Assembly (NCBI GenBank): GCA_947258565.1 | Contig: CAMYJB010000003.1 | Coordinates: forward strand, 124,001-188,000 | Direction: 5' to 3' | Source: an uncultured Woeseiaceae bacterium | GTDB lineage: Bacteria; Pseudomonadota; Gammaproteobacteria; Steroidobacterales; Woeseiaceae | Length of the DNA stretch: 64,000 nt | Shown: positions 1-64,000 of the stretch, piece by piece | Numbering within the stretch: position 1 is the stretch's first letter | Layout: each line of letters starts with the position of its first letter | Notes under the pieces: generated by a model | Seen by the model: only the letters and a program-made list of their open reading frames with translations | Database searches by the model: none | What the model was told of the DNA's origin: nothing | Made by a program: the position numbers and the translations under genes

Positions 1-1209
1 CTGGGCCGCCGCAACATCAAGGTTTACGTGGTGGTGATCCCGGTCAGCCGGGACCAGCTCATCCCCGCTTTGCTCGACGGACACGCCGACCTGGTCGCCG
101 GCGACCTGACGATTACGCCCGATCGATCCGCGCTGGTCAGCTTCGCCCGACCGATGCTCAGGGATATCGACGAAGTGATCGTCACCGGTCCGGGCGCGCC
201 GCCGATCGATACCCTGGACGACGTGGCGGGACAGCAAATCGTGGTTCGCAGGTCGAGCAGTTACTTCGAACACCTGCAGGCCCTCGTCAACGATTTCGAG
301 TCCCGCGGGCTCGAGCCGCCCGACATCCATCTCGCGGACGAGATACTGGAAGCCGAGGACCTGCTCGAGATGGTCAACGGCGGCATGATCAGTATGACGG
401 TGATGGACGACTACAAGGCGGAATTCTGGGCGAGTGTATTCGCGAATATCGTCGTGCGTGATGACCTCGTGCTGAACAAAGGGGGTTCGATCGCCTGGGC
501 GCTGCGCAAGGACAATCCGCAGCTTGCCGCGACAATCAAGGGGTTCCTGCGAAAATACGGCAAGGGGACGCTGGTCGGAAACGATACCTACAACCGTTAC
601 CTGTCCGACGCGTCACGAGTTCGATGTTCCCATACGAGCAAAGCGTTAAAGCAGGTGCAGGATTTGGTCGGCGTGTTTCAGAAATACGGCGACAAATTCG
701 ATTTCGACTGGCTGATGCTCGCCGCGCAGGCTTTCCAGGAGTCCGGGCTGCGCCAGGACCGCAGGAGCCCTGCGGGAGCCGTCGGCATCATGCAGCTCAA
801 ACCCTCGACCGCAGCGGACAAGAACGTCGGCATCGAGGATATCAGCACAGTCGATAGTAATGTCCATGCCGGCGCCAAGTACATGCGGTTCATCGCCGAC
901 CGGTATTTTTCGGATGAGAAATTCAACGAACTGAATCAGTGGCTGTTCAGCCTCGCCGCCTACAACGCCGGCCCGGCGAAGATCAACCGGTACCGCCGGG
1001 AGGCGGCCGAGAATGGCTACGACCCCAACCGCTGGTTCGACAACGTCGAGATCATTGCCGCGCGCAGAATCGGCAGCGAAACCGTCACCTACGTCAGTAA
1101 CGTTTTCAAGTACTACGTCGGCTACCAGATAACCATGGAGCGAGGCGCCGTGCGTGACGAGCGTTACACGAACGAGCTGCAGGAATGCCTTGCCGAAGAC
1201 GCCGGGTGA
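1..1209 (+). CDS. MltF-like membrane-bound lytic murein transglycosylase, 3' part
   Basis: The reading frame is open from base 1, so the N-terminus lies outside the window; 402 residues are visible. The first part (about residues 10-200) looks like a periplasmic solute-binding domain, with the typical LVAGDLTIT and ALRKDNP stretches. It is followed by a soluble lytic transglycosylase domain with the catalytic glutamate in QAFQESGL, then GAVGIMQL and LAAYNAGPAK. This domain order is that of MltF, which cleaves peptidoglycan glycan strands from the outer membrane or periplasm. A lipoprotein signal would be expected upstream but cannot be seen. The stop abuts the stop of the convergent phospholipase D gene with no spacer. 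Family assignment is firm; the exact MltF ortholog is inferred. Confidence 0.88.
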   Translation: MGRRNIKVYVVVIPVSRDQLIPALLDGHADLVAGDLTITPDRSALVSFARPMLRDIDEVIVTGPGAPPIDTLDDVAGQQIVVRRSSSYFEHLQALVNDFESRGLEPPDIHLADEILEAEDLLEMVNGGMISMTVMDDYKAEFWASVFANIVVRDDLVLNKGGSIAWALRKDNPQLAATIKGFLRKYGKGTLVGNDTYNRYLSDASRVRCSHTSKALKQVQDLVGVFQKYGDKFDFDWLMLAAQAFQESGLRQDRRSPAGAVGIMQLKPSTAADKNVGIEDISTVDSNVHAGAKYMRFIADRYFSDEKFNELNQWLFSLAAYNAGPAKINRYRREAAENGYDPNRWFDNVEIIAARRIGSETVTYVSNVFKYYVGYQITMERGAVRDERYTNELQECLAEDAG

Positions 1210-2727
1210 CTACATCTGTTCTTCGATCGGCAGCAGCCCCATCAGCCGCGTGAGAATCCGGCGCCACAGGCTGGTATCGGGCTCGGTTCGTGCGACCAGG
1301 CTTTGTCCACGGCTGTTGTAGTGCCAGTTCAGGCGTCCCCTGCGATTCAGCTGCAGCCGGTACGTGACCGTCTGCAGCGACTCGAGGCCGGATGACGCCA
1401 TCGCCCCGGCGATCTCGCCGGATTCGACGACCATGCCGAGCTCGGTATTGATGTAGAGCGAGCGCGGATCGAGATTGAACGAACCCACGAACGCGCTCTG
1501 CCGGTCGACGATCGCGACCTTCGAATGCAGAGTCAACCTGGCCGGATCCACATCACCAACGACGCTGCCCTCTTCGATGGGACGCAATTCGTACAGCTCC
1601 ACGCCCTGGCGTAACAGTGGCTTGCGATAACGCGCGTAAACCGCATGTACGCTCGAGTGATTGGTCGACGCCAGCGAATTCGTCAATATGACGACGCGTA
1701 CACCGTTCTTGACGAGTGCCGCGAAGAAATCCACGCCTTCGCGTTGCGGCACGAAATACGGCGATACGACGATGACTTCTTCGGCAGCCGACGACACCAA
1801 CTGTATCAGCCGCCCGGTAACCTCACCGATCTGCCGCCGAACCAGTCCGCGTACCTTGTCCGGGTGATCGAGCACGAGTTCCGCTTTTGCCGCAACCCAC
1901 GGCAGTACGCCATCGACGAGGTCGCGGACCAGGTGCTCGTTCAGGCCGCGTATCACGGGGCTATCCCTGTGTCGCTCGATGTGGCGTTGCCCGGCCTCGA
2001 TCGTCTCGTTAAGGGCCTGGTGCGGGACGTACTTGTCGAAGACGTTGATGGGTATGGCTTCCTTGGTGTTCCAGTATTCGTCGAAGCCGGTCGAGACGTC
2101 ATCGACTACAGGGCCTATGGCGGCGATATCCTCGTCGAGGAATTCGATCTTGACGCTCGTCTGGTAATACTCGTCCGCGAGATTACGGCCGCCGACGATG
2201 GTCACCTGGTTGTCGACGGTGAACGACTTGTTATGCATGCGCCTGTTGAGAATATTGAAGTTCGCGATAAAGCTGATCAAGCGGGAGCGGCGTCGCGGGA
2301 AGGGGTTGAATACGCGGACCTCGATGTTGACGTGATCGTTGAGACTCAGGAGGCCGGCATCGATTGGCTCGGTCAGGGCATCGTCCATGAGCAGTCGCAC
2401 CCGCACGCCGCGATTAGCGGCCTCGATAAGTCTGAGCGCGATCAGGTTGCCGCTCAGGTCGTCGCGAATCAGGTAACTCTGGATGTCGATGCTGCGCTCG
2501 GCTTTTTCTATCAGGCCGATGCGCAGACAGAGCGCATCAATGCCGAGCTGCAACCTGTAGACACCGCAGGGTCCCGCGTTGGCCGCGAGCCACGCCTGCG
2601 CGGCAGATCCGAGAACGGTGTCCGTGGTGTTGGTGAATGTCCGCGAATCGCGACGCTCGGGTAGGTCGAAGTACTTACGGTATTTCTGTGGAACCCGGCT
2701 TCCTACCAGTGTCTCGAACATCCCCAT
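1210..2727 (-). CDS. Phospholipase D family protein, ClsC-like cardiolipin synthase
   Basis: The protein has 505 residues and two HKD motifs of the phospholipase D superfamily: HNKSFTVD near residue 165 with VGGRN after it, and HSKVAIVD near residue 398 with VGSFNLDPRS after it. This arrangement and length match ClsC-type cardiolipin synthases, which join phospholipids at the inner membrane; a related phosphodiesterase or transphosphatidylase is possible. There is no obvious N-terminal membrane segment, as in ClsC and unlike ClsA. I chose the ATG at 2727; a GTG six codons upstream (2745) is an alternative, and neither has a clear ribosome-binding site. The partner gene ymdB often found beside clsC is not seen here. 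Confidence 0.85.
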   Translation of the reverse strand: MGMFETLVGSRVPQKYRKYFDLPERRDSRTFTNTTDTVLGSAAQAWLAANAGPCGVYRLQLGIDALCLRIGLIEKAERSIDIQSYLIRDDLSGNLIALRLIEAANRGVRVRLLMDDALTEPIDAGLLSLNDHVNIEVRVFNPFPRRRSRLISFIANFNILNRRMHNKSFTVDNQVTIVGGRNLADEYYQTSVKIEFLDEDIAAIGPVVDDVSTGFDEYWNTKEAIPINVFDKYVPHQALNETIEAGQRHIERHRDSPVIRGLNEHLVRDLVDGVLPWVAAKAELVLDHPDKVRGLVRRQIGEVTGRLIQLVSSAAEEVIVVSPYFVPQREGVDFFAALVKNGVRVVILTNSLASTNHSSVHAVYARYRKPLLRQGVELYELRPIEEGSVVGDVDPARLTLHSKVAIVDRQSAFVGSFNLDPRSLYINTELGMVVESGEIAGAMASSGLESLQTVTYRLQLNRRGRLNWHYNSRGQSLVARTEPDTSLWRRILTRLMGLLPIEEQM

Positions 2728-2782
2728 GACAGCATTATCACCCACGCTGTCTGTGCGCGTCTAAAAGATGCTCGGACCAGCC

Positions 2783-2814
2783 AAAAAAAGCCCGGGGACG
2801 GTCCCGGGCTCTTT
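2783..2814 (-). terminator. Rho-independent terminator of the DUF3313-like gene
   Basis: On the minus strand a stem AGCCCGGG / CCCGGGCT with a short GC-rich loop is followed by seven T. It lies about 30 bases after the stop of the lipoprotein gene at 2844, so it most likely ends that transcript and keeps it from reading into the phospholipase D gene. Confidence 0.85.
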
Positions 2815-2843
2815 GTGCAAGGTCAGCGCGCTGGTGCCGGCGC

Positions 2844-3512
2844 TTACTCGTGTATCGAATCCAGTCCCTCACGCAGACGAACCGCCCAGCGCCGTGCCCA
2901 GCGCCGCACTTCTGCCCAGTTCGTCGCGGTATTCGACCGCATCATCTGGCCCCCGGGGCTTTGTACCGCGCGGCGCTCGACGGCACGGTAAATAACCTCG
3001 TTGCTCAGCGAATCGCGCAGTTCGATGACCAGTGTCGCTTCGCCAAGTGTCCTCAGCCAGACTTCCGAGCGGCCCACGTCATCCGGTGGAACCATTGATA
3101 CGATATCGTGCAGCGCGCCGTTGATAATCAGGGCGTCGGGACCGCGCTCGTCGGTGAGCGTGAAGTGCTGGCTGTTCTGCAGTTCCTCGGTGAAAACGTC
3201 CGAGACGGTGTCGATAAGACGTTGCCTGTTGCTGTCGCTGATCCAGAATTCGTTCTCGTTGGCGCGTCGCGCTTGCATGGCAGACGTTCTCTTCACGGTG
3301 CGAAACTCGAAATCGGCTCCCCCCGGGATGATCTTGTTGTACTGCGTGAGATCGATGTCGGGATCGATCCAGGCCACCGCAAAGCGGGAATGATCGATAC
3401 GCACAAGTCCATCAAATGTCGTCTCCGCATTCGGGCCCGACTGTACGGTCGGCTCCTGCGATGCGCAGCCGGTGACAAGCACAGTAACGACGATTGCTAC
3501 AAACTTCCTCAT
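2844..3512 (-). CDS. DUF3313-like outer-membrane lipoprotein
   Basis: The 222-residue product starts with a lipoprotein signal peptide (lipobox LVTGC, cysteine at residue 16), so it should be lipid-anchored, probably in the outer membrane. The body (for example YNKIIPGGADFEF near residue 60 and a C-terminal RRWARRWAVRLREGLD helix) resembles DUF3313 proteins, whose function is not known. The gene stands alone: it has its own terminator downstream and a 430-base gap with divergent signals upstream. The lipoprotein nature is read directly from the sequence; the family name is from recollection of the pattern and is less sure. Confidence 0.7.
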   Translation of the reverse strand: MRKFVAIVVTVLVTGCASQEPTVQSGPNAETTFDGLVRIDHSRFAVAWIDPDIDLTQYNKIIPGGADFEFRTVKRTSAMQARRANENEFWISDSNRQRLIDTVSDVFTEELQNSQHFTLTDERGPDALIINGALHDIVSMVPPDDVGRSEVWLRTLGEATLVIELRDSLSNEVIYRAVERRAVQSPGGQMMRSNTATNWAEVRRWARRWAVRLREGLDSIHE

Positions 3513-3722
3513 GAGATGTCCCTCGCTCGTGGCTGTCCGGCGCGGCGGGCATGATGTTCGTGTTCTGGTCCGGGCCGGCTGAGAACTCCGTCCGGGATGA
3601 TGGATCGCATGCCGGCGATTGTCAAACCGCGCAAGCGCCCGTCAGTGCTCGCCTGCAACGGGAATCCTCCTGCGGGCTGCGAGCGCGGATTTGACAATAA
3701 ATATCGCCGCTTCCTGCATTCA

Positions 3723-3752
3723 TTGACAGCTTTTGCGGCTCCGTGCGACGAT
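3723..3752 (+). promoter_or_regulatory. Candidate sigma-70 promoter for the riboswitch transcript
   Basis: TTGACA (3723-3728) is followed after 18 bases by GACGAT, a weak -10 box, which would start RNA a few bases before the riboswitch core. A second TTGACA lies at 3691-3696 with an even poorer -10. The -35 boxes are perfect but the -10 match is only moderate. Confidence 0.35.
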
Positions 3753-3765
3753 CGTGTTTCGTTTG

Positions 3766-3845
3766 ACAAAGGCACACCTGGCGAAAGTCAGGGTCGCAAA
3801 GCTTCCGGTCTACGGGTAGTACCTAGGACAGCGGGGTCGCCAACG
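3766..3845 (+). promoter_or_regulatory. Cyclic di-GMP-I (GEMM) riboswitch
   Basis: The segment shows the landmarks of the GEMM-I aptamer in order: an outer stem beginning GGC near 3771 and closing GCC at 3839-3841; a CCTG...CAGG hairpin capped by a GAAA tetraloop (3777-3791); the conserved GTCGCAAAGC block (3793-3802); and a second arm GGTCTA...TAGGAC that could carry the tetraloop receptor and the ligand-contacting bases, followed by CAGCGGGGTCGCC. It lies about 100 bases upstream of the ATG of the FAD-linked oxidase at 3943 on the same strand. Between them lies a GC-rich region (CCGGGTTCCCGCCGG near 3862-3876) that could act as expression platform. Whether c-di-GMP turns the gene on or off cannot be told from sequence. 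Confidence 0.82.
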
Positions 3846-3942
3846 CGAGTTCTGTTTCTCTCACCGGGTTCCCGCCGGCTGACTTTCCCGACACACCGTG
3901 GCCGTGTCTTTGGCATTCGAATTTCTTTTGCCGGAGACGAGT

Positions 3943-5301
3943 ATGACTGCAGCCAGACTTCGCAATACAGGACGCTTCGTGCGTCCCGTAAACAGTGGCA
4001 GCGCCGAATACACGATTAACAACATCCGCAAGTTGATCCGGCTCATGGATCCTGCCGCCCGCACCGCCACGCCGATCCGGCCGGCCGGCGCGGGTTCCGC
4101 CTGTACCGGCTGCAATACGACGCCTTCGGGCACCGTCATCCGCGTTGCGGGACTCGACAATATTCTCAATATCGACACCTACAACAACACGGTCACCGCA
4201 CAAGCCGGTGTTCGCGTCTACCGCCTCGTGGAGGCGCTCGCGGAGCACGGCCTCGAACTCGTGGGTGCACACGACCTCGCCGGGCGCACGCTTGGCGGCG
4301 CCATCGCCGCACCCAGCATGGGCCCCGGAATCGGGCAGCGCTCTGCATGTCTCGCCAGCCGGGTTATGAGCGCAAAGCTGGTCACTCCCGACGGCAAATT
4401 GATGAAATTGAGCGCCGGCCAGAAAGACCTGCTGGGCGCCGTTCGCTCGAGCTATGGTCTTCTCGGCGTTATCGTCGAAGCGACACTCAAGGTCCAGCCG
4501 ATTGCCAACTTCACGGTAAGCCATCGCAAACTGGCCATCGATGACTTCTGCTCGGTGGTGGATACGCTGTCCAACAGCGAGGTGGGTTTCAAATTCTACC
4601 TGCTGCCCTATCGTGATCGCGTCTATCTCGACCTGCGGCGTTACTCGGAGTCGGCCGGCCACGCCTACAAGACACCCTGGAGGATCAAGGACTGGGGCGA
4701 GAGCACGGTGCTGCCCAACCTGTTCAAGTCCTTCAATCGCCTGTTGCCGTTGCACTCGGTCCGCTACCAGGTCATCGACACCGTAAGCGAGGCGACCCAG
4801 GGGATCGTGAACGGCCGGTTCGTCACGACCGGGAACAACACGCTCACTGGTTCGTCCGGCCGCAACTTCAGCCGTGCGCGTAACCTGTTGTACACGACCT
4901 GGTGCTTTCCCGCCCCGGACTTTTCAGTGGTTGCACGGGCGTACCGGCAGTTCTGCCAGCAGAGCTATGCGAACTCGCGGTACCGCTGCGACATGCCCGC
5001 TGTCGGCTACTACGTTCACCGTGACCGGTCGGCGCTCCTATCGCCGTCTTTCGACGAACCGATGATTGCGTTGCAAACCTCGTCGACCCAGGCAAACGGC
5101 TGGGAAGATTTCGTCATCGACCTCGCCGATTTTGCGGAGCACTGGGCCGGCGTGCCGTTGTTCAGCCAGACGCGCTCGCTGCGCGCCGACTATGCCCGCC
5201 AGGTTTACGGAGCCCGGCTCGACTTCTTCCGCAAGATCCGCCGCCGGCTGGACCCGGAGGACCGCCTGCTGACGCCCTTCATGGCACAGTACTTCCAGTA
5301 A
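3943..5301 (+). CDS. FAD-binding oxidoreductase (FAD_binding_4 / aldonolactone-oxidase-like)
   Basis: The 452-residue protein has an N-terminal PCMH-type FAD domain (about residues 20-200: RPAGAGSAC, the VTAQAGVRVY strand, the LGGAIAAPSMGPG loop, and SYGLLGVIVEATLKV). Its C-terminal substrate domain ends LDPEDRLLTPFMAQYF, as in D-arabinono-/L-gulono-lactone oxidase relatives. It should oxidise a sugar acid, lactone or alcohol using covalently or tightly bound FAD; the substrate is unknown. The start at 3943 is preceded by GGAG at about 7 bases; a GTG 15 codons earlier is in frame but less likely. It lies behind a c-di-GMP riboswitch, so its expression should follow biofilm/motility signalling. 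No other gene shares its transcript. Confidence 0.8.
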   Translation: MTAARLRNTGRFVRPVNSGSAEYTINNIRKLIRLMDPAARTATPIRPAGAGSACTGCNTTPSGTVIRVAGLDNILNIDTYNNTVTAQAGVRVYRLVEALAEHGLELVGAHDLAGRTLGGAIAAPSMGPGIGQRSACLASRVMSAKLVTPDGKLMKLSAGQKDLLGAVRSSYGLLGVIVEATLKVQPIANFTVSHRKLAIDDFCSVVDTLSNSEVGFKFYLLPYRDRVYLDLRRYSESAGHAYKTPWRIKDWGESTVLPNLFKSFNRLLPLHSVRYQVIDTVSEATQGIVNGRFVTTGNNTLTGSSGRNFSRARNLLYTTWCFPAPDFSVVARAYRQFCQQSYANSRYRCDMPAVGYYVHRDRSALLSPSFDEPMIALQTSSTQANGWEDFVIDLADFAEHWAGVPLFSQTRSLRADYARQVYGARLDFFRKIRRRLDPEDRLLTPFMAQYFQ

Positions 5302-5430
5302 TGCCGCCGGCGGGATGCGCATCCGCCCCGTGATTGCCCCCGGGGAGGCCGCATCTTTCCGCCCGGTAACTTTCTAAGCCACTGACAATATTGATAATTT
5401 TCTTTGAGACACTTCGTTACGTTTGCGCGC

Positions 5431-5475
5431 TGGACTTTATATATCGATTTAATATAATGCATCGCCTCGATATAT
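5431..5475 (+). promoter_or_regulatory. Promoter and palindromic operator of the PadR-RND operon
   Basis: TGGACT (5431-5436), a 16-base spacer and a perfect TATAAT (5453-5458) form a likely promoter. A perfect 9-base inverted repeat, ATATATCGA at 5439-5447 and TCGATATAT at 5467-5475, flanks the -10 box. A dimeric repressor bound here would block RNA polymerase; the adjacent PadR protein (start 5506) is the obvious candidate. Confidence 0.65.
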
Positions 5476-5505
5476 GGGCGACACCGGTCGCGGGAAAAAC
5501 ACGTA

Positions 5506-6027
5506 ATGGATGTAAAGACCGTCTGTCTCGGCATGCTCACCGATGGCGAAGCCTCGGGGTATGACCTGAAAAAAGAATTCGAGTCGTCGTTCAGCCACTT
5601 TTTCGCGGCGGGCTACGGCTCCATTTACCCGGCACTCAACGCCCTGGCACTTCCGCAGGACGGCAAGCCGGACCGCAAGGTCTACAACATCACGGCGGCG
5701 GGCCGGGACCACCTGCTCGCGGCGCTCGAGAATCCCTGCCCGTCGCATAAAGTGCGGTCCGAATTCCTTGCCACGATGTGCTTTTCGCATCTCATGTCGC
5801 ACGAGCAAATTGAAACCGTGCTCGATAATCGTGTCAAAGAAGTGACGGACTACCTGCGACTGTTTAAAGAATTCGAAACAAGCGGCATGGATGATTGGCC
5901 GCCGGGCGCGCGATTCGTAGTGGGTTTTGGCCAGACGATGATGAACGCCATGCGCGAGTACATCGCGGAGAACCGGGACATGCTCTTCGAGGAGACGGAC
6001 GCGGACCACAAGACGGCCGTCGGCTAG
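5506..6027 (+). CDS. PadR-family transcriptional regulator with shortened wing
   Basis: The 173-residue protein carries the PadR winged-helix domain (residues 1-75: CLGMLTDGEASGYDLKKEF, GSIYPALNAL, GKPDRKVYNITAAG) and a C-terminal helical dimerisation half. It most likely represses the efflux genes that follow, as PadR proteins do beside exporters, and is released by a ligand of the pump. Between PALNAL and GKPDRKVY there are only four residues (ALPQ), about nine fewer than I know from relatives, so the end of the recognition helix and the first wing strand seem cut short; the frame stays open. It is followed after 44 bases by the adaptor gene, and an inverted repeat overlaps its promoter. 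Confidence 0.85.
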   Translation: MDVKTVCLGMLTDGEASGYDLKKEFESSFSHFFAAGYGSIYPALNALALPQDGKPDRKVYNITAAGRDHLLAALENPCPSHKVRSEFLATMCFSHLMSHEQIETVLDNRVKEVTDYLRLFKEFETSGMDDWPPGARFVVGFGQTMMNAMREYIAENRDMLFEETDADHKTAVG

Positions 6028-6071
6028 TGCCGGGCGGGCTATTCGTTTTCACGTATCAAGGTTTTGAAAAG

Positions 6072-7202
6072 ATGGATTGGGGCAAACTGAAGAAATTTCG
6101 TTCGTGGCTGATTTCGGCCGGCATGGCCGCGCTGATAACTGTGTGGCTTGCATCGGGTCAGTTTGGAACCGAGGCGCCCGAGGCCGCGCCGTCGAGCGTC
6201 ATTGCAAGCGCGGCATCGAGCCAGCAGTCGAGCGTCCGTGTGCGCACGCAGTCCGCCGAAGAAATCATGCGCACGATCATCGTCAACGGTCAGACCGCTC
6301 CGGCACGCATCGTCGACATGGCGGCGGAAACCGATGGTCGTGTCGAATACGTTGGAGTGAGTCGCGGTGCGAACGTGGATCGCAACGCCGTGATCGTGCG
6401 GCTGGACGAACGCGATCGCAAGGCGCGGCTTGCGCAGGCGGAAGCGACCGTGCGGCAACGCGAGGTCGAATACCAGGGCCGCCTGAAACTCAAGGGAGAG
6501 AGCTACGTTTCCGAGGCGCAGCTGCAGGAAGCCGTCGCACAACTCGAGGCAGCCAAAGCCGAACTCAAGCGGGCGCAGCTCGACCTCGAGTACATGACGA
6601 TTCGCGCGCCATTCGGCGGTGCGCTGCAGGAGCGGCACGTCGAAGTGGGAGACTTCGTCAAGTCGGGCGATCCCGTCGCCCGCTTCGTCGACAACCGCAA
6701 GATTGTCGTGACCGCGAACGTTTCTGAGTTCGATGCGGGCTATGTGCAGACGGGACAGACCGCCCAGGCCAAGCTCGCGACTGGAGAGACCGTTCACGGC
6801 ACCATCCGTTACATTGCCCCTGTCGCCGATGCGGCGACGCGGACCTACACCGTGGAGCTGGAAGTGGATAACGGCGACGGCAAGCTGCGCGCCGGCGGCA
6901 CGGCCGAACTGCGGGTGCCGGCCGAGCACGTGCTCGCGCATCGCATCTCGCCGTCCTTACTGACGCTGGACGATGCAGGCAACGTCGGCGTGAAGATTAT
7001 CAACGAGGAAGGCGAGGTCGAGTTTGTCGTTGCGGACGTGGCGCTGGCGACGAATGAAGGTGTCTGGGTGGCCGGACTGCCGGATCTCGCAACGATAATC
7101 ACGGTGGGCCAGGGCTTCGTGGTACCGGGGACAATGGTGAATGCCGTTCCCGAGAATGATGTCGAGACCGCTGTCGCGATCAAGTCGGAAGACGAGGACT
7201 AG
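6072..7202 (+). CDS. RND efflux periplasmic adaptor (membrane fusion protein)
   Basis: The 376-residue product has one N-terminal membrane anchor (residues 12-28), a lipoyl/barrel-sandwich half-motif (ETDGRVEYVGVSRGANV), an alpha-helical hairpin (about 115-170, LQEAVAQLEAAKAELKRAQL), the second lipoyl half (IRAPFGGALQERHVEVGDFV) and beta-barrel and membrane-proximal domains. It would link the RND pump encoded next to an outer-membrane channel. It has no lipobox, unlike the two adaptors downstream. ATG 6072 is chosen because earlier in-frame starts lie inside the PadR gene. The permease start is only 3 bases after its stop, so the two are co-translated. Confidence 0.9.
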   Translation: MDWGKLKKFRSWLISAGMAALITVWLASGQFGTEAPEAAPSSVIASAASSQQSSVRVRTQSAEEIMRTIIVNGQTAPARIVDMAAETDGRVEYVGVSRGANVDRNAVIVRLDERDRKARLAQAEATVRQREVEYQGRLKLKGESYVSEAQLQEAVAQLEAAKAELKRAQLDLEYMTIRAPFGGALQERHVEVGDFVKSGDPVARFVDNRKIVVTANVSEFDAGYVQTGQTAQAKLATGETVHGTIRYIAPVADAATRTYTVELEVDNGDGKLRAGGTAELRVPAEHVLAHRISPSLLTLDDAGNVGVKIINEEGEVEFVVADVALATNEGVWVAGLPDLATIITVGQGFVVPGTMVNAVPENDVETAVAIKSEDED

Positions 7203-7205
7203 ACG

Positions 7206-10200
7206 ATGCGGGTTATCGAGACGGCAATGTCGCGCTCGCGAACCGTGCTGCTGTCGCTGGCGGTCGTATTGCTGGCCGGCGTGACCGCCTACCTGACGAT
7301 TCCCAAGGAGGCGGAGCCGGACATCGAAATTCCGATGATCTACGTCCATATCACGCACGATGGCATTTCGCCGGAAGACGGCGAACGCCTCCTCGTTCGG
7401 CCCATGGAGCAGGAGCTACGCACGATCGAGGGTATCAAGGAAATGACGGCGAACGCTCACGAAGGCGGCGCCAACGTTCTCATCGAGTTCGATGCAGGTA
7501 TCGACACCGACAAGGCCCTAGCGGACGTGCGCGAGAAGGTCGACATGGCGAAAGCCAAGCTGCCGAACGAAACCGATGAACCGACCGTCAACGAAGTCAA
7601 GATGTCGCGTTTCGATCCGATGCTGGTCCTGAACCTGGCGGGCAACGTTCCGGAGCGAACGCTGATAACCATCGCCAAGGACCTCAAGGAAGACATCGAG
7701 GGCCTCGCGGGTGTCCTCGAGGTCAACCTGGTGGGCGTCCGCGAAGAGCTGATGGAAGTCGTTGTTGACCCGCTCGCCATGGAAAGCTACAGCCTCGACC
7801 AGGCACAGATCATCAACTTCGTTACGCTGAACAACCGGCTCGTCGCGGCCGGGGCGCTGCAGTCGGACGAGGGACGTTTTCCGGTAAAAGTGCCCGGCGT
7901 CTTCGAGAGTCCTGCTGATGTGCTCGACATGCCGATCAAGGCCGTCGGCGAACGCATCGTGCACTTCAGGGATATCGCCGAGGTCCGCCGGACCTACAAG
8001 GACGCGGAAAGTTATGCGCGCCTCAACGGCAAACCGGCCCTCGCCATCGAGGTCGTGCAGCGCGCACGCGCGAACGTCATCGAGACGATCGAGGAAATCA
8101 AGGCGCTCGTTGCCGAAGAACGGGCGTACTGGCCGGCGGAGGTCGAGGTCATCGCGTCGCGAGACAAGTCGAAAGACGTCAACGACATGCTGACGGAGCT
8201 GCAAAACAGCGTGCTTGCGGCGGTGCTGCTGGTGTTCATCGTTATCATCGGCATCCTGGGCATTCGCACCGCGCTACTCGTCGGTGTTGCGATTCCCGGA
8301 TCGTTCCTGATGGGCATACTGCTCATCGGTTCGTTCGGAGTCACAATCAACATGATGGTGCTGTTCGCGTTGATCATGGCCGTCGGCATGCTCGTCGACG
8401 GCGCCATCGTCGTGACCGAAATGGCGGACCGGCGCATGGCCGAGGGCGAAAGCCGCTTTGATGCTTACTCCCGCGCGGCCATCCGCATGTCCTGGCCGAT
8501 TATCGCTTCGACGTGCACGACGCTTGCCGCCTTCGTGCCGCTGGCGCTGTGGCCCGGCACCTCCGGCGAGTTCATGAAATACCTGCCGATCACGCTGATC
8601 GCCGTTCTCTCGGCGTCACTGATCATGGCGCTGATATTCGTGCCCACGCTCGGCTCCATTTTTGGCGGGACCGGCGCCACGACCAGCGAGATGAAACGAA
8701 ATCTCGCCGCGGCAGAGACAGGCGATCTCGATAGCGTAACGGGATTCACGGGGCGCTATATCAGGTTGCTAAGGAACTCGCTAAAGCGACCCTGGCGCAA
8801 TGTTGCGGCTGTCACCGGCTTGCTGCTGGCCGTGTACGCTGCCTTTATCGCTCTGGGGCGTGGCGTGGAGTACTTTCCGGACGTCGAAATGCCTTTCGGC
8901 ATGGTCGACATTCGTGCACGTGGCGACCTGTCCATCGGCGAAAAAGATGAGCTCGTCCGCCAGGTCGAGAACCGCGTTCTCGGTATGCCCGAAATTGAAA
9001 ACCTGTACGCAAAGGTCGGCGCCGCCGGCGATGATGCCGCATCCGATCACATCGGATCCCTGACTCTCAACTACGTAGACTGGGACAAGCGGCGCAAGTC
9101 GGACGAGATACTTGCCGAGATCCGCAACAAGACTGCGGACCTCGCGGGCATCGCGATCGAAACCCGCAAACCGGATCCGGGTCCGCCGATCGGCAAGCCC
9201 ATTCACATAGAAGTCTCGTCGAGATTCCCGGCACTGCTTGACGAAGCAGTAGCCGACATCCGGGCCGTCATGGAGGAACACGCGGCCGTCGTCAATATCG
9301 AGGACAGCCGCCCCCTGCCCGGCATCGAGTGGCAGATCGACGTCGACCGGGCCGAGGCGGCCCGTTTCGACGCCGATATCTCACTGGTCGGCGCCATGGT
9401 CCAGCTCGTGACCAACGGCATCAAGATCGGCGAATACCGTCCCGATGACAGCGACGATGAAATCGATATCCGCGTCCGTTATCCCGAGAAGTACCGCAGC
9501 CTCTCCCAGATAGACGAACTGCGCATACCGACCGACAACGGCCTTGTGCCGATCAGCACCTTCGTAGAACGCAGGCCGGCACAGAAAGTCAGCACGATTA
9601 CGCGGATCGACATGCGGCGCACGATCAGTATCGATGCGGATGTAGACAGCAGCTACCTGGTTTCCGACGTCGTCGCGGAGCTTCGCAAGAGCATGCCGAC
9701 TCTGGCGCTGGACTCCCGGGTAAGCGCCGCATTCCGCGGCGGCACCGAGGACCAGGAAGAGGATATGGCGTTCCTGCGAAGAGCAATGCTCATGGCGCTC
9801 GCGATCATGGCGATCATCCTCGTGACACAGTTCAACAGCATTTACCAGGCCGGGCTGATACTCACTGCGGTGCTCTTTTCCACCGGCGGTGTCCTGCTCG
9901 GACATCTCATCATGGACAAGCCTTTCGGCGTCATCATGTCGAGTGTCGGCGTTATCACGCTCGCGGGAATCGTCGTAAACAACAATATCGTATTCATCGA
10001 TACCTACAACGTCCTGCGTAGTCGTGGTCTCGAGGCGTATGATGCGGTGTTGCGCACGTGCGCGATTCGACTTCGCCCCGTGTTGCTGACCACGGTAACG
10101 ACAATCATCGGCCTGATGCCGATGGTGCTTGGCGTCAACATCAACCTCATCGGCCGCGATATTTCGGTAGGCGCGCCGAGTTCGCAGTGGTGGACGCAAC

Positions 10201-10358
10201 TCGCGTCGTCGGTTGCCGGCGGGCTGGCATTCGCAACGATCCTGACGCTGCTCCTGACACCCAGCCTGCTGATGATCCAGGCGAATATCTCGCAAGGCCT
10301 GGCAGCGCGCCGGGATCAGCGCGCCGAAAGCGCATCGGCGACAGCGGCAACGCCTTGA
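7206..10358 (+). CDS. RND-family efflux permease (first locus)
   Basis: The 1050-residue protein has the RND layout: one N-terminal membrane helix, a large periplasmic porter loop (about 35-330), six helices, a second large loop (about 560-850) and a final six-helix bundle. The TM4 motif reads GMLVDGAIVV and the TM10 motif GIVVNNNIVFID. So the first of the two AcrB TM4 aspartates is kept, the second is Gly, and the AcrB TM10 lysine is Asn, a pattern common in a large RND subfamily. It works as a trimeric proton-driven exporter with the adaptor just upstream. The substrate is unknown; PadR control suggests lipophilic or phenolic compounds, which is inference only. The stop is followed by a 270-base gap before the second RND operon. 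Confidence 0.92.
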   Translation: MRVIETAMSRSRTVLLSLAVVLLAGVTAYLTIPKEAEPDIEIPMIYVHITHDGISPEDGERLLVRPMEQELRTIEGIKEMTANAHEGGANVLIEFDAGIDTDKALADVREKVDMAKAKLPNETDEPTVNEVKMSRFDPMLVLNLAGNVPERTLITIAKDLKEDIEGLAGVLEVNLVGVREELMEVVVDPLAMESYSLDQAQIINFVTLNNRLVAAGALQSDEGRFPVKVPGVFESPADVLDMPIKAVGERIVHFRDIAEVRRTYKDAESYARLNGKPALAIEVVQRARANVIETIEEIKALVAEERAYWPAEVEVIASRDKSKDVNDMLTELQNSVLAAVLLVFIVIIGILGIRTALLVGVAIPGSFLMGILLIGSFGVTINMMVLFALIMAVGMLVDGAIVVTEMADRRMAEGESRFDAYSRAAIRMSWPIIASTCTTLAAFVPLALWPGTSGEFMKYLPITLIAVLSASLIMALIFVPTLGSIFGGTGATTSEMKRNLAAAETGDLDSVTGFTGRYIRLLRNSLKRPWRNVAAVTGLLLAVYAAFIALGRGVEYFPDVEMPFGMVDIRARGDLSIGEKDELVRQVENRVLGMPEIENLYAKVGAAGDDAASDHIGSLTLNYVDWDKRRKSDEILAEIRNKTADLAGIAIETRKPDPGPPIGKPIHIEVSSRFPALLDEAVADIRAVMEEHAAVVNIEDSRPLPGIEWQIDVDRAEAARFDADISLVGAMVQLVTNGIKIGEYRPDDSDDEIDIRVRYPEKYRSLSQIDELRIPTDNGLVPISTFVERRPAQKVSTITRIDMRRTISIDADVDSSYLVSDVVAELRKSMPTLALDSRVSAAFRGGTEDQEEDMAFLRRAMLMALAIMAIILVTQFNSIYQAGLILTAVLFSTGGVLLGHLIMDKPFGVIMSSVGVITLAGIVVNNNIVFIDTYNVLRSRGLEAYDAVLRTCAIRLRPVLLTTVTTIIGLMPMVLGVNINLIGRDISVGAPSSQWWTQLASSVAGGLAFATILTLLLTPSLLMIQANISQGLAARRDQRAESASATAATP

Positions 10359-10575
10359 TTAATCGGGCGCCGCCTGCATCCAAAACCCGATTTCCGGCAT
10401 CTAATACACAGACCCCGGATAGGGTGGTCGAGGCGCACAGCAGGACGCTTGCCGGCCGCGCCAGCCTGATTCTCCGGCGAAGCAAACGGATTTTCAGAGT
10501 GGCCTGGCGAGGTCTCCCGGTTAAATTATTGTTTTTAATGAATATTTGTCCGGAGCAATAAATGGCCATACGGCC

Positions 10576-10615
10576 TTGCGTTATACTAATATAGTGTTAT
10601 ACTTCACTACAACAC
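10576..10615 (+). promoter_or_regulatory. Promoter of the four-gene RND operon with GntR-type operator
   Basis: TTGCGT (10576-10581), a 16-base spacer and TATACT (10598-10603) make a good sigma-70 promoter. Over the -10 box lies an imperfect palindrome at 10594-10615, GTGTTATACTT / CACTACAACAC. It agrees at 19 of 22 positions with the perfect palindrome at 57982-58003 in front of the YtrA-type GntR gene, and both overlap the -10 box of a promoter with 16-base spacing. The rest of the 10359-10575 gap is AT-rich near 10520-10560 and shows no gene. Confidence 0.7.
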
Positions 10616-10629
10616 TGATACTGACACCG

Positions 10630-11721
10630 ATGACCGAGACAATGATTATCAGACACGCCACCACTGCCATGCTCATGCTGTCACTCCTGGCCGCCCTGGC
10701 GTCCGGCTGCGGAGTGGGAGAAGCGAGCGTCGCGGCGGACAGCGAAATGGAGGCAGCAACGCCGATCCCGGTCGAAACGGCCCTGCCCTCACGCGCCGAT
10801 ATTTTCGCGACTTACGAGGCAACGACGACGATAGCATCGGACGCCGATGCCCCCGTGGTGGCGAAAGTCGGTGGTGAAGTCGTGAGGCTGCTGGTCGAGG
10901 AAGGTGATTGGGTCATGGAAGGACAGGCCCTGGCTGAACTCGACGGAGAAAGGCTGCGGCTTGAAATGCTGTCGGCAAAAGCGAATCTCGACCAACTCCG
11001 CAGCGAATACGAGCGCTACACCGACCTGGCTGCGCGCGGCCTGGTCAGCGAGGCGATGTTCGAGAGCCTGAAGTACGATCTCGAAGCGCTCGAAGCCACC
11101 CACGCGCTCGCACGTCTGAATTTCGACTATTCGAAGATCCGGGCACCGATCGCCGGCGTCATCGCTTCCCGGGATATCAAGCTCGGTCAGAGCATCGATG
11201 CCTCCGACGTGGCGTTCCGCATTACCGATACGAGCGAGCTGCTCGCTTACCTGCAGATTCCGCAGGCCGAGCTTGGCAAGTTCTCTGCGGGCCAGTCTGC
11301 GACCCTCACAGTGGACGCGATGCCGGACACGACCTATACCGCAACGATTGCACGAATCAGCCCGACCATCGATATGCGTAACGGCACCTTCCGCGCCACC
11401 GCATTCATCGACAACGGCTCCGGAGAACTCGCCCCGGGCATGTTCGCCCGTTTTTCGATCGCCTACGACAAGCATGCAGACGCGCTCGTCATCCCCCGCG
11501 AAGCTCTGATCGAGGAGGACGATCAGACATCCGTCTATGTCGTGGCCGATGGCGAAGTCAGCCGCAGGACGATCCAGATCGGAATCGAGTCCGGTAATTT
11601 CGTCGAAGTAGTCGGTGGCCTGGGCGGCGACGAAGAGATCGTCGTCACGGGTCAGTCGAGCCTCCGCCACGGCAGCAAGGTGCTTGCCAGCCACAATCCT
11701 CGCCGAAGCTACCCCGGCTGA
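10630..11721 (+). CDS. RND efflux periplasmic adaptor, lipoprotein type (first of two)
   Basis: The 363-residue adaptor begins with a lipoprotein-like signal (LLAALASGC, lipid-modified Cys near residue 27). It then has a lipoyl half (VVAKVGGEVVRLLVEEGDWV), a short helical hairpin (LSAKANLDQLRSEYERYTDLA, about 115-160), the second lipoyl half (IRAPIAGVIASRDIKLGQSI), a beta-barrel and a C-terminal domain ending RHGSKV. Neither ATG 10630 nor ATG 10642 has a good ribosome-binding site; 10630 is used here. It is the first gene of the operon starting at 10576-10603 and is clearly homologous to the adaptor at 11785, so the two probably arose by duplication and may form mixed adaptor rings. Confidence 0.9.
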   Translation: MTETMIIRHATTAMLMLSLLAALASGCGVGEASVAADSEMEAATPIPVETALPSRADIFATYEATTTIASDADAPVVAKVGGEVVRLLVEEGDWVMEGQALAELDGERLRLEMLSAKANLDQLRSEYERYTDLAARGLVSEAMFESLKYDLEALEATHALARLNFDYSKIRAPIAGVIASRDIKLGQSIDASDVAFRITDTSELLAYLQIPQAELGKFSAGQSATLTVDAMPDTTYTATIARISPTIDMRNGTFRATAFIDNGSGELAPGMFARFSIAYDKHADALVIPREALIEEDDQTSVYVVADGEVSRRTIQIGIESGNFVEVVGGLGGDEEIVVTGQSSLRHGSKVLASHNPRRSYPG

Positions 11722-11784
11722 AGCGAGCCGCTTCTTGCCGCGAGCGTTGCGCAGAACAACGGTGCGGCATCGAGGGAGGAGTCT

Positions 11785-12909
11785 ATGAGCCTATTCCGGT
11801 CCGGACCGGCAGTACTGCTGAGCGTCTTGCTGCTCAACGGCTGTGAGTCCGAGAATGCATCAGAGGCCGAGGAAAACGGGGAAGAAACGCCACCGGTTCC
11901 GGTCGAAACCAGCGTACCCGTTCGTGGTGACGTTTACGCCATGTATACGGGCACCGCGCCGATAGAAGCCTTTGCAGAAGCCGATGTCATCGCCAAAGTC
12001 GCCGGCGAGATTCGTGAGATACTTGTCGAGGAAGGCGATGAAGTCAGCAAAGGCCGGGTACTTGCTCGTCTTGACGGTGACAGGCTGCGACTCGAACTGA
12101 ACGAATCCGAGGCGAAGCTGCGCAAGCTGCAGCGTGACTACGAGCGCAACGTCGACCTCCAGGCAAAGGGACTGATCAGCGACGGCGATTTCGAAAAGAT
12201 CAAGTACGAGATGGAAGCGCAGGAGGCGGCATTCAATCTCGCAAGCCTGGAACTCGACTATACGCAAATTCGTGCCCCCATCGACGGCGTCATCGCCGAG
12301 CGGTTCGTCAAACTTGGCAATACGATCAGCGTGGGAGACGCATTGTTCAGGGTGACCAGCCTCGACCCGCTGGTTGCCTACCTGCACGTGCCGGAGCGCG
12401 AATACCGGAATATCAGTCCCGGTCAGCCTGTCGGCATCGACATCGACGCGCTCCCGGACGAGCCGATCGTCGCGGCGGTTAGCCGGGTGAGTCCTGTCGT
12501 CGACCCCCAGACCGGCACATTCAAGATCACCGTAGAAATCGTCGACAAGCAACGACGGATAAAACCCGGCATGTTCGGCCGCATAGGGGTGATCTACGAC
12601 GTGCATGAAAATGCATTGCAGATACCGCGCAGCGCAATCATCGAAGACCAGGGCGCGGCCAGCGTCTTCGTCGTCGAAGGAGATCGCGCCGTCAGGAAGA
12701 CGATCAGCACCGGATACAGCAATCGTGGCATGGTCGAGGTTACGGGCGGTCTCCAGGACGACGAACGGGTCGTCACGGTCGGGCAGGCCAGCCTGAAACA
12801 GGATTCCCGGGTTGCCGTTATCACGCAGGCCGGAGATGCGGAACTTGCCGCCGATACGAGCGAGGAAGGCAGCGAGCAACAGGAGTCGGAAGATGCGGCG
12901 CCTGATTGA
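11785..12909 (+). CDS. RND efflux periplasmic adaptor, lipoprotein type (second of two)
   Basis: The 374-residue protein parallels its neighbour: lipobox LLNGC (Cys 20), VIAKVAGEIREILVEEGDEV, helical hairpin LRKLQRDYERNVDLQAKGL, IRAPIDGVIAERFVKLGNTI, a barrel domain, and a VTVGQASLKQDSRV end. An acidic Glu/Ser/Asp tail (EEGSEQQESEDAAPD) is unusual for the family and lies at the overlap with the next gene. ATG 11785 has a clear GGAGG ribosome-binding site. The last 17 bases overlap the permease start at 12893, which indicates translational coupling. Confidence 0.92.
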   Translation: MSLFRSGPAVLLSVLLLNGCESENASEAEENGEETPPVPVETSVPVRGDVYAMYTGTAPIEAFAEADVIAKVAGEIREILVEEGDEVSKGRVLARLDGDRLRLELNESEAKLRKLQRDYERNVDLQAKGLISDGDFEKIKYEMEAQEAAFNLASLELDYTQIRAPIDGVIAERFVKLGNTISVGDALFRVTSLDPLVAYLHVPEREYRNISPGQPVGIDIDALPDEPIVAAVSRVSPVVDPQTGTFKITVEIVDKQRRIKPGMFGRIGVIYDVHENALQIPRSAIIEDQGAASVFVVEGDRAVRKTISTGYSNRGMVEVTGGLQDDERVVTVGQASLKQDSRVAVITQAGDAELAADTSEEGSEQQESEDAAPD

Positions 12910-15900
12910 GATCGCGACGGAACGCCGGGTGACCGTCGTCATGCTCATCGTCGCGGTGGGCCTGTTCGGAATGGTGTCGTTGTCGAGGCTCAACCTGAAC
13001 CTGTTGCCTGATGTGTCCTACCCGACGCTTACTATCCGTACCGAGCTCGCCGGCGCGGCACCGGTCGAGGTCGAGAACCTCGTCACCAAACCGATCGAAG
13101 AATCTGTCGGCGTCATCCGCAACGTCAGGCTCGTTCGCTCGGTATCCCGGTCGGGACAATCCGACGTCACCCTGGAGTTCCTGTGGGGAACCGACATGGA
13201 CGTGGCTGGCGTCGAGGTCCGCGAAAAGCTCGACCTCCTGTTCCTGCCCCTGGAAGCAAGCCGGCCGTTATTGCTGCGTTTCGATCCTTCGTCCGAACCG
13301 ATAATCCGGCTCGGGCTCCAGTACAAGGAATCGGCCAATGCGGCCGAAAGCACGGAAGCACGGCTGAAATCACTGCGTCGGCTCGCAGAGGACCGCATCA
13401 AGACCGACCTTGAGGCCGAAGAAGGCACTGCCGCCGTCAAGGTCAGCGGTGGACTCGAGGACGAGATACAGATCCAGGTGGATCAGCAAAAGATTTCGCA
13501 GCTCGGCATCGGCATAGAAGAGGTCGCGCAGCGGATCCGGGCGGAAAACGTCAATCTATCCGGCGGTCGCCTGGAAGAGGGAGACCAGCGGTTCCTGGTC
13601 CGAACGCTTAACGAGTTCCAATCGGTATCCGAATTCAGCGACGCTATCGTCGCTTATGTTGCCGGCCGCCCTGTCTATTTGCGTGACATTGCCACGGTTG
13701 AACGTGGCTACAAGGAACGCGAGGCCATTACGCGGGTCAGGGGCCGGGAATCGGTCGAACTGGCCATTTACAAGGAAGGCGATGCGAATACGGTGCAGGT
13801 CGCGAACCGTCTCGAGGCGCGCCTGGAGCGGGTCCGCGAGTCCCTGCCCGGCGAGATGGATCTCGTCAAGATCTACGACCAGTCGCGCTTCATTTCTTCC
13901 GCGGTCGATAACGTGAAGAATGCGGCATTCGTCGGCGGTATTTTTGCAATTATCGTGCTGTACGGCTTTCTACGTGACTCGCGCTCGACGACGATCGTCG
14001 GCATAGCGATCCCGGTTTCCGTTATCGGCACGTTCCTGTTGATGTACACCAATGACATTTCACTGAACATCATGTCGCTGGGCGGCATCGCTCTTGCCGT
14101 CGGCATGCTCGTCGACAACTCCATCGTCGTGCTCGAGAATATTGTGCGCAAGCGTGAACAGGGCGAGGGGATTGTCGAAGCGGCCAAGAATGGCACCTCG
14201 GAAGTCGCGTCGGCCGTCGTTGCGGCCACGCTGACGACGATCGCGGTCTTCTTTCCGATGGTCTTCATCTCGGGCATAGCGGGTCAGCTTTTCCGCGATC
14301 AGGCGCTGACCGTAACATTCGCACTGATCTTTTCGCTCATCGTCGCCCTTACGGTCATCCCGATGCTGTCGTCGCTCGGCGCGGGGAGCCGATATACCGG
14401 TGAGAACGAGGATGACCCGCCCGGGCGTTTCACGCGTATTGTCGCGGCGATCGTCGGCGCATTGGGCGCCGGATTCGTCGCCGTGCGATGGTTTTTCTGG
14501 GCCCTGTTGTGGGTGCCCACGCAGTTTTTCCAGAGGCTTTACGGCGCGATTGCCGCCGTCTATCCGGCACTGCTGCGATGGTCGCTGCACCACCGGGCGG
14601 CAGTTGTCGTTTCCGCGGCTCTCATATTCGCGGGCAGCATGGCTCTCGTACCACGCCTGGGCACTGAACTCATCCCGCAACTGTCGCAGGGCGAATTCAA
14701 TGTGAATCTGAGACTGCCGCCGGGCGCAACGCTGGCGGAGACGGACCGCGCCATTCAGGCCGTGCAGCGCTCTACGCAGGAAATCGATGCCGTGACGCTG
14801 GATTTCTCGGTCGCCGGCACGGGCAACCGACTCGACGCAAACCCTGTCGATGCCGGTGACAACACCGGCACCCTGAGCGTCACCCTGTTATCGGGCGCCG
14901 GACGCGAAGTCGAAAATGCGACAATGAATGCGATGCGCCGGGCATTGTCCGGAATTCCCGGTGTGCAGTACGAATTCTCGCGGCCCTCGCTGCTGAGTTT
15001 TTCGAGCCCGCTGCAAATCGAGATTGCGGGTTACGATCTCGAGCAACTTGCTGGCGTCAGCCGGGCTGTCGTGTCTCAGATGGCAAACGACGGCCGCTTC
15101 GCGGACATCAGGACGACCGTCGAAAACGGTAATCCGGAGATTCAGATCGTCTTCGACCAGGAGCGCGCGGCAAAGCTGGGGCTGGCTGTGCGCGACATAG
15201 CGGATCGGGTCGTGGCCAACGTGCGCGGTGAGGTCGCGACCCGCTATACCTGGCGCGATCGCAAGATCGACGTACTGGTACGCAGCGTTGACACGCGCCA
15301 GTCCAGCATCGACGAGGTGCGGCAGTTGATCGTCAACCCCGCATCGGAGCGGCCGGTCACCCTGGAAGCCGTTGCGACCGTCGACATCGCCAGCGGACCG
15401 GCGGAAATTCGCCGCGTCGCGCAGGAGCGCGTTGCGATCATTACCGCGAACGTGGCTTATGGCGACCTCGGCGCGGCCGCCACCGCGGCTGGCGCGATCA
15501 TCGACCGCATACCGATGCCAGCGGGTGTAAACGCCATCGTCTCGGGGCAAAGCGAGGAAATGCAGGAGTCATTCACGTCCATGCAATTTGCACTGGCGCT
15601 CGCGATCTTTCTCGTATATCTCGTTATGGCGTCGCAGTTCGAGTCACTGATTCATCCGTTCGTAATTCTGTTTACGATTCCGCTCGCGCTGGTGGGCGCT
15701 GTACTTGCCTTGTTCGTGACCGGCACGACGATCAACATCGTGGCGTTTATCGGCGTCATTATGCTCGCCGGCATCGTCGTCAATAACGCTATCGTGCTCG
15801 TCGACCTCATCAACCAGCTGCGTGCCAGAGGCAAGGGTCGCAGCGACGCAATCATGGAAGCCGGCATAGCCCGGCTGCGGCCGATCCTCATGACATCGTT

Positions 15901-16105
15901 GACCACGGCACTCGGTTTGCTGCCGATGGCGCTGGGCTTCGGCGAAGGATCCGAGGTAAGAACGCCGATGGCGATTACGGTAATCGGTGGCTTGCTGGTC
16001 TCGACATTGCTGACGCTTCTCGTAATCCCGGTCGTCTATTCATTGCTGGACCGTAAACGCTGGCCCGCGACCGCGCCGATGGCCGCAACGCAGAGCCGGT
16101 CATGA
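12893..16105 (+). CDS. RND-family efflux permease (second locus, first permease)
   Basis: The 1070-residue HAE1-type RND transporter starts MRRLIEIATERRVTVVMLIVAV, with AGGAG 8 bases before ATG 12893. A longer frame begins at 12812 but would overlap the adaptor gene much more. TM4 carries GMLVDNSIVVLEN and TM10 GIVVNNAIVLVD, so only the first AcrB-type TM4 aspartate is present and the TM10 lysine is Asn. Two large periplasmic loops are of normal length. It lies in one operon with two adaptors upstream and another permease whose ATG overlaps its stop (ATGA at 16102). A heteromultimeric pump, as known for MdtBC, is plausible but not shown by the sequence. Confidence 0.92.
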   Translation: MRRLIEIATERRVTVVMLIVAVGLFGMVSLSRLNLNLLPDVSYPTLTIRTELAGAAPVEVENLVTKPIEESVGVIRNVRLVRSVSRSGQSDVTLEFLWGTDMDVAGVEVREKLDLLFLPLEASRPLLLRFDPSSEPIIRLGLQYKESANAAESTEARLKSLRRLAEDRIKTDLEAEEGTAAVKVSGGLEDEIQIQVDQQKISQLGIGIEEVAQRIRAENVNLSGGRLEEGDQRFLVRTLNEFQSVSEFSDAIVAYVAGRPVYLRDIATVERGYKEREAITRVRGRESVELAIYKEGDANTVQVANRLEARLERVRESLPGEMDLVKIYDQSRFISSAVDNVKNAAFVGGIFAIIVLYGFLRDSRSTTIVGIAIPVSVIGTFLLMYTNDISLNIMSLGGIALAVGMLVDNSIVVLENIVRKREQGEGIVEAAKNGTSEVASAVVAATLTTIAVFFPMVFISGIAGQLFRDQALTVTFALIFSLIVALTVIPMLSSLGAGSRYTGENEDDPPGRFTRIVAAIVGALGAGFVAVRWFFWALLWVPTQFFQRLYGAIAAVYPALLRWSLHHRAAVVVSAALIFAGSMALVPRLGTELIPQLSQGEFNVNLRLPPGATLAETDRAIQAVQRSTQEIDAVTLDFSVAGTGNRLDANPVDAGDNTGTLSVTLLSGAGREVENATMNAMRRALSGIPGVQYEFSRPSLLSFSSPLQIEIAGYDLEQLAGVSRAVVSQMANDGRFADIRTTVENGNPEIQIVFDQERAAKLGLAVRDIADRVVANVRGEVATRYTWRDRKIDVLVRSVDTRQSSIDEVRQLIVNPASERPVTLEAVATVDIASGPAEIRRVAQERVAIITANVAYGDLGAAATAAGAIIDRIPMPAGVNAIVSGQSEEMQESFTSMQFALALAIFLVYLVMASQFESLIHPFVILFTIPLALVGAVLALFVTGTTINIVAFIGVIMLAGIVVNNAIVLVDLINQLRARGKGRSDAIMEAGIARLRPILMTSLTTALGLLPMALGFGEGSEVRTPMAITVIGGLLVSTLLTLLVIPVVYSLLDRKRWPATAPMAATQSRS

Positions 16106-19100
16106 GACATACGGAGATCGCGCTGCGGCGACCCGTAACGACGGTAGTCGTCTTCGTCGCTCTTGCGCTCGTCGGTCTGATCGCGTCGCGTCTGCTGCCT
16201 CTGGAAAAATTTCCGGATATCGAATTCCCCGGGATCTTCATCCAGATCCCCTACGAAGGTTCGTCGCCGGAAGAGATCGAGCGCCTCATAACGCGTCCCG
16301 TCGAAGAGGCGCTCGCGACGCTGTCGGGTGTCGAGCAGATGTTCTCGACATCCACCGAGAACGATTCGCAGATCTTCCTGCAGTTCGACTGGGACCAGAA
16401 CATGGGCGCAAAGGGCATCGAGGCACGCTCCAAGGTCGATGGCATCCGGCATCAACTGCCCGACGATATTCGCCGCGTCTTCGTCTTTACGGGGTCATTG
16501 GGAGACCAGCCCGTGCTGCAGCTGCGCATCTCGAGCGAGCGCGACCTGTCCGACAGTTACGATCTGCTCGACCGGATGCTGAAACGTCGTCTCGAGCGCA
16601 TCGACGGGGTGTCCCGCGTCGAACTGCACGGCGTGGACCCGCGGGAAATCCGGATTCTTCTCGATGCCGACATGATCGCGGCTTACGGTATCGACGTCGC
16701 TGACCTCCGCGACGTGCTGACGCGTAGCAATTTCGCGGTCAACGCAGGCAGGCTCACCGCGGGCGACCAGCGGCTGAGCGTGCGCCCGCGCGGAGAGTTC
16801 ACTTCGATCGAGGATATTCGCAACCTCGTTGTATCCGCCAACGGCTTGCGCCTCGGGGATATCGCGCGCATCGAGCTGCGAACGCCGGAACGAAATTACG
16901 GTCGGCATCTCGATCGCGACTACGCAATCGGCGTGGCGGTAAACAAGACGACAGGCTCCAATCTCGTCGACGTGACCGACCGCGTAATGGAGGAAGTAGA
17001 GGCAGTTGCCAAATTGCCGCAGATGCGCGGGATAAACATCTTCCCGCTGGACAACGCCGGGGACAGCGTTCGCAAATCCCTTTCCGACCTGCTGAATGCG
17101 GGGCTGCTCGGCGGCCTGCTTGCCGTCATCGTCCTGTATCTGTTCCTGCGCCAACTCTCCACGACGCTGATCGTCATCTCTTCCGTGCCTTTCTCGTTGT
17201 TGATTACGCTGGGCGCCCTGTATTTCGCGGGACTGTCGCTGAACATCCTGTCGATGATGGGACTGATGCTCGCCATCGGTATGCTCGTCGACAATGCTGT
17301 CGTCATTACCGAGAGCATTTTCAGGCATCGCGCGACGGACAAGGAAAGACCCTTCAATGCAACCCTGAAGGGTGTGCGTGAGGTCGGGACCGCAGTCATC
17401 GCGGGTACGGCGACAACCATCATCGTCTTTGCACCGATCATTGTCGGCACCAAGAACGACATCATGGTCTTTCTCACGCATGTGGCAGTGACGATTATCG
17501 TCGCCCTGCTCGCCTCGCTCCTGATTGCGCAGACGCTCGTGCCGATGCTTGCGGCCCGCATTCGCCTGCCGAAGCCGCCGCAAAGCGGCGCACTGATTCC
17601 CCGGCTGACCCGTGCCTATACGAAAAGTCTGCGCTGGATCATCGGCCATCCGTGGTGGACGGGACTCGGCATCGTCATTACCTGCGTCATCGGCGTATTG
17701 CCGTTGGCGCTCCAGGTCGTCAAGTTCGACATGTTCCCCCAGGATGTGGGGCGGCGACTGTTCATGCCCTATCATATCGAGGGACAGCATCCCGTGAAGC
17801 GTGTCGAGGCCGCCGTCGACACGATAGAGGAGTACCTGTTCTCGCGGCAGGAAGAGTTCAATATACGCTCCGTTTACAGCTACTTCGACCAGGGCCAGGC
17901 ACAGTCGACACTGCTATTGACAGAAGAGGACGATGCCACCCTGTCGACGAAGGAGATCATCGAACGCATCGAGGCGGACATGCCGACGCTCGCCATCGGC
18001 AAACCGACCTTCCAGTTCGATCAGCAAGGCGGCGGCGAGGGATTCACGGTCCAGATCTCCGGCGACTCGACGGAACTGCTGAACGAACTGGGCGCCGAGG
18101 TCGCCCGCGCCTTGTCGTCAATCGAAGGGCTCAAGGACGTGCGGTCCGATGCGGAAGCCGGCGAAAAGGAGGTGCGCGTCGCGATAGACAGAGACCGTGC
18201 AGCCATAGTCGGACTGACGGCATCGGACATCGCACAGACGATCGCCATCGCCATGCGCGGCGAGAACCTGCGGGAGTTTCGCGGGGAGACGGGCGAGATC
18301 GAGGTCCGGCTCGCATTCCGGGAAGACGATAAGCAGAACGTCGAACAGCTTGCCAACCTGCCCCTGTTCACGCCGGACGGCAACCGCATAAATCTCGGCA
18401 GTGTTGCGTCACTCCATGTGGGGCAGTCGCCAGCGACGATCCGGCGCACGGACCGGCAGACGGCCGTCATTCTCTCCGGCAACCTCGAGGACGACTTCAG
18501 CGCAGAAGACATAAGGCCGGACGTCAAGAGCCTGATGGACCAGATCGAGTTGCCGCCGGGTTACAGCTGGAAGGAGGGCCGCGGTTTCGAACGGACGGAC
18601 GAAACCCAGGCCATGATGGTTACCAATATCGTGCTCGGCGTCGCATGTATCTTCCTGGTCATGGCCGCCTTGTTCGAGTCCCTCCTGTTGCCGTTTTCGA
18701 TCATCCTCGGATCGATTCTGTTCTCGATCTTCGGTGTGTTCCTGTTTTTCGCCGCAACGGGAACGACTTTTTCGTTCATGGCCATGATCGGCATCATGAT
18801 TCTCATCGGCGTCGTGGTCAACAATGGCATCGTGCTCGTCGATCACGTCAACAACCTGCGCGGCGAAGGGCTGTCGCGCAGCGATGCGATTCTCGAGGCG
18901 GGCCGGGACAGGTTGCGGCCGATCCTCATGACCGTCGCGACGACGATCGTCGGCCTGGCGCCGCTGGCGCTCGGTACCACCCAGATCGGTGGTGACGGCC
19001 CTCCCTATTATCCGATGGCCCGCGCCATTATCGGCGGTCTGGCATTTTCCACCATCGTGTCGTTGTTCCTGGTGCCTGCCCTGTATATCTACTTCGACAA

Positions 19101-19182
19101 GCTGGCGGCGTGGGGCCGCAAGGTCATGCGAACCGCACGCCGCCGCAGCGCCGCCGTCCCGGGGGCGGTTACCGATTCCTGA
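16102..19182 (+). CDS. RND-family efflux permease (second locus, second permease)
   Basis: The 1026-residue RND permease (MRHTEIALRRPVTTVVVFVALAL start) has two six-helix bundles, two periplasmic loops, TM4 GMLVDNAVVITES and TM10 GVVVNNGIVLVDHVN. It is the last gene of the adaptor-adaptor-permease-permease operon. It differs clearly from its upstream neighbour, so this is not a recent tandem copy. Its 3' end overlaps the 3' end of the convergent GlyGly-CTERM gene by 14 bases. No TolC-like channel gene follows, so the outer-membrane partner must be encoded elsewhere. Confidence 0.92.
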   Translation: MRHTEIALRRPVTTVVVFVALALVGLIASRLLPLEKFPDIEFPGIFIQIPYEGSSPEEIERLITRPVEEALATLSGVEQMFSTSTENDSQIFLQFDWDQNMGAKGIEARSKVDGIRHQLPDDIRRVFVFTGSLGDQPVLQLRISSERDLSDSYDLLDRMLKRRLERIDGVSRVELHGVDPREIRILLDADMIAAYGIDVADLRDVLTRSNFAVNAGRLTAGDQRLSVRPRGEFTSIEDIRNLVVSANGLRLGDIARIELRTPERNYGRHLDRDYAIGVAVNKTTGSNLVDVTDRVMEEVEAVAKLPQMRGINIFPLDNAGDSVRKSLSDLLNAGLLGGLLAVIVLYLFLRQLSTTLIVISSVPFSLLITLGALYFAGLSLNILSMMGLMLAIGMLVDNAVVITESIFRHRATDKERPFNATLKGVREVGTAVIAGTATTIIVFAPIIVGTKNDIMVFLTHVAVTIIVALLASLLIAQTLVPMLAARIRLPKPPQSGALIPRLTRAYTKSLRWIIGHPWWTGLGIVITCVIGVLPLALQVVKFDMFPQDVGRRLFMPYHIEGQHPVKRVEAAVDTIEEYLFSRQEEFNIRSVYSYFDQGQAQSTLLLTEEDDATLSTKEIIERIEADMPTLAIGKPTFQFDQQGGGEGFTVQISGDSTELLNELGAEVARALSSIEGLKDVRSDAEAGEKEVRVAIDRDRAAIVGLTASDIAQTIAIAMRGENLREFRGETGEIEVRLAFREDDKQNVEQLANLPLFTPDGNRINLGSVASLHVGQSPATIRRTDRQTAVILSGNLEDDFSAEDIRPDVKSLMDQIELPPGYSWKEGRGFERTDETQAMMVTNIVLGVACIFLVMAALFESLLLPFSIILGSILFSIFGVFLFFAATGTTFSFMAMIGIMILIGVVVNNGIVLVDHVNNLRGEGLSRSDAILEAGRDRLRPILMTVATTIVGLAPLALGTTQIGGDGPPYYPMARAIIGGLAFSTIVSLFLVPALYIYFDKLAAWGRKVMRTARRRSAAVPGAVTDS

Positions 19183-19954
19183 GCCGGCGCAGCCCGAATA
19201 TGGCTGCAGAGATCCCGAGCAGCATCAACAGGACCAGGTCGACTGCTCCACCGCCACCGCTGTTGACGGTGATACGTGTCTCGGTCGCCGGCGCATCACG
19301 GTCCATGTCCTCCAGCGGCAGGAAAGCCAGCTCGGAGGTGTCCTCGGGACCGAAGAACGCGAGGAATTCGCCGGTGTCAGCGTCGAATACTTCGATGAGT
19401 ATGTCGTAGTCGCCCCTCGGGTAGCCCGATACGAGGTCCGTTGCGATGACGTAATCGTCGGCACCGGATGAACCGAAGATCGTGAAGTCCTCGGTTACTG
19501 CATACTCTTCCCAGGGTCCGCCTTCGTAGCTCAGGTAGGCCACTGCGTAGATATCCGCCACCGAATAATAGGTATCGACATCGAACAGCAGATCGATGCC
19601 CGAGTAGTAGCCATCCCGGTCGCTGTCACCGTAAAGCTCGACGTCCGCCAGGTAGAACCAGAAGTCCGTGTTCGCTGACATCGGGTCGTTGAACGCGGTC
19701 TTCGACTGCGCGCCGGACTTCGTCTTTGCACGCGGTTCGGCGTTCGACACGCGGGTCTCGTACTCGTCACGCGATTCCTTGATCACGACGGCATTGTCCC
19801 GGCCGTCACCTTTATAGTGGGTCGAGTGAGTGACGCGCTTGTCGCCATCATCAGCGACGACGGCAGCCGCCGACGTTGCCGAGATCGCGATCAGCAGCGT
19901 TGCCGCAATCATCAGTGCGATTGCCGGTTTTCTATCCAGCTTTGCCGTAATCAT
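19169..19954 (-). CDS. GlyGly-CTERM surface protein, possibly choice-of-anchor H family
   Basis: The 261-residue precursor has a signal peptide (IALMIAATLLIAISATSAAA). The middle domain is rich in Asp, Tyr and Gly, with repeated beta-like stretches (FWFYLADVELYGDSDRDGYYSG, DYVIATDLVSGYPRGDYDILIEVFDAD). The C-terminus is Ser-Gly-Gly-Gly-Gly, one hydrophobic helix and RRLRNR, the tripartite GlyGly-CTERM signal processed by rhombosortase and linked to type II secretion. The body resembles choice-of-anchor H proteins. It probably ends up on the cell surface; its role is unknown. GAGGA precedes the ATG. No rhombosortase gene is in the window. Confidence 0.75.
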   Translation of the reverse strand: MITAKLDRKPAIALMIAATLLIAISATSAAAVVADDGDKRVTHSTHYKGDGRDNAVVIKESRDEYETRVSNAEPRAKTKSGAQSKTAFNDPMSANTDFWFYLADVELYGDSDRDGYYSGIDLLFDVDTYYSVADIYAVAYLSYEGGPWEEYAVTEDFTIFGSSGADDYVIATDLVSGYPRGDYDILIEVFDADTGEFLAFFGPEDTSELAFLPLEDMDRDAPATETRITVNSGGGGAVDLVLLMLLGISAAIFGLRRLRNR

Positions 19955-20258
19955 GGATCCGTCCTCGGTTTCGTTTTCGACGATTACATTTAACGCGCGG
20001 ACGCATGAATCGAAGCTGAACTTACGGGACCCCTGAACAGCACGGGTGAATATGTTGACAAGGCAGGCCGAATTCCGGGAATCCGTTAAGCTGCGATTCA
20101 GGAAACTCGGAAGGTTTCGCCCTGAGCAGCGATCGGACTACAAATAATGATGATCCCCGCGCGCAAACGCGGCCGGACCGGGGACTAGCTCCGGTCTGCT
20201 TTCGGTCGGTGGAAACTGGAAGGCGCCGGATGCGGTTGGCCGGGCGCGTAATTCAGCT
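19955..20258. other. Intergenic stretch without a recognised gene
   Basis: These 304 bases separate two minus-strand genes. The end near 19954 should hold the promoter of the GlyGly-CTERM gene (AT-rich around 19980-19995). A TTGACA at 20055-20060 on the plus strand has no good -10 partner. A stem GACCGG/CCGGTC around 20175-20196 is not followed by a T-run. I see no ORF with a ribosome-binding site and no known RNA motif. Confidence 0.5.
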
Positions 20259-20705
20259 CTAGTCGACGTCGCCTGCCTGGAGACCTGCAATCTGCGCCGG
20301 CGTCGCACCCAGCGATTCGGCGACCCGGTTGAAAAAGTCGATCTCCAGCGGGCTCACGACATGGTCGCTGCGGAAGATGTCGGCAAGCGCCTGGACCGTC
20401 TCGGCCCGGTGCTCCGGTTTCATCTTGCCCTGCACCTTGGCCAGGTACTTGCGCAAGCCGGCTTCCGCGTAGAGCTCCGCGCGGGCTGCAACACGTACGT
20501 CAGCGGTACTCACATCCTCCCCGGTGTGCTGCTTGATGATCTCCTGGATGCGCTCGACCTCGATCGACTGGATGTTGATGTCCGCATCGGCGGCCCTTGC
20601 GAGGGTCATCAGGAGTACTTCCTTGAACAATTCGTTCTGCTTGTCTCCGCCGATGTCCGAGCCGCCGAAGATATTCAGTACGTTCTTGAGATCTGCGAGT
20701 GCCAT
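20259..20705 (-). CDS. TerB-family (tellurite-resistance-like) protein
   Basis: The 148-residue soluble, mostly helical protein matches the TerB/COG4103 pattern: a first half with LLMTLARAADADINIQSIEVERIQEII, and a second half with ETVQALADIFRSDHVVSPLEIDFFNRVAESLG. Both halves carry the acidic D.....E.. motif that in TerB binds metal. The family is linked to envelope or metal stress but its role is poorly known. ATG 20705 is chosen because GAGAGGACG lies just upstream; an in-frame start 19 codons earlier lacks support. It is followed at 75 bases by the DUF418 gene's far end on its upstream side, with no close operon partner. Confidence 0.75.
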   Translation of the reverse strand: MALADLKNVLNIFGGSDIGGDKQNELFKEVLLMTLARAADADINIQSIEVERIQEIIKQHTGEDVSTADVRVAARAELYAEAGLRKYLAKVQGKMKPEHRAETVQALADIFRSDHVVSPLEIDFFNRVAESLGATPAQIAGLQAGDVD

Positions 20706-20780
20706 TACGTCCTCTCTCCCGGGTTCTTGATTGTTCGAATACGGTTGCCGCACGGCAGGCAAGGGCCAGAGTATACACTG

Positions 20781-22091
20781 CTAGCGACGCATCGGCTGCC
20801 TTTGGCCGTAGGTCAGCGAGCGCCATAGCCACTCGGCCGGGCCGAAGCGAAAATGCGCGAGCCACCATGGACTTATGAGCAACTGCAGGCCGATCAGAGC
20901 GGCGACGAAGCCTTGTTGCAGGATGCGCGGAACCTCCGCGTACAGGCCCAGGCCGTAACCGTAGAACAGGCTCGTCATGATTAGCGATTGCACCAGGTAG
21001 TTCGATAGCGCCAACCGTCCGACGGCGGCAAAGCGGTCCACGAGAGCCTCGAGTGCCCCTGACTTCACGACCAGAACAACAGCGCCGATGTGGCCCAGGG
21101 CGACCAGGATACTGCCGAAATAGTTCGGGATGCCCCCGTAGCGGGCCACGAACAGCGGATCGAATTCGTGCGCCTCGAGAAGTACCGCACTCAGGATAAC
21201 GAGTGGCAGCCCGGTTCCGTAACCGGCCAGGACTAACGTCCGGTAGAAGCGCGAGCTGCGCTCACCCGATAGCACGCCCAGCTTCATGAGCGCCATGCCG
21301 AGCAGCATCAATCCACCCACGCGCCACATGACGAATGCCAGCGTCAGGTTAACTTGAATGAACGCCACGAACGGGGCACGGTGCGTGAGTGCGTCGATGT
21401 AGGTTCCGCGGTACGCGGCAACCTCGGTCGCAATGTCCTCCTCATTGGGCGCAAACACGGCTCGAACCTCCTCCCACTCATCGAGTCGCTGTTGCTGCTC
21501 ATCGTCAAGGACCGCACCGTCGGCTTGCTGACGTTCGATTTCGGTAACGTCCGATTGCAGTGCCTCCAGGTAGAAGGAGCTGCCGAAATTGATCAGCAAT
21601 GTCACCGGCAGCACGACACAGGCGATGGTGATGAGCGTTCCGGGCGCCGCCTTGCGCAACAGGAAGATCACCATCCCCATCAGTGCATAGTGGAACAGGA
21701 TGTCGCCGAACCAGATAAAATATGCGTGCAGCAGCCCGATCACGATCAGCCAGGCGCTGCGCCGGTAGAAGACCGGAGCGAATTCCGCGCCGCGTGTCTC
21801 AACGCGATTCATCATCAGGACCATGCCCGCCCCATAAAGCATCGCGAAGATGCTCATGAATTTCTGGTCGAAAAACAGGTGCGTGAAGAACCACGTGCCC
21901 ACGTTCAGGGCATCGGCGCCGCCCATGATCATCGGGTTGGAATAAGCGGCGAGCGGCATCGCGAACGCATAAACATTCATGACGAGGATGCCCATGACGG
22001 CAACGCCACGCAGGGTGTCGAGGGAAACGAGCCGCTCGGCCGCCGCGACGGGGCCGGCATTTTGCCCGGAGAGCGGGTTAGGATAACTCAT
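20781..22091 (-). CDS. DUF418 family membrane protein
   Basis: The 436-residue polytopic membrane protein opens with the DUF418-type RLVSLDTLRGVAVMGILVMNVYAF and has about nine to ten hydrophobic segments plus a charged loop around residues 175-215 (ERQQADGAVLDDEQQQRLDEW). The C-terminal third carries the DUF418 domain (NYLVQSLIMTSLFYGYGLGLY, SPWWLAHFRFGPAEWLWRSLTYG). This family is related to acyltransferase-like membrane proteins (YeiB), but no activity is established. The ATG at 22091 is preceded by a TTG (22094); no strong ribosome-binding site is visible. It is divergent from the tiny ORF at 22195. Confidence 0.85.
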   Translation of the reverse strand: MSYPNPLSGQNAGPVAAAERLVSLDTLRGVAVMGILVMNVYAFAMPLAAYSNPMIMGGADALNVGTWFFTHLFFDQKFMSIFAMLYGAGMVLMMNRVETRGAEFAPVFYRRSAWLIVIGLLHAYFIWFGDILFHYALMGMVIFLLRKAAPGTLITIACVVLPVTLLINFGSSFYLEALQSDVTEIERQQADGAVLDDEQQQRLDEWEEVRAVFAPNEEDIATEVAAYRGTYIDALTHRAPFVAFIQVNLTLAFVMWRVGGLMLLGMALMKLGVLSGERSSRFYRTLVLAGYGTGLPLVILSAVLLEAHEFDPLFVARYGGIPNYFGSILVALGHIGAVVLVVKSGALEALVDRFAAVGRLALSNYLVQSLIMTSLFYGYGLGLYAEVPRILQQGFVAALIGLQLLISPWWLAHFRFGPAEWLWRSLTYGQRQPMRR

Positions 22092-22132
22092 CAAGTGTTA
22101 CTTTTACAGCCTTGTTTTTCTGCGATTTTTCC

Positions 22133-22161
22133 TTGGAATTCCGGATGATCCGAGACATACT
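22133..22161 (+). promoter_or_regulatory. Candidate sigma-70 promoter of the 26-codon ORF
   Basis: TTGGAA (22133-22138), a 17-base spacer and CATACT (22156-22161) point toward the tiny ORF at 22195. The spacer contains the inverted repeat CGGAT-G-ATCCG (22142-22152), which might be a protein-binding site. RNA would start near 22168, leaving about 27 bases before the start codon. Confidence 0.5.
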
Positions 22162-22194
22162 CTCGCTGGGCAAACTACTGAAAGGAGGTGATCC

Positions 22195-22275
22195 ATGTCT
22201 AGTGAGATTGCAAGGTTATCGAGAGAACCGTTGGGTCTTGGCCGGATTGTGGAGCACCCTTCCGTAATCCTCTGA
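22195..22275 (+). CDS. Tiny stand-alone ORF with extended Shine-Dalgarno
   Basis: The 26-residue product starts MSSEIARLSR and ends EHPSVIL; it is not a membrane peptide and I do not recognise it. Immediately upstream, AAAGGAGGTGATCC (22181-22194) is complementary along its whole length to the usual 3' tail of 16S rRNA, far beyond a normal ribosome-binding site, and ends right at the ATG. A promoter (22133-22161) and a textbook terminator (22305-22331) bracket the ORF, giving a transcript of about 165 bases with no other gene. It could be a small protein, a leader peptide without a following gene, or an RNA that acts by itself. The signals are seen directly; that a protein is made is inference. 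Confidence 0.6.
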   Translation: MSSEIARLSREPLGLGRIVEHPSVIL

Positions 22276-22304
22276 CCCTTCGTTTTTCGATACTGCTCTC
22301 ACGG

Positions 22305-22331
22305 AAGGCCGCCCACCGGGCGGCCTTTCTT
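22305..22331 (+). terminator. Rho-independent terminator after the 26-codon ORF
   Basis: AAGGCCGCCC, a three-base loop ACC and GGGCGGCCTT form a perfect 10-bp stem, followed by TCTT. The downstream T-run exists only on the plus strand, so it serves the tiny ORF rather than the convergent secreted-protein gene. Confidence 0.85.
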
Positions 22332-22389
22332 ATTCGCGCAGGGCGCGGGCAGTTGTGGCGGCGGCCGGAGCCGCCGCCAGCGAGCAACA

Positions 22390-23163
22390 CTATTCTTCCT
22401 GCGCGGGGCGGCGCCTCACCCGGGCGTCATACATGCGCGAAACGTCGCAATCCATGAGATCGCCGACGAGTTCGCCCTGCTTCTCCCAATCCTGCTGGTC
22501 GCCGTAGCGCTGGTAGTCCTGTCCGTTCTGGGTGTGATTGTCCCAACCGGAAACCATTTTGAAATCGAAGTCGAAATCGCCCCCACCGTAAACCGGGAAC
22601 ATCATCCAGGAACCCTCGTGGTAACCGGTTTCGGTCTGGTATTCCGTCCAGGCATCCAGGCCTGCCATCAATTCCGGCCACTTGCTGGAATCCTCGGGTC
22701 CCGTACAGTCGGAAAAGGCAAGCACCAGCGTGTCCGGTGCGGGCCCTTCCCCGGGCGACTTGAGTTCCGTGGTCGCAAAATTGGTGTGGGAATCGCATTC
22801 GATCACCTCACTAAACTGCTGACCGATCTCGCTGCCCTTGGCCATCCACAGGTCCGTCCCACTGCCCATGGCATCGCCGCTGGGCCAGGACCCCAGCCAG
22901 CCGACATCAAAGGTGTTTTCACCGAAATAGTGTGGTGTCAGCGTCACGGCGAAGTAGTTCTCTCCACCATTGTCGTCCATCCACTGGTTCCAGTTATCGA
23001 TGACTGCGTCGAGTTCCGCCGGGCCTTTCCCGGCGCGGTAGTTGCAGGTGTAGGTTTCCACCGGCACGTATCGCCTTGCTTCCTGTTCGTGGTTGTCGGC
23101 GTATGCCGGGCCCATTCCGAATACGAGTGCCGCTGCCGCGGATGCGGCGAGGATCTTGTTCAT
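22390..23163 (-). CDS. Secreted protein of unknown function
   Basis: The 257-residue product has a clear signal peptide (MNKILAASAAAALVFGMGPAYA, cut before DNHEQ) and should be periplasmic or secreted. The mature part is acidic, rich in Trp, Gly and Asp, and contains five cysteines (for example ETYTCNY, VIECDSH, SDCTGP, MDCDVSR). Paired half-patterns around W.W (DNWNQWMDDN, PELMAGLDAW) suggest two related alpha/beta units, each perhaps of a dimeric ferredoxin-like fold. I do not recognise a family. ATG 23163 is chosen because it begins the signal peptide; an upstream in-frame start would add 16 residues without purpose. It stands alone. Confidence 0.75.
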   Translation of the reverse strand: MNKILAASAAAALVFGMGPAYADNHEQEARRYVPVETYTCNYRAGKGPAELDAVIDNWNQWMDDNGGENYFAVTLTPHYFGENTFDVGWLGSWPSGDAMGSGTDLWMAKGSEIGQQFSEVIECDSHTNFATTELKSPGEGPAPDTLVLAFSDCTGPEDSSKWPELMAGLDAWTEYQTETGYHEGSWMMFPVYGGGDFDFDFKMVSGWDNHTQNGQDYQRYGDQQDWEKQGELVGDLMDCDVSRMYDARVRRRPAQEE

Positions 23164-23232
23164 TGTTGTTCCCCTATATTGATTGTCGAAGTGCCTGGGA
23201 GCCAGGCGCATGGGGAAAGTATAGACGAGGAT

Positions 23233-24480
23233 TCAGGCCACGATGGTTCCCAGCACCCCGAGAAAGCGGTCAATCTCGTCGATCGTGTTGTAGTGCACGG
23301 GTCCCACTCGAACCGCGCCACCCGACTCGTAGATGCCCAGCGACTTCGCGACTTCCACGGCGTAGTTGTGGCCGCTCCAGGCGAAGATATTCTCGGCCGC
23401 GAGCGCCCGGGCGATGTCGTCCGGTGCGTGCCGTTCATGGGTGAACGCGACGGTCGGTCCACGTCTGGGCATTGCCTCATCAGCCGTAATCCCGTGAATC
23501 GTTATGCCGGGTACCGACTGCAAGCCGTGCACGAGATGCAGCGACAGCGTCTGCTCGTACTCCGCGATGGCCGCCATGCCCGCGCACACCTTCTGCCTGC
23601 GGTCACCCTCGCAGCCGGCCATCGTCTCGCCGACCCAGGCAAAATAGTTGACCGCCGCAGCGGTGCCTGCCATGCCTTCGTGCGACGCCGTCCCCGGCGA
23701 GAAACACCACGGAATTGCGGCCGGAGCCGGCCGCACCTTGTAGGGTTCGAGAATCTCCAGGACCTCACGCCGCCCCCAGAGTGTGCCCTGGTGGGGGCCG
23801 AAGAACTTGTACGGCGAACACACCAGGAAGTCGCAGCCGAATTCCTGTACGTCATTAACCATGTGTGGCGCGCTCTGCACCGCGTCGATGTACGTCCACG
23901 CCCCGGCTTCCCGGGCCATCCGGCAGATCGACCTGACGTCATTGATGGTTCCCGTCAGGTTACTGGCAGCACACACGCAGACCAGCCGTGTCCGCGCATT
24001 GAGCAGGTCCTCGAGCTGTTGCAGATCGAATTCGAACGTCTCCGTGTCGAAAGGCAGCCAGCGGATCTTTAACCCGGTGTCACGCGCCAATAGTACCCAC
24101 GGCTCGACGTTCGCATCGTGGTCCATTCGCGACAGGATGATTTCGCCACTGGCATCGAACCGGCGCCCGATCGAACGCGACAGGTGGAAAGTCAACGACG
24201 TCATGTTCTGGCCGAATACGATCTCGTCCGGGGCGGGCGCATTGAGGAAGTCCGCCATCGCCTGTTGAGCATCCGCAACGATGTCGCCGGCCACGACCGA
24301 GGTCCGGAAATATCCGCCCATGTTGGCACTCGCGTGCAACATGCAGTGCGACATTGCATCGACCACGCGCTGCGGCACCTGCGTGCCGGCGGGGTTATCG
24401 AAATAGACTCTCGCGACACCGTCGTCGGTTTCGTGGAGTGCAGGAAATTGCGAACGAATCGCTTCGAGATCGAGGGTCAT
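23233..24480 (-). CDS. Class V aminotransferase, cysteine-desulfurase-like
   Basis: The 415-residue PLP enzyme of aminotransferase fold type I has the substrate-pocket VYFDNPAGTQVPQRV near the N-terminus, the PLP-binding aspartate in YIDAVQSAPH, and the Schiff-base lysine in SPYKFFGPHQG. It resembles the SufS-related cysteine desulfurase-like subfamily, but no catalytic-cysteine loop of the IscS/SufS kind is evident, so sulfur transfer is not assured; another lyase or aminotransferase reaction is possible. ATG 24480 is used; 13 upstream in-frame codons overlap the small gene ahead. It is co-oriented and nearly contiguous with the 68-residue ORF. Confidence 0.85.
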   Translation of the reverse strand: MTLDLEAIRSQFPALHETDDGVARVYFDNPAGTQVPQRVVDAMSHCMLHASANMGGYFRTSVVAGDIVADAQQAMADFLNAPAPDEIVFGQNMTSLTFHLSRSIGRRFDASGEIILSRMDHDANVEPWVLLARDTGLKIRWLPFDTETFEFDLQQLEDLLNARTRLVCVCAASNLTGTINDVRSICRMAREAGAWTYIDAVQSAPHMVNDVQEFGCDFLVCSPYKFFGPHQGTLWGRREVLEILEPYKVRPAPAAIPWCFSPGTASHEGMAGTAAAVNYFAWVGETMAGCEGDRRQKVCAGMAAIAEYEQTLSLHLVHGLQSVPGITIHGITADEAMPRRGPTVAFTHERHAPDDIARALAAENIFAWSGHNYAVEVAKSLGIYESGGAVRVGPVHYNTIDEIDRFLGVLGTIVA

Positions 24481-24494
24481 GGCGGCGCTGGCTG

Positions 24495-24701
24495 CTACTC
24501 TAGAGCTTTGCCGCCCCATTTTTCGCGATGCGCATCCTCGGCACGCTGACGAATCTTCTGGTGCCGTCGGGTCAGCAGCAATGAGCCCGGATCGCAGACC
24601 TCGGCCTTGATCAGGCCGAGATCACTGGCCGCATCGAACAGGCTGGGATACCAGCGTTCCCAGTTCGGCAGCAATTCTTCGACCTGATCGCGAAGACTCA
24701 T
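24495..24701 (-). CDS. Small hypothetical protein
   Basis: The 68-residue soluble protein (starts MSLRDQVEELLPNWERWYP) is rich in charged residues and Trp. It sits 14 bases upstream of the aminotransferase gene on the same strand, so it is likely in the same transcript. Its amino-acid composition looks like a real protein and there is no competing frame. I do not recognise the family. Confidence 0.6.
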   Translation of the reverse strand: MSLRDQVEELLPNWERWYPSLFDAASDLGLIKAEVCDPGSLLLTRRHQKIRQRAEDAHREKWGGKALE

Positions 24702-24770
24702 GGGCCGACTGTAGCCGAGCCCGCTCCGCGTGACAATGACGTGGATCCGGTTTCAGGCGCTACCGTCCTG

Positions 24771-25112
24771 TCAGGTTTCTTCGAGGATCTTGAGTAACGT
24801 TATGCCCGCTGCAAACGCCATCCCGCCCAGCACGATAAGTTGCACCTGGGGCAGGAACTGTATTGGCGCACTGGCGAGTTCGACCGGCACGACATTCAGC
24901 AACGGCAACAATGCATTGATTAGCTGCAAAGCCGGTTTGAACGCGAACGCGGCACCAACCACGACAGCAACCGGCAGAGCCAGACGATTCACCCAGATCC
25001 GGCGGCGGATCGTCGATACGATCTTTGCGCTAAAGCCGTCGTCGGCTATTGGCTCGGCATGGAAGGCCGATGCCAGCAGGCGATCCACTGCGTCTGATGT
25101 CTTGTCAGCCAT
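24771..25112 (-). CDS. Small membrane protein, likely anti-sigma partner of the ECF factor
   Basis: The 113-residue protein has a cytoplasmic N-terminus (DAVDRLLASAFHAEPIADDGFSAKIVSTIRRR) and two hydrophobic helices (about 45-70 and 85-107). The N-terminal ADDGFSAKI/R pattern is common in small proteins encoded after ECF sigma genes. Its ATG lies inside the last codons of the sigma gene (TATGGCTGA), an 8-base overlap that couples translation. The anti-sigma role is inferred from this arrangement; no zinc-binding HxxxCxxC motif is present. Confidence 0.65.
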   Translation of the reverse strand: MADKTSDAVDRLLASAFHAEPIADDGFSAKIVSTIRRRIWVNRLALPVAVVVGAAFAFKPALQLINALLPLLNVVPVELASAPIQFLPQVQLIVLGGMAFAAGITLLKILEET

Positions 25113-25647
25113 ATTGATGATTTTCGATTTCAAACTGCGTCCTGATCTTTTCCTTGGCGCGGTGAATAATCGACTTCACCGTGCCGGCGGGTAATTCGGT
25201 CGTCTCCGAGATCTCCCGATGCGAAAGACCGCACGCATACGAAAAGATCATAATCACCCTCTCCTGTTCGTTCAATGCTGCCAGCAGTGTGTCGAGGTCC
25301 AGCTCGGTCTCGGGCGTGCTGTGGCTCGTCGCAGCCGATCGATCCACCTCATGACCTGCCTGCTCGAGAATTTCGTTATACCGCTTCGATTTTCGCTTCG
25401 ACTGCAGGAAGGTCGTGTACGCAATCTTCAATACCCAGCCGATAAAGCTTCCGGTCCCCGAATAAGTATGGATCTTGTTCCACGCGTGCAGGAAGCAATC
25501 CTGCGCGAGGTCGTCCGCGAGCGCCTCGTCCCGCGCCAGCTTGCGGAGGAAATTCCGCACCTGCGACTGGTGACGCCGGATGAGTTCGCCGAATGCACCC
25601 GCATCCTGGCTGGCCACCACGCGCGCGACGAGAAGCTGGTCGTCGAT
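25105..25647 (-). CDS. ECF-type sigma-70 factor, apparent ATC start
   Basis: The protein has sigma region 2 (AFGELIRRHQSQVRNFLRKLARDEALADDLAQDCFLHAW) and region 4 (LDTLLAALNEQERVIMIFSYACGLSHREISETTELPAGTVKSIIHRAKEKI), as in ECF factors. The only standard start codon is GTG 25620, which would cut off the conserved DDQLLVARV beginning of region 2 and has no ribosome-binding site. An ATC at 25647 gives the expected N-terminus and follows GGGGAGAGGAG at the right distance, so I place the start there (180 residues). It lies between the DUF6249-like gene (28 bases upstream) and the small membrane protein it overlaps. Confidence 0.85.
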   Translation of the reverse strand: MDDQLLVARVVASQDAGAFGELIRRHQSQVRNFLRKLARDEALADDLAQDCFLHAWNKIHTYSGTGSFIGWVLKIAYTTFLQSKRKSKRYNEILEQAGHEVDRSAATSHSTPETELDLDTLLAALNEQERVIMIFSYACGLSHREISETTELPAGTVKSIIHRAKEKIRTQFEIENHQYG

Positions 25648-25675
25648 TGCTCCTCTCCCCGTGACCGCTTATGGC

Positions 25676-26038
25676 TCAGTCCGATTTTGCAAAACGGTGC
25701 ATTAACAGGTACCCGACACCGATCGACAGCGGGAACATCGAGATTCCAAGCAGCGGTCCGAACGCGTCGTCCTCGCCCATGAACAACGCGAACAGCGCGA
25801 TACCGACAGCCGCAAGCACACTGATCACGCCGCGCCGCAAGTCGCGCTGCGGCGAAACAGGCGGATTGACGAGATTTTCGATCAGCTCGGGCGACAGGCC
25901 CTGACCCTTTTCTATGGCCGTGCGGATCGTAATCTGCAGGTCCCTCTTCGCCCTGTAGCGAAACCAAACCCAGAGTGATAACACGACCGCGAGGCCGATA
26001 AACATCGACAGGGGTATCCAAACTTCATGCGCGCCCAT
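25676..26038 (-). CDS. DUF6249-like small membrane protein
   Basis: The 120-residue protein has three hydrophobic segments: residues 8-26, then after a cytoplasmic stretch RAKRDLQITIRTAIEKGQGLSPELIENLV, residues 70-86 and 93-112. The middle stretch is the hallmark of DUF6249 proteins that accompany ECF sigma/anti-sigma genes. AAGGAG stands 9 bases before ATG 26038. It is the first gene of a three-gene minus-strand operon and may sense or anchor the response; this is inference from gene order. The 184-base gap to the divergent gene at 26223 is AT-rich (26110-26160) and should hold both promoters. Confidence 0.75.
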   Translation of the reverse strand: MGAHEVWIPLSMFIGLAVVLSLWVWFRYRAKRDLQITIRTAIEKGQGLSPELIENLVNPPVSPQRDLRRGVISVLAAVGIALFALFMGEDDAFGPLLGISMFPLSIGVGYLLMHRFAKSD

Positions 26039-26222
26039 TCTCAGACTCCTTGCTTACAGTAAATAAAATGCTTGTCTTCACCTGTTAGATGAGGCTCATG
26101 TGCTGTTTGGATGCACTATTTACTCGTTTTTTTATTGTTTAAAATCATAAATTTAGAGATTTTCTCGCCGCTCGGCAATCGCCGGTAACCCCAGAGGCCG
26201 CTGCGCCGCGTTTTTACCGGGC

Positions 26223-27071
26223 ATGGATATCAGAGCCCGACTTCAGGACCCGCGTTACTACCAGATCGCAGTGCTCGGCACGCTCGTCGCGTATGGCGTC
26301 CTCGCACTGGACTTCGGCATTCGCCCGGAAAATGCCATCGTCATCGTCATCGTGGCGCTCCTCGTCCAGTTTGCCGGAACGAAGGCCGCCGGACTACCGC
26401 GCTTCGACCCTCTAAGCCCGTTGATCACGTCGCTGTCGCTGACTTTGCTGTTACGCACCGACCTGGTTGCCGTCGCAGCACTCGCGGCCCTTATAGCAAT
26501 TTCGAGCAAGTTCCTCGTTCGCGTACGTAGCAAGCACGTATTCAACCCGGCAAACGTTGCGATCGTCACGCTCATGCTGTCGAGTGACCATGCCTGGGTC
26601 TCCTCCGGGCAATGGGGAGGTGCCGCCATCGGCGCATTCGCGATTGCCTGTCTGGGCTTTATCGTACTGACCCGCGCGAAGCGTGCCGAGACCACCGTCG
26701 GCTTCCTCGGCTTCTACGCGTTGTTGCTTTTCGGCCGCGCTCTCTGGCTGGGTGATCCACTCTCGATACCGATGCACCAGCTGCAGAACGGCGCGTTGCT
26801 CGTCTTTGCCTTTTTCATGATTTCGGACCCGAAGACGACACCCGATTCGGCCGCCGGCCGGGTCGTTTATTCGATGTTGGTGGCAAGCCTCGCTTTTGCG
26901 ATCCAGTTCGTCCTGTATCGACCCCACGGGCCGATCCTCGCACTCGTCGCCACGGCACCGCTGGTGCCCATGATCGATTACCTGTTCCAGGGAACGCTCT
27001 ATCGCTGGAACCACTACGTCAGTGACTGCCCCTCGAGTCACCCGTCACAGCAGATAAAAGGAGTTTATTGA
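26223..27071 (+). CDS. RnfD/NqrB-like membrane protein, stand-alone
   Basis: The 282-residue integral membrane protein belongs to the NQR2/RnfD/RnfE superfamily: about nine hydrophobic helices, the KHVFNPANVAIV loop and FMISDPKTTPDS near the end. In Rnf and Nqr this subunit carries FMN covalently on a Thr in an SxxT-like site; the SDPKTTPDS segment resembles that region. None of the other Rnf/Nqr genes is nearby. Instead it is translationally coupled to a DUF2330 protein (TGATG at 27069). It may be a stripped-down quinone or flavin membrane module; the function is unknown. Confidence 0.8.
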   Translation: MDIRARLQDPRYYQIAVLGTLVAYGVLALDFGIRPENAIVIVIVALLVQFAGTKAAGLPRFDPLSPLITSLSLTLLLRTDLVAVAALAALIAISSKFLVRVRSKHVFNPANVAIVTLMLSSDHAWVSSGQWGGAAIGAFAIACLGFIVLTRAKRAETTVGFLGFYALLLFGRALWLGDPLSIPMHQLQNGALLVFAFFMISDPKTTPDSAAGRVVYSMLVASLAFAIQFVLYRPHGPILALVATAPLVPMIDYLFQGTLYRWNHYVSDCPSSHPSQQIKGVY

Positions 27072-28408
27072 TGAAACCAGTTGTTACGATTCTCACCGCG
27101 ATCCTGACGATCGGCATCAGTACCACGGCGCAGGCATTTTGCGGTTTTTACGTTGCGAAGGCCGACACGAGCCTGTTCAACCGTGCGTCACAAGTCGTGC
27201 TCGTGCGTGACGGAAAACGCACCGTACTCACGATGGCGAACGATTTTCAGGGCGACGTGCAAGACTTCGCCGTGGTCGTTCCGGTACCCACGTTCATCGA
27301 ACGCGGCCAGATCAACGTCGGCGACAAGGCAGTCATCGAACATCTCGATGCCTATACCTCTCCGCGTCTCGTCGAGTATTTCGATCCCGATCCGTGCATG
27401 GTGCGGCGCCGGCTCGAAATGTCGCAGGACATGGCCGCGCTGCCGTCCTCCAAGGCGGCGATGGAGCGGGAAGCTCGCTCGCAGGGCGTCACGATCGAAG
27501 CGAGTTACACCGTCGGCGAGTATGACATTCTCATCCTCTCTGCCGAGGAAAGTGATGGCCTGATCAGGTGGCTCAACGACAATGGCTATCGGGTACCGCG
27601 CGGCGCCGACAGGGTCGTAGGCAGTTATCTGAAACAGGACATGCGTTTCTTCGTTGCAAAGGTAAACCTGGAGGAACAGAAGAAATCCGGCTATACGTAC
27701 CTTCGGCCACTGCAGGTCGCCTATGAGAGCAGCAAGTTCATGTTGCCGATCCGGCTCGGCACGCTGAATGCGAAGCAGCAACAGGATCTCTATGTTTACG
27801 CCCTGACCCGCACCGGTCGCGTGGAAACCACCAACTACCGTACTGTTAAGCTGCCCAGCAACATGGAAGTGCCGGCGTTCGTGAAAACCGACTTCGCAGA
27901 CTTTTACCGGGACATGTTCGCGCGCCAGACCGCCGTCGAAAATAACCGCGGTGTATTCCTCGAGTACGCGTGGGACATGTCCTGGTGCGATCCCTGTGCG
28001 GCCGATCCGCTGTCGGCCCGGGAGCTTCGCAGTCTTGGCGTCTTCTGGGTGGCCGATAAGCCCAACCAGCGCAAGATTAGCCCGCAGGGCGCCCAGAACG
28101 TATTCGTGACCCGGCTTCACGTCCGCTACGATCGCGAACATTTTCCGGAAGACCTCGTATTCCAGGAGACCGGCGACCGCCAGAATTTCCAGGGACGCTA
28201 TGTAATTCGTCACCCGTGGAAGGGCGAAGCAAGCTGCGACGTGTCGGCCTATTACGACGAGGTAAGGAAACGCCAGGAGCGTGAAGCGCAACAGCTTGCA
28301 AGTCTCACCGGCTGGGATATTGAGAACATCCGCGCAAGAATGAACTTGCCGGGCAATTCGCGGCCCGAGGAAAAACCGACGCCCTGGTGGGCGCGGCTAT
28401 GGGACTGA
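27071..28408 (+). CDS. DUF2330 secreted protein
   Basis: The 445-residue protein has a signal peptide (VVTILTAILTIGISTTAQA) followed directly by FCGFYVAKADTSLFNRASQVVLVRDG, the characteristic start of DUF2330, whose role is unknown. Further cysteines occur as CMVRR, a close pair in SWCDPCAADP, and EASCDVS, suggesting disulfides or a bound cofactor in the periplasm. AAAGGAG lies 8 bases before ATG 27071, and the start overlaps the stop of the RnfD-like gene, so the two products probably act together at the membrane. A GC-rich hairpin (28421-28439) separates it from the convergent korB-like gene. Confidence 0.85.
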   Translation: MKPVVTILTAILTIGISTTAQAFCGFYVAKADTSLFNRASQVVLVRDGKRTVLTMANDFQGDVQDFAVVVPVPTFIERGQINVGDKAVIEHLDAYTSPRLVEYFDPDPCMVRRRLEMSQDMAALPSSKAAMEREARSQGVTIEASYTVGEYDILILSAEESDGLIRWLNDNGYRVPRGADRVVGSYLKQDMRFFVAKVNLEEQKKSGYTYLRPLQVAYESSKFMLPIRLGTLNAKQQQDLYVYALTRTGRVETTNYRTVKLPSNMEVPAFVKTDFADFYRDMFARQTAVENNRGVFLEYAWDMSWCDPCAADPLSARELRSLGVFWVADKPNQRKISPQGAQNVFVTRLHVRYDREHFPEDLVFQETGDRQNFQGRYVIRHPWKGEASCDVSAYYDEVRKRQEREAQQLASLTGWDIENIRARMNLPGNSRPEEKPTPWWARLWD

Positions 28409-28420
28409 AACACGCGGGCC

Positions 28421-28439
28421 GGGCGCCTCACAGGCGCCC
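28421..28439. terminator. Hairpin between convergent genes
   Basis: GGGCGCCT, loop CAC, AGGCGCCC form a perfect 8-bp stem between the DUF2330 stop (28408) and the stop of the convergent 2-oxoacid oxidoreductase beta gene (28446). There is no T-run on either side, so it is at best a bidirectional pause or partial terminator. Confidence 0.45.
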
Positions 28440-28445
28440 GCCTGG

Positions 28446-29501
28446 CTAGCGGTAAGTTTTGAGAATCTTTTTGAGCTCGCCTTTCGGCGGCCGCAGCGAC
28501 TGCATCGGCAACTCTGCAAAAGGTGTGTCGACGTTTCCCATCAGGTCGTGCATTTCCTTGCGCTCGTCGTCGATGTACAGCAGCCCGGTAACGATCTCAC
28601 CCGCGTTAAACCGCTCACGCAGGTATTTGAACGCTCCTGCGCGGCTCGTCGGGTCGTAATCGGCCTCGATCTTTCTCAGCATGATCTTGCTGCCGTCGTG
28701 CATCGTAACCGGCATGGCGGAGCCCTGTTCGTAGTCTGCCGTGATCGTTTCGAATGGCGCTATGTAGTCAACGTCAACGACGTGATTGTAGAACTGCCGT
28801 GTGTGGGCATAACTCTTCGTCGATCCTTCGTGATCGTTGAAGGTGACACACGGGCTGATGATATCGACCAGCGAGAAGCCCTTGTGCAGAAGCGCCCCCT
28901 TGATGAGCGGTACGAGCTGAGCCTTGTCGCCAGAGAAGCTGCGCGCAATGTAGGTGGCGCCGAGACTTAGCGCGGTGCTTACCGGGTCGATCGGTTCCTG
29001 CTGGTTCGGCAGTCCTTTCTTTGGTTTGCTACCGATATCCGCGGACGCCGAAAACTGTCCTTTCGTCAGGCCGTACACGCCATTGTTTTCGATGATGTAG
29101 CACATGTTCAGGTTACGGCGAATCGCATGCACGAATTGGCCCACCCCGATCGACAGCGAGTCTCCGTCCCCCGAAACCCCGATATAGGTCAGGTGGCGAT
29201 TCGCGGTGTTGGCACCGGTCGTTACCGACGGCATGCGCCCGTGCACCGAATTGAACCCGTGAGATTGCTGAACGAAATACGCCGGAGTCTTCGACGAGCA
29301 GCCGATGCCGCTCATCTTGGCAAGCATGTGCGGTTCGATGTCGAGGTCGAATACGGCCTGGATTATCGCAGCCGTTACCGAATCGTGCCCGCACCCGGCG
29401 CACAGAGTCGACACGGCTCCCTCGTAGTCACGTGACGTCAGGCCCAGTTTGTTCTTGCGCACACTGGGATGGGAAACGCTTGGTTTGGCGATATAACTCA
29501 T
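28446..29501 (-). CDS. korB: 2-oxoacid:ferredoxin oxidoreductase, beta subunit
   Basis: The 351-residue thiamine-diphosphate subunit has a TPP motif GDGDSLSIGVGQFVHAIRRNLN followed by IIENNGVYGLTKGQ. Cysteines at CAGC (34 and 37), IGCSSK and SPCVTF fit the four ligands of the single [4Fe-4S] cluster of two-subunit enzymes. It oxidatively decarboxylates a 2-oxoacid (most likely 2-oxoglutarate, possibly pyruvate) to acyl-CoA and reduces ferredoxin. Its ATG overlaps the alpha gene stop by 4 bases. It is last in the minus-strand operon of reductase, alpha and beta. Substrate choice is inferred from closest family resemblance only. Confidence 0.88.
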   Translation of the reverse strand: MSYIAKPSVSHPSVRKNKLGLTSRDYEGAVSTLCAGCGHDSVTAAIIQAVFDLDIEPHMLAKMSGIGCSSKTPAYFVQQSHGFNSVHGRMPSVTTGANTANRHLTYIGVSGDGDSLSIGVGQFVHAIRRNLNMCYIIENNGVYGLTKGQFSASADIGSKPKKGLPNQQEPIDPVSTALSLGATYIARSFSGDKAQLVPLIKGALLHKGFSLVDIISPCVTFNDHEGSTKSYAHTRQFYNHVVDVDYIAPFETITADYEQGSAMPVTMHDGSKIMLRKIEADYDPTSRAGAFKYLRERFNAGEIVTGLLYIDDERKEMHDLMGNVDTPFAELPMQSLRPPKGELKKILKTYR

Positions 29502-31300
29502 GCGGCGCGACCTTTGGATATTTCTTCGAGTACCCTGTCAACGACAAATCCCGCGTTCATCGGAATGCCGTTGTAATGCAACAATGACACCAGTTTGTCT
29601 GGCTGCAGGTCGAAGTCGAGAATAAGCAGTGCGCGTAACTGTGCGTCGCGATTCTGTTCGACGACGTAGACAACTTCGTGCTTGTCGATGAATTCCTTGA
29701 CAGACTCGCTGAACGGGAAGGCTTTGACACGGCAGTAATTCAGCCCGACATTCTGCGCACCAAGCCGGTCGAGGGCCTCCTTGCAGGCCCCGTTTCCGCT
29801 GCCAACCGTAAGAATGGCCGCGTTATTGAACTTCGAGTATGCGATCTCCGGCCCCGGCACGAGTTTGCGAGCCGTCTCCCACTTCGCGTCCAACCGATCG
29901 ATGACTTCCTGGTAATCCGTCGCGTTCTCCGTGTACGCGCCGTACTTTGTGTGCCCGGAGCCGCGCGTGAAATACGATCCCTTGGGGTGCGTGCCCGGCA
30001 GGGTGCGATAGGGGATGCCATCGCCGTCGACGTCGAGGTAACGATAGAAGGCATCCATTTCCTCGAGATCTTCCGCCGAGAGAATCTTGCCCCGATCGTG
30101 CACGTAGCTCTCGTCCCACTCGAACTCCGGCACCATCCAGTCGTTCATGCCGATGTCGAGGTCGGACAGGACCATTACGGGTGTTTGCAGGCGATCGGCC
30201 AGGTCGAATGCCTGCGGCGCCATCGTAAAGCACTCATGGGGATCGGCCGGGAACAGCAGCACGTGCTTCGTATCGCCGTGCGACGCATAGGCGCAACTCA
30301 GGATATCCGACTGCTGGGTTCGCGTCGGCATGCCCGTTGACGGCCCGGTACGCTGCACATTGAAAATCACGGCGGGTATTTCGGCGTAGTAGCCGTAACC
30401 GATGAACTCGCTCATCAGCGAGATGCCCGGGCCGCTGGTCGGCGTAAAAGAGCGTGCACCCATCCAGCTGGCACCGAGCACCATGCCGATTGCTGCAAGC
30501 TCGTCTTCAGCCTGGATAATCGCGTAGGTCCGCTTGCCGCTCTCGGGATCGATTCGGTACTTCGCGCAAAATGCCCGGAATGCATCCATGAGTGACGTCG
30601 ACGGTGTGATCGGGTACCAGGCCCCGACGGTAGCGCCCGCATAGACGCAGCCCAGCGCCGAAGCCGTGTTTCCGTCGATGACGATATGCCGGTGGGTCGC
30701 ATCCATCTTCTCGACCCTGGGTGGCGACGGCCCGTTGAAATTTTCCATCGCATAGTCGTACCCGAGGTGTATGGCTTCCATGTTCGCCGCGATGAGATGC
30801 TGCTTTTCCGCAAACGTCTCCTCGAGCAAGCCCATTATGACCTCGAGATCGATATTGGTGAGAGCGGCGATGACTCCGACGTACGCGATATTCTTCATGA
30901 GGATTCGCGTACGCACGCCGTCGAATCGCTCGTTGCACAATCGTGACAGCGGCACACCGATGACCGTGATGTCGTCGCGATCCAGCTGCCTGCTGCGCGG
31001 CCACGTCGAGTCATAGATCAGCCAGCCACCCGGCGCAACGTCCGCCATGTCCCTGGTATAGGTCTGGACGTTCATCGCAACCATGATGTCGACGCGATCC
31101 GAGCGCGACTGGTAGCCATCCTTCGTTACCCGGATCTCGTACCAGGTGGGCAGCCCCTGGATATTCGACGGGAAGTAATTCTTGCCGACGACAGGAACAC
31201 CCATGCGGAATATAGCTTTGCGCAACAGGCCGTTCGCACTCGCCGAACCGGTACCGTTTACCGTGGCGATCTTGATGACGATGTCGTTGGGTCCGGCCAC
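29498..31300 (-). CDS. korA: 2-oxoacid:ferredoxin oxidoreductase, fused gamma-alpha subunit
   Basis: The 600-residue protein fuses the gamma domain (residues 1-185, starting IVIKIATVNGTGSASANGLLRKA) to the alpha pyrimidine-binding domain (about 210-590). The latter has the YPITPSTSLMDAF motif, SGPGISLMSEFIGYGYYAEIP and the GPSTGMPTRTQQSD loop. It pairs with the beta subunit to form the active heterodimer. The start is GTG 31300, with GGGATCA nearby. It begins 15 bases after the stop of the iron-sulfur flavoprotein gene. The fused architecture is that of the KorA type found in some aerobes. Confidence 0.88.
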   Translation of the reverse strand: MAGPNDIVIKIATVNGTGSASANGLLRKAIFRMGVPVVGKNYFPSNIQGLPTWYEIRVTKDGYQSRSDRVDIMVAMNVQTYTRDMADVAPGGWLIYDSTWPRSRQLDRDDITVIGVPLSRLCNERFDGVRTRILMKNIAYVGVIAALTNIDLEVIMGLLEETFAEKQHLIAANMEAIHLGYDYAMENFNGPSPPRVEKMDATHRHIVIDGNTASALGCVYAGATVGAWYPITPSTSLMDAFRAFCAKYRIDPESGKRTYAIIQAEDELAAIGMVLGASWMGARSFTPTSGPGISLMSEFIGYGYYAEIPAVIFNVQRTGPSTGMPTRTQQSDILSCAYASHGDTKHVLLFPADPHECFTMAPQAFDLADRLQTPVMVLSDLDIGMNDWMVPEFEWDESYVHDRGKILSAEDLEEMDAFYRYLDVDGDGIPYRTLPGTHPKGSYFTRGSGHTKYGAYTENATDYQEVIDRLDAKWETARKLVPGPEIAYSKFNNAAILTVGSGNGACKEALDRLGAQNVGLNYCRVKAFPFSESVKEFIDKHEVVYVVEQNRDAQLRALLILDFDLQPDKLVSLLHYNGIPMNAGFVVDRVLEEISKGRAA

Positions 31301-31315
31301 TCGGTGATCCCTGAC

Positions 31316-33133
31316 TCAGGCAGCGCTTACGCCGGTCTTCTCCGGCTGCGCCTCGGCTGCTTCATCCTCGGCGTACGGTATGAGCACCTGCGATTTCTGC
31401 ATGTCCCACGCACCGGTCGGACAGCGCTCGGCACACAGGCCGCAGTGCACGCAGATATCCTCGTCCTTGACCATGACGCGCGCCGTATGCGGCAGCTCAG
31501 CGGACACGTAGAGACCCTGCTCCGGGTTCTCTGCAGGTGCCGACAGCCTCGTACGCAGGTCCGCTTCGTCACCATTGTGGGTGATCGTCAGGCAGTTGAC
31601 CGGGCAGATATCGATACAGGCGTCGCATTCGATGCAGAGATTTGCCGCAAAGACGGTCTGGATATCGCAGTTCAGGCACCGCTCGACTTCCAGGATCGTC
31701 TGCTCTGCGGTGAATCCCAGCTCGACCTCGATATCGAGCTTCTTGAATCGTTCCTTGAGCTCAACGTGCGGCATGATGCGGCGCTCGGCCGGATCGAAAT
31801 AGTTCGAGTAGCTCCACTCGTGCATGCCCATCTTTTGCGACAGGAGGTTTATGCCCATCGGCATGCGCGTTGCGACATCCTCACCCTGGCAGTACTTGTG
31901 TATCGAGATGGCGGCTTCGTGACCATGCGCAACGGCCCAGATGATGTTCTTGGGGCCGAATGCGGAGTCGCCGCCGAAGAACACGCCCTCACGGGTGCAC
32001 ATCATGGTGGTCTCGTCGACGACGGGACAGTCCCATTGATTGAATTCGATGCCGATGTCACGCTCGATCCAGGGAAATGCATTGTCCTGGCCGATAGCAA
32101 GGATGACATCGTCACAGGGAATCGTCGTTTGATCGACCACCGTGCCACGGTCGATACGACCGTCTTCGTCCACCACGTACTCCATCAACTCGAAGGTCAT
32201 ACCGACGAGTTTGCCGTCCTCGATCACGAATTCTTTCGGCGAATGATTGACGAGGATGTCCACGTTCTCTTCTTCAGCGTCCTCCAGCTCCCAGTGGGAT
32301 GCCTTGAAGAAGCCCCGCGGCTTGCGAGCCATCACCTTGACGTCGGTGGCGCCGAGGCGCAGCGACGTGCGGCAACAGTCCATGGCCGTATTGCCAACGC
32401 CGATGATCAGCACGCGCTTGCCGATCTTTTCGATATGTTCGAAAGCGACCGATTCGAGCCAATCGATGCCGATGTGTATCCGCTCGCTGTCGTAGCGCCC
32501 CGGAATCTCGAGGTTCTTGCCACGCGGCGCCCCGGTGCCGACGAAAACCGCGTCGAACTCGCCACTGTCGAGCAGGTCCTTCATGCTTTCGATGCGGTGA
32601 TTCAGCTTGAGCTCGACGCCCATGTCGATTATGTAGTTGATCTCTTCGTCGAGCACCTCGGGCGGCAGACGGAAACGCGGAATGTTGGTGCGCATGAGTC
32701 CGCCGGTCGTATCGAGTGCCTCGAAGATCGTGACCTCGTAGCCGAGCGGCCGAAGATCGTTGGCCACGGTCAGCGACGCGCAGCCGCAGCCGATTAGCGC
32801 CACTTTTTTTCCATTGCCTTTCGCCGGCCCTGTCGGCAGACGATCCGTGATGTCCTCGCGATGATCCGACGCGACGCGCTTCAGCCGGCAGATCGCGACG
32901 GGCTTCTCGTCCACGCGTCCGCGACGGCACGCGGGCTCGCAGGGCCGGTCGCAGACACGGCCGAGGATGCCGGGGAATACATTGGACTTACGATTCTCGA
33001 TATAGGCGTCGCCAAAACGCCCCTGCGCAATGAGCCTTATATATAAGGGTACATCGGTATGGGCGGGACAGGCCCACTGGCAGTCGACCACCTTGTGGAA
33101 GTAGTCGGGATTTGAGGTATCCGTTGGCTTCAT
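31316..33133 (-). CDS. GltD-like NAD(P)-dependent flavoprotein with ferredoxin domain
   Basis: The 605-residue protein has three parts. An N-terminal Cys cluster (CQWACPAH, CDRPCEPACRRG) is typical of the GltD/PreT family. A two-dinucleotide-fold reductase follows (VALIGCGCASLTVANDL for FAD, VLIIGVGNTAMDC for NAD(P)H, and AIGQDNAF). The C-terminal ferredoxin has motifs CIECDACIDICPVNC and CVHCGLCAERCPTG for two [4Fe-4S] clusters. The usual GxGxxG of the FAD site reads GCGCAS, with Cys and Ala at two Gly positions. It probably passes electrons between ferredoxin reduced by the 2-oxoacid enzyme and NAD(P)H. It is first in the operon, behind a promoter at 33185-33212. Confidence 0.88.
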   Translation of the reverse strand: MKPTDTSNPDYFHKVVDCQWACPAHTDVPLYIRLIAQGRFGDAYIENRKSNVFPGILGRVCDRPCEPACRRGRVDEKPVAICRLKRVASDHREDITDRLPTGPAKGNGKKVALIGCGCASLTVANDLRPLGYEVTIFEALDTTGGLMRTNIPRFRLPPEVLDEEINYIIDMGVELKLNHRIESMKDLLDSGEFDAVFVGTGAPRGKNLEIPGRYDSERIHIGIDWLESVAFEHIEKIGKRVLIIGVGNTAMDCCRTSLRLGATDVKVMARKPRGFFKASHWELEDAEEENVDILVNHSPKEFVIEDGKLVGMTFELMEYVVDEDGRIDRGTVVDQTTIPCDDVILAIGQDNAFPWIERDIGIEFNQWDCPVVDETTMMCTREGVFFGGDSAFGPKNIIWAVAHGHEAAISIHKYCQGEDVATRMPMGINLLSQKMGMHEWSYSNYFDPAERRIMPHVELKERFKKLDIEVELGFTAEQTILEVERCLNCDIQTVFAANLCIECDACIDICPVNCLTITHNGDEADLRTRLSAPAENPEQGLYVSAELPHTARVMVKDEDICVHCGLCAERCPTGAWDMQKSQVLIPYAEDEAAEAQPEKTGVSAA

Positions 33134-33184
33134 CTTTTACCACGTCCGCTTCCCGGCGAACGGGCTGATTCCACATTGGAGGCT

Positions 33185-33212
33185 AGCATAACGGGATCGA
33201 CCGGAAAGTAAA
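33185..33212 (-). promoter_or_regulatory. Candidate promoter of the 2-oxoacid oxidoreductase operon
   Basis: On the minus strand, TTTACT (33207-33212), a 16-base spacer and TATGCT (33185-33190) lie about 50 bases before ATG 33133. Matches to the sigma-70 boxes are good and no other promoter-like pair is visible in the 135-base gap. Confidence 0.5.
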
Positions 33213-33268
33213 CCGTTTTGCTCACACGTGTCGAAGTAGGCCAAAACGCTGCTTTGCGTGCAGGAATC

Positions 33269-34609
33269 CTACCTTGCCCGGGCGAACTCGAGTCGCTGAC
33301 CGGCGATGTTCTTCGTCAGCTCACCATCACGATAGACGACCTCACCGTTGACAATGGTCGTGTCGATGGTTGCAGAAAACTCGTGGCCCTCAAATGGCGA
33401 CCAGTGACACTTGCACAGCAGGTTGGATTTCTCCACACGGAATGGCTTGCCGGGGTCGACGATGACGAGGTCCGCATACCAGCCTTCCCGCACGTAGCCG
33501 CGTTCGCGCACACCGAACAGATCGGCGGGCGCGTGACACGCACGTTCGACGATGAGTTCCGGGGAAATCTCGCCACGCGCCGCAAGATCGAAGAGTACCT
33601 GGAGCGCGTGCTGCACCAGCGGCAGCCCTGCCGGCGCCTTGAAGTAACTCTGCTTTTTCTCGCTCGCCGTGTGCGGCGCATGATCGGTAGCGATTACATC
33701 GATGCGCCCCTCGTTGAGTGCTTTCACGAGTGCCGCCCTGTCGTTCGCCGTCTTGATGGCAGGATTGCATTTGATACGCGTCCCGAGATCCTCGTAGCGG
33801 GACTCATCGAACCAGATGTGGTGCACGCACACCTCGGCCGTGATGCGTTTTTCCGATCGATGTGCTTTCGAAAACAGTGCCATCTCGATCGCGGTCGTAA
33901 GGTGCAGAACGTGCAGCAGTGCATCGAAGCGGCGCGCCAGCTCCACCGCCATGCTGGACGACTTCAGGCAGGCGGCCGCCGAACGAATCGCGGGGTGTTC
34001 CGACATGGGCACGGAATCGCCGTACTCGGCACGGGCCTTCGCCTCGTTGTCCCAGATCGTCGGCGAATGCTCGCAATGCGTCACCACCATGACCGGTGCG
34101 TGCTCGAAAATCCGCTCGAGAGCTGCCGGATCGTCAACGAGCATGTCGCCGGTCGACGCGCCCATGAATGCCTTGATGCCGCAGGCCTCGCCGATCTCGA
34201 GAGCCTTGATTTCCTCGATGTTGCGATTGGTCGCGCCGAGATAAAAACCGTAGTTCGCGGTGCACCGGTGCTCGGCCATCGCGTACTTGTCGGCCAGGCT
34301 CTGCCGCGTCGTGGTCTGGGGGTTCACGTTCGGCATGTCCATGAAACTGGTTATGCCGCCCGCAGCAGCGGCGGCTGATTCGGTTGCCAGGTCGCCCTTG
34401 TTGGTAAGCCCCGGTTCGCGGAAATGGACCTGGTCGTCGATCATGCCGGGCATGAGCAGGCTCCCCCCGGCGTCGATGATCTCGACGTCGTCAGGCGCGG
34501 TTATCGAGGGTGCGATCCTGCTGATTCGCTCGCCTTCGACCAGTACGTCGGCGTCACGTGTTTCGCCCTCATTAACAAGGCGTGCGTTGGTGATAAGCAG
34601 TTTGTTCAC
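33269..34609 (-). CDS. pyrC: Dihydroorotase-type amidohydrolase
   Basis: The 446-residue amidohydrolase of the class I dihydroorotase type closes carbamoyl-aspartate to dihydroorotate in pyrimidine synthesis. Metal-site landmarks are MIDDQVHFREPG, TSFMDMPN, VTHCEH and ATDHAPHT. In the first motif the usual HxH reads QVH, so one metal-ligand His is Gln; I recall the same DDQVHFREPG form in other bacterial dihydroorotases, so the protein may still be active. The start is GTG 34609, giving LLITNARLVNEGE as the first strand; longer frames add an unlikely basic leader. It is divergent from the threonine deaminase gene. Confidence 0.82.
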   Translation of the reverse strand: MNKLLITNARLVNEGETRDADVLVEGERISRIAPSITAPDDVEIIDAGGSLLMPGMIDDQVHFREPGLTNKGDLATESAAAAAGGITSFMDMPNVNPQTTTRQSLADKYAMAEHRCTANYGFYLGATNRNIEEIKALEIGEACGIKAFMGASTGDMLVDDPAALERIFEHAPVMVVTHCEHSPTIWDNEAKARAEYGDSVPMSEHPAIRSAAACLKSSSMAVELARRFDALLHVLHLTTAIEMALFSKAHRSEKRITAEVCVHHIWFDESRYEDLGTRIKCNPAIKTANDRAALVKALNEGRIDVIATDHAPHTASEKKQSYFKAPAGLPLVQHALQVLFDLAARGEISPELIVERACHAPADLFGVRERGYVREGWYADLVIVDPGKPFRVEKSNLLCKCHWSPFEGHEFSATIDTTIVNGEVVYRDGELTKNIAGQRLEFARAR

Positions 34610-34844
34610 TCGCCCGGATTCCGCGTAGACGCATCGCTGGCGTTCATTATGGAATGCTCGGGGCCCAAAAGCCACGGGATGGTCATTGTCGGGATCGATG
34701 GAGCGACTCGCCCGCATCGATGGCGGCCGTGAAACCGTCGAGTACCGGCGGGCCGCCCGTATTCCGGATCGGCGGGTCGTGATTCCGCGCAATTCACGGA
34801 AATTTTTGCGGCGCCTGCCCGGGTATGCGATAACCGGAACCCTT

Positions 34845-36377
34845 ATGCATGAAGCCGCCACTAGCACCGATGAATACCTCGAGCGGATCGCGAGCGCCGC
34901 CGTTTATGATGTCGCGCGCGAGACGCCGCTAGAGCTTGCGGAGAATCTTTCCGCTCGATTCCGGAACCGCATCTGGCTGAAGCGCGAAGACCTGCAGCCG
35001 GTCTTCTCGTTCAAGCTTCGCGGCGCCTACAACAAGATTGCCTCGCTACCCGACGAGGCCTTGCAGGCGGGCGTGATCTGCAGCTCGGCCGGCAACCATG
35101 CGCAGGGAGTGGCGCTGGCCGCCAAACGCCGCGGCGTACGCGCAGTGATCGTGATGCCCGTCACAACACCATCGATCAAGGTGGATGCCGTACGCTCCCT
35201 GGGCGGCGAAGTCATACTGCACGGCGACACCTACGACGATGCCTTCGCACGCGCGAGCGAACTGCGACAAGAACAGGGCTTGACGTTCATTCACCCGTTC
35301 GACGACCCCGACGTTATCGCGGGCCAGGCCACGATCGGCGTAGAGGTCATGAAGCAGGCAAGCAACCGGCCCGACGCGATCTTCGTGCCGATTGGCGGCG
35401 GCGGTCTCATTGCCGGCATCGCTGTCTACGTCAAGTCGCGGCACCCCGATGTCCGCATCATCGGTGTGGAGCCTGAAGACTCCGCCGCAATGCAGGCGTC
35501 GCTGGCTGCCGGCAAGCCGGTGACGCTGGATCACGTGGGCATCTTCGCGGACGGGGTAGCGGTGCGCCGCGTCGGCGACGAAACCTTTCGCCTCTGTGGG
35601 AAATATGTCGATGAAATCATCACGGTCGATACGGACCACGTCTGCGCAGCCATACAGGACATTTTCGAAGACACCCGGTCGATCGTCGAGCCAGCCGGCG
35701 GCCTCGCCATCGCGGGCGCGAAGAAATACATCGCCGATAACGATGTGTCGGATCAGGACCTCGTCGCGATCTGCTGCGGCGCCAACGTCAACTTCGACCG
35801 GCTCAGGCACATTGCGGAGCGTGCGGCAATCGGCGAGGAAAAGGAGATGCTGCTCGCCGTCGAAATACCGGAAGAACCCGGCAGCTTCCGCCACTTTTGC
35901 GAGGCGCTCGGACGCCGCAGCGTCACCGAATTCAACTACCGCTACAGCGACTCTGCAAACGCGCACATATTCGTCGGGGTCGAGCTGCGCCGCGGCCTGG
36001 CGGAGCGGCACGAACTCGTGGAGCAGCTTCAGGCCCAGGGCTACCGGGTCCGGGATCTGAGCGACAACGAGATGGCAAAACTCCACGTCCGTCATATGGT
36101 CGGCGGGCGCTCGCCGAACATTGCGAACGAGCGACTCTATCGCTTCGAATTCCCGGAACGCCCTGGAGCACTGCTTGATTTCCTGAATGCCGTCGGTACC
36201 GACTGGAACATCAGCCTGTTCCACTATCGGAATCATGGATCCGACTACGGGCGCATCCTCGCCGGCATCGACGTGCCCGAGAGCGACACCGCCGAACTCG
36301 AGGCACATCTCGCGGACCTCGGCTACGCGCACTGGGAGGAAAGCGACAACCCGGCCTACCGCATCTTTCTCGCCTGA
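34845..36377 (+). CDS. ilvA: Threonine ammonia-lyase, biosynthetic
   Basis: The 510-residue enzyme converts threonine to 2-oxobutanoate, the first step to isoleucine. The PLP lysine is in FSFKLRGAYN (K57), the phosphate-binding loop in IGGGGLIAG, and CCGANVNFDR follows. Two C-terminal ACT-like regulatory domains (about 325-505, LLAVEIPEEPGSF and YRFEFPERPGALL) mean it should be inhibited by isoleucine. The length matches the E. coli enzyme (514). ATG 34845 is chosen by homology; a longer open frame back to 34686 encodes an Arg-rich leader that I regard as noncoding. No other branched-chain genes are adjacent. Confidence 0.93.
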   Translation: MHEAATSTDEYLERIASAAVYDVARETPLELAENLSARFRNRIWLKREDLQPVFSFKLRGAYNKIASLPDEALQAGVICSSAGNHAQGVALAAKRRGVRAVIVMPVTTPSIKVDAVRSLGGEVILHGDTYDDAFARASELRQEQGLTFIHPFDDPDVIAGQATIGVEVMKQASNRPDAIFVPIGGGGLIAGIAVYVKSRHPDVRIIGVEPEDSAAMQASLAAGKPVTLDHVGIFADGVAVRRVGDETFRLCGKYVDEIITVDTDHVCAAIQDIFEDTRSIVEPAGGLAIAGAKKYIADNDVSDQDLVAICCGANVNFDRLRHIAERAAIGEEKEMLLAVEIPEEPGSFRHFCEALGRRSVTEFNYRYSDSANAHIFVGVELRRGLAERHELVEQLQAQGYRVRDLSDNEMAKLHVRHMVGGRSPNIANERLYRFEFPERPGALLDFLNAVGTDWNISLFHYRNHGSDYGRILAGIDVPESDTAELEAHLADLGYAHWEESDNPAYRIFLA

Positions 36378-36496
36378 ACGGTCCCTGCGTCGGGCCTCAC
36401 CCCCGACCGTGTGCGCGAACTTATTCCAAAAAGTGTGCAACCTTTGGGCGCCGCGGGGCATCTCATTATCAGGAAGGCCGATATTGCGGGTGCGTT

Positions 36497-36661
36497 ATGA
36501 AAGCCAAGGCAGCGATAGTTTCCGTGTTTGCGCTCGTGCTGGCGGCCGCCGTGGTCTGCGGCGAGCAACACCGCCTGCGAGTGGAAGCGGCCGTGGATGA
36601 TCATGCCGTGATCGATTCGCGGCATGTCGCCACGAAAGAGGTTGACGTAACAAACCGATAA
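36497..36661 (+). CDS. Small predicted secreted or membrane-anchored protein
   Basis: The 54-codon frame begins MKAKAAIVSVFALVLAAAVVCGEQ, a convincing signal/anchor segment with a possible lipobox-like AVVC, and ends KEVDVTNR. A strong terminator follows 30 bases after the stop. The ribosome-binding site is weak, and the frame could also be just the trailer of the ilvA transcript. I do not recognise a family. Confidence 0.5.
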   Translation: MKAKAAIVSVFALVLAAAVVCGEQHRLRVEAAVDDHAVIDSRHVATKEVDVTNR

Positions 36662-36690
36662 TCCCTTATGCTGTTTGTTTCGTACTGACT

Positions 36691-36719
36691 GGCGGTGGCG
36701 TTTGCCACCGCCTTTTTTT
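36691..36719 (+). terminator. Rho-independent terminator after ilvA / small ORF
   Basis: GGCGGTGGC, loop GTTT, GCCACCGCC and then seven T on the plus strand. It ends the ilvA-side transcript a few bases before the convergent helicase stop at 36727. Confidence 0.9.
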
Positions 36720-36726
36720 GCCGCTG

Positions 36727-38829
36727 TCAGCCCCACATTTCCCGCATTCTCGCCGCGACGTCGAGCTGACGGCCGGAAACGGCGGCCGCCTTCTGCGATC
36801 CCGACTCACTACGCCCATGCCAGCACTGTTTGAACGTGCCGAGCAGGGACTCCGTGACGAAACGGCTGCGCGCGCCGTAGACGTGCCGATCGCCGTCGCG
36901 AGCCTGCTGAGTAACGTGAAACCGAAGCGGGGCAACGAGCGTTAGCGATTGCTTCGCCCGTGTCATCGCGACATACAGGAGCCGCCTCTCTTCCTCGATC
37001 AGCTTCGGTTTGCCGGTTGCGAACTCCGACGGGAAATTGCCGTCGGTTACGTTGAGCACGTAGACCGCTTCCCATTCCTGCCCCTTCGCGGAGTGAACCG
37101 TCGACAGCACCAGGTAATCCTCGTCGAGCAGCGGGTCCCCTGCCAGATCGCCGGCGGCGCTCGGCGGATCCAGCGTCAACTCGGTCAGGAAGCGCTCCCG
37201 CGTGGGATAGCGGCCGGCTATCTGTTCGAGCTGCTCGATATCCGCTTCACGCGTTTCGATAGCGTCGTACAGGCGCTCGAGCTGTGGCCTGTACCAGTGC
37301 CGTACAAGCGCAAGCTGGCCATGCCAGCCATGGTCGTCGAATTCGGCTGCGGCCAGTGTCTCGAGCAGTCCACAGAAGCCCTGCCACTCCGGCCGCGCGG
37401 CTGCCGGTGCACGGAACGATCGCAGCGCGTCGACGTGGAACCCGGCGGCCGCAAGGTGACGGAAACATCGATGAGCGTTGCGCGGGCCCATTCCCGGCAG
37501 GAGCTTCAGTACCCGGAACGCGGCAACCTCGTTCTTGGGGTTTTCTGCCCATTTCATTATCGCCAGCACGTCTTTCACGTGTGCGGCCTCGAGAAACTTC
37601 AGCCCGCCGTACTTGATATAGGGAATGTTGCGGCGGACAAGCTCGATCTCCAGCCGGTCGCTGTGGTGCGAGCCCCGGAACAGCACCGCCTGGCGCTTCA
37701 GTTCCAGCCCCTCCTCACGGGCGGCAAGAACCGACTCGACGACGAACTCGGCTTCGGCGTCGCCGTCTTCGACCGTGACGTAACGCGGTTTAGCTCCCGC
37801 GGCAGTCTGCGACTGCAGGCTCTTCCGATACTGGCGCTCACTATCCGCGATCAGGATATTCGCGCTGTCCAGTATTGCCTGGGTCGACCGGTAGTTCTGC
37901 TCCAGCGTAACGACCCGGGCGGGCGGCGAATACCGCGCCGGGAAACCGAGGATATTCTCGACCTCTGCAGCCCGGAACGAATAGATCGATTGCGCGTCGT
38001 CGCCGACCACGGTCATGCCGCGGCCGTCGGGTTTCAGGGCAGCCAGTATCGTCGCTTGCAACAGGTTCGTGTCCTGGTATTCATCGACGAGTATGTGATC
38101 GAACCAGGAGCCGATTTCAGCGGCGAATTCTTCGTCGTCGACGAGGTAACGCCAGTAGAGCAGCAGGTCGTCATAGTCGAGCGCCTGGGTCTCCTGCTTC
38201 CGTTCGACGTAGTGCCGGAATAGCGAACGCAATTCATCCTCCCAGTCGCTGCACCACGGGTAGGCGTGCTGCAGTGTTTCCGGCAGCGGCTCCTGCGCAT
38301 TGACGCAACGCGAATAGAGGGCGAGGCAGGTGTCTTTCTTGGGGAAGCGGCGCGATTTCTTCGACAGGCCCAGTTCGTGCCGCACAACATCCATCAGGTC
38401 GGCCGCGTCACCGCGATCAAGCACCGAGAACCCGGGATCCAGGCCGAGATTGTGGGCAAACCGGCGCAGCAGGCGGTTCCCGACCGAGTGGAACGTGCCC
38501 GACCAGGGCAGGATGCCCGCCGGCAATTCGCCGCTGACCCTGTCCGCGAGCGCCTGCCGCAGTATCGACTCGACCCGGCGCGTCATCGCCAGCGCCGCGC
38601 GGCGCGTGAACGTCAGCAACAGGATCCGCCGCGTGTCGACGCCTTCGACCACGAGGTGAGCAACTCGATGTGCCAGCGTCATCGTCTTGCCGGTCCCCGC
38701 CCCTGCGATGACCAGTAACGGCCCGGCATTAAGCGCCGCGCCGTCCCGCCGCTCGCCATAGGTCGCGGCTTCCTGCTGCGCCGGATTCAGCGCGCCGAGA
38801 TAGTCGCTCCGGCTGCCGCTCGTCCCCAT
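36727..38829 (-). CDS. UvrD/Rep-family ATP-dependent DNA helicase, SOS-linked
   Basis: The 700-residue superfamily 1A helicase has Q-motif LNPAQQEAA, Walker A GAGTGKT, motif Ia LLLTFTRRAA, Walker B with LVDEYQDTN, motif III GDDAQSIYSFRAA, motif IV LEQNYRST, motif V VHSAKGQEW and motif VI YVAMTRAKQ. It should unwind DNA 3' to 5' in repair. It is a UvrD-like paralog rather than clearly UvrD, Rep or PcrA. GGGGAGG stands just before ATG 38829, and a CTGT-N8-ACAG site lies 17 bases upstream, which argues for LexA control. The divergent side holds the end of the alpha/beta hydrolase gene. Confidence 0.9.
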   Translation of the reverse strand: MGTSGSRSDYLGALNPAQQEAATYGERRDGAALNAGPLLVIAGAGTGKTMTLAHRVAHLVVEGVDTRRILLLTFTRRAALAMTRRVESILRQALADRVSGELPAGILPWSGTFHSVGNRLLRRFAHNLGLDPGFSVLDRGDAADLMDVVRHELGLSKKSRRFPKKDTCLALYSRCVNAQEPLPETLQHAYPWCSDWEDELRSLFRHYVERKQETQALDYDDLLLYWRYLVDDEEFAAEIGSWFDHILVDEYQDTNLLQATILAALKPDGRGMTVVGDDAQSIYSFRAAEVENILGFPARYSPPARVVTLEQNYRSTQAILDSANILIADSERQYRKSLQSQTAAGAKPRYVTVEDGDAEAEFVVESVLAAREEGLELKRQAVLFRGSHHSDRLEIELVRRNIPYIKYGGLKFLEAAHVKDVLAIMKWAENPKNEVAAFRVLKLLPGMGPRNAHRCFRHLAAAGFHVDALRSFRAPAAARPEWQGFCGLLETLAAAEFDDHGWHGQLALVRHWYRPQLERLYDAIETREADIEQLEQIAGRYPTRERFLTELTLDPPSAAGDLAGDPLLDEDYLVLSTVHSAKGQEWEAVYVLNVTDGNFPSEFATGKPKLIEEERRLLYVAMTRAKQSLTLVAPLRFHVTQQARDGDRHVYGARSRFVTESLLGTFKQCWHGRSESGSQKAAAVSGRQLDVAARMREMWG

Positions 38830-38845
38830 GGGGCCTCCCCGAAAT

Positions 38846-38861
38846 CTGTATTTTTATACAG
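38846..38861 (-). promoter_or_regulatory. LexA-box-like SOS operator
   Basis: CTGTATTTTTATACAG fits the gammaproteobacterial LexA consensus CTGT-N8-ACAG with an AT-only core and arms of six bases. It overlaps a TATAAA on the minus strand that would be the -10 box of the helicase gene starting at 38829. Binding by LexA is inferred from the match. Confidence 0.75.
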
Positions 38862-38886
38862 TACTGGTTTTATTTACAACAACGGA

Positions 38887-39780
38887 TCACGCGGCGGCGT
38901 GCAGGAAGTCCTCGATGGCCCCGGCCAGCGGCCCGGGCGCTTCGAAATGCACCATGTGCCCGCACGCCTCGATGATCCTCGTGCGGCTGTCCGGAAACGG
39001 GAGCGGTAGGGTGCCATCAGCCGGGCGTATGCCGATCGCTTTGAATACCGCGCTGTCCGCGCCCGCCACGAGCAGGACCGGCGCCGTCACGTGGCGCCAG
39101 CAGGCTTCAGCTTCGGCGCGCCGATACAGCACGGCATTGGGTAGTTTGTGAGCCGGATCGGCGCGCAGAACCAGGCCGTCCGGGCCCTCGACCGCCCATG
39201 CCTCGGCGACGAATCGCGCCTGTGCCGGGGATATCCTCGGACTGCGGCCGGCAATGTGCCGGGACAGTGCATCCATGCTGCCGAAGCGGGTGAATCCGGG
39301 CAGCTCGCGCGATCGCTGCAGCCATTCCCGGTAACGGGACGGTGCCTCCCCGGGCCGCGTATCGGCGAGCCCGAAGCCTTCGATGTTGACGAACGCGCGA
39401 ATGCGCTCCGGCATTGCACCGGCATACAGCCCACCGATATTGCCGCCCATGCTGTGACCGACGAGCCGGACCGGCGCCGTCGGGCTGTATTTCGACAGCA
39501 GGTCGTCGAGGTCGGCCAGGTAGTCCGGGAACCAGTAGCCCGCAGCACGATGTAAAGTCCTGCCGAAACCTCGCCAGTCGGGTGCGATCACGTGCCATGG
39601 CCCCGACATCGCGTCGACGACGAACTGGAATGTCGCCCCCGAATCACCCCAGCCGTGCAGGAATACGATCAATGGGTCGGCCGGATCGCCCCACTCGTGG
39701 ATGTAGTAATCGACATCGCGCACACGATGCACATTGCCGCGGACCGGAATACGCGCCGTGTAGGTTGAAATATCAGACAT
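38887..39780 (-). CDS. Alpha/beta-fold hydrolase
   Basis: The 297-residue soluble enzyme has the oxyanion loop HGWGDSGATF, nucleophile elbow GHSMGGNIG (catalytic Ser), acid in the GADSAVF region and catalytic His in CGHMVHFEAP. It probably hydrolyses an ester, epoxide or similar; the substrate cannot be assigned. It is co-oriented with the helicase gene downstream (58 bases between them), but the helicase has its own LexA-type promoter. It is divergent from the SLC13 permease gene. No signal peptide. Confidence 0.88.
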   Translation of the reverse strand: MSDISTYTARIPVRGNVHRVRDVDYYIHEWGDPADPLIVFLHGWGDSGATFQFVVDAMSGPWHVIAPDWRGFGRTLHRAAGYWFPDYLADLDDLLSKYSPTAPVRLVGHSMGGNIGGLYAGAMPERIRAFVNIEGFGLADTRPGEAPSRYREWLQRSRELPGFTRFGSMDALSRHIAGRSPRISPAQARFVAEAWAVEGPDGLVLRADPAHKLPNAVLYRRAEAEACWRHVTAPVLLVAGADSAVFKAIGIRPADGTLPLPFPDSRTRIIEACGHMVHFEAPGPLAGAIEDFLHAAA

Positions 39781-39843
39781 CGCTAATGCATCGTGGCATT
39801 ATCTGCCCACCAAGGGCAACGGATTACCTGTCGAACAGTTCGG

Positions 39844-42204
39844 ATGACGGTCGAGATCTTAATAGTTCTGGTCATTCTCGGCGTATCGCTGGTTCTGTTT
39901 GTCAGCGAAGTCATTCGCATGGACCTCGTTGCGCTGCTGGTGCTCTGCACGCTGGCAATCACCGGCCTGGTCGACGCAGAAGCCACCTTCGCAGGCTTCA
40001 GCAACAGCGCCGTGATCACCGTCTGGGCCATGTTCATCCTCAGCGAGGGCCTGACGCGAACCGGAATCGCCGACATCATCGGCAGGCAGGTCATGCGCCT
40101 GGCCGGCCGTCGCGAGATCGCGATGATCTTCGTCATCATGGTAACGGGCGCCGTGTTGTCCGCTTTCATGAACAACATCGGTGTTGCTGCCCTCATGTTG
40201 CCCGTCGTCGTCGATGTCGCGCGCAGAACGCGCATTCCTGCGTCCCGGCTGCTCATGCCGCTCGCGTATTCCACGCTGCTCGGCGGCCTGATGACGCTGA
40301 TCGGCACACCTCCGAACCTGCTCATCAGCGAGTCGCTCGCACTGGGCGGCTACGAGCCGTTCGAGCTATTCGATTTCACGCCGATGGGCAGCGTCATCAT
40401 GATCAGTGGCGTTTTGTTCGTAGCCCTGTTCGGCCGTCTGCTGCTGCCCAAGAAGAGGGGCGAGCGCGACAGGCATATCAGCCAGCGCAGCCTGCGTTCC
40501 CGCTACAAGCTGCACGAGCGAACCTTCCTGTTGCGGGTGCCGCGCGACTCGGTCCTGGTTGGCAAGACGCTTTCGGACAGCCGCATCGGCACCTCGACGG
40601 GCCTGATCATCCTGTCGCTGATCCGGGATGGCCGCAGCGAGACGCTGCCGAGCCGGCAGACCGTGCTGCGCGGCGGCGACGGTATCCTGGTGCAGGGCCG
40701 CGTCGATCAGTTCCGCGAACTGCGCCGCCTTAGCGACCTCGTTATCGAGCGCGAAGCGCCGGTGCTGAAATCCATGGTAGCGGCCAAGGTCGCTTACGCG
40801 GAAGTGACGATCACCGATGGTTCTTCACTGGTTGGCGAACTCGTCCGCCACGCCGGGTTTCGCAGCCGCTTCGATGTTGCCGTCGTCGGCCTGCTGAGAA
40901 AGAGCGGCTACCGGCTGACGAATCTCTCCTATGTTCCGCTACGAGCGGGCGACCGGGTACTCGTGCAGGGCGAGCTCGAGGCGATCGAGAGCCTCGAGAA
41001 GTATGCCGAGTTTACCGACGCCGAATTGCTGAGTTACGAACGCCTCACGGAGCAATACCAGACCGACGAGCGATTGTTCGTCGTTCGCATCCCCAAGAGC
41101 AGCGACCTCGCCGGGACGACCCTGGGCAAAAGCCGGCTGGCGGACGTCTTCGACTTCCGCGTGCTGGCAACGTTTCGGGAAGGCAAATTGCACGTCATGC
41201 CGCGGGGCGAAGACGTGCTCGAGGGTGGCGACCTGTTGCTGATCGAGGGTCAGCCTGCCGACCTCGATGTATTGCGCGGGTTGCAGGACCTGGAAATCGA
41301 TACCAGCGTACCCGCCAACCTGGGTGCGTTCGACTCGGAGCGCCTTACCCTCATGGATGCGACGCTCGACCCGCGCAGCAGTCTCGCGGGGCGCACCGTC
41401 GGCGAGCTGAATTTCCGCGAGCGCTATGGCATCGAGTTGGCAGGGATCTGGCGAGAGGGTGAAACCGTTGGCGCAGACCTCACTGACGAACGTCTGCAAA
41501 TCGGCGACGCCCTGTTGCTACTGGGGCCGCGCGACCGCCTGCAGCTGCTCGACACCGACTCGGACTTCCTGATCCTGACACCGCTCGGGCGCAAGCCGCC
41601 GGACACGCGGCGCGCGCCGGTTGCCGCCGCCATCATGCTCGGCGTTGTCGTGAGCGTTCTGCTCGGCTACGCGCCGATCTCGATAGCCGCCGTCGTGGGC
41701 GGTTCGATCATGGTCCTGACCGGCTGCCTGAATATGGAACAGGCCTATCGGGCGATCGACTGGCGCGCGATCTTCCTCATCGCCGGCATGCTGCCGCTGG
41801 GGACGGCGATGCAGACGACCGGTGCCGCCACATTCATCGCCGACCAGGTCATGGCGCTGCTCGGCGAGGCCGGACCCTGGCCCGTCATCATGGGACTCTA
41901 CATCGTCACGGCGATGGCGACGATGATCATCCCGACGGCGGCCCTCGTCGTCCTCATGTCGCCGATCGTCCTGTCCGCCATGTCCGATATGGGCTACGCA
42001 CCCGAGACGGCCATGATGGCCGTCGCGATGGCCGCCTCCGCGAGTTTTACCAGCCCGATCTCGCACCCCGCCAACATCCTGGTAATGGGCCCGGGCGGTT
42101 ACCGGTTCGTGGATTATCTGAAGGTCGGCGTACCGCTGACCATCGTCGTATTTATCGCAGTGATGATATTGTTGCCCTTCTTCTGGCCGCTGCAGCCCGT
42201 CTGA
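39844..42204 (+). CDS. SLC13-type permease with four RCK_C domains
   Basis: The 786-residue DASS/SLC13 transporter has membrane bundles at about residues 1-200 and 595-785. Signature stretches are FMNNIGVAALMLPVV, LIGTPPNLLI and, near the end, IIPTAALVVLMSPIV and SFTSPISHPANILVMGPGGY. The cytoplasmic middle contains four consecutive TrkA-C/RCK_C-like units, starting near ERTFLLRVP, VAYAEVTITDG, DERLFVVRIP and SERLTLMDATL, where relatives I know carry two. It likely moves a di-/tri-carboxylate or an inorganic anion such as sulfate with sodium or protons, gated through the RCK_C domains. ATG 39844 begins the first helix; an earlier in-frame start is less likely. Confidence 0.87.
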   Translation: MTVEILIVLVILGVSLVLFVSEVIRMDLVALLVLCTLAITGLVDAEATFAGFSNSAVITVWAMFILSEGLTRTGIADIIGRQVMRLAGRREIAMIFVIMVTGAVLSAFMNNIGVAALMLPVVVDVARRTRIPASRLLMPLAYSTLLGGLMTLIGTPPNLLISESLALGGYEPFELFDFTPMGSVIMISGVLFVALFGRLLLPKKRGERDRHISQRSLRSRYKLHERTFLLRVPRDSVLVGKTLSDSRIGTSTGLIILSLIRDGRSETLPSRQTVLRGGDGILVQGRVDQFRELRRLSDLVIEREAPVLKSMVAAKVAYAEVTITDGSSLVGELVRHAGFRSRFDVAVVGLLRKSGYRLTNLSYVPLRAGDRVLVQGELEAIESLEKYAEFTDAELLSYERLTEQYQTDERLFVVRIPKSSDLAGTTLGKSRLADVFDFRVLATFREGKLHVMPRGEDVLEGGDLLLIEGQPADLDVLRGLQDLEIDTSVPANLGAFDSERLTLMDATLDPRSSLAGRTVGELNFRERYGIELAGIWREGETVGADLTDERLQIGDALLLLGPRDRLQLLDTDSDFLILTPLGRKPPDTRRAPVAAAIMLGVVVSVLLGYAPISIAAVVGGSIMVLTGCLNMEQAYRAIDWRAIFLIAGMLPLGTAMQTTGAATFIADQVMALLGEAGPWPVIMGLYIVTAMATMIIPTAALVVLMSPIVLSAMSDMGYAPETAMMAVAMAASASFTSPISHPANILVMGPGGYRFVDYLKVGVPLTIVVFIAVMILLPFFWPLQPV

Positions 42205-42227
42205 AACGTCGATCGAGGAGGTATTCC

Positions 42228-43442
42228 CTGGCACAGCGACTCGTGATCGCCGGAGCGGGGCACGCCGCCGGACAGCTCGTGGCCTCGCTCAGGCAGAAAG
42301 GTTTCGATGGCAACGTCGTGCTCGTCGGCGAAGAAGCCTGGCTGCCGTACCAGCGCCCGCCGCTCTCCAAGAAATTCCTGGCCGGAGAACTGTCGGCAGA
42401 GCGCCTCTACGTCAAACCCCCGGATTTCTACGATGCCTCGGACGTCGACGTCCGCCTGGAAACCCGGATCACGTCGGTGGATCGTGAGCGCCGCCGCGTG
42501 GTCACCGCGGCCGGAGAACGCATCGCCTACGACGCCCTGGTTCTCGCGACGGGCTCGCGCGTCAGGCGCGTCCAGGTGCCGGGGAGCGAGAAGGGCGGCG
42601 TGCATTACCTGCGTTGCATCGACGACGTGTCCCGCATTCGCGAAAATCTCGTCAAGGCCAGCAATGTTGTCATTATCGGTGCTGGCTATATCGGCCTGGA
42701 AGTCGCTGCGGTAATACGGGAACTGGGGCACAGCGTGGCCGTCATCGAAATGGCAGACAGGGTGATGAGCCGTGTCGTTGCGCCCGTCGTATCCGACTTC
42801 TACAGGGCGGAGCATGAAGCCCGGGGCGTGAAATTTCTCTTGTCGGCCGCTCTGCAGGCTTTCGAGGGCGATACGCGGGTCAGCGCGGTGAGAACGAATG
42901 GCCCCCTCCCGGTCCCTGCGGATCTGGTGGTTGTGGGCATCGGCATCGTACCGAATACCGAGCTCGCGGAAGCCGCAGGTCTCGAGGTGGATAACGGGAT
43001 CGTCGTCGACGCCCACTGCCGGACCGCGGACGACAATGTCTACGCGGTCGGCGACTGCACGGCGCATCCCAACAGCATCTACGGCCGGCGTATCCGGCTC
43101 GAGTCGGTTCACAACGCGCTCGAGCAGGCCAAGACCGCCGCCGCCAACATCTGTGGGTACGATCTAGAGTACTCGCAGCTGCCCTGGTTCTGGTCGGACC
43201 AGTACGACCTCAAACTGCAGATTGCCGGGTTATCGGAAGGCTACGACGAGGTGGTGGTTCGCGGCGAGCCGGCGTCCCGTTCGTTTTCCTGCCTTTATCT
43301 CCGGGACGGCATTCTGATCGCCTGCGACGCAATCAATGCCCCGCGGGATTTCGTGCAATCGAAAGCTCTGATTGCAGCCAGGCAGAGAATTGCGCCGGAG
43401 CGCCTTGCCGATAGTGGCGTGCAGCTGAAGGACCTGGTTTAG
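42228..43442 (+). CDS. Ferredoxin/rubredoxin reductase-like flavoprotein, apparent CTG start
   Basis: The 404-residue NAD(P)H-dependent reductase of the ferredoxin-NAD reductase type has FAD site VIAGAGHAAGQ, NAD site VIIGAGYIGLEVAA, FAD motif VYAVGDCTAHPN, and C-terminal WFWSDQYDLKLQIAG typical of oxygenase-coupled reductases. It would feed electrons to a ferredoxin that serves a dioxygenase or P450 encoded elsewhere. The first standard start (GTG 42243) falls inside the first FAD strand and has no ribosome-binding site. A CTG at 42228 yields LAQRLVIAGAG and follows GAGGAGG at 6 bases, so I set the start there. It lies 23 bases after the permease stop, probably in one operon. Confidence 0.88.
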   Translation: MAQRLVIAGAGHAAGQLVASLRQKGFDGNVVLVGEEAWLPYQRPPLSKKFLAGELSAERLYVKPPDFYDASDVDVRLETRITSVDRERRRVVTAAGERIAYDALVLATGSRVRRVQVPGSEKGGVHYLRCIDDVSRIRENLVKASNVVIIGAGYIGLEVAAVIRELGHSVAVIEMADRVMSRVVAPVVSDFYRAEHEARGVKFLLSAALQAFEGDTRVSAVRTNGPLPVPADLVVVGIGIVPNTELAEAAGLEVDNGIVVDAHCRTADDNVYAVGDCTAHPNSIYGRRIRLESVHNALEQAKTAAANICGYDLEYSQLPWFWSDQYDLKLQIAGLSEGYDEVVVRGEPASRSFSCLYLRDGILIACDAINAPRDFVQSKALIAARQRIAPERLADSGVQLKDLV

Positions 43443-43452
43443 GGCGCGGGGC

Positions 43453-44166
43453 TCAGCGCTCGGGCGCGTCGGAGGCGGTCAGCTCCGCATTTCCCGTTAT
43501 GTCGATGGTGAGGCGCCCCTCCATTGCGACCGGACCCTGGGCAACCGAATAGGCGCTGGCATGCAGTGCCTCCACGGCCTCCGACTCCAGCCCCGCAAAT
43601 TCGCCGGTAGCGCCGGTTACGGCTGCCGTACCGAGCGCCCCCGGACCCACGGTCATGTTGCCGTTCCAGACACCTTTCCAGTGATTCGACGCGCTCAAGT
43701 GCGCCTGCAGAACGATCTTGCGCAGGAAGTTCCAGTAGTTTTCTGTCTGCTCCACGAACAGGCTGCCACGCTCCAACAGGTGGATATGCCAGACGCTATC
43801 GACAAGCGCTTCGCCATTGACGATCCGGGTATCTTCCGAATCCGACGAGAACTTGATCCCGATTCCGGCAGGGTTGTTGCGGCTGTCCGTGAGGACGGTC
43901 ACCAGCACCTCGCTGTGCCTGATCGGAGCCTCCCACAGTTCCCGGACTTTTTCGGGATGCGGCTGCACGCGCGACTCACCGTTGTTGGTATAGACGATCG
44001 AATCGGTGGGAACGCCCGAGTAACCGAGACTCAGAATGTTGTTATTGCTGACCGACAAAGGCGACAGCGGATTGCGCGCTGCCAGCGGATTGAAATACAG
44101 CAATGCAGCAGCCGCCAGAACGCCCAGCGCGATCCCCGGCAGCAATGCAGCGACGTACCTGATCAC
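43453..44166 (-). CDS. Unknown anchored periplasmic protein (second of a pair)
   Basis: The 237-residue protein has one N-terminal membrane helix (VAALLPGIALGVLAAAALLYF) and a periplasmic body with a NLSLGYSGVPTDSI-like start and an HIHLLERGSLFVEQTENY segment. Its ATG overlaps the stop of the upstream gene by 4 bases. Both proteins share the layout of a short anchor, a (I)S-N-N/G stretch, P-T-D-(S/R)-I and a central VLHIP/HIHLLERG(T/S)(L/F)(F/Y)V motif, so they are distant paralogs that likely act together. I know no function. Confidence 0.75.
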   Translation of the reverse strand: MIRYVAALLPGIALGVLAAAALLYFNPLAARNPLSPLSVSNNNILSLGYSGVPTDSIVYTNNGESRVQPHPEKVRELWEAPIRHSEVLVTVLTDSRNNPAGIGIKFSSDSEDTRIVNGEALVDSVWHIHLLERGSLFVEQTENYWNFLRKIVLQAHLSASNHWKGVWNGNMTVGPGALGTAAVTGATGEFAGLESEAVEALHASAYSVAQGPVAMEGRLTIDITGNAELTASDAPER

Positions 44167-44771
44167 GATCCGCCCTCCGTCACCGCGCTTTCCGTGACAT
44201 TGTCCGAGAACGCTCCCACGAACGAGGTCACGAGTTCGATGTGACCGTCCGGGGCGTCGATGTCATCATCGTCCGTGTTCGGCACCCAGCGCTCGCTGAG
44301 CTCGCCCTGCATGGGGCGAAACTCCCGGGTGCCGGCACGCAGCGCCCCGACCCGGCGAATGCCGTCAGCCGGCTCAGCCGGCATCGTCACGTAAAACGTG
44401 CCCCGGGCCGGAATATGCAGCACCCACTCGATGCTGTCCTCGATTTGATCGCTGTCCGCCACCATGCGGCTGGCGACGCCGATAACGGCCTCGCGCGCGT
44501 TCCTTACTTTGAAAAGTTCCACGCGCACGCCGTCGAACTGCTCTTCCTCGGGCCACCGCAACCCGGGCGGCAACGGTTCGGACTGTTTCGGAGCACCGAC
44601 CATGATGCGATCCGTGGGGATGTCGATGTGAAAGGATTCCGTATTGCCGCCGTTCGGGGAAACCGAGATGACCGAGGACTCGCGATGCTGATCAACGACG
44701 GGAACGAAATAGACCGCCGCTATCGTTCCGACAATACCAACCAGAAATCCGAAAATAAGAGTCTTCAACAT
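44163..44771 (-). CDS. Unknown anchored periplasmic protein (first of a pair)
   Basis: The 202-residue protein has an N-terminal helix (TLIFGFLVGIVGTIAAVYFVPVV) and a soluble part including IDIPTDRIMVG, WVLHIPARGTFYV and an acidic DDDDIDAPDG stretch near the end. It resembles its 4-base-overlapping downstream neighbour in order of motifs, hence a diverged duplicate. ATG 44771 is used; TTG 44789 is also possible. The pair is divergent from the sulfotransferase gene across a 219-base gap in which I see no clear signals. Confidence 0.75.
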   Translation of the reverse strand: MLKTLIFGFLVGIVGTIAAVYFVPVVDQHRESSVISVSPNGGNTESFHIDIPTDRIMVGAPKQSEPLPPGLRWPEEEQFDGVRVELFKVRNAREAVIGVASRMVADSDQIEDSIEWVLHIPARGTFYVTMPAEPADGIRRVGALRAGTREFRPMQGELSERWVPNTDDDDIDAPDGHIELVTSFVGAFSDNVTESAVTEGGS

Positions 44772-44990
44772 GCGCTGATTCCATCGCAAGCCACGACGAA
44801 GACCCCAAGTTTAGTTAAATCGGCATGGGCGTCACAGCGTCGCCGGGCGAAATTGTGACGAACCGCACAGTGAAACGGGCCTGACAACGAAAAAGCGCCG
44901 ATGGCACGCATGACAGCACAACGATTTCGTTGCGCAGTCGATGCCAGTAAACTGCACCAGCCGGACCCGGAAAGCCGCCGGAGCGATGCC

Positions 44991-45734
44991 ATGACAGCTG
45001 CCATATGCCTGTGGTCAGGACCACGTAACGTCTCGACCGCACTGATGTACAGTTTCGCGCAGATCGAGCACGTTGCAGTGATCGATGAGCCGCTGTATGG
45101 GCACTACCTTCGGGTGACGGGCGCCGAACACCCCGGGCGTGACGGGGTCATCGCAGCGATGAACTGCGACGGGGACGATGTCATGCAGGATCTCCTGCGC
45201 CGCCAGGCCAGGAATCCGGAACCGCGGCTCTTCATCAAGCACATGGCTCACCACCTCGTCGATATCGATCCCGGTTTCCTGCACGAGACCTGCAACATCT
45301 TTCTGGTGCGCGATCCGCGGGACATGCTGCCGTCACTGTCGATCCAGCTACCAGAAGCACGCCTGGCCGATACCGGGCTGCGCAAACAGTGGGAGTTATT
45401 TTCCGGTTTGCTGGAAGCGGGCCAGGAACCCGCGATCCTCGATTCGAAAGAGCTGCTGACCAACCCGCGCAACGTACTGAGCGCGCTGTGTGAGCACATC
45501 GGACTTTCGTTCACGCCGGCGATGCTGAGCTGGGAAGCCGGTCCACGGCCGGAAGACGGGGTCTGGGCGCCGCACTGGTACCACGCAGTGCACCAGAGCA
45601 CCGGCTTCGCGCCCTACCGGGCGAAGACGGAATTCCCGGATCGCCTGAAGCCGCTGCTCGACGAATGCCAGCCCTGGTACGAAGCGCTTTTCGAGCATGC
45701 CATCCGCGCCAGCACCAAAGGAGCAGTCAATTGA
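44991..45734 (+). CDS. Sulfotransferase-like P-loop protein
   Basis: The 247-residue protein has an N-terminal PAPS-type P-loop, ICLWSGPRNVSTALMYSF, and the 3'-phosphate region FLVRDPRDMLPSLS, which mark the sulfotransferase superfamily. Acceptor and even sulfo-transfer are unproven; this subgroup is often fused to or paired with other enzyme genes. GGAG lies 8 bases before ATG 44991. Its stop overlaps the TTG start of the aminotransferase (TTGA), so the two are made together and may modify the same amino-acid-derived molecule. Confidence 0.8.
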   Translation: MTAAICLWSGPRNVSTALMYSFAQIEHVAVIDEPLYGHYLRVTGAEHPGRDGVIAAMNCDGDDVMQDLLRRQARNPEPRLFIKHMAHHLVDIDPGFLHETCNIFLVRDPRDMLPSLSIQLPEARLADTGLRKQWELFSGLLEAGQEPAILDSKELLTNPRNVLSALCEHIGLSFTPAMLSWEAGPRPEDGVWAPHWYHAVHQSTGFAPYRAKTEFPDRLKPLLDECQPWYEALFEHAIRASTKGAVN

Positions 45735-46630
45735 CGACGGTCGATCCACGCAACCAGAACATCCTCGTTTTTGTCAACGGCGAACTGAAGCCTCGCGCCG
45801 AAGCCCGGGTCTCGGTGTTCGACAGCGTCGTACAGGGCGGCGACGCGGTATGGGAAGGGCTGCGCGTCTACCGCGGCCGGATTGCGGCATTTTCCGCCCA
45901 CCTGACGCGCCTGCACAACTCGGCGAAGGCGCTCGCCTTCGCCGCAGTGCCGCCAGCGCAGGAGATTCGCACGGCAGTTTTCGAAACGCTCAAGGCCAAT
46001 GACATGCGCGACGCGGCGCATATCCGGCTCACGCTGACTCGCGGCGAGAAAATAACGTCAGGCATGAACCCGAAACTGAACCAGTCAGGCTGCTCGCTGA
46101 TCGTGCTTGCAGAATGGAAACCGCCGATTTACTCCGACGACGGAATCCGCGTCATTACGGCATCGACCCGCCGCAATACTCCCTCGTGCCTCGACTCCAA
46201 GATCCATCACAACAACCTGCTGAACAACATACTCGCCGCGATCGAAGCCAACGTCGCCGGTGTCGACAGCGCGGTCATGCTCGACCTGAATGGCTTCCTG
46301 TCAGAAACCAACGACACGAACCTGTTCCTGGTGAGGGGCGGAATGGTCTGCACGCCGCACGCCGATGCCTGCCTCCCAGGGCTGACGCGGCAGATGGTGC
46401 TCGATATCTGCCGGGAGCAGCGCATACCCGTCGGGGAACGCAACCTGTCCCTGACCGAACTCTATACGGCCGACGAGGTATTCACATCCGGAACCATGGG
46501 GGAACTGACGCCCGTCCTGGAGGCCGATGGCCGCGTCATCGGAACCGGAACCGTCGGAGACCTCACCCGGCGGCTGCAGGCGTTGCATCGCGAAGCCGCC
46601 TGGCGCGACGGCGAGGAAATTCCTTTCTGA
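45731..46630 (+). CDS. Class IV aminotransferase, BCAT/D-amino-acid type
   Basis: The 299-residue PLP enzyme of fold type IV carries FVNGELKPRAEARVSVFD at the start, WEGLRVYRGRI, the Schiff-base lysine in CLDSKIHHNNLLNNI and the glutamate in SETNDTNLF. It resembles branched-chain or D-amino-acid transaminases, or 4-amino-4-deoxychorismate lyase; the substrate is not decided. The start is TTG 45731 with AAAGGAG 7 bases upstream and a 4-base overlap with the sulfotransferase gene; later ATGs would cut the first strand. The stop is next to the convergent gshA stop, with one base between them. Confidence 0.85.
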   Translation: MTTVDPRNQNILVFVNGELKPRAEARVSVFDSVVQGGDAVWEGLRVYRGRIAAFSAHLTRLHNSAKALAFAAVPPAQEIRTAVFETLKANDMRDAAHIRLTLTRGEKITSGMNPKLNQSGCSLIVLAEWKPPIYSDDGIRVITASTRRNTPSCLDSKIHHNNLLNNILAAIEANVAGVDSAVMLDLNGFLSETNDTNLFLVRGGMVCTPHADACLPGLTRQMVLDICREQRIPVGERNLSLTELYTADEVFTSGTMGELTPVLEADGRVIGTGTVGDLTRRLQALHREAAWRDGEEIPF

Positions 46631-46631
46631 A

Positions 46632-48200
46632 TCAACCGGACGCGAAATAGCGCGCCAGGTAATCTTCGAAGCTAATTTCGTCAGAGGCTTCGATGTCGCG
46701 TTGCCGCTGTGCCGACTCAAGGGCTTCCCTTTCGATTTGTTGCGCCCGTTCGGGCGGCATCGGAGCGATCGACGAGAAATAGCTCTTGTGCCGATGCGAG
46801 ACTTCAAGTGCGAACTCGAAGAAGCTGCAGTCCGAATCGCGGAGCTCCTGCAACAATCGCGCAGACGGCGTGCTATCCGGTTCGGCCACCTGCGACGCCG
46901 CGAACGAGACCGCATCCCGGTAGCTGCCGTCGCCTTCCTGGCGGTCGATGAGCTCCGCGACAGCCGCTACCTTATCGACTATTTCGCCAGCCCAGACCAA
47001 CAAATCGATCGGCTTGCCGCTGCGCTCAAGCGCGAGACCCGGTTCTCTGCCGCGTTTCGCAGTCAGTGACTGATTCCGCACCGCCTCCTCGAAGGATCGG
47101 GAATCGAAGGAGGGGCTGTCCTCGAGCAGGCAGTAGATCAGGAACGCCTCGATGAAGCGCATCGTGTTCTGGTTGATGCCGGCGGGATCGGAGATATTGA
47201 TGTCGAGGGAGCGGATCTCGACGTATTCGATACCGCCACGCGTGAGCGCAGCGGTCGGGCGCTCACCCGACCGGGCGACGCGTTTTGGCCGGATCGGGCT
47301 GTAGTACTCGTTCTCGATTTGCAGTTTGTTGGTGCTCAGCTGCTGATACTCGCCATCCCTGATAACGCCGATTTTTTCGTAGGCGGGCTCCGGCGTCCGG
47401 ATTGCCTCGCTGAGATCGCGGATGTAGTCGTCCAGTCGATTCAGCGAAATCGAGATACCGGCCTGCGTCTGGTTGTTGTAACCCAGGTCGCTCATGCGCA
47501 GGGATGTCCCGAACGGTTCGTAGTAGGTTTCTGCATTCAGCTCCGGCATCGAAAGTGCCTTGCCGCCGCCGAAGGACTTGCACAAAGCCGGCGAAGCACC
47601 GAACAGGTACAGGATGATCCACCCGTAACGCCGGAAGTTGCGCACAAGGCCGAGATAGTGCGCTGACCGGAATTCGCTGTCACCGACTTCATCACCGAGT
47701 ATGTGCCGGTACATCGGCCAGAAGGACTCGGGCAGCGAGTAATTGAAATGCACTCCGGAAATCGTCTGCATGTTGCGGCCATAGCGATGTCCAAGCCCGC
47801 GACGGTATATGGTCTTCATGCGGCCGACATTCGAGTTGCCGTATCGGGCCAGTGGTATATCGGCATCAGCCGGTATGCGACATGGCATGCTCGCACACCA
47901 CAGCAGTTCGTCGCCCAGCTGCCGGTAAGTAAATTGGTGAATGTCGCACACGACCTGGAGCGCTTCCCAGGTGGTGCCCAGCGCGGGCGTAACGAATTCG
48001 AGCAACGCCTCTGAAAAGTCGGTCGTTATAAAGCGATTGGTCAGCGCGGAACCCAGGCCCTCCGGATGCGGCGTCTTCGCAAGGTAACCGTCGGAAGTGA
48101 CGCGCAGGGACTCCTTCTCGACGCCCCTCCGCCCTCCGGCGACAGTCACTTCGCTGTGCGCCTGCAGGGCACCGAGGCGCTGCTCAAACACTTGATTCAT
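46632..48200 (-). CDS. gshA: Glutamate-cysteine ligase, proteobacterial type
   Basis: The 522-residue enzyme makes gamma-glutamylcysteine from glutamate, cysteine and ATP, the first step of glutathione synthesis. Family landmarks: GVEKESLRVT near residue 27, TTDFSEALLEFVTP, YGRNMQTISGVHFNYSLP, and YVEIRSLDINISDPAGI. The length fits E. coli GshA (518). ATG 48200 starts the conserved region; an upstream in-frame stretch of 40 codons is Ala/Arg-rich and probably not translated. It stands alone, divergent from the DUF2845 gene. Confidence 0.92.
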   Translation of the reverse strand: MNQVFEQRLGALQAHSEVTVAGGRRGVEKESLRVTSDGYLAKTPHPEGLGSALTNRFITTDFSEALLEFVTPALGTTWEALQVVCDIHQFTYRQLGDELLWCASMPCRIPADADIPLARYGNSNVGRMKTIYRRGLGHRYGRNMQTISGVHFNYSLPESFWPMYRHILGDEVGDSEFRSAHYLGLVRNFRRYGWIILYLFGASPALCKSFGGGKALSMPELNAETYYEPFGTSLRMSDLGYNNQTQAGISISLNRLDDYIRDLSEAIRTPEPAYEKIGVIRDGEYQQLSTNKLQIENEYYSPIRPKRVARSGERPTAALTRGGIEYVEIRSLDINISDPAGINQNTMRFIEAFLIYCLLEDSPSFDSRSFEEAVRNQSLTAKRGREPGLALERSGKPIDLLVWAGEIVDKVAAVAELIDRQEGDGSYRDAVSFAASQVAEPDSTPSARLLQELRDSDCSFFEFALEVSHRHKSYFSSIAPMPPERAQQIEREALESAQRQRDIEASDEISFEDYLARYFASG

Positions 48201-48334
48201 AACGAGCGTTTTACCACAAGCGTCGCTTACACGCTGTATCCACAGATGACGTTGCGTGAACCCGGGTGCGGCTGCCGGGTCGAATAAAAGACAGGCGGCG
48301 GCACGGGCGCCGCGAATCAACTAGAATTGTGGTG

Positions 48335-48721
48335 ATGAACCTGCTCACGTCGAAATCGACCGTACCCGCGCTTCTCGCAGCAGCACTGTTGCTTGCTGCG
48401 GATCCCGCGCTCGCGTTTCGCTGCGGCACCAAGCTGGTGCGCGACGGTATGCACGAGCAGCAGGTTATTGCCGCCTGTGGTGAGCCGACTTCCATCAGGC
48501 ACCTGGGGCACACGATTCGTGCGTATGACTACCGCTTCCGGTTACGCAATCCCGGCCATATTTACTACCGCACGCCCGGCGTCGGCCACTTCGCGACGGA
48601 AGTCATTGTCACCGAGTTCATCTATAACTTCGGGCCCCGCAAGCTGATGCGCCGGCTGATTTTCGAGGGTAACGTCCTGGTCGAAATAGAGAGCATCGGC
48701 TACGGCTACGTGGAAAAGTAG
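48335..48721 (+). CDS. DUF2845 secreted protein
   Basis: The 128-residue precursor has a signal peptide (PALLAAALLLAADPALA) cut before FRCGTKLVRDGMHEQQVIAACGEP, the typical DUF2845 opening with its two cysteines. The family is periplasmic and of unknown role. ATG 48335 has no clear ribosome-binding site; GTG 48332 is next to it. It is followed 99 bases later by the bactofilin gene on the same strand. Confidence 0.85.
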   Translation: MNLLTSKSTVPALLAAALLLAADPALAFRCGTKLVRDGMHEQQVIAACGEPTSIRHLGHTIRAYDYRFRLRNPGHIYYRTPGVGHFATEVIVTEFIYNFGPRKLMRRLIFEGNVLVEIESIGYGYVEK

Positions 48722-48820
48722 CGCAAAATCGTTAAACAATAATGCCGGACCACTGACAAAGCCGCATCACTGCAGGTAACATGCGCGCTCAATACCGCCG
48801 CTTTTCGGAGTTCAAAGCGC

Positions 48821-49222
48821 ATGAATGAGACCCGCCGCCGCCGTTTACGCGATCGTTCCTCCGGCACCGCCACACTCATCAGCGAGGGTTGCCGGATTTC
48901 GGGCGTGCTTACGGGTAATTGTGACTTCCAGGTCAATGGGGAGGTTGAAGGCGACTGCGAGATCGACAGCACCCTGATGCTGGCGAAGAGCGGATTGTGG
49001 AAGGGCACGATACGTGCAGCGAACGTTGTCATCTCCGGCCACGTCGAGGGCGACATTATCGCTTCCGGGAACGTCGAGATCGCGGACACCGCACGAATTA
49101 CCGGGACGGTGTCCGCCGAAGCCATCGCCGTCGCCGAGGGTGCCGTGGTCGACGGCGTCATGAAGACGACGAGCCAGTCTGAGCCGACCGAATTCATCGA
49201 GAAACGGGGCTCCGAAAGCTGA
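48821..49222 (+). CDS. Bactofilin (polymer-forming cytoskeletal protein)
   Basis: The 133-residue protein has a short basic, disordered N-terminus and a central right-handed beta-helix domain of bactofilins (SGVLTGNCDFQVNGEVEGDC, GTIRAANVVISGHVEGDIIASGNVEI, ARITGTVSAEAIAVAEGAVVDG), with a short acidic tail. Bactofilins polymerise without nucleotides and organise cell-wall enzymes or stalk and shape sites at the membrane. No M23 peptidase gene, a frequent partner, is adjacent here; the neighbour is a c-di-GMP enzyme. Confidence 0.92.
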   Translation: MNETRRRRLRDRSSGTATLISEGCRISGVLTGNCDFQVNGEVEGDCEIDSTLMLAKSGLWKGTIRAANVVISGHVEGDIIASGNVEIADTARITGTVSAEAIAVAEGAVVDGVMKTTSQSEPTEFIEKRGSES

Positions 49223-49400
49223 CGGGACAGCCCTGACGCGTCACCCCCGGCGCAACGCCCCTCGGCCCAACTTTGCGGGCTGGAAATAATCGCGGCGCCG
49301 ATTTCGTCCAAGTGCTAAACTTGGGATATAACAACAACAGGTGCCCGCGGCGCCAGGCGGTTTCTGCGTCCGGCCCCGTTACACCCTGGAAATCAGGACA

Positions 49401-51455
49401 ATGATCGGCTGCAGCATTTTGCGGATATCGGCGCTGGTGCGATCCGTTCTCGGGATTTCGCCGACGCTCGCCGTGTCGGTCTTTCCGGCCGGGGCCCTGG
49501 CGCAAAGCACGACCGGCGCCAGCGCTATTACGATGAGCTTCGTGTGGGTGGAAATTTTCTCCGCCCTTATCCTGCTGTTTTCCGGAGTTGCCATCTGGAT
49601 CATCGCCCGTAATCAGACGAAACGAATCCGGGAACTCAAGCGGGAGGCCGAAAAGCTCCGCGATGCCGATTTCGGCGAGCCGCTTCGCGTCGAGCCGGGC
49701 GAACTCGGCGAGCTCGCCGCCGTGTTCAATGACATGCGCGACAAGCTCAAGGCCACGACTATCTCGCGCGACTATGTCGACAGCATCCTCGCCAGCATGA
49801 ACGATGCCATCATCGTTACCGGCAGCGACGGCACTATCAAGCGCGTAAACAAGGCAACCTCGCACATGCTCGGCTACGAAGAACATGAACTCGTCGGCAC
49901 GACCGTCGACTTCGTCGTGAATACCGGCAAGAGTGGTACGCTCGTCGACCAGAAGCCGTCCGGTGTGCCCCGTGAGGCGTTCTTTGAAAGCAAGTTCGGT
50001 GAGTCGATCCCGGTTTCTTTCACCTGCTCGTTTCTCGGCGGCACGGAAGCCGAAACCGGTGACAGGATCTACGCGGCGCAGAACATCACCGAGCGACGCC
50101 GGGCCGAGAAGCGCATTCGCTACCTCGCCCGAATCGATGCGCTGACCAAGATTCCCAATCGCATGCAGTTCCAGCATCTGTTGCAGCGCTGCATTGCGCG
50201 AGCACGACGCAGCGCCAAACCCCTGTGTGTTTTTTACATCGACATCGATGCGTTCAAGGAAATCAACGATACCTTCGGGCATCTCGCGGGCGACACGACG
50301 CTGGAAACCGTGGCAGAACGCCTGAGTGCAGCATTGCCCGACGACACGATCATCGGCAGGCTGGCGGGCGATGAATTTGCCGTTATTCTCGACGAACTCG
50401 GACCGGACGAGAAGGGCCGAAAACATACTGACGCACTCGCGAAACAGCTGCTGAGTCGGCTCGCTGATCCGTTCTTCGTCCAGGGCCATGAGGTCTTCAT
50501 GACCGCAAGTATGGGTATTGCCTACTACCCCAAGGACGCGCCGAACGTTATCGACCTGATTCGCAATGCGGACGCGGCCCTCTATCACGCCAAGAAGTCC
50601 GGCGGCAACCTCTACTCTTATTACGAGCCTGAAATGAACGAGGCAGCCGTCGAACGATTGATGACCAAGAGCAAGCTGAAGCGGTCCTTCGAACGCGACG
50701 AACTTCTCGTTCATTACCAGCCGAAGTACAACCTGGAGACCGGCGAGGTTTTCGGCGCCGAAGCGTTGGTCCGCTGGGAACTCCCCGAGAGAGGCATGAT
50801 ACTGCCATCGGACTTCATCCCGATCGCGGAGGAGACAAACCTCATCATCGAGATCGGTGAATGGGTCCTCGACAAGGTATGTGAAGATTTCCGTTTCTGG
50901 CAGAGATCCGTGTCTTCGCCCGGCCGGGTCTCCGTCAACCTGTCGCTGAAACAGCTGCGACAACCGAACTTTACACGGCGAATCGGCTCGATCCTGCGCA
51001 GCTACGAGGTTTCGCCCACGTCCCTGGAGCTCGAAATAACCGAGACAACCCTCATGGAGAACCCGGAGCGTACGATCAAGCTGCTCAATCAACTGTATGC
51101 GCTCGGACTGCACCTGGCGATTGATGATTTCGGCACCGGCTACTCGTCTTTGAGTGCGTTACAGCAGTTTCCTATCAGCACTCTGAAGATTGACAAGTCA
51201 TTCGTGCGTCACGTTTCGAGCAATCCCGACGATGCGACGATCGTCAGCACGATCGTCCAGATGGGCCGCAATCTCAACATGGACGTCGTCGCCGAAGGCG
51301 TCGAGAGCGAGGATCAACTCGCGTTCCTGCAGAAACTCGGCTGTACGTACGTGCAGGGTCTGTTGTTCGGTGATCCCATGAGTTCCGACAGCTACCTGGA
51401 ACTTCTGCTTGCACAGGTCGAGGGCACGGACACGCACAGGGCGTTGTTTGCCTGA
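49401..51455 (+). CDS. Membrane GGDEF-EAL c-di-GMP protein with HAMP and PAS
   Basis: The 684-residue protein contains two hydrophobic segments (about 10-35 and 50-70), a HAMP-like linker (RIRELKREAEKLRDADFG), a PAS domain (about 125-240), GGDEF (245-410) and EAL (430-675). The GGDEF signature reads AGDEF at residues 322-326, a variant that is active in some proteins. The EAL side is complete: EALVRW from 454, DDFGTGYSSL and AEGVES. So phosphodiesterase activity is likely and cyclase activity uncertain. A c-di-GMP riboswitch near 3.8 kb may be a distant target. ATG 49401 has AGGA close upstream. Confidence 0.9.
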   Translation: MIGCSILRISALVRSVLGISPTLAVSVFPAGALAQSTTGASAITMSFVWVEIFSALILLFSGVAIWIIARNQTKRIRELKREAEKLRDADFGEPLRVEPGELGELAAVFNDMRDKLKATTISRDYVDSILASMNDAIIVTGSDGTIKRVNKATSHMLGYEEHELVGTTVDFVVNTGKSGTLVDQKPSGVPREAFFESKFGESIPVSFTCSFLGGTEAETGDRIYAAQNITERRRAEKRIRYLARIDALTKIPNRMQFQHLLQRCIARARRSAKPLCVFYIDIDAFKEINDTFGHLAGDTTLETVAERLSAALPDDTIIGRLAGDEFAVILDELGPDEKGRKHTDALAKQLLSRLADPFFVQGHEVFMTASMGIAYYPKDAPNVIDLIRNADAALYHAKKSGGNLYSYYEPEMNEAAVERLMTKSKLKRSFERDELLVHYQPKYNLETGEVFGAEALVRWELPERGMILPSDFIPIAEETNLIIEIGEWVLDKVCEDFRFWQRSVSSPGRVSVNLSLKQLRQPNFTRRIGSILRSYEVSPTSLELEITETTLMENPERTIKLLNQLYALGLHLAIDDFGTGYSSLSALQQFPISTLKIDKSFVRHVSSNPDDATIVSTIVQMGRNLNMDVVAEGVESEDQLAFLQKLGCTYVQGLLFGDPMSSDSYLELLLAQVEGTDTHRALFA

Positions 51456-51558
51456 CACCGCGCCACCTTCACTCCGTTTCGCCATCATGCTTAAATATGC
51501 CTTCCCGTTAACCGTGGCGTGCACCAGTCAGTAGCGCCCTTCTGCCAGAAGTGAATCC

Positions 51559-51933
51559 ATGAAGAACCTGATAAGAGCTGTAGCCGCCACCGTTATTCTT
51601 GCCGCGCCGGCATTCGGGCTCGCCTGCGAATATCCGGAACGTCCAACGCTGCCCGACGGCGGCACGGCGTCGAAGGAAGAGATGATTGCTGCGCAAGGCG
51701 ACGTTAAAGCATTCCTCGCGGCGGTGGACGAATACCTGAACTGTATCGAGCAGGAAGAAAAAGACGCTGTTGCGGCGATGGACAATCCCGACGAGGAGAC
51801 CATCAAGCGACGCGAAGAACTGCTGACGAAGCGGTTCGATGCGGCAAACGAAGAAAAATTCCTGTTTGGCGAAAAGTGGAACCAGCAGGTTCGCGATTAC
51901 AACGCCAAGAAATCCGGACAGAATTCGGAGTAG
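51559..51933 (+). CDS. Small secreted protein, unknown
   Basis: The 124-residue precursor has a clean signal peptide (NLIRAVAATVILAAPAFGLA) and a mature domain that starts CEYPERPTLPDGGTASKEEM, with a second Cys in DEYLNCIEQEEKD. It is otherwise charged and helical. It is probably periplasmic with one disulfide. I do not recognise the family with certainty. It is convergent with the DUF6231 gene, with three bases between the stops. Confidence 0.75.
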   Translation: MKNLIRAVAATVILAAPAFGLACEYPERPTLPDGGTASKEEMIAAQGDVKAFLAAVDEYLNCIEQEEKDAVAAMDNPDEETIKRREELLTKRFDAANEEKFLFGEKWNQQVRDYNAKKSGQNSE

Positions 51934-51936
51934 GCC

Positions 51937-52395
51937 CTACCAGCGGTATCTTCGAAAGTTTTCGGGGTTCGCCCAGTCGGTGGAATTATTCCATTCGCGT
52001 GGCTGATTGAATATGTCCGGATCGAACATGTAGCAGCGACCCCTGGCCGACGGGCGTTTAACCTCCAGGTAGCCGAGCGAGCGCAGGATATCCGGGCTCC
52101 ATCCTGATTCCGTATCGAGCAGCAAGACTTTTTCGCAGTGCACGTCTCGAAGGCGTGACAGGAGTTGCTCCGCTTTGCTGCGCGGCATGTACTCGAGCGG
52201 CGTCACGACGATTCCGAGCTGCGCTCTCAGGGGCCGGGGGAGGTCGCCCGGACCGGATAACGTCTCGTATGCGTCGACGGTGCCGAAGTCGGGCGAATCG
52301 GTCTCAGGCAGGCCAATCGTCACCGCGCTGATCTGGCGCGCGTCGATTCTCAGGTCGTCGAGTATTGACACGATGCTCGGCAGTGGCTCATTCAT
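51937..52395 (-). CDS. DUF6231 family protein
   Basis: The 152-residue soluble protein ends in the characteristic REWNNSTDWANPENFRRYRW region and contains a Rossmann-like half (QLGIVVTPLEYMPRSKAEQLLSRLRD, KVLLLDT). The family is typical of gammaproteobacteria and its role is unknown. It lies 3 bases after the second pspB-like gene, so it is probably the last gene of the psp operon. Confidence 0.78.
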   Translation of the reverse strand: MNEPLPSIVSILDDLRIDARQISAVTIGLPETDSPDFGTVDAYETLSGPGDLPRPLRAQLGIVVTPLEYMPRSKAEQLLSRLRDVHCEKVLLLDTESGWSPDILRSLGYLEVKRPSARGRCYMFDPDIFNQPREWNNSTDWANPENFRRYRW

Positions 52396-52398
52396 ACG

Positions 52399-52617
52399 TC
52401 AAAGCTTATTGATCTCCTCGCGAAGGTCAATCCTGTTTTCAGTGACGATCCTCTCCAGCACTTTGATCCGCTCTTCGAGGGCGTCCAGTTGCGCCTGCGT
52501 CTCGTCCGCATGCGCATCTTTTTCCTCCTTTCGGTGGCGGAGCTTCAGATACTGCTGCACGGTGTTCGCAGCGAGCACGATCGCGACGATACAGACCACA
52601 TAAAACATCGTGTTCAT
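52399..52617 (-). CDS. PspB-like envelope stress protein (second copy)
   Basis: The 72-residue protein has one N-terminal membrane helix (MFYVVCIVAIVLAANTV) and a cytoplasmic coiled coil (LDALEERIKVLERIVTENRIDLREEI), the PspB plan. AGGGGA precedes ATG 52617 at about 7 bases. It follows the second pspC gene and is clearly similar in layout to the copy at 53324. It probably binds PspA or PspC at the inner membrane during envelope stress. Confidence 0.8.
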   Translation of the reverse strand: MNTMFYVVCIVAIVLAANTVQQYLKLRHRKEEKDAHADETQAQLDALEERIKVLERIVTENRIDLREEINKL

Positions 52618-52643
52618 CAACACTTCCCCTGGTTCATGGTCGG

Positions 52644-53033
52644 TCAGTCTTTCAGCCGGTCAAACTCACGATCCAGCTGGTAGCGAGAGGACGTCACGTA
52701 CTTCTCGAGCCGCGCGAGACGCCTGTCCAGCGACTTGAACCGGCTGCGCACGTCGCTCATCGTCTGCGAGGGCGACGAACGCACCGCCCGGTGGAATTCG
52801 GGATCCACCGGACGCGGATTATCCTTCACCGAAATGCTGGGTGTCAGGAATACCAACGCAAGGTAGCCGAGCATCGTCAGCGGCATCGTAAAAAACGCGA
52901 TGACCGTTAGCAAGCGCGTCACGCACAGGTTGAAGCCGAAATAATCCGCTACTCCTGCGCAGACGCCGCCAAGCATCGCTTTGTCTGCGTTGCGGTAGAA
53001 GCGTCGCTCGTGCATGGAAGCCTGGCTGCTCAT
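52644..53033 (-). CDS. PspC-domain protein (second copy)
   Basis: The 129-residue protein carries a PspC domain (KAMLGGVCAGVADYFGFNLCVTRLLTVIAFF, residues 17-47), two hydrophobic segments and a C-terminal basic coiled region (FKSLDRRLARLEKYVTSSRYQLDREFDRL). It resembles E. coli PspC in length. Its ATG overlaps the stop of the first pspC-like gene by 4 bases. It is likely an inner-membrane stress sensor that recruits PspA. Confidence 0.88.
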   Translation of the reverse strand: MSSQASMHERRFYRNADKAMLGGVCAGVADYFGFNLCVTRLLTVIAFFTMPLTMLGYLALVFLTPSISVKDNPRPVDPEFHRAVRSSPSQTMSDVRSRFKSLDRRLARLEKYVTSSRYQLDREFDRLKD

Positions 53034-53323
53034 TGTTTTCTCCGATATTGTCTCCGCTCGCGTCGCCAGAACTCATACTCTGAGCGTGCACCCGAATAGA
53101 CCAGGGGCTTTTCGCGAATTAGCAAGGTCGCTGCAATGTAGACGGCTGCTGTCAGCCAGAAAAATACGAGCAGGCTGATCACCGCCAGGACACGCACGGC
53201 CCCGACCTGGAGATTGAAGCGATCGGCCAGCCCGGCGCAGACGCCGAATATCCAGCCGTTTTCCCGATCACGGTAGAAACCTCGGAATGGACCGTAGTCA
53301 GAATTCCAGGTGCCTTGCCTCAT
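53030..53323 (-). CDS. PspC-domain protein (first copy)
   Basis: The 97-residue protein contains a PspC domain (ENGWIFGVCAGLADRFNLQVGAVRVLAVISLLVFF) and a second helix (LTAAVYIAATLLI), with a short basic tail instead of the long coiled region of the other copy. It starts directly after the stop of the pspB-like gene and overlaps the next pspC by 4 bases. The two copies have diverged strongly. Confidence 0.85.
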   Translation of the reverse strand: MRQGTWNSDYGPFRGFYRDRENGWIFGVCAGLADRFNLQVGAVRVLAVISLLVFFWLTAAVYIAATLLIREKPLVYSGARSEYEFWRRERRQYRRKQ

Positions 53324-53548
53324 CTATTGTCTCCTGTGTGTCGTTGAATCGTCGTCGAGAATCCGCTCCAGCGTCTCGATTCGTTCCTCGAGCCGTTGTG
53401 AGAGGTTCCACAGTTCCTCGAGCATGCGCTCGTCATCGCCGGAGATTTCGCGCGTCTGCTTCCACTTCGTAATGAAGTAGAAGATGACGATCAGCGGCGC
53501 GAGGACCGTAAAAAAAAGAATGACTGCAAGTGTCATCAGCGCATTCAT
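53324..53548 (-). CDS. pspB: PspB-like envelope stress protein (first copy)
   Basis: The 74-residue protein has an N-terminal membrane helix (LAVILFFTVLAPLIVIFYFIT), then WKQTRE and a cytoplasmic coiled coil (RMLEELWNLSQRLEERIETLERIL), very close to the PspB pattern including its leucine-zipper-like part. It sits 6 bases after pspA, in the standard psp gene order. Confidence 0.88.
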   Translation of the reverse strand: MNALMTLAVILFFTVLAPLIVIFYFITKWKQTREISGDDERMLEELWNLSQRLEERIETLERILDDDSTTHRRQ

Positions 53549-53554
53549 TCCCGC

Positions 53555-54241
53555 TTACTCCGTATCCGCGGCTTGCCTGGCCTCACCCTGTATGCGGCGT
53601 TTCAGTTCGTCAAATTCCTTTTGTACGGACTCTTCCGCCTCCAGGCTTGCGAACTCGTGGTTCAGGTCTTTCGGCAGTCCCAGATCGTAGGCTTCTATAC
53701 GGCCCTCGACGTCGTCGATTCGCCGCGTGTATTGCTCGAAACGAACCATGGCGTCGTCGATCTTGTAGTCGTGGATCTTCTTGCGCGCGGCCAGCCGGCT
53801 GTTGGCTGTCTTGTGCCGTGCGAGCAGCGCCTTCTGTCGAGCCTTGGCATCCTGCAGCTTTGCTTCGAGCCGGCCGATGTCGTCGTTGAGCTTGGCGAGC
53901 CCTTCGTCGACGGCTGCATAGTCGGCCTTGACGCCGTCAGCCGCGGACTGCACCCGCGATTTCTCGACCAGCGCCGCTTTCGCCAGGTCTTCCCTGCCCT
54001 TGCGCAGGGCAAGCTCCGCTTTCTCTTCCCAGTCCTGCAATTCGGACTCGAGCGACTCCAGCTTGCGGTTCAGGTCTTTTTTGTCGGCAATCGATCGCGC
54101 GGCCGCGGAGCGAACCTCGACGAGTGTGTCCTCCATCTCCTGGATCATCAGCCGAACGATTTTCTCGGGATCCTCCGCCTTGTCCAGGATGGCGTTGATG
54201 TTGGAGTTCACGATGTCGCTGAATCTCGTGAAAATGCCCAT
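53555..54241 (-). CDS. pspA: Phage shock protein A
   Basis: The 228-residue all-helical PspA/IM30/ESCRT-III family protein begins MGIFTRFSDIVNSNINAILDKAEDPEKIVRLMIQEMED (amphipathic helix 0 and helix 1), followed by the long hairpin to about residue 140 and helices 4-5 at the end. It coats damaged inner membrane and, in the resting state, holds the activator PspF inactive. ATG 54241 is the family start; ten in-frame codons upstream are not needed. A sigma-54 promoter lies 40-55 bases upstream. It is the first gene of a six-gene operon. Confidence 0.95.
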   Translation of the reverse strand: MGIFTRFSDIVNSNINAILDKAEDPEKIVRLMIQEMEDTLVEVRSAAARSIADKKDLNRKLESLESELQDWEEKAELALRKGREDLAKAALVEKSRVQSAADGVKADYAAVDEGLAKLNDDIGRLEAKLQDAKARQKALLARHKTANSRLAARKKIHDYKIDDAMVRFEQYTRRIDDVEGRIEAYDLGLPKDLNHEFASLEAEESVQKEFDELKRRIQGEARQAADTE

Positions 54242-54280
54242 GATTTGTCCTCTTGATGGCGTGAATGTCATCTGAATTGT

Positions 54281-54296
54281 TGCAGTATCCGTGCCA
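54281..54296 (-). promoter_or_regulatory. Sigma-54 promoter of the psp operon
   Basis: On the minus strand TGGCACG, four bases GATA, then CTGCA matches the -24/-12 consensus TGGCACG-N4-TTGCA at all but one position, with GG and GC exactly spaced. It lies about 40 bases before the pspA ATG. The 130 bases between it and the divergent pspF are AT-rich and should contain the PspF enhancer sites and the pspF promoter. Confidence 0.88.
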
Positions 54297-54430
54297 GACC
54301 GCCTGCATGCTCTACAATCGACTGATTTATATCAATAAATTGGAAATCCCCGGGCCTTTTTCTGGCACCGCTGTCTGGTTATTTTTACTATTTAATCGCA
54401 TCTTTAACCAACATATGGCAAAATTGACCA

Positions 54431-55447
54431 ATGGCAGACGAACGCCCGGTACAACCCATCATCGGCGAAGCGCCCGTCTTCCTGGAGATGCTGGAGCACG
54501 TATCCCGCGCTGCGCCGCTGTCGAAGCCCGTGCTCGTCGTCGGCGAGCGCGGCACGGGCAAGGAACTCGTTGCCTCGCGGCTGCACTATCTTTCCCATCG
54601 ATGGGAGTCGAGCGTCGTCAAGGTCAATTGCGCCGCCCTGACGGAGACGATCCTGGAGTCCGAGCTCTTCGGTCACGAGGCAGGCGCGTTCACGGGGGCG
54701 GTCAGGACGCACGTCGGCCACTTCGAACGAGCCGACGGCGGCACCCTGATCCTCGACGAACTCGCGACGATCTCTCTGCGCATGCAGGAGAAGATTCTCA
54801 GGGTGATTGAATACGGGGAGATCCAGCGCGTTGGCGGCAGCGAGACCTTGCGGGTCGATGTGAGAATCGTCGGGTCGACGAACGCCGATCTGCGGCAGCT
54901 GGCCGCCGCAGGAAGTTTCCGTCAGGATCTCCTCGACAGGCTTGCGTTCGACGTCATTACCGTACCGCCACTGCGCGAGCGCGTCGAAGACATCCTGCCG
55001 CTCGCTTACGCGTTCGCGATCAACATGGCGAGCGAGCTGAAACGCGAACTGTTTGCCGGATTCGGCCCGCGCGCTTCCTCTTCACTATTGCAGTACGACT
55101 GGCCGGGCAACGTGCGCGAGCTCAAGAATACGGTCGAGCGATCAGTTTACCGTGAGCCGGACCCGGGTAAGCTCATTACGCGCATCGCATTCGATCCTTT
55201 TGATGCGCCGTTCCAGCCGCCGCCAATTGCCGCGGCATCGAAACCCGCGACCCGGCAAAAGCGCCCGCCATTGTTGCCGATGCGCCTGACGGAACGCCTC
55301 GAGGAGACAGAAAAGGAGTTCCTGCGAGCGGCGCTTGAAAAGTCCCGGTTCAACCAGACGATGGCGGCGGAATTACTCAACCTCAGCTATCACCAGTTCC
55401 GCGGCAAGCTGCGCAAATACGGCATTAGCGCTCAGCCAGAGCAATAG
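54431..55447 (+). CDS. pspF: Psp operon transcriptional activator, sigma-54 dependent
   Basis: The 338-residue enhancer-binding protein has no N-terminal receiver domain, as expected for PspF. The AAA+ domain has Walker A GERGTGKE, the sigma-54-contacting GAFTGA loop, Walker B TLILDEL and the arginine-finger region around LRQLAAAGSFRQDLLDRL. The C-terminal helix-turn-helix is around ALEKSRFNQTMAAELLNLSYHQFRGKL. It drives the divergent psp promoter and is inhibited by PspA binding to its AAA+ domain. The ATG is 190 bases from the pspA start. Confidence 0.94.
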   Translation: MADERPVQPIIGEAPVFLEMLEHVSRAAPLSKPVLVVGERGTGKELVASRLHYLSHRWESSVVKVNCAALTETILESELFGHEAGAFTGAVRTHVGHFERADGGTLILDELATISLRMQEKILRVIEYGEIQRVGGSETLRVDVRIVGSTNADLRQLAAAGSFRQDLLDRLAFDVITVPPLRERVEDILPLAYAFAINMASELKRELFAGFGPRASSSLLQYDWPGNVRELKNTVERSVYREPDPGKLITRIAFDPFDAPFQPPPIAAASKPATRQKRPPLLPMRLTERLEETEKEFLRAALEKSRFNQTMAAELLNLSYHQFRGKLRKYGISAQPEQ

Positions 55448-55471
55448 AAGCGGTCTCTCCAGTGGCCGTTT

Positions 55472-56389
55472 CTAGGAATCATCCCGATATCGGCGCACGT
55501 AGATTGCTGCGGTTGCGAACAATCCGCAAACCACGATGCCGGCCCATACGGACGGACTGAGGAGAAACTTGCCTATGTCGATATGGGCGAGCAGGCTGAC
55601 CGCCTCCTCATTGACTTTCATACGCTCTTCGTCGAAGAAATGCTCGATATCCATTTCACGGAACAACGGGATCATCTCGCCACGCCCGAATACGGCACTC
55701 GCAAACAGCTTCGACCTGAAGAAAATCCACTCAATGATGGGGATGATAATGAGGGGCATGAAGGCCATCAGCAGCGGCGACCGCTTGGTAAATGCCGACA
55801 CGAACAGGAACCAGCCGATGAGCGGTGACAGCCACACGGCGCTCGCGACGGTAACGATCAATGCTGCTGCCCAGCTATCGAACAGTGGCACGGATCCCCA
55901 GATCAGGTGCGCCGCGTTGCCACCCTTGATCGCGACCCAGGCGGTTGTGATTACCAGGTTCACGAGATGTGTAACGATAATCGCCGCAACCGTTACCAGC
56001 GGCAACACGAAAATCGCCGTTAGCAATTTCGATACGACGGTCTCGGCATCGGTGATCGGCAGGGACCGCCAGAAGAGGATGCTCTTGTCCTTACGCTCGG
56101 CGTACAGGCAATCGAGCGTGTAAAACGTCGTCAGGATCGCGAGTGCAAACAGGAACACCCAGGACGTGCCGAGGAAGAAGACCGTCAGCGCGACTCGCCG
56201 CTCAGCATCTCCGGCTATGTTCGATGCTCCGAACAGCGCCATGTTGACTTCTTTATCGAACGCGGAAACCGTTACCATCCCGGCCAGCGAGACCAGCGAA
56301 ACGATCACCGCGATCGCAATCGGAGTCACGTAGATCGAGCGATGCTCCCAGATCTCGCGCCTGATCAAAGCCAGTTGGTGTCCGATCAT
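55472..56389 (-). CDS. ABC-2 type transporter permease
   Basis: The 305-residue protein has six hydrophobic segments (first at about 20-43, last at 280-297), a large loop between helices 1 and 2, and conserved IREIWEHRS / YAERKDKSILFWRSLPITDAE features of ABC-2 permeases. Its ATG overlaps the stop of the ATPase gene by 4 bases. It forms an exporter with that ATPase; the substrate is unknown. It is the last gene of the GntR operon, whose regulator type (YtrA) is usually tied to envelope-stress or antibiotic-responsive ABC exporters. Confidence 0.88.
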   Translation of the reverse strand: MIGHQLALIRREIWEHRSIYVTPIAIAVIVSLVSLAGMVTVSAFDKEVNMALFGASNIAGDAERRVALTVFFLGTSWVFLFALAILTTFYTLDCLYAERKDKSILFWRSLPITDAETVVSKLLTAIFVLPLVTVAAIIVTHLVNLVITTAWVAIKGGNAAHLIWGSVPLFDSWAAALIVTVASAVWLSPLIGWFLFVSAFTKRSPLLMAFMPLIIIPIIEWIFFRSKLFASAVFGRGEMIPLFREMDIEHFFDEERMKVNEEAVSLLAHIDIGKFLLSPSVWAGIVVCGLFATAAIYVRRYRDDS

Positions 56390-57249
56390 GCTGCTGCTCC
56401 TTTGACCTTGGCGACGAACAGGTCCGCGACCGATGGCGTGTGCAGCTCGCCGAGCGTTTCCAGGCGCTCACGATCAGGCTTCTCGAACAGCATGACCCGC
56501 TTGCCGAAGACGTCACGTTCCGCGATCGGGCCAATACCGCGGGCCTGGTCCGCGTTATCGCCGGAGGTCAGGAGTTCCACGTAGTCCTGGACCAGGGAAT
56601 CCATGGAAGCATCCAGAATGATCCGCCCTTCGTTGATGAACATGATGTCGGTCAGAATATTCTCGATCTCCTCCACCTGGTGGGTCGTAACGAGGATGGT
56701 GCGCTCCTCGTCGAAATAATCCGACAGCAGGTTTGCGTAAAATTCCTTGCGAAAGATGATGTCGAGACCGAGCGTCGGCTCGTCGAGCACCAGCAAACGG
56801 GCATCGATGGCGGCGATGATCGCGAGGTGCAGCTGCGTGACCATGCCTTTCGAAAGCTCGCGAACCCTGGAGTCCCTGCGGGTGTTCACCTTGGTCTTCC
56901 CGAGCAGCGCCTCGGCCTTCTCGCGGGAAAAGTTGGGGTGCGTGGACTCGACGAACTCGAGCAGCTGTGACACCCGGATCCAACGCGGCAAGACGGCGAC
57001 GTCCGCGATGAAGCAAATGTCCTGCATGAGTTCCTTACGCTGCCGGAACGGATCCAGGCCGAGCACGGAGAGGTCGCCCTCACAATCGGTGAGCCCGAGC
57101 ACGGCTTTGAGCAAAGTCGTCTTGCCGGCACCGTTAGGGCCGATAAGGCCCATGATCCTGCCCTTTTCGATATCAAAGCTGACGTTGTCGACGGCACAGA
57201 CTTTGCCGAATCGCTTTGATACTCCGCGAGCGGTAACAAGGCTACTCAT
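56386..57249 (-). CDS. ABC transporter ATP-binding protein
   Basis: The 287-residue ATPase has Walker A GPNGAGKTT, Q-loop region, signature LSKGM (instead of LSGGQ), Walker B LLVLDEPTLGLD, and the H-loop LVTTHQVEEIE. The modified signature is common in YtrB-like ABC-2 ATPases. ATG 57249 lies inside the last codons of the GntR gene (8-base overlap), so translation is coupled. A 36-codon in-frame extension upstream overlaps the regulator and is not believed. Confidence 0.92.
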   Translation of the reverse strand: MSSLVTARGVSKRFGKVCAVDNVSFDIEKGRIMGLIGPNGAGKTTLLKAVLGLTDCEGDLSVLGLDPFRQRKELMQDICFIADVAVLPRWIRVSQLLEFVESTHPNFSREKAEALLGKTKVNTRRDSRVRELSKGMVTQLHLAIIAAIDARLLVLDEPTLGLDIIFRKEFYANLLSDYFDEERTILVTTHQVEEIENILTDIMFINEGRIILDASMDSLVQDYVELLTSGDNADQARGIGPIAERDVFGKRVMLFEKPDRERLETLGELHTPSVADLFVAKVKGAAA

Positions 57250-57625
57250 CGTCGCTCCCTTTTTCTGTCGATTCGGCAGACCGCGCCAGAAGCTCTCCGG
57301 CATCGAGTCCCAGCCGATCGATCGTCTCGAGCACCTTCGGCCATTCTTTTTCGACAAAGCGCCGACGTTCGTCCTTGGTTAACTGCTTGCGCGCTCCATC
57401 GGTAACAAACATGCCGCGGCCGCGTTTTTTCTCGACCAGGCCTTCGTCAACGAGTTCCTGGTACCCCTTCAGCACTGTGAGAGGGTTGAGCCGGTACTCA
57501 GCAGCCACGTTGCGAACCGATGGCAGGGCGTCACCATCGCCAAGCACGCCCTCGAGGATCATCTCGACCACACGATCGCGCAGCTGACGATAAATCGGTA
57601 AGTCTTCGCTCCACTTCGGATCCAT
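57242..57625 (-). CDS. GntR-family regulator, YtrA type
   Basis: The 127-residue protein consists of the GntR winged helix (IYRQLRDRVVEMILEGVLGDGDALPSVRNVAAEYRLNPLTVLKGYQELVDEGLVEKKRGRGMFV, residues 10-75) plus a short helical C-terminus of about 45 residues. That short tail is the mark of the YtrA subfamily, which controls adjacent ABC transporters as a dimer. It should repress its own operon through the palindrome at 57982-58003 and perhaps the RND operon at 10.6 kb. ATG 57625 has GAGAG a few bases ahead. Confidence 0.9.
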   Translation of the reverse strand: MDPKWSEDLPIYRQLRDRVVEMILEGVLGDGDALPSVRNVAAEYRLNPLTVLKGYQELVDEGLVEKKRGRGMFVTDGARKQLTKDERRRFVEKEWPKVLETIDRLGLDAGELLARSAESTEKGSDDE

Positions 57626-57678
57626 CAATCTCTCGCTGTGTACCGACCAATGGTCAAAGTGCGCGCCCCGCCCTGACG

Positions 57679-57712
57679 GCAAAAAGGCGCCGGCCCGCGG
57701 TCGCAGGCCGGC
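57679..57712 (-). terminator. Terminator-like hairpin inside the GntR/ABC operon
   Basis: On the minus strand GCGCCGGCC, a 10-base loop and GGCCGGCGC are followed by CTTTTT, a good intrinsic terminator. It lies between the 55-residue ORF and the GntR gene. No convincing promoter is visible between it and the GntR start, so it may limit how much transcript from the operator-controlled promoter reaches the regulator and transporter. Confidence 0.75.
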
Positions 57713-57780
57713 GCAACAACTCCGTCGCTACCTTACTCGCATTGGTGACGGAAAATGAATCACCTGGAAAAATCATTGCG

Positions 57781-57948
57781 CTAGCCATCGCCGCGCACCC
57801 GTACGGACTGGTAGGGAATTCGGTCGGACCGGTCGTCGGCGCCAATCGAAGCGGGACCTGCCTGGCCGGCGATCAAGGCAGTCGCCATGAGCAACATGAT
57901 CGTGATGCTCACGATTTCATTCAGGTACTGGGCCATATGCTTTTTCAT
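57781..57948 (-). CDS. Small membrane protein ahead of the GntR/ABC genes
   Basis: The 55-residue product has a basic start MKKHMAQYLNE, one hydrophobic helix (IVSITIMLLMATALIAG) and a polar tail ending QSVRVRGDG. GGGGAG stands 6 bases before ATG 57948. It is the first reading frame after the palindromic operator/promoter at 57982-58021. It could be a transporter accessory or stress peptide; I do not recognise it. Confidence 0.65.
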   Translation of the reverse strand: MKKHMAQYLNEIVSITIMLLMATALIAGQAGPASIGADDRSDRIPYQSVRVRGDG

Positions 57949-57981
57949 TGCCGGTCTCCCCAATCGGGTCTTACTGAACTA

Positions 57982-58003
57982 GTGTTATAGTTGACTATAA
58001 CAC
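57982..58003 (-). promoter_or_regulatory. Perfect palindromic operator and promoter of the GntR/ABC operon
   Basis: GTGTTATAGT, two bases TG, ACTATAACAC is a perfect 10+10 palindrome. On the minus strand it overlaps the -10 box TATAGT (57994-57999), with TTGTAT (58016-58021) 16 bases upstream as -35. The same site with three changes covers the -10 box of the RND operon at 10594-10615. A YtrA-type GntR dimer is the natural candidate to bind it. Confidence 0.8.
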
Positions 58004-58258
58004 CATTCTCGCAAAATACAAGCCTTGGCGCCGTGCAACTAACCCCGCCCGGGACGGGCAGCCGTTTATATACCCGGATATCGACAAAATGGACGCCAAA
58101 ACAATGGCTTGTACAATCTACGTGGTTCGGAAACGGGCTCCTGCTTTGCATTGGCGCGGATTGGCGGAGCGGTAACACGCATGGCCGTGATGTCCCGGCT
58201 GCTGCGCGGCGCGCCGCGCGCGCTTTCCCAATCGGCGAGCCTGGCCTATGCTCCGCGC

Positions 58259-58816
58259 ATGGAGCACAGACCCGAAGACAGCGCCCTCATGCTGCGCTAC
58301 CGAGATGGCGACGTGGCCGCGTTCGAGACGCTGTACCGCCGCCACAAGGACTCGCTGTTTCGCTACCTGCTCCGCCTGTGCCGGCAGCGAGCGGCCGCGG
58401 AAGACGTCTTCCAGGAAGCATGGGGCAAGATCATCAAGTCGCGCGACAACTACCGGCCCACCGCCAGGTTCACGACGTTTCTCTACCACGTGGCGCACAA
58501 TTGTTTTATCGATTACGTGCGCCGCAACAAGCGCCACGGCAATACCGCCGATATCGAGCCCGATACGCAGCCGGACGGCGCGGATTGCCCGGAGACGCTG
58601 GTCGAAAAAAGCCTCGCACGGCGCAGGCTGGACATCGCACTGCGATCGCTGCCGGACGAACAGCGCGACGTGTTCCTGCTGTACGAGGAAGCCGGGCTGA
58701 GCCTGGACGAAATCGCCACGGTTACGGACTGCAAGCGGGAAACGGCCAAGAGCCGACTGCGCTATGCGGTGCGGAAATTGCGTGCGGCACTCGACGAATC
58801 TCCGGAGGCACCATGA
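58259..58816 (+). CDS. ECF-type sigma-70 factor
   Basis: The 185-residue protein carries region 2 (ALMLRYRDGDVAAFETLYRRHKDSLFRYLLRLCRQRAAAEDVFQEAWGKII) and region 4 (ALRSLPDEQRDVFLLYEEAGLSLDEIATVTDCKRETAKSRLRYAVRKL). I use ATG 58259, which gives a family-like N-terminus; ATG 58181, with GGAG about 11 bases upstream, would add 26 Arg/Ala/Ser-rich residues and cannot be excluded. Its stop overlaps the start of the next gene (ATGA). This is a different ECF group from the one at 25.6 kb. Confidence 0.9.
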   Translation: MEHRPEDSALMLRYRDGDVAAFETLYRRHKDSLFRYLLRLCRQRAAAEDVFQEAWGKIIKSRDNYRPTARFTTFLYHVAHNCFIDYVRRNKRHGNTADIEPDTQPDGADCPETLVEKSLARRRLDIALRSLPDEQRDVFLLYEEAGLSLDEIATVTDCKRETAKSRLRYAVRKLRAALDESPEAP

Positions 58817-59523
58817 CCGACAGGCCCATGAAAACAGACGAACCGAGCGACCCGCGCGTTGCCGCCGCCTATCGGGAACTGGCCAACGAGCGCTCGCCTG
58901 AACACCTCGACCACGTCATTCTCAATGCGGCACGAGGCGCCGCCCGGCCGCGTTGGAACAAGGCTGTCGCGTGGTTACGTCCGGCGGCGTGGGTCGCAAC
59001 GATCGGCGTGTGCCTCGCCATCGTCATCGAGATCTCCTTACTGCCGGACCAGGAGCAGGCCGAATTCGACAGCCTGCCGCAGACGGCAGCACCGGCTGCG
59101 GCGCCGGCCACCGAGATGAAGCGTCTCGAAAAGTCGCGCCCGCAATCCGCCGGAGCGCAGAAGGTGCAGCGGCTGCAAAAACCGGAATCCTTTGAAGCAT
59201 CCGACCTGCCACGACGTTCGGACGACACCGACGCCGGCACGGCGCCGGACAGGCGCCAGTCGAGTCTCGAGGAAGCCGAAACCCGGGTCCGCCAGCGGGC
59301 GATCAGTGACGTACAGTCACCCGCCTCGCTCCTGAGAACCGCGCCGGCGCCAAACGTGGCACAGGAAATCGCGGCAGAACGCTATTGCGATGAGTCGGCA
59401 ACCGCCGACCCCAATACCTGGCTGGAATGCATACTCGAACTCGAACGCCAGGGACAGTACGACGCCGCCCGCCAGGAGCGGAAGCTGTTGGCCGAGGCCT
59501 TCCCGCCGCCGGAACTCCCCTGA
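58813..59523 (+). CDS. Membrane-anchored anti-sigma factor-like protein
   Basis: The 236-residue single-pass protein has a cytoplasmic N-terminus of about 55 residues (VAAAYRELANERSPEHLDHVILNAARGAAR), one membrane helix (AAWVATIGVCLAIVIEISLL, about 58-77) and a periplasmic part rich in Ala, Pro, Gln and Arg, then a C-terminal CDESATADPNTWLECILELERQGQ segment with two cysteines. GGAGG precedes the ATG, which overlaps the sigma gene stop by 4 bases. The anti-sigma role is inferred from position and topology. Confidence 0.78.
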   Translation: MTDRPMKTDEPSDPRVAAAYRELANERSPEHLDHVILNAARGAARPRWNKAVAWLRPAAWVATIGVCLAIVIEISLLPDQEQAEFDSLPQTAAPAAAPATEMKRLEKSRPQSAGAQKVQRLQKPESFEASDLPRRSDDTDAGTAPDRRQSSLEEAETRVRQRAISDVQSPASLLRTAPAPNVAQEIAAERYCDESATADPNTWLECILELERQGQYDAARQERKLLAEAFPPPELP

Positions 59524-59654
59524 TTTCGGTTCTCCCCGATGTCCCCGCCGGAGGGCGATGCTAGAATCGCCGACCCCGGAGATTGCAAAGTCGTGCTGCA
59601 GGCTGACCGGGAGACGGCAGCATCCATTCAGACCGGCTAACAGGGAACCACATC

Positions 59655-60632
59655 ATGAAATCACCCGTTCGCGTAACGATCACCGGGGCTGCCGGCCAGA
59701 TCGGCTATCAACTCGCTTTTCGCATTGCCTCCGGGCAGATGCTCGGCAATGACCAGCCCGTGATCCTGCAGCTGCTCGAGATACCGCAGGCCCTGGATGC
59801 CCTGAAGGGCGTCGTCATGGAGCTCGATGACTGTGCGTTCACAACCCTGGCGGGCATCGTCGCGAGCGACGATCCGAACGTCGCCTTCAGAGACAGCGAT
59901 TACGCGCTGCTGGTGGGCGCACGCCCGCGCGGCCCGGGCATGGAACGTAAAGACCTGCTGGAGGCCAATGCCGCGATTTTCTCGGTGCAGGGCAAGGCCA
60001 TCAACGATCACGCCAGTCGCGACATACGCGTGCTCGTCGTCGGCAACCCGGCCAACACCAACGCACTGATCACGAGCAGCAATGCGCCCGACATCGATGC
60101 GGGCAATATCACCGCGATGACGCGGCTGGATCACAACCGCGCCATTGCGCAGCTGGCACAAAAGACCGACAGCCATGTCAGTGACGTGAGCCGCATGATC
60201 ATCTGGGGGAACCACTCGGCAACGCAATACCCGGATATCAGCCATGCGAGCGTGGCGGGTAAACCAGCCAGGGAACTGGTCGACGGGGCATGGCTCACCG
60301 ACGAATTCATACCCGTCGTTCAACAACGCGGCGCGGCAATCATCAAGGCACGCGGCGCCTCGTCGGCGGCATCGGCGGCATCGGCGGCCATCGATCACAT
60401 GCGTGACTGGGCGCTCGGCACCGAAGATGGCGACTGGGTCAGCATGGCGGTCCCCGCAGACGGCAGCTACGGCATCGAGCCGGGCGTGATTTATTCGCAC
60501 CCGGTGCGCTGCAGCGGCGGCAATTACGAGATCGTGCAGGGTCTAGAAGTTGACGACTTCAGCCGCTCGCGCATGGACGCGACAGACGCCGAATTGCGCG
60601 AAGAGCGGGCCGCCATCGAGTCCTTGCTGTGA
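59655..60632 (+). CDS. mdh: Malate dehydrogenase, NAD-dependent
   Basis: The 325-residue enzyme interconverts malate and oxaloacetate in the TCA cycle. It has the NAD site [21 protein letters not shown], substrate arginines in [25 protein letters not shown], the Asp-His pair in RLDHNRA and [12 protein letters not shown], and [17 protein letters not shown]. It is of the dimeric, cytosolic-like type rather than the E. coli 312-residue type. A leader of 131 bases separates it from the anti-sigma gene; TAGAAT near 59560 may be its -10 box. Confidence 0.95.
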
Positions 60633-60714
60633 GGTGACACACTCGATGGCGCGGGTCGCGTCACGATGTTAGTGTTTAAATTAGACGCATTTTCCTGAAT
60701 CGGGAGTACGACGC

Positions 60715-63282
60715 GTGTCCAGTCTTGTTGTGAGTCTTTTCTGGCTGCTGCTGTTTGTGGGCGGCGGCATCTTCCTTGCCTACCAGCGGATCGACCTGCG
60801 GACGTCGACGATTGCCGCTGGACTCGCGGTGCTGGCCTACACGGTCTTCGGCGAGGGCTCTTTCCTGTGGAAGCTGCTGCTGTGGGCAGGCTTCGGCGCC
60901 ATGATCGTGCCTAACCTGATCGAGTTCCGGCGCGAGAAAATCACCAAACCGCTGCTCGACGTTTATCGCAAGATGTTGCCGTCGATGTCCGACACGGAAC
61001 GCGAAGCGCTCGAAGCAGGCAACGTATGGTGGGAGGGCGAGCTCTTTTCGGGCATGCCGAACTGGGACCGGCTGATGTCGTATCCCGCACCGAAGCTCTC
61101 GGACGAAGAGCAGGCTTTTCTCGACGGACCCTGCGAAGAGCTGTGCCGGATGCTCAATGACTGGGAGATATGCCACGAGTACGCCGACATGCCGAAGGAA
61201 GTCTGGGATTTCATCATCGAGCACAGGTTCTTCGCGATGATCATTCCAAAGCAGTACGGCGGGCTGGAGTTCTCGGCGTACGCGAATGCCTGCGTGATCA
61301 TGAAACTGGCGAGCCGCAGTGCGTCGGCCTCGTCGACCATCGGCGTCCCCAATTCACTGGGCCCTGCGGAACTGCTGCTGCATTACGGCACCGAAGAGCA
61401 AAAGAACCGCTACCTGCCGGGCCTTGCTGCTGGCACCGAAATCCCCTGTTTCGCCCTGACGTCGCCACAGGCCGGCTCCGACGCGGCCTCGATCATCGAC
61501 AGCGGCGTCGTTTGCAAAGGCGAGTGGGAAGGCGAAACGATCGTCGGCATCCGTCTCAACTGGGACAAGCGCTACATCACGCTGGCGCCCGTCGCCACGG
61601 TGCTGGGGCTCGCTTTCAAACTGTCCGATCCCGATCACCTGATCGGCGACCAGGATGAATACGGCATCACCGCCGCACTCATTCCTACCGACATCCCGGG
61701 AGTGACTGTCGGCCGTCGTCACCATCCGCTGACGATCGGCTTCCAGAACGGCCCGACGTTGGGCAAGGATGTTTTCGTGCCGCTCGACTGCATCATCGGC
61801 GGCCAGGAAATGGCGGGCAAGGGCTGGAAAATGCTGGTCGAGCTGCTGTCCGTCGGTCGGGCAATCACCTTGCCGTCGACCGCCGCGGGTGGCGGCCAGG
61901 CCGCGAGCTATGCGACCGGCGCCTACGCCATCATTCGCAAGCAGTTCAATACGTCGATCGCCAACTTCGAGGGCGTCGGCGACGCGCTGACCCGCATTGC
62001 CGGGTACAGCTACATCATGAATTCCGCCGTAGCCGTAACATCCGGCGCGATCGACCAGGGTGAAAAGCCGGCGGTACCGTCGGCAATACTGAAGTACCAC
62101 TGCACCGAGCTGGGCCGGAAGGTCAGCAACGACGCGATGGATGTGCACGGCGGCAAGGGCATCTGCCTCGGGCCGAGCAACTACCTGGGCCGCGGCTTCA
62201 TAGCGGCGCCGATCGCGATCACGGTCGAGGGCGCCAATATCCTGACGCGCAGCCTGATCATCTACGGCCAGGGGGCCATCCGCTGCCATCCGTTCGTGCT
62301 GCGGGAACTGGGCGCTGCGGGCGACGAGGACATCGACCGCGGCCTCATCGAATTTGACGACGCCCTCTTCGGCCACATCGGCTATGCGATCAGTAACGTC
62401 GCACGCTCGTTCTTCCTCGCGTTGACGCACGCCAAGTTCAGCAAGGTGCCGCTCAATACGCCTACCCGGCGCTACTACCAGAACATCAATCGATACAGTG
62501 CGGCATTTGCGCTGGCCTCCGACTTCGCGATGCTGACGCTGGGCGGCGACCTCAAGAAGCGGGAATTGCTCTCGGCGCGCCTCGGTGACGTGCTCAGCTC
62601 CATTTACCTGGCTTCCTGCGTGCTGAAACATTTCGAAAACCAGGGTCGGCGCGCAACGGACCTGCCACTCGTCGAGTGGTCCGTCCGCACGCTGATGTAC
62701 CAGGCACAGGAAGCGCTGCACTCGTTTCTCCGCAACCTGCCGAATCGCTGGGCTGCGGCATTCCTGCGGATCTTCATCTTCCCGCGCGGCCGCACGTATT
62801 CGGCGCCGTCCGACGAACTCGTTCACAAGGTCGTCGACCTGGTCACCGCGCCGGGCGAATCCCGCGAACGGCTCAGCGAGCAGGCTTACACGACCGTGGA
62901 ACCCGGAAACCCGATCGGTTTGCTCGAGGAAGCACTGCAGCTGAGCATCGAACTCGCACCGCTCGAGCGCAGGCTGCGACAAGCGCGCAAGGAAGGGCTC
63001 ATTCGCTCGGAATACCTCGGCCAGCAAATCGACGAAGCGGCCGGAGCGGAAGTTATTAACAGCGACGAGGCTGCGAAGCTGTACGACTTCCATGAGAAAG
63101 TTTTCTCCCTGCTCGCCGTCGATGACTTCGCGCCCGAGGACCTGCGGCGAACGCCCGCGAAAACGGTAGACGAGCCTTCCCCCAAGCCGGCGAAGAAAGC
63201 CGCGAAACGCAAGCAGGCACCGCGACAAAAGGTCTCCAAGAAGAGAAAGGTCAGTCGGAAGAAAGAGGCTGAGGCCGAATAA
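60715..63282 (+). CDS. fadE: Acyl-CoA dehydrogenase FadE with lysine-rich tail
   Basis: The 855-residue enzyme makes the first oxidation of fatty-acyl-CoA in beta-oxidation. Two N-terminal membrane helices (residues 3-60) precede the dehydrogenase core (FVIIEHRFFAMIIPKQYGGLEFS-like segment, CFALTSPQAGSDAAS, HGGKGICLGPSNYLGR) and the FadE-specific C-terminal part. Relatives end near 815; here the last 40 or so residues are a Lys/Ala/Pro-rich basic tail (KPAKKAAKRKQAPRQ...) with an acidic end. The start is GTG 60715, preceded by GGGAG. The next gene begins 6 bases after its stop. Confidence 0.93.
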   Translation: MSSLVVSLFWLLLFVGGGIFLAYQRIDLRTSTIAAGLAVLAYTVFGEGSFLWKLLLWAGFGAMIVPNLIEFRREKITKPLLDVYRKMLPSMSDTEREALEAGNVWWEGELFSGMPNWDRLMSYPAPKLSDEEQAFLDGPCEELCRMLNDWEICHEYADMPKEVWDFIIEHRFFAMIIPKQYGGLEFSAYANACVIMKLASRSASASSTIGVPNSLGPAELLLHYGTEEQKNRYLPGLAAGTEIPCFALTSPQAGSDAASIIDSGVVCKGEWEGETIVGIRLNWDKRYITLAPVATVLGLAFKLSDPDHLIGDQDEYGITAALIPTDIPGVTVGRRHHPLTIGFQNGPTLGKDVFVPLDCIIGGQEMAGKGWKMLVELLSVGRAITLPSTAAGGGQAASYATGAYAIIRKQFNTSIANFEGVGDALTRIAGYSYIMNSAVAVTSGAIDQGEKPAVPSAILKYHCTELGRKVSNDAMDVHGGKGICLGPSNYLGRGFIAAPIAITVEGANILTRSLIIYGQGAIRCHPFVLRELGAAGDEDIDRGLIEFDDALFGHIGYAISNVARSFFLALTHAKFSKVPLNTPTRRYYQNINRYSAAFALASDFAMLTLGGDLKKRELLSARLGDVLSSIYLASCVLKHFENQGRRATDLPLVEWSVRTLMYQAQEALHSFLRNLPNRWAAAFLRIFIFPRGRTYSAPSDELVHKVVDLVTAPGESRERLSEQAYTTVEPGNPIGLLEEALQLSIELAPLERRLRQARKEGLIRSEYLGQQIDEAAGAEVINSDEAAKLYDFHEKVFSLLAVDDFAPEDLRRTPAKTVDEPSPKPAKKAAKRKQAPRQKVSKKRKVSRKKEAEAE

Positions 63283-63288
63283 GGGCCA

Positions 63289-64000
63289 ATGACAATTCGC
63301 TCCGGACCTATCTATGAAAACCGCGTTTTTGTAGAGCCGGAATTGCTTGGCGATTACGAGGCCTGGGCCGATGAACAGGCCGATCGCGCCCGGCAAACCG
63401 GCGCCATCGTCGATGTCATCCTGTTTACGATTGCACAGGACGCCGAAGGGCGACCCGGCAGGGCCTGCCAGTTCACTCTCGAAGACGATGAGGCCCTCGA
63501 GCTTTTCGTAGACGGGCTTGCAACCGAACTCGAGGCCGAGGCGCTCGAACGATTCGGCGACGGGATTTCCTGGCAGGAACGCATCCTGCGAGAAGACGCG
63601 TTTCGCCAACTCCCCGCCGGGGAGATGCCGGAGTGCCTGAACTGCGGCACGCATCTCAGGGGACAGTATTGCGGCAATTGCGGCCAGCGGGCGCGCAGCC
63701 GGTTGATCAGTCTCTGGGAATTGATACGCGATGCGTTCGGCGATCTGTTCGAACTCGATTCGCGCCTTTGGCGGACACTGGTGCCGCTCATGATCAGGCC
63801 GGGACAGCTTACACACGACTACCTGCAGGGCAGGCGGGCACGTTTTATGCCTCCTTTTCGCATGTACCTGGTACTGAGCCTGCTATTCTTCCTCGTCGCC
63901 TTCTTCGATCCACGCGAGACCTTCGGCATCTTTTACGAGCCGCAGACGCTTGAAGACGCGAGCGACGCCGATCGTCTCGAGCCAGCCGAGGTTGCCGATG
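63289..64000 (+). CDS. DUF4286-DUF3667 fusion protein, 5' part
   Basis: The frame runs off the window end; 237 residues are visible. Residues 1-105 (starting MTIRSGPIYENRVFVEPELLGDYEAWADEQ) look like the small ferredoxin-fold DUF4286 domain. Residues 112-130 hold a zinc-ribbon-like pair CLNCGTHLRGQYCGNCGQ, the start of DUF3667, followed by the membrane-associated RFMPPFRMYLVLSLLFFLVAFF helix. Both domains are of unknown function. It is 6 bases after fadE, so probably co-transcribed. Confidence 0.78.
   Translation, partial: MTIRSGPIYENRVFVEPELLGDYEAWADEQADRARQTGAIVDVILFTIAQDAEGRPGRACQFTLEDDEALELFVDGLATELEAEALERFGDGISWQERILREDAFRQLPAGEMPECLNCGTHLRGQYCGNCGQRARSRLISLWELIRDAFGDLFELDSRLWRTLVPLMIRPGQLTHDYLQGRRARFMPPFRMYLVLSLLFFLVAFFDPRETFGIFYEPQTLEDASDADRLEPAEVAD

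Follow-up and report, generated by a model that had tools for sequence, protein, structure and literature searches.

A palindromic operator shared by a YtrA-type gntR/ABC locus and dispersed export genes in Woeseiaceae

Two export loci and their promoters

The window, a 64-kb stretch of a 3.48-Mb Woeseiaceae genome, contains two export loci (Table 1). The first is a four-gene operon (10630-19182) in which two adaptor genes stand together with two permease genes, the combination of an RND tripartite system. An outer-membrane channel gene is absent from this operon, and no OEP match was found on its contig. In the second locus, on the opposite strand, a 55-codon ORF is followed by a hairpin resembling an intrinsic terminator and then by gntR, behind which the ATPase and permease genes lie head to tail with overlapping ends. 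The earlier note on this DNA had tied operator 1 to a GntR/ABC operon; the locus is the right one, but its first gene is the 55-codon ORF and a terminator precedes gntR.

Table 1. Features of the two loci, in window positions
Feature	Position	Strand	Characteristics
RND-operon core promoter	10576..10603	+	TTGCGT (10576-10581), 16 bp, TATACT (10598-10603)
Operator 2	10594..10615	+	GTGTTATACTTCACTACAACAC; 19/22 identical to operator 1; covers -10 box of RND operon promoter
Membrane-fusion protein 1 (RND periplasmic adaptor)	10630..11721	+	Pfam HlyD_3 1.3e-27; NCBIfam RND_mfp
Membrane-fusion protein 2	11785..12909	+	Pfam HlyD_D23 7.1e-27; NCBIfam RND_mfp
RND permease 1	12908..16105	+	Pfam ACR_tran 2.1e-252 on 12965-16105; NCBIfam: no equivalog cut-off reached
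RND permease 2	16102..19182	+	Pfam ACR_tran 6.8e-206
ABC-2-type permease	55472..56389	-	Pfam ABC2_membrane_5 1.5e-4, under curated cut-off
ABC transporter ATPase	56386..57249	-	Pfam ABC_tran 1.1e-21
gntR	57242..57625	-	YtrA-type GntR regulator, 127 aa
Conserved RNA element	57680..57758	-	TCCGTC...GACGGA hairpin, invariant TAGCGACGGA, then intrinsic-terminator stem and T run
Small leader ORF	57781..57948	-	55 codons, one hydrophobic segment (MKKHMAQYLNEIVSITIMLLMATALIAGQA...)
Operator 1	57982..58003	-	GTGTTATAGT-TG-ACTATAACAC; perfect 22-bp palindrome (10+2+10), GTG-N16-CAC; over -10 box of leader-ORF/gntR/ABC promoter
gntR-locus core promoter	57994..58021	-	TTGTAT (58021-58016), 16 bp, TATAGT (57999-57994)

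The earlier note overlooked two features between operator and gntR: a conserved gene for a small membrane protein, and a terminator-linked RNA element that is near-invariant at the genus level. An ORF of the small-leader type is present in 73/78 leaders, and its codon-position differences (191/114/355 over 21 pairs) are a coding signature; the ORF gave no Pfam match up to E 0.1. The RNA element scores 84.8 bits with a model of which this copy is itself a row. Scores exceed 70 bits in all nine searched genomes of this genus and reach at most 30.3 bits in nine others, and among 150 first-look candidates scored per genome in these 18 genomes no extra copy away from the gntR locus rose above 30.3 bits. 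Two strong matches in one of these assemblies (G041, on C25 and C38) resemble one locus split between contigs. A known RNA family was rejected for the element, as no Rfam family scored above its gathering score and the best, PtaRNA1, reached 20.6 bits against a threshold of 47.

The sequence agrees with the earlier description of operator 1 as a perfect 10+2+10 palindrome, of operator 2 as its match at 19 of 22 bases, and of both as overlying a -10 box with a -35 box 16 bases upstream. This geometry recurs in relatives. A TTG lies 16 bp before the palindrome-internal -10 box in 62/63 fetched promoters of the gntR, RND and prc classes. The operator occupies the same position in 15/15 fetched Woeseiaceae gntR promoters, all of which have TTG at the -35 place (background rate 0.019), and 23/24 promoters of the RND class have TTGC there. 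The tolC promoters are in another register, with TTG at 16 bp in 0/28.

The operator in the genome and the family

Within three mismatches, operators 1 and 2 are the sole matches in the window; the window scan found no operator of the 22-bp type at the padR-MFP-RND genes (5506-10358), a separate group upstream of the RND operon. Both sites of the earlier note are real and are the only two in the window, but the genome holds four, not two. They precede the GntR/ABC locus, the MFP-MFP-RND-RND operon, tolC and a small secreted-protein gene. Six OEP channel-gene frames lie elsewhere in the genome, and tolC (C13) alone is preceded by an operator. The secreted protein (~140-200 aa, encoded just behind prc) has a fixed C-terminal RQMYRTDI-like tail.

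To follow the sites through the family, we took 113 of them, from 27 genomes, one by one: 100 were fetched, 12 were attributed to gntR by coordinates, and one (G003:C93:28) was left out of the fetched and assigned sites. The sequence of the latter equals that of the prc-class site of the same genome, and the two may be duplicate assemblies of a single site. Two sites (L263, L296) were assigned by hand, of which L263 was afterwards checked; further sites in G127 and G239, with three mismatches, were left out of the fetched set. The operator lies before gntR and before tolC in 27/27 genomes each, and before the RND operon and the prc-linked gene in 24/27 each. The earlier note had made its proposal depend on conservation of the RND site, and the site is conserved. 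In the three genomes that lack it (G011, G018, G033) no close homologue of the first RND gene was found, the best identity being 26-28%; it recurs in two of the four more distant genomes with fetched sites (G117, G280).

Nine further sites fall beyond the four classes, and six of these precede other adaptor-pump operons (MacAB-like or MFP-RND). No nameable export gene lies downstream of L272 (G010) and L288 (G030), with three mismatches each, L092 (G018), L253 and L254 (G280), L256 (G140), or L258 and L259 (G248); these may be chance matches, or their role is unassigned. Over the whole family scan (101 genomes), 349 sites stand against 25 reversed-control matches, and in the 87 genomes bearing a gntR orthologue 335 stand against 14.

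The regulator and known YtrA systems

The GntR protein has an N-terminal winged-helix domain (Pfam PF00392, 50.4 bits against a cut-off of 27). In its structural model (127 aa, mean pLDDT 90.4) two C-terminal helices span residues 78-104 and 109-122; the fold matches 3tqn, 2ek5, 2du9 and 6sbs, with 3tqn and 2ek5/2du9 as the nearest solved structures. YtrA regulators are defined by a reduced C-terminal domain of ~50 residues with two helices (PMC4494728). The gene shares an operon with an ABC transporter, and a long palindromic operator with conserved GT/AC far from the centre lies upstream of gntR in 77/80 loci (the best 80 of 210 relatives); the three loci without a site have just 60, 141 and 321 bp upstream. 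The earlier label, YtrA-type, fits on all of these counts. YtrA regulons are described in PMC4494728 mostly as a single ABC operon, and the present set differs, with four sites here that recur in 24-27 of the 27 family genomes.

Known systems resemble this one in part. Bacillus subtilis YtrA is a GntR-family repressor with an ABC operon, ytrGABCDEF, that likewise encodes a small transmembrane protein, YtrG; the same repressor also controls ywoBCD, an operon that includes an MFS transporter (PMC12772383). The likeness of the leader ORF to YtrG extends to two traits, a place within the operon and one hydrophobic segment. B. subtilis differs in being Gram-positive, hence without TolC, and in operator repeats 13 bp apart (PMC4730234). 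The motif of a Xanthomonas citri YtrA-like regulator, GGTG-N16-CACC (quoted in PMC6746942), has the spacing of GTG-N16-CAC here. In Staphylococcus aureus, the YtrA-subfamily repressor PmtR is encoded beside the ABC exporter Pmt and is released by exported peptides, a possible model for the signal here; however, microarray data suggested binding at the pmt promoter only (PMC5354552). YtrASa of Sulfolobus acidocaldarius acts from a site over the transcription start and represses two loci for membrane proteins, one of them its own operon and the other distant; it differs in its 14-bp core operator, its two targets and its archaeal host (PMC6746942).

Proposed regulon and competing readings

The most likely reading, to which we give a probability of roughly 0.8, is an autoregulated YtrA-type GntR repressor of a dispersed multi-pump export regulon. 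We infer from the sites that the GntR protein binds the operator and represses rather than activates. A GntR dimer would bind GTGTTATA-N6-TATAACAC (GTG-N16-CAC) and block RNA polymerase at the core promoters of its own locus (small membrane protein, gntR, ABC ATPase and permease), of the RND pump operon without a channel gene, of tolC, a potential source of the missing channel, and of the prc-linked secreted protein. A signal or exported substrate would relieve repression, raising exporter, pump and channel in concert; some relatives would add further adaptor-pump operons (MacAB-like or MFP-RND) that lie behind the same operator. Because five more outer-membrane channel frames are present in the genome, the RND pump may work with a channel other than TolC. 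The earlier proposal that one regulator coordinates ABC and RND export gains support from site conservation and class-wide co-occurrence with gntR, which suggest such a link; its scope was too narrow, as tolC and the prc-linked gene share the operator.

It is unlikely, though worth weighing, that the regulator activates, as reported for an Acinetobacter GntR-ABC system not stated to be YtrA-type (PMC13104710), or that its main target is the small-ORF transcript, while read-through or their own promoter serves gntR/ABC. Against activation, three promoter classes carry the palindrome over the -10 box, where a repressor typically sits. The small-ORF version draws on the terminator-like RNA element found between operator and gntR in 50/81 leaders, through which transcription must read if the operator is to control gntR/ABC. 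A separate promoter is disfavored by 11/42 leaders, where it could not fit behind the T run because only 13-20 nt remain before gntR begins. This small-ORF version is partly compatible with the repressor model.

It is considerably less probable that a different transcription factor binds the palindrome and controls the gntR/ABC, pump and tolC genes. This genome encodes only two GntR-domain proteins. Among 185 genomes of the class, a site is present in 10/12 with a gntR orthologue vs 3/173 without (Fisher p 1.8e-12, genome kinship not corrected for); the reversed control matched in 15/185 genomes and in none of the 12 orthologue-bearing ones. The only site in G112, G265 and G105 precedes gntR itself, the operator has the YtrA form GTG-N16-CAC (PMC6746942), and the DNA-binding part of GntR and the operator are both almost unchanged. 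Another factor would account for four genomes (G034, G044, G088, G098) with one to three sites each, in two of these genomes before tolC, and no detected orthologue; these assemblies are 72-85% complete, which makes loss of gntR from the assembly the likely cause. In G044 a site lies ~40 bp from the start of the adaptor homologue. G042, 84% complete, has gntR and one site. Fourteen family genomes have no detected orthologue, and tolC was sought in 10 of them, all but G029, G032, G035 and G038. In five of the seven with readable DNA upstream of tolC, the operator is absent there; the two that keep it are G034 and G098 (completeness 85% and 73%).

That operators 1 and 2 are alike by chance, through letters shared by AT-rich palindromes over TATA-like -10 boxes, or as a functionless spread repeat, can be dismissed, the earlier note having already called chance unlikely: 0/100 shuffles gave as many window matches, just four sites vs none for the reversed control occur in 3.48 Mb, the family and class-wide scans point the same way, and the matching positions of the sites in 24-27 of the 27 family genomes already refute it.

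Beyond the repressor model, we tentatively consider a wider role, in which the YtrA regulator would be a gammaproteobacterial master repressor of TolC-dependent export, coupling the shared channel to any pump that gains its operator (RND, MacAB-like, MFP-RND). The leader would then encode the conserved small membrane protein, and its RNA element, near-invariant in this genus, would serve there as an attenuator or 3'-UTR-derived small RNA; the small protein or the prc-linked protein may take part in sensing or feedback.

The locus adds two features for which no known family was found, the small membrane protein (Pfam) and the RNA element (Rfam). The candidate order to which this lineage belongs, Woeseiales, accounts for 1-22% of marine-sediment 16S sequences, according to PMC7082342. 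For a regulator class described mostly with a single ABC operon, the operator sites give a short target list. Pumps whose operon lacks a channel gene have to rely on a channel encoded elsewhere, and it is often unclear how the two supplies are kept in balance; in this case a pump operon and a channel gene share one operator.

Palindromes in the window and its genome

An earlier note had proposed that two palindromes in the window imply one regulator coordinating ABC and RND export, and both lie at the positions, and have the sequence, that it described. The -10/-35 geometry ascribed to them is present as well, and the view that their likeness is not due to chance agrees with shuffling of the window, in which an equal number of matches arose in 0 of 100 shuffles. 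No third site occurs in the window at ≤3 mismatches. The note had named random copies across the genome as counter-evidence; a scan of the genome (3,478,202 bases, 53 contigs, 99.69% complete) with the degenerate palindrome (≤2 mismatches) yields four sites, and the reversed pattern none.

Features of the window around the two operators
Feature	Position	Strand	Description
Operator before leader ORF, gntR and ABC locus	57982-58003	-	Perfect 22-bp palindrome; TATAGT with TTGTAT 16 bp upstream
Operator before RND operon	10594-10615	+	TATACT with TTGCGT 16 bp upstream
gntR	57242-57625	-	YtrA-type GntR regulator
Leader ORF	57781-57948	-	Small; one hydrophobic segment
RNA element	57680-57758	-	3' of the leader ORF
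RND operon	10630-19182		No channel gene within
padR-MFP-RND gene group	5506-10358		Separate group next to the operator-bearing RND operon, on its upstream side; no such operator

The additional site on contig C13 lies directly upstream of a TolC gene, whose product matches Pfam OEP and the NCBIfam TolC family above its cut-off and scores 409.6 bits against the NCBIfam TolC equivalog (cut-off 495). The one on contig C22 is flanked by a prc/Tsp-type protease gene and by an ORF of 177 codons, the start of which, judged by eye, resembles a signal peptide. Six frames of the genome match OEP channels, on C2, C5, C8, C11, C13, and C30; the window's own contig, C3, has none, and of the six only tolC on C13 carries the operator. 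The GntR domain is matched twice, by the window's gntR and in a 308-aa frame on C12.

Conservation of the sites and their association with gntR

Among 113 sites in 27 family genomes, 100 were fetched and assigned by tblastn with the window genome's proteins, two of them (L263 and L296) by hand; 12 of the other 13 were given to gntR from coordinates and one was left without a class. The palindrome precedes gntR and tolC in all 27 genomes (28 tolC sites) and the prc-linked gene, a gene behind prc for a small, putatively secreted protein, in 24. The RND site, whose conservation in relatives the earlier proposal presupposed, is retained in 24 of the 27; in the remaining three (G011, G018, and G033) no gene closely homologous to the first RND gene was found (best identity 26–28%).

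Nine of the 113 sites fall outside these four classes. Three precede MacAB-like genes, in the order adaptor, ABC ATPase, third ORF (G011 L084, G033 L282, and G050 L313), three precede other MFP-RND genes (G018 L090, G025 L102, and G033 L285), one a 188-aa ORF (L092), and two, with 3 mismatches each, genes of other kinds (L272 and L288). Pfam identifies the adaptor in L282, L285, L090, and L102 and the ATPase in L282 and L084; the remaining labels, including MacAB-like, rest on tblastn and ORF reading.

In the fetched family promoters, the spacing from an upstream TTG to the -10 hexamer within the palindrome is exactly 16 bp in 15/15 gntR, 23/24 RND, and 24/24 prc-class promoters, against a background rate of TTG of 0.013–0.019 in these classes. 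Because the palindrome covers the -10 box in these three classes, the arrangement argues for repression. None of the 28 tolC promoters has TTG in this register; ACTG directly precedes the palindrome in 24 of them, and 13 have TTGACTG at a constant position; here the palindrome likely overlaps a promoter whose boxes are tentative.

Across 101 family genomes, the pattern at ≤3 mismatches finds 349 sites vs 25 in the reversed control; the 87 genomes with a gntR orthologue account for 335 vs 14, with a median of four sites per genome (a single one in G042). In the reduced genus g5, whose nine genomes all lack the orthologue, 7 sites vs 10 reversed is chance level. G031, 94% complete and also without the orthologue, has no site at ≤3 mismatches, and four other such family genomes (72–85% complete) have one to three each.

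A class sample of 185 genomes contains 12 with an orthologue at E ≤1.9e-25, a limit chosen after the gap to the next match (2.6e-16) was seen; the weakest, G127, has a stop codon within the match. Sites at ≤2 mismatches occur in 10 of these 12 vs 3 of 173 without the orthologue (one site each; Fisher p 1.8e-12, with genomes treated as independent and kinship uncorrected), and at least two sites in 6/12 vs 0/173. Reversed-control matches were counted in 15 of the 185 genomes, none among the 12. The two exceptions with an orthologue, G218 and G239, have weaker sites before gntR (3 and 4 mismatches).

Of the 14 family genomes without the orthologue, tolC was looked at in 10, plus G042, and seven of the 10 had readable DNA upstream of it. 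The operator is absent there in G031, G004, G015, G023, and G026 (nearest at least 5 mismatches) and present in G034 (85% complete) and G098 (73%), whose gntR, not found, may be missing from the incomplete assemblies. A search of G031 and five g5 genomes for the RND operon adaptor gave no close homologue (29% identity at best).

The gntR leader and its regulator

The operator-to-gntR distance is 142–601 nt in the 77 relatives with an operator found among the best 80 of 210; the nearest named records among these 80 are Woeseiaceae and unclassified gammaproteobacterial metagenome genomes, with up to 91% identity. The leader ORF, with its NEIVSLxVMLLMxVALVAGQ-like motif, is present in 73 of 78 leaders. 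The motif is visible by eye in L152, L169, and L176, where its frame meets no stop within the leader, and has a shorter form in L166; L177 is a short leader. Differences by codon position (191, 114, and 355 in 21 pairs) form the substitution pattern of a translated gene. The product, which has no Pfam match, would be a small membrane or secreted protein, whose occurrence at this locus is reminiscent of B. subtilis YtrG.

The RNA element comprises TCCGTC...GAGTAAAGTAGCGACGGA, then a terminator-like stem and a T run; GAGTAAAGTAGCGACGGA is near-invariant, and the element is present in 50 of 81 leaders. Of 17 predicted pairs, 7 show two-sided changes, without exception within the terminator stem; sequence variation in the first hairpin is insufficient for such a test. 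Scored with a model to which several of the scored genomes supplied rows, the element exceeds 70 bits in 9/9 genomes of the window's genus searched, always at the gntR locus, and reaches at most 30.3 bits in nine genomes outside it. No Rfam family matched above its gathering score. In 11 of 42 leaders gntR would be most easily reached by read-through because the T run ends only 13–20 nt upstream of its start. The element may be an attenuator, or it may be a 3'-UTR small RNA. Leaders without it (L120, L127, L132, L142, and L151) share a CCTGTTACTAT-like stretch roughly 70–100 bp before gntR that looks like an extended -10 promoter of gntR itself.

The predicted regulator (127 aa) combines a GntR domain with two modeled C-terminal helices (mean pLDDT 90.4), in agreement with the YtrA subfamily as outlined in PMC4494728. 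Its best fold and sequence matches include 3tqn (Coxiella) and 2ek5/2du9 (C. glutamicum). The DNA-binding part is nearly invariant in 22 aligned sequences, as is the operator, whose spacing equals the GTG-N16-CAC of a Xanthomonas citri YtrA-like regulator, as quoted in PMC6746942.

A predicted export regulon

Suvorova and colleagues describe the majority of YtrA regulons as comprising one ABC operon only (PMC4494728). B. subtilis YtrA controls two operons, one of which encodes the small membrane protein YtrG (PMC12772383). The accessible portions of an HpaR1 paper (PMC4730234) describe no regulon of this export type; those of a Woeseiales transcript study (PMC7451513) mention tolC transcripts and neither GntR nor such a regulon. 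In a body of literature with few subscription papers or preprints, no paper combines the whole words YtrA, RND, and TolC, and titles and abstract beginnings of the matches listed describe no YtrA-type regulon of ABC, RND, and TolC; the supplementary tables of PMC4494728 may hold a prediction of it.

Beyond the family, all three sites of G117 (same order, different family) are assigned, to gntR, tolC, and an RND operon directly behind prc. G280 has sites at gntR, tolC, and prc-RND and two without an explained gene; G140 at gntR, a tolC homologue (41% identity), and a MacAB-like operon, with a fourth unexplained; G248 two at gntR, others at a tolC homologue (36%) and an adaptor-RND group, and two unexplained. 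G112, G265, and G105 (62% complete) have the gntR site only. The RND operon lies behind prc with the operator between them in G117 (L249), G280 (L252), and the family member G007 (L095), where the RND and prc places coincide and a short ORF and 361 bp separate the site from the adaptor gene. This linkage suggests a single ancestral locus for both site types, prc-linked and RND, in the other Woeseiaceae; the prc-linked site may be a remnant left after the pump operon moved away.

The prc-linked protein (139–198 aa; e.g. L006:8044-8577), encoded behind the same operator, has a signal-peptide-like start and a fixed RQMYRTDI-like C-terminal tail at 24/24 family sites of its class (23 by search rule, L083 by eye). 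Because its gene sits behind that of a tail-specific protease, we guess that it is a putative substrate or partner of Prc.

The most likely role of the GntR protein is that of an autoregulated repressor controlling an export regulon. Since the RND operon lacks a channel gene and tolC is under the same operator, TolC could provide the channel for the pump; five other channel frames in the genome are possible alternatives. By analogy with PmtR (PMC5354552), an exported substrate may release the repressor.
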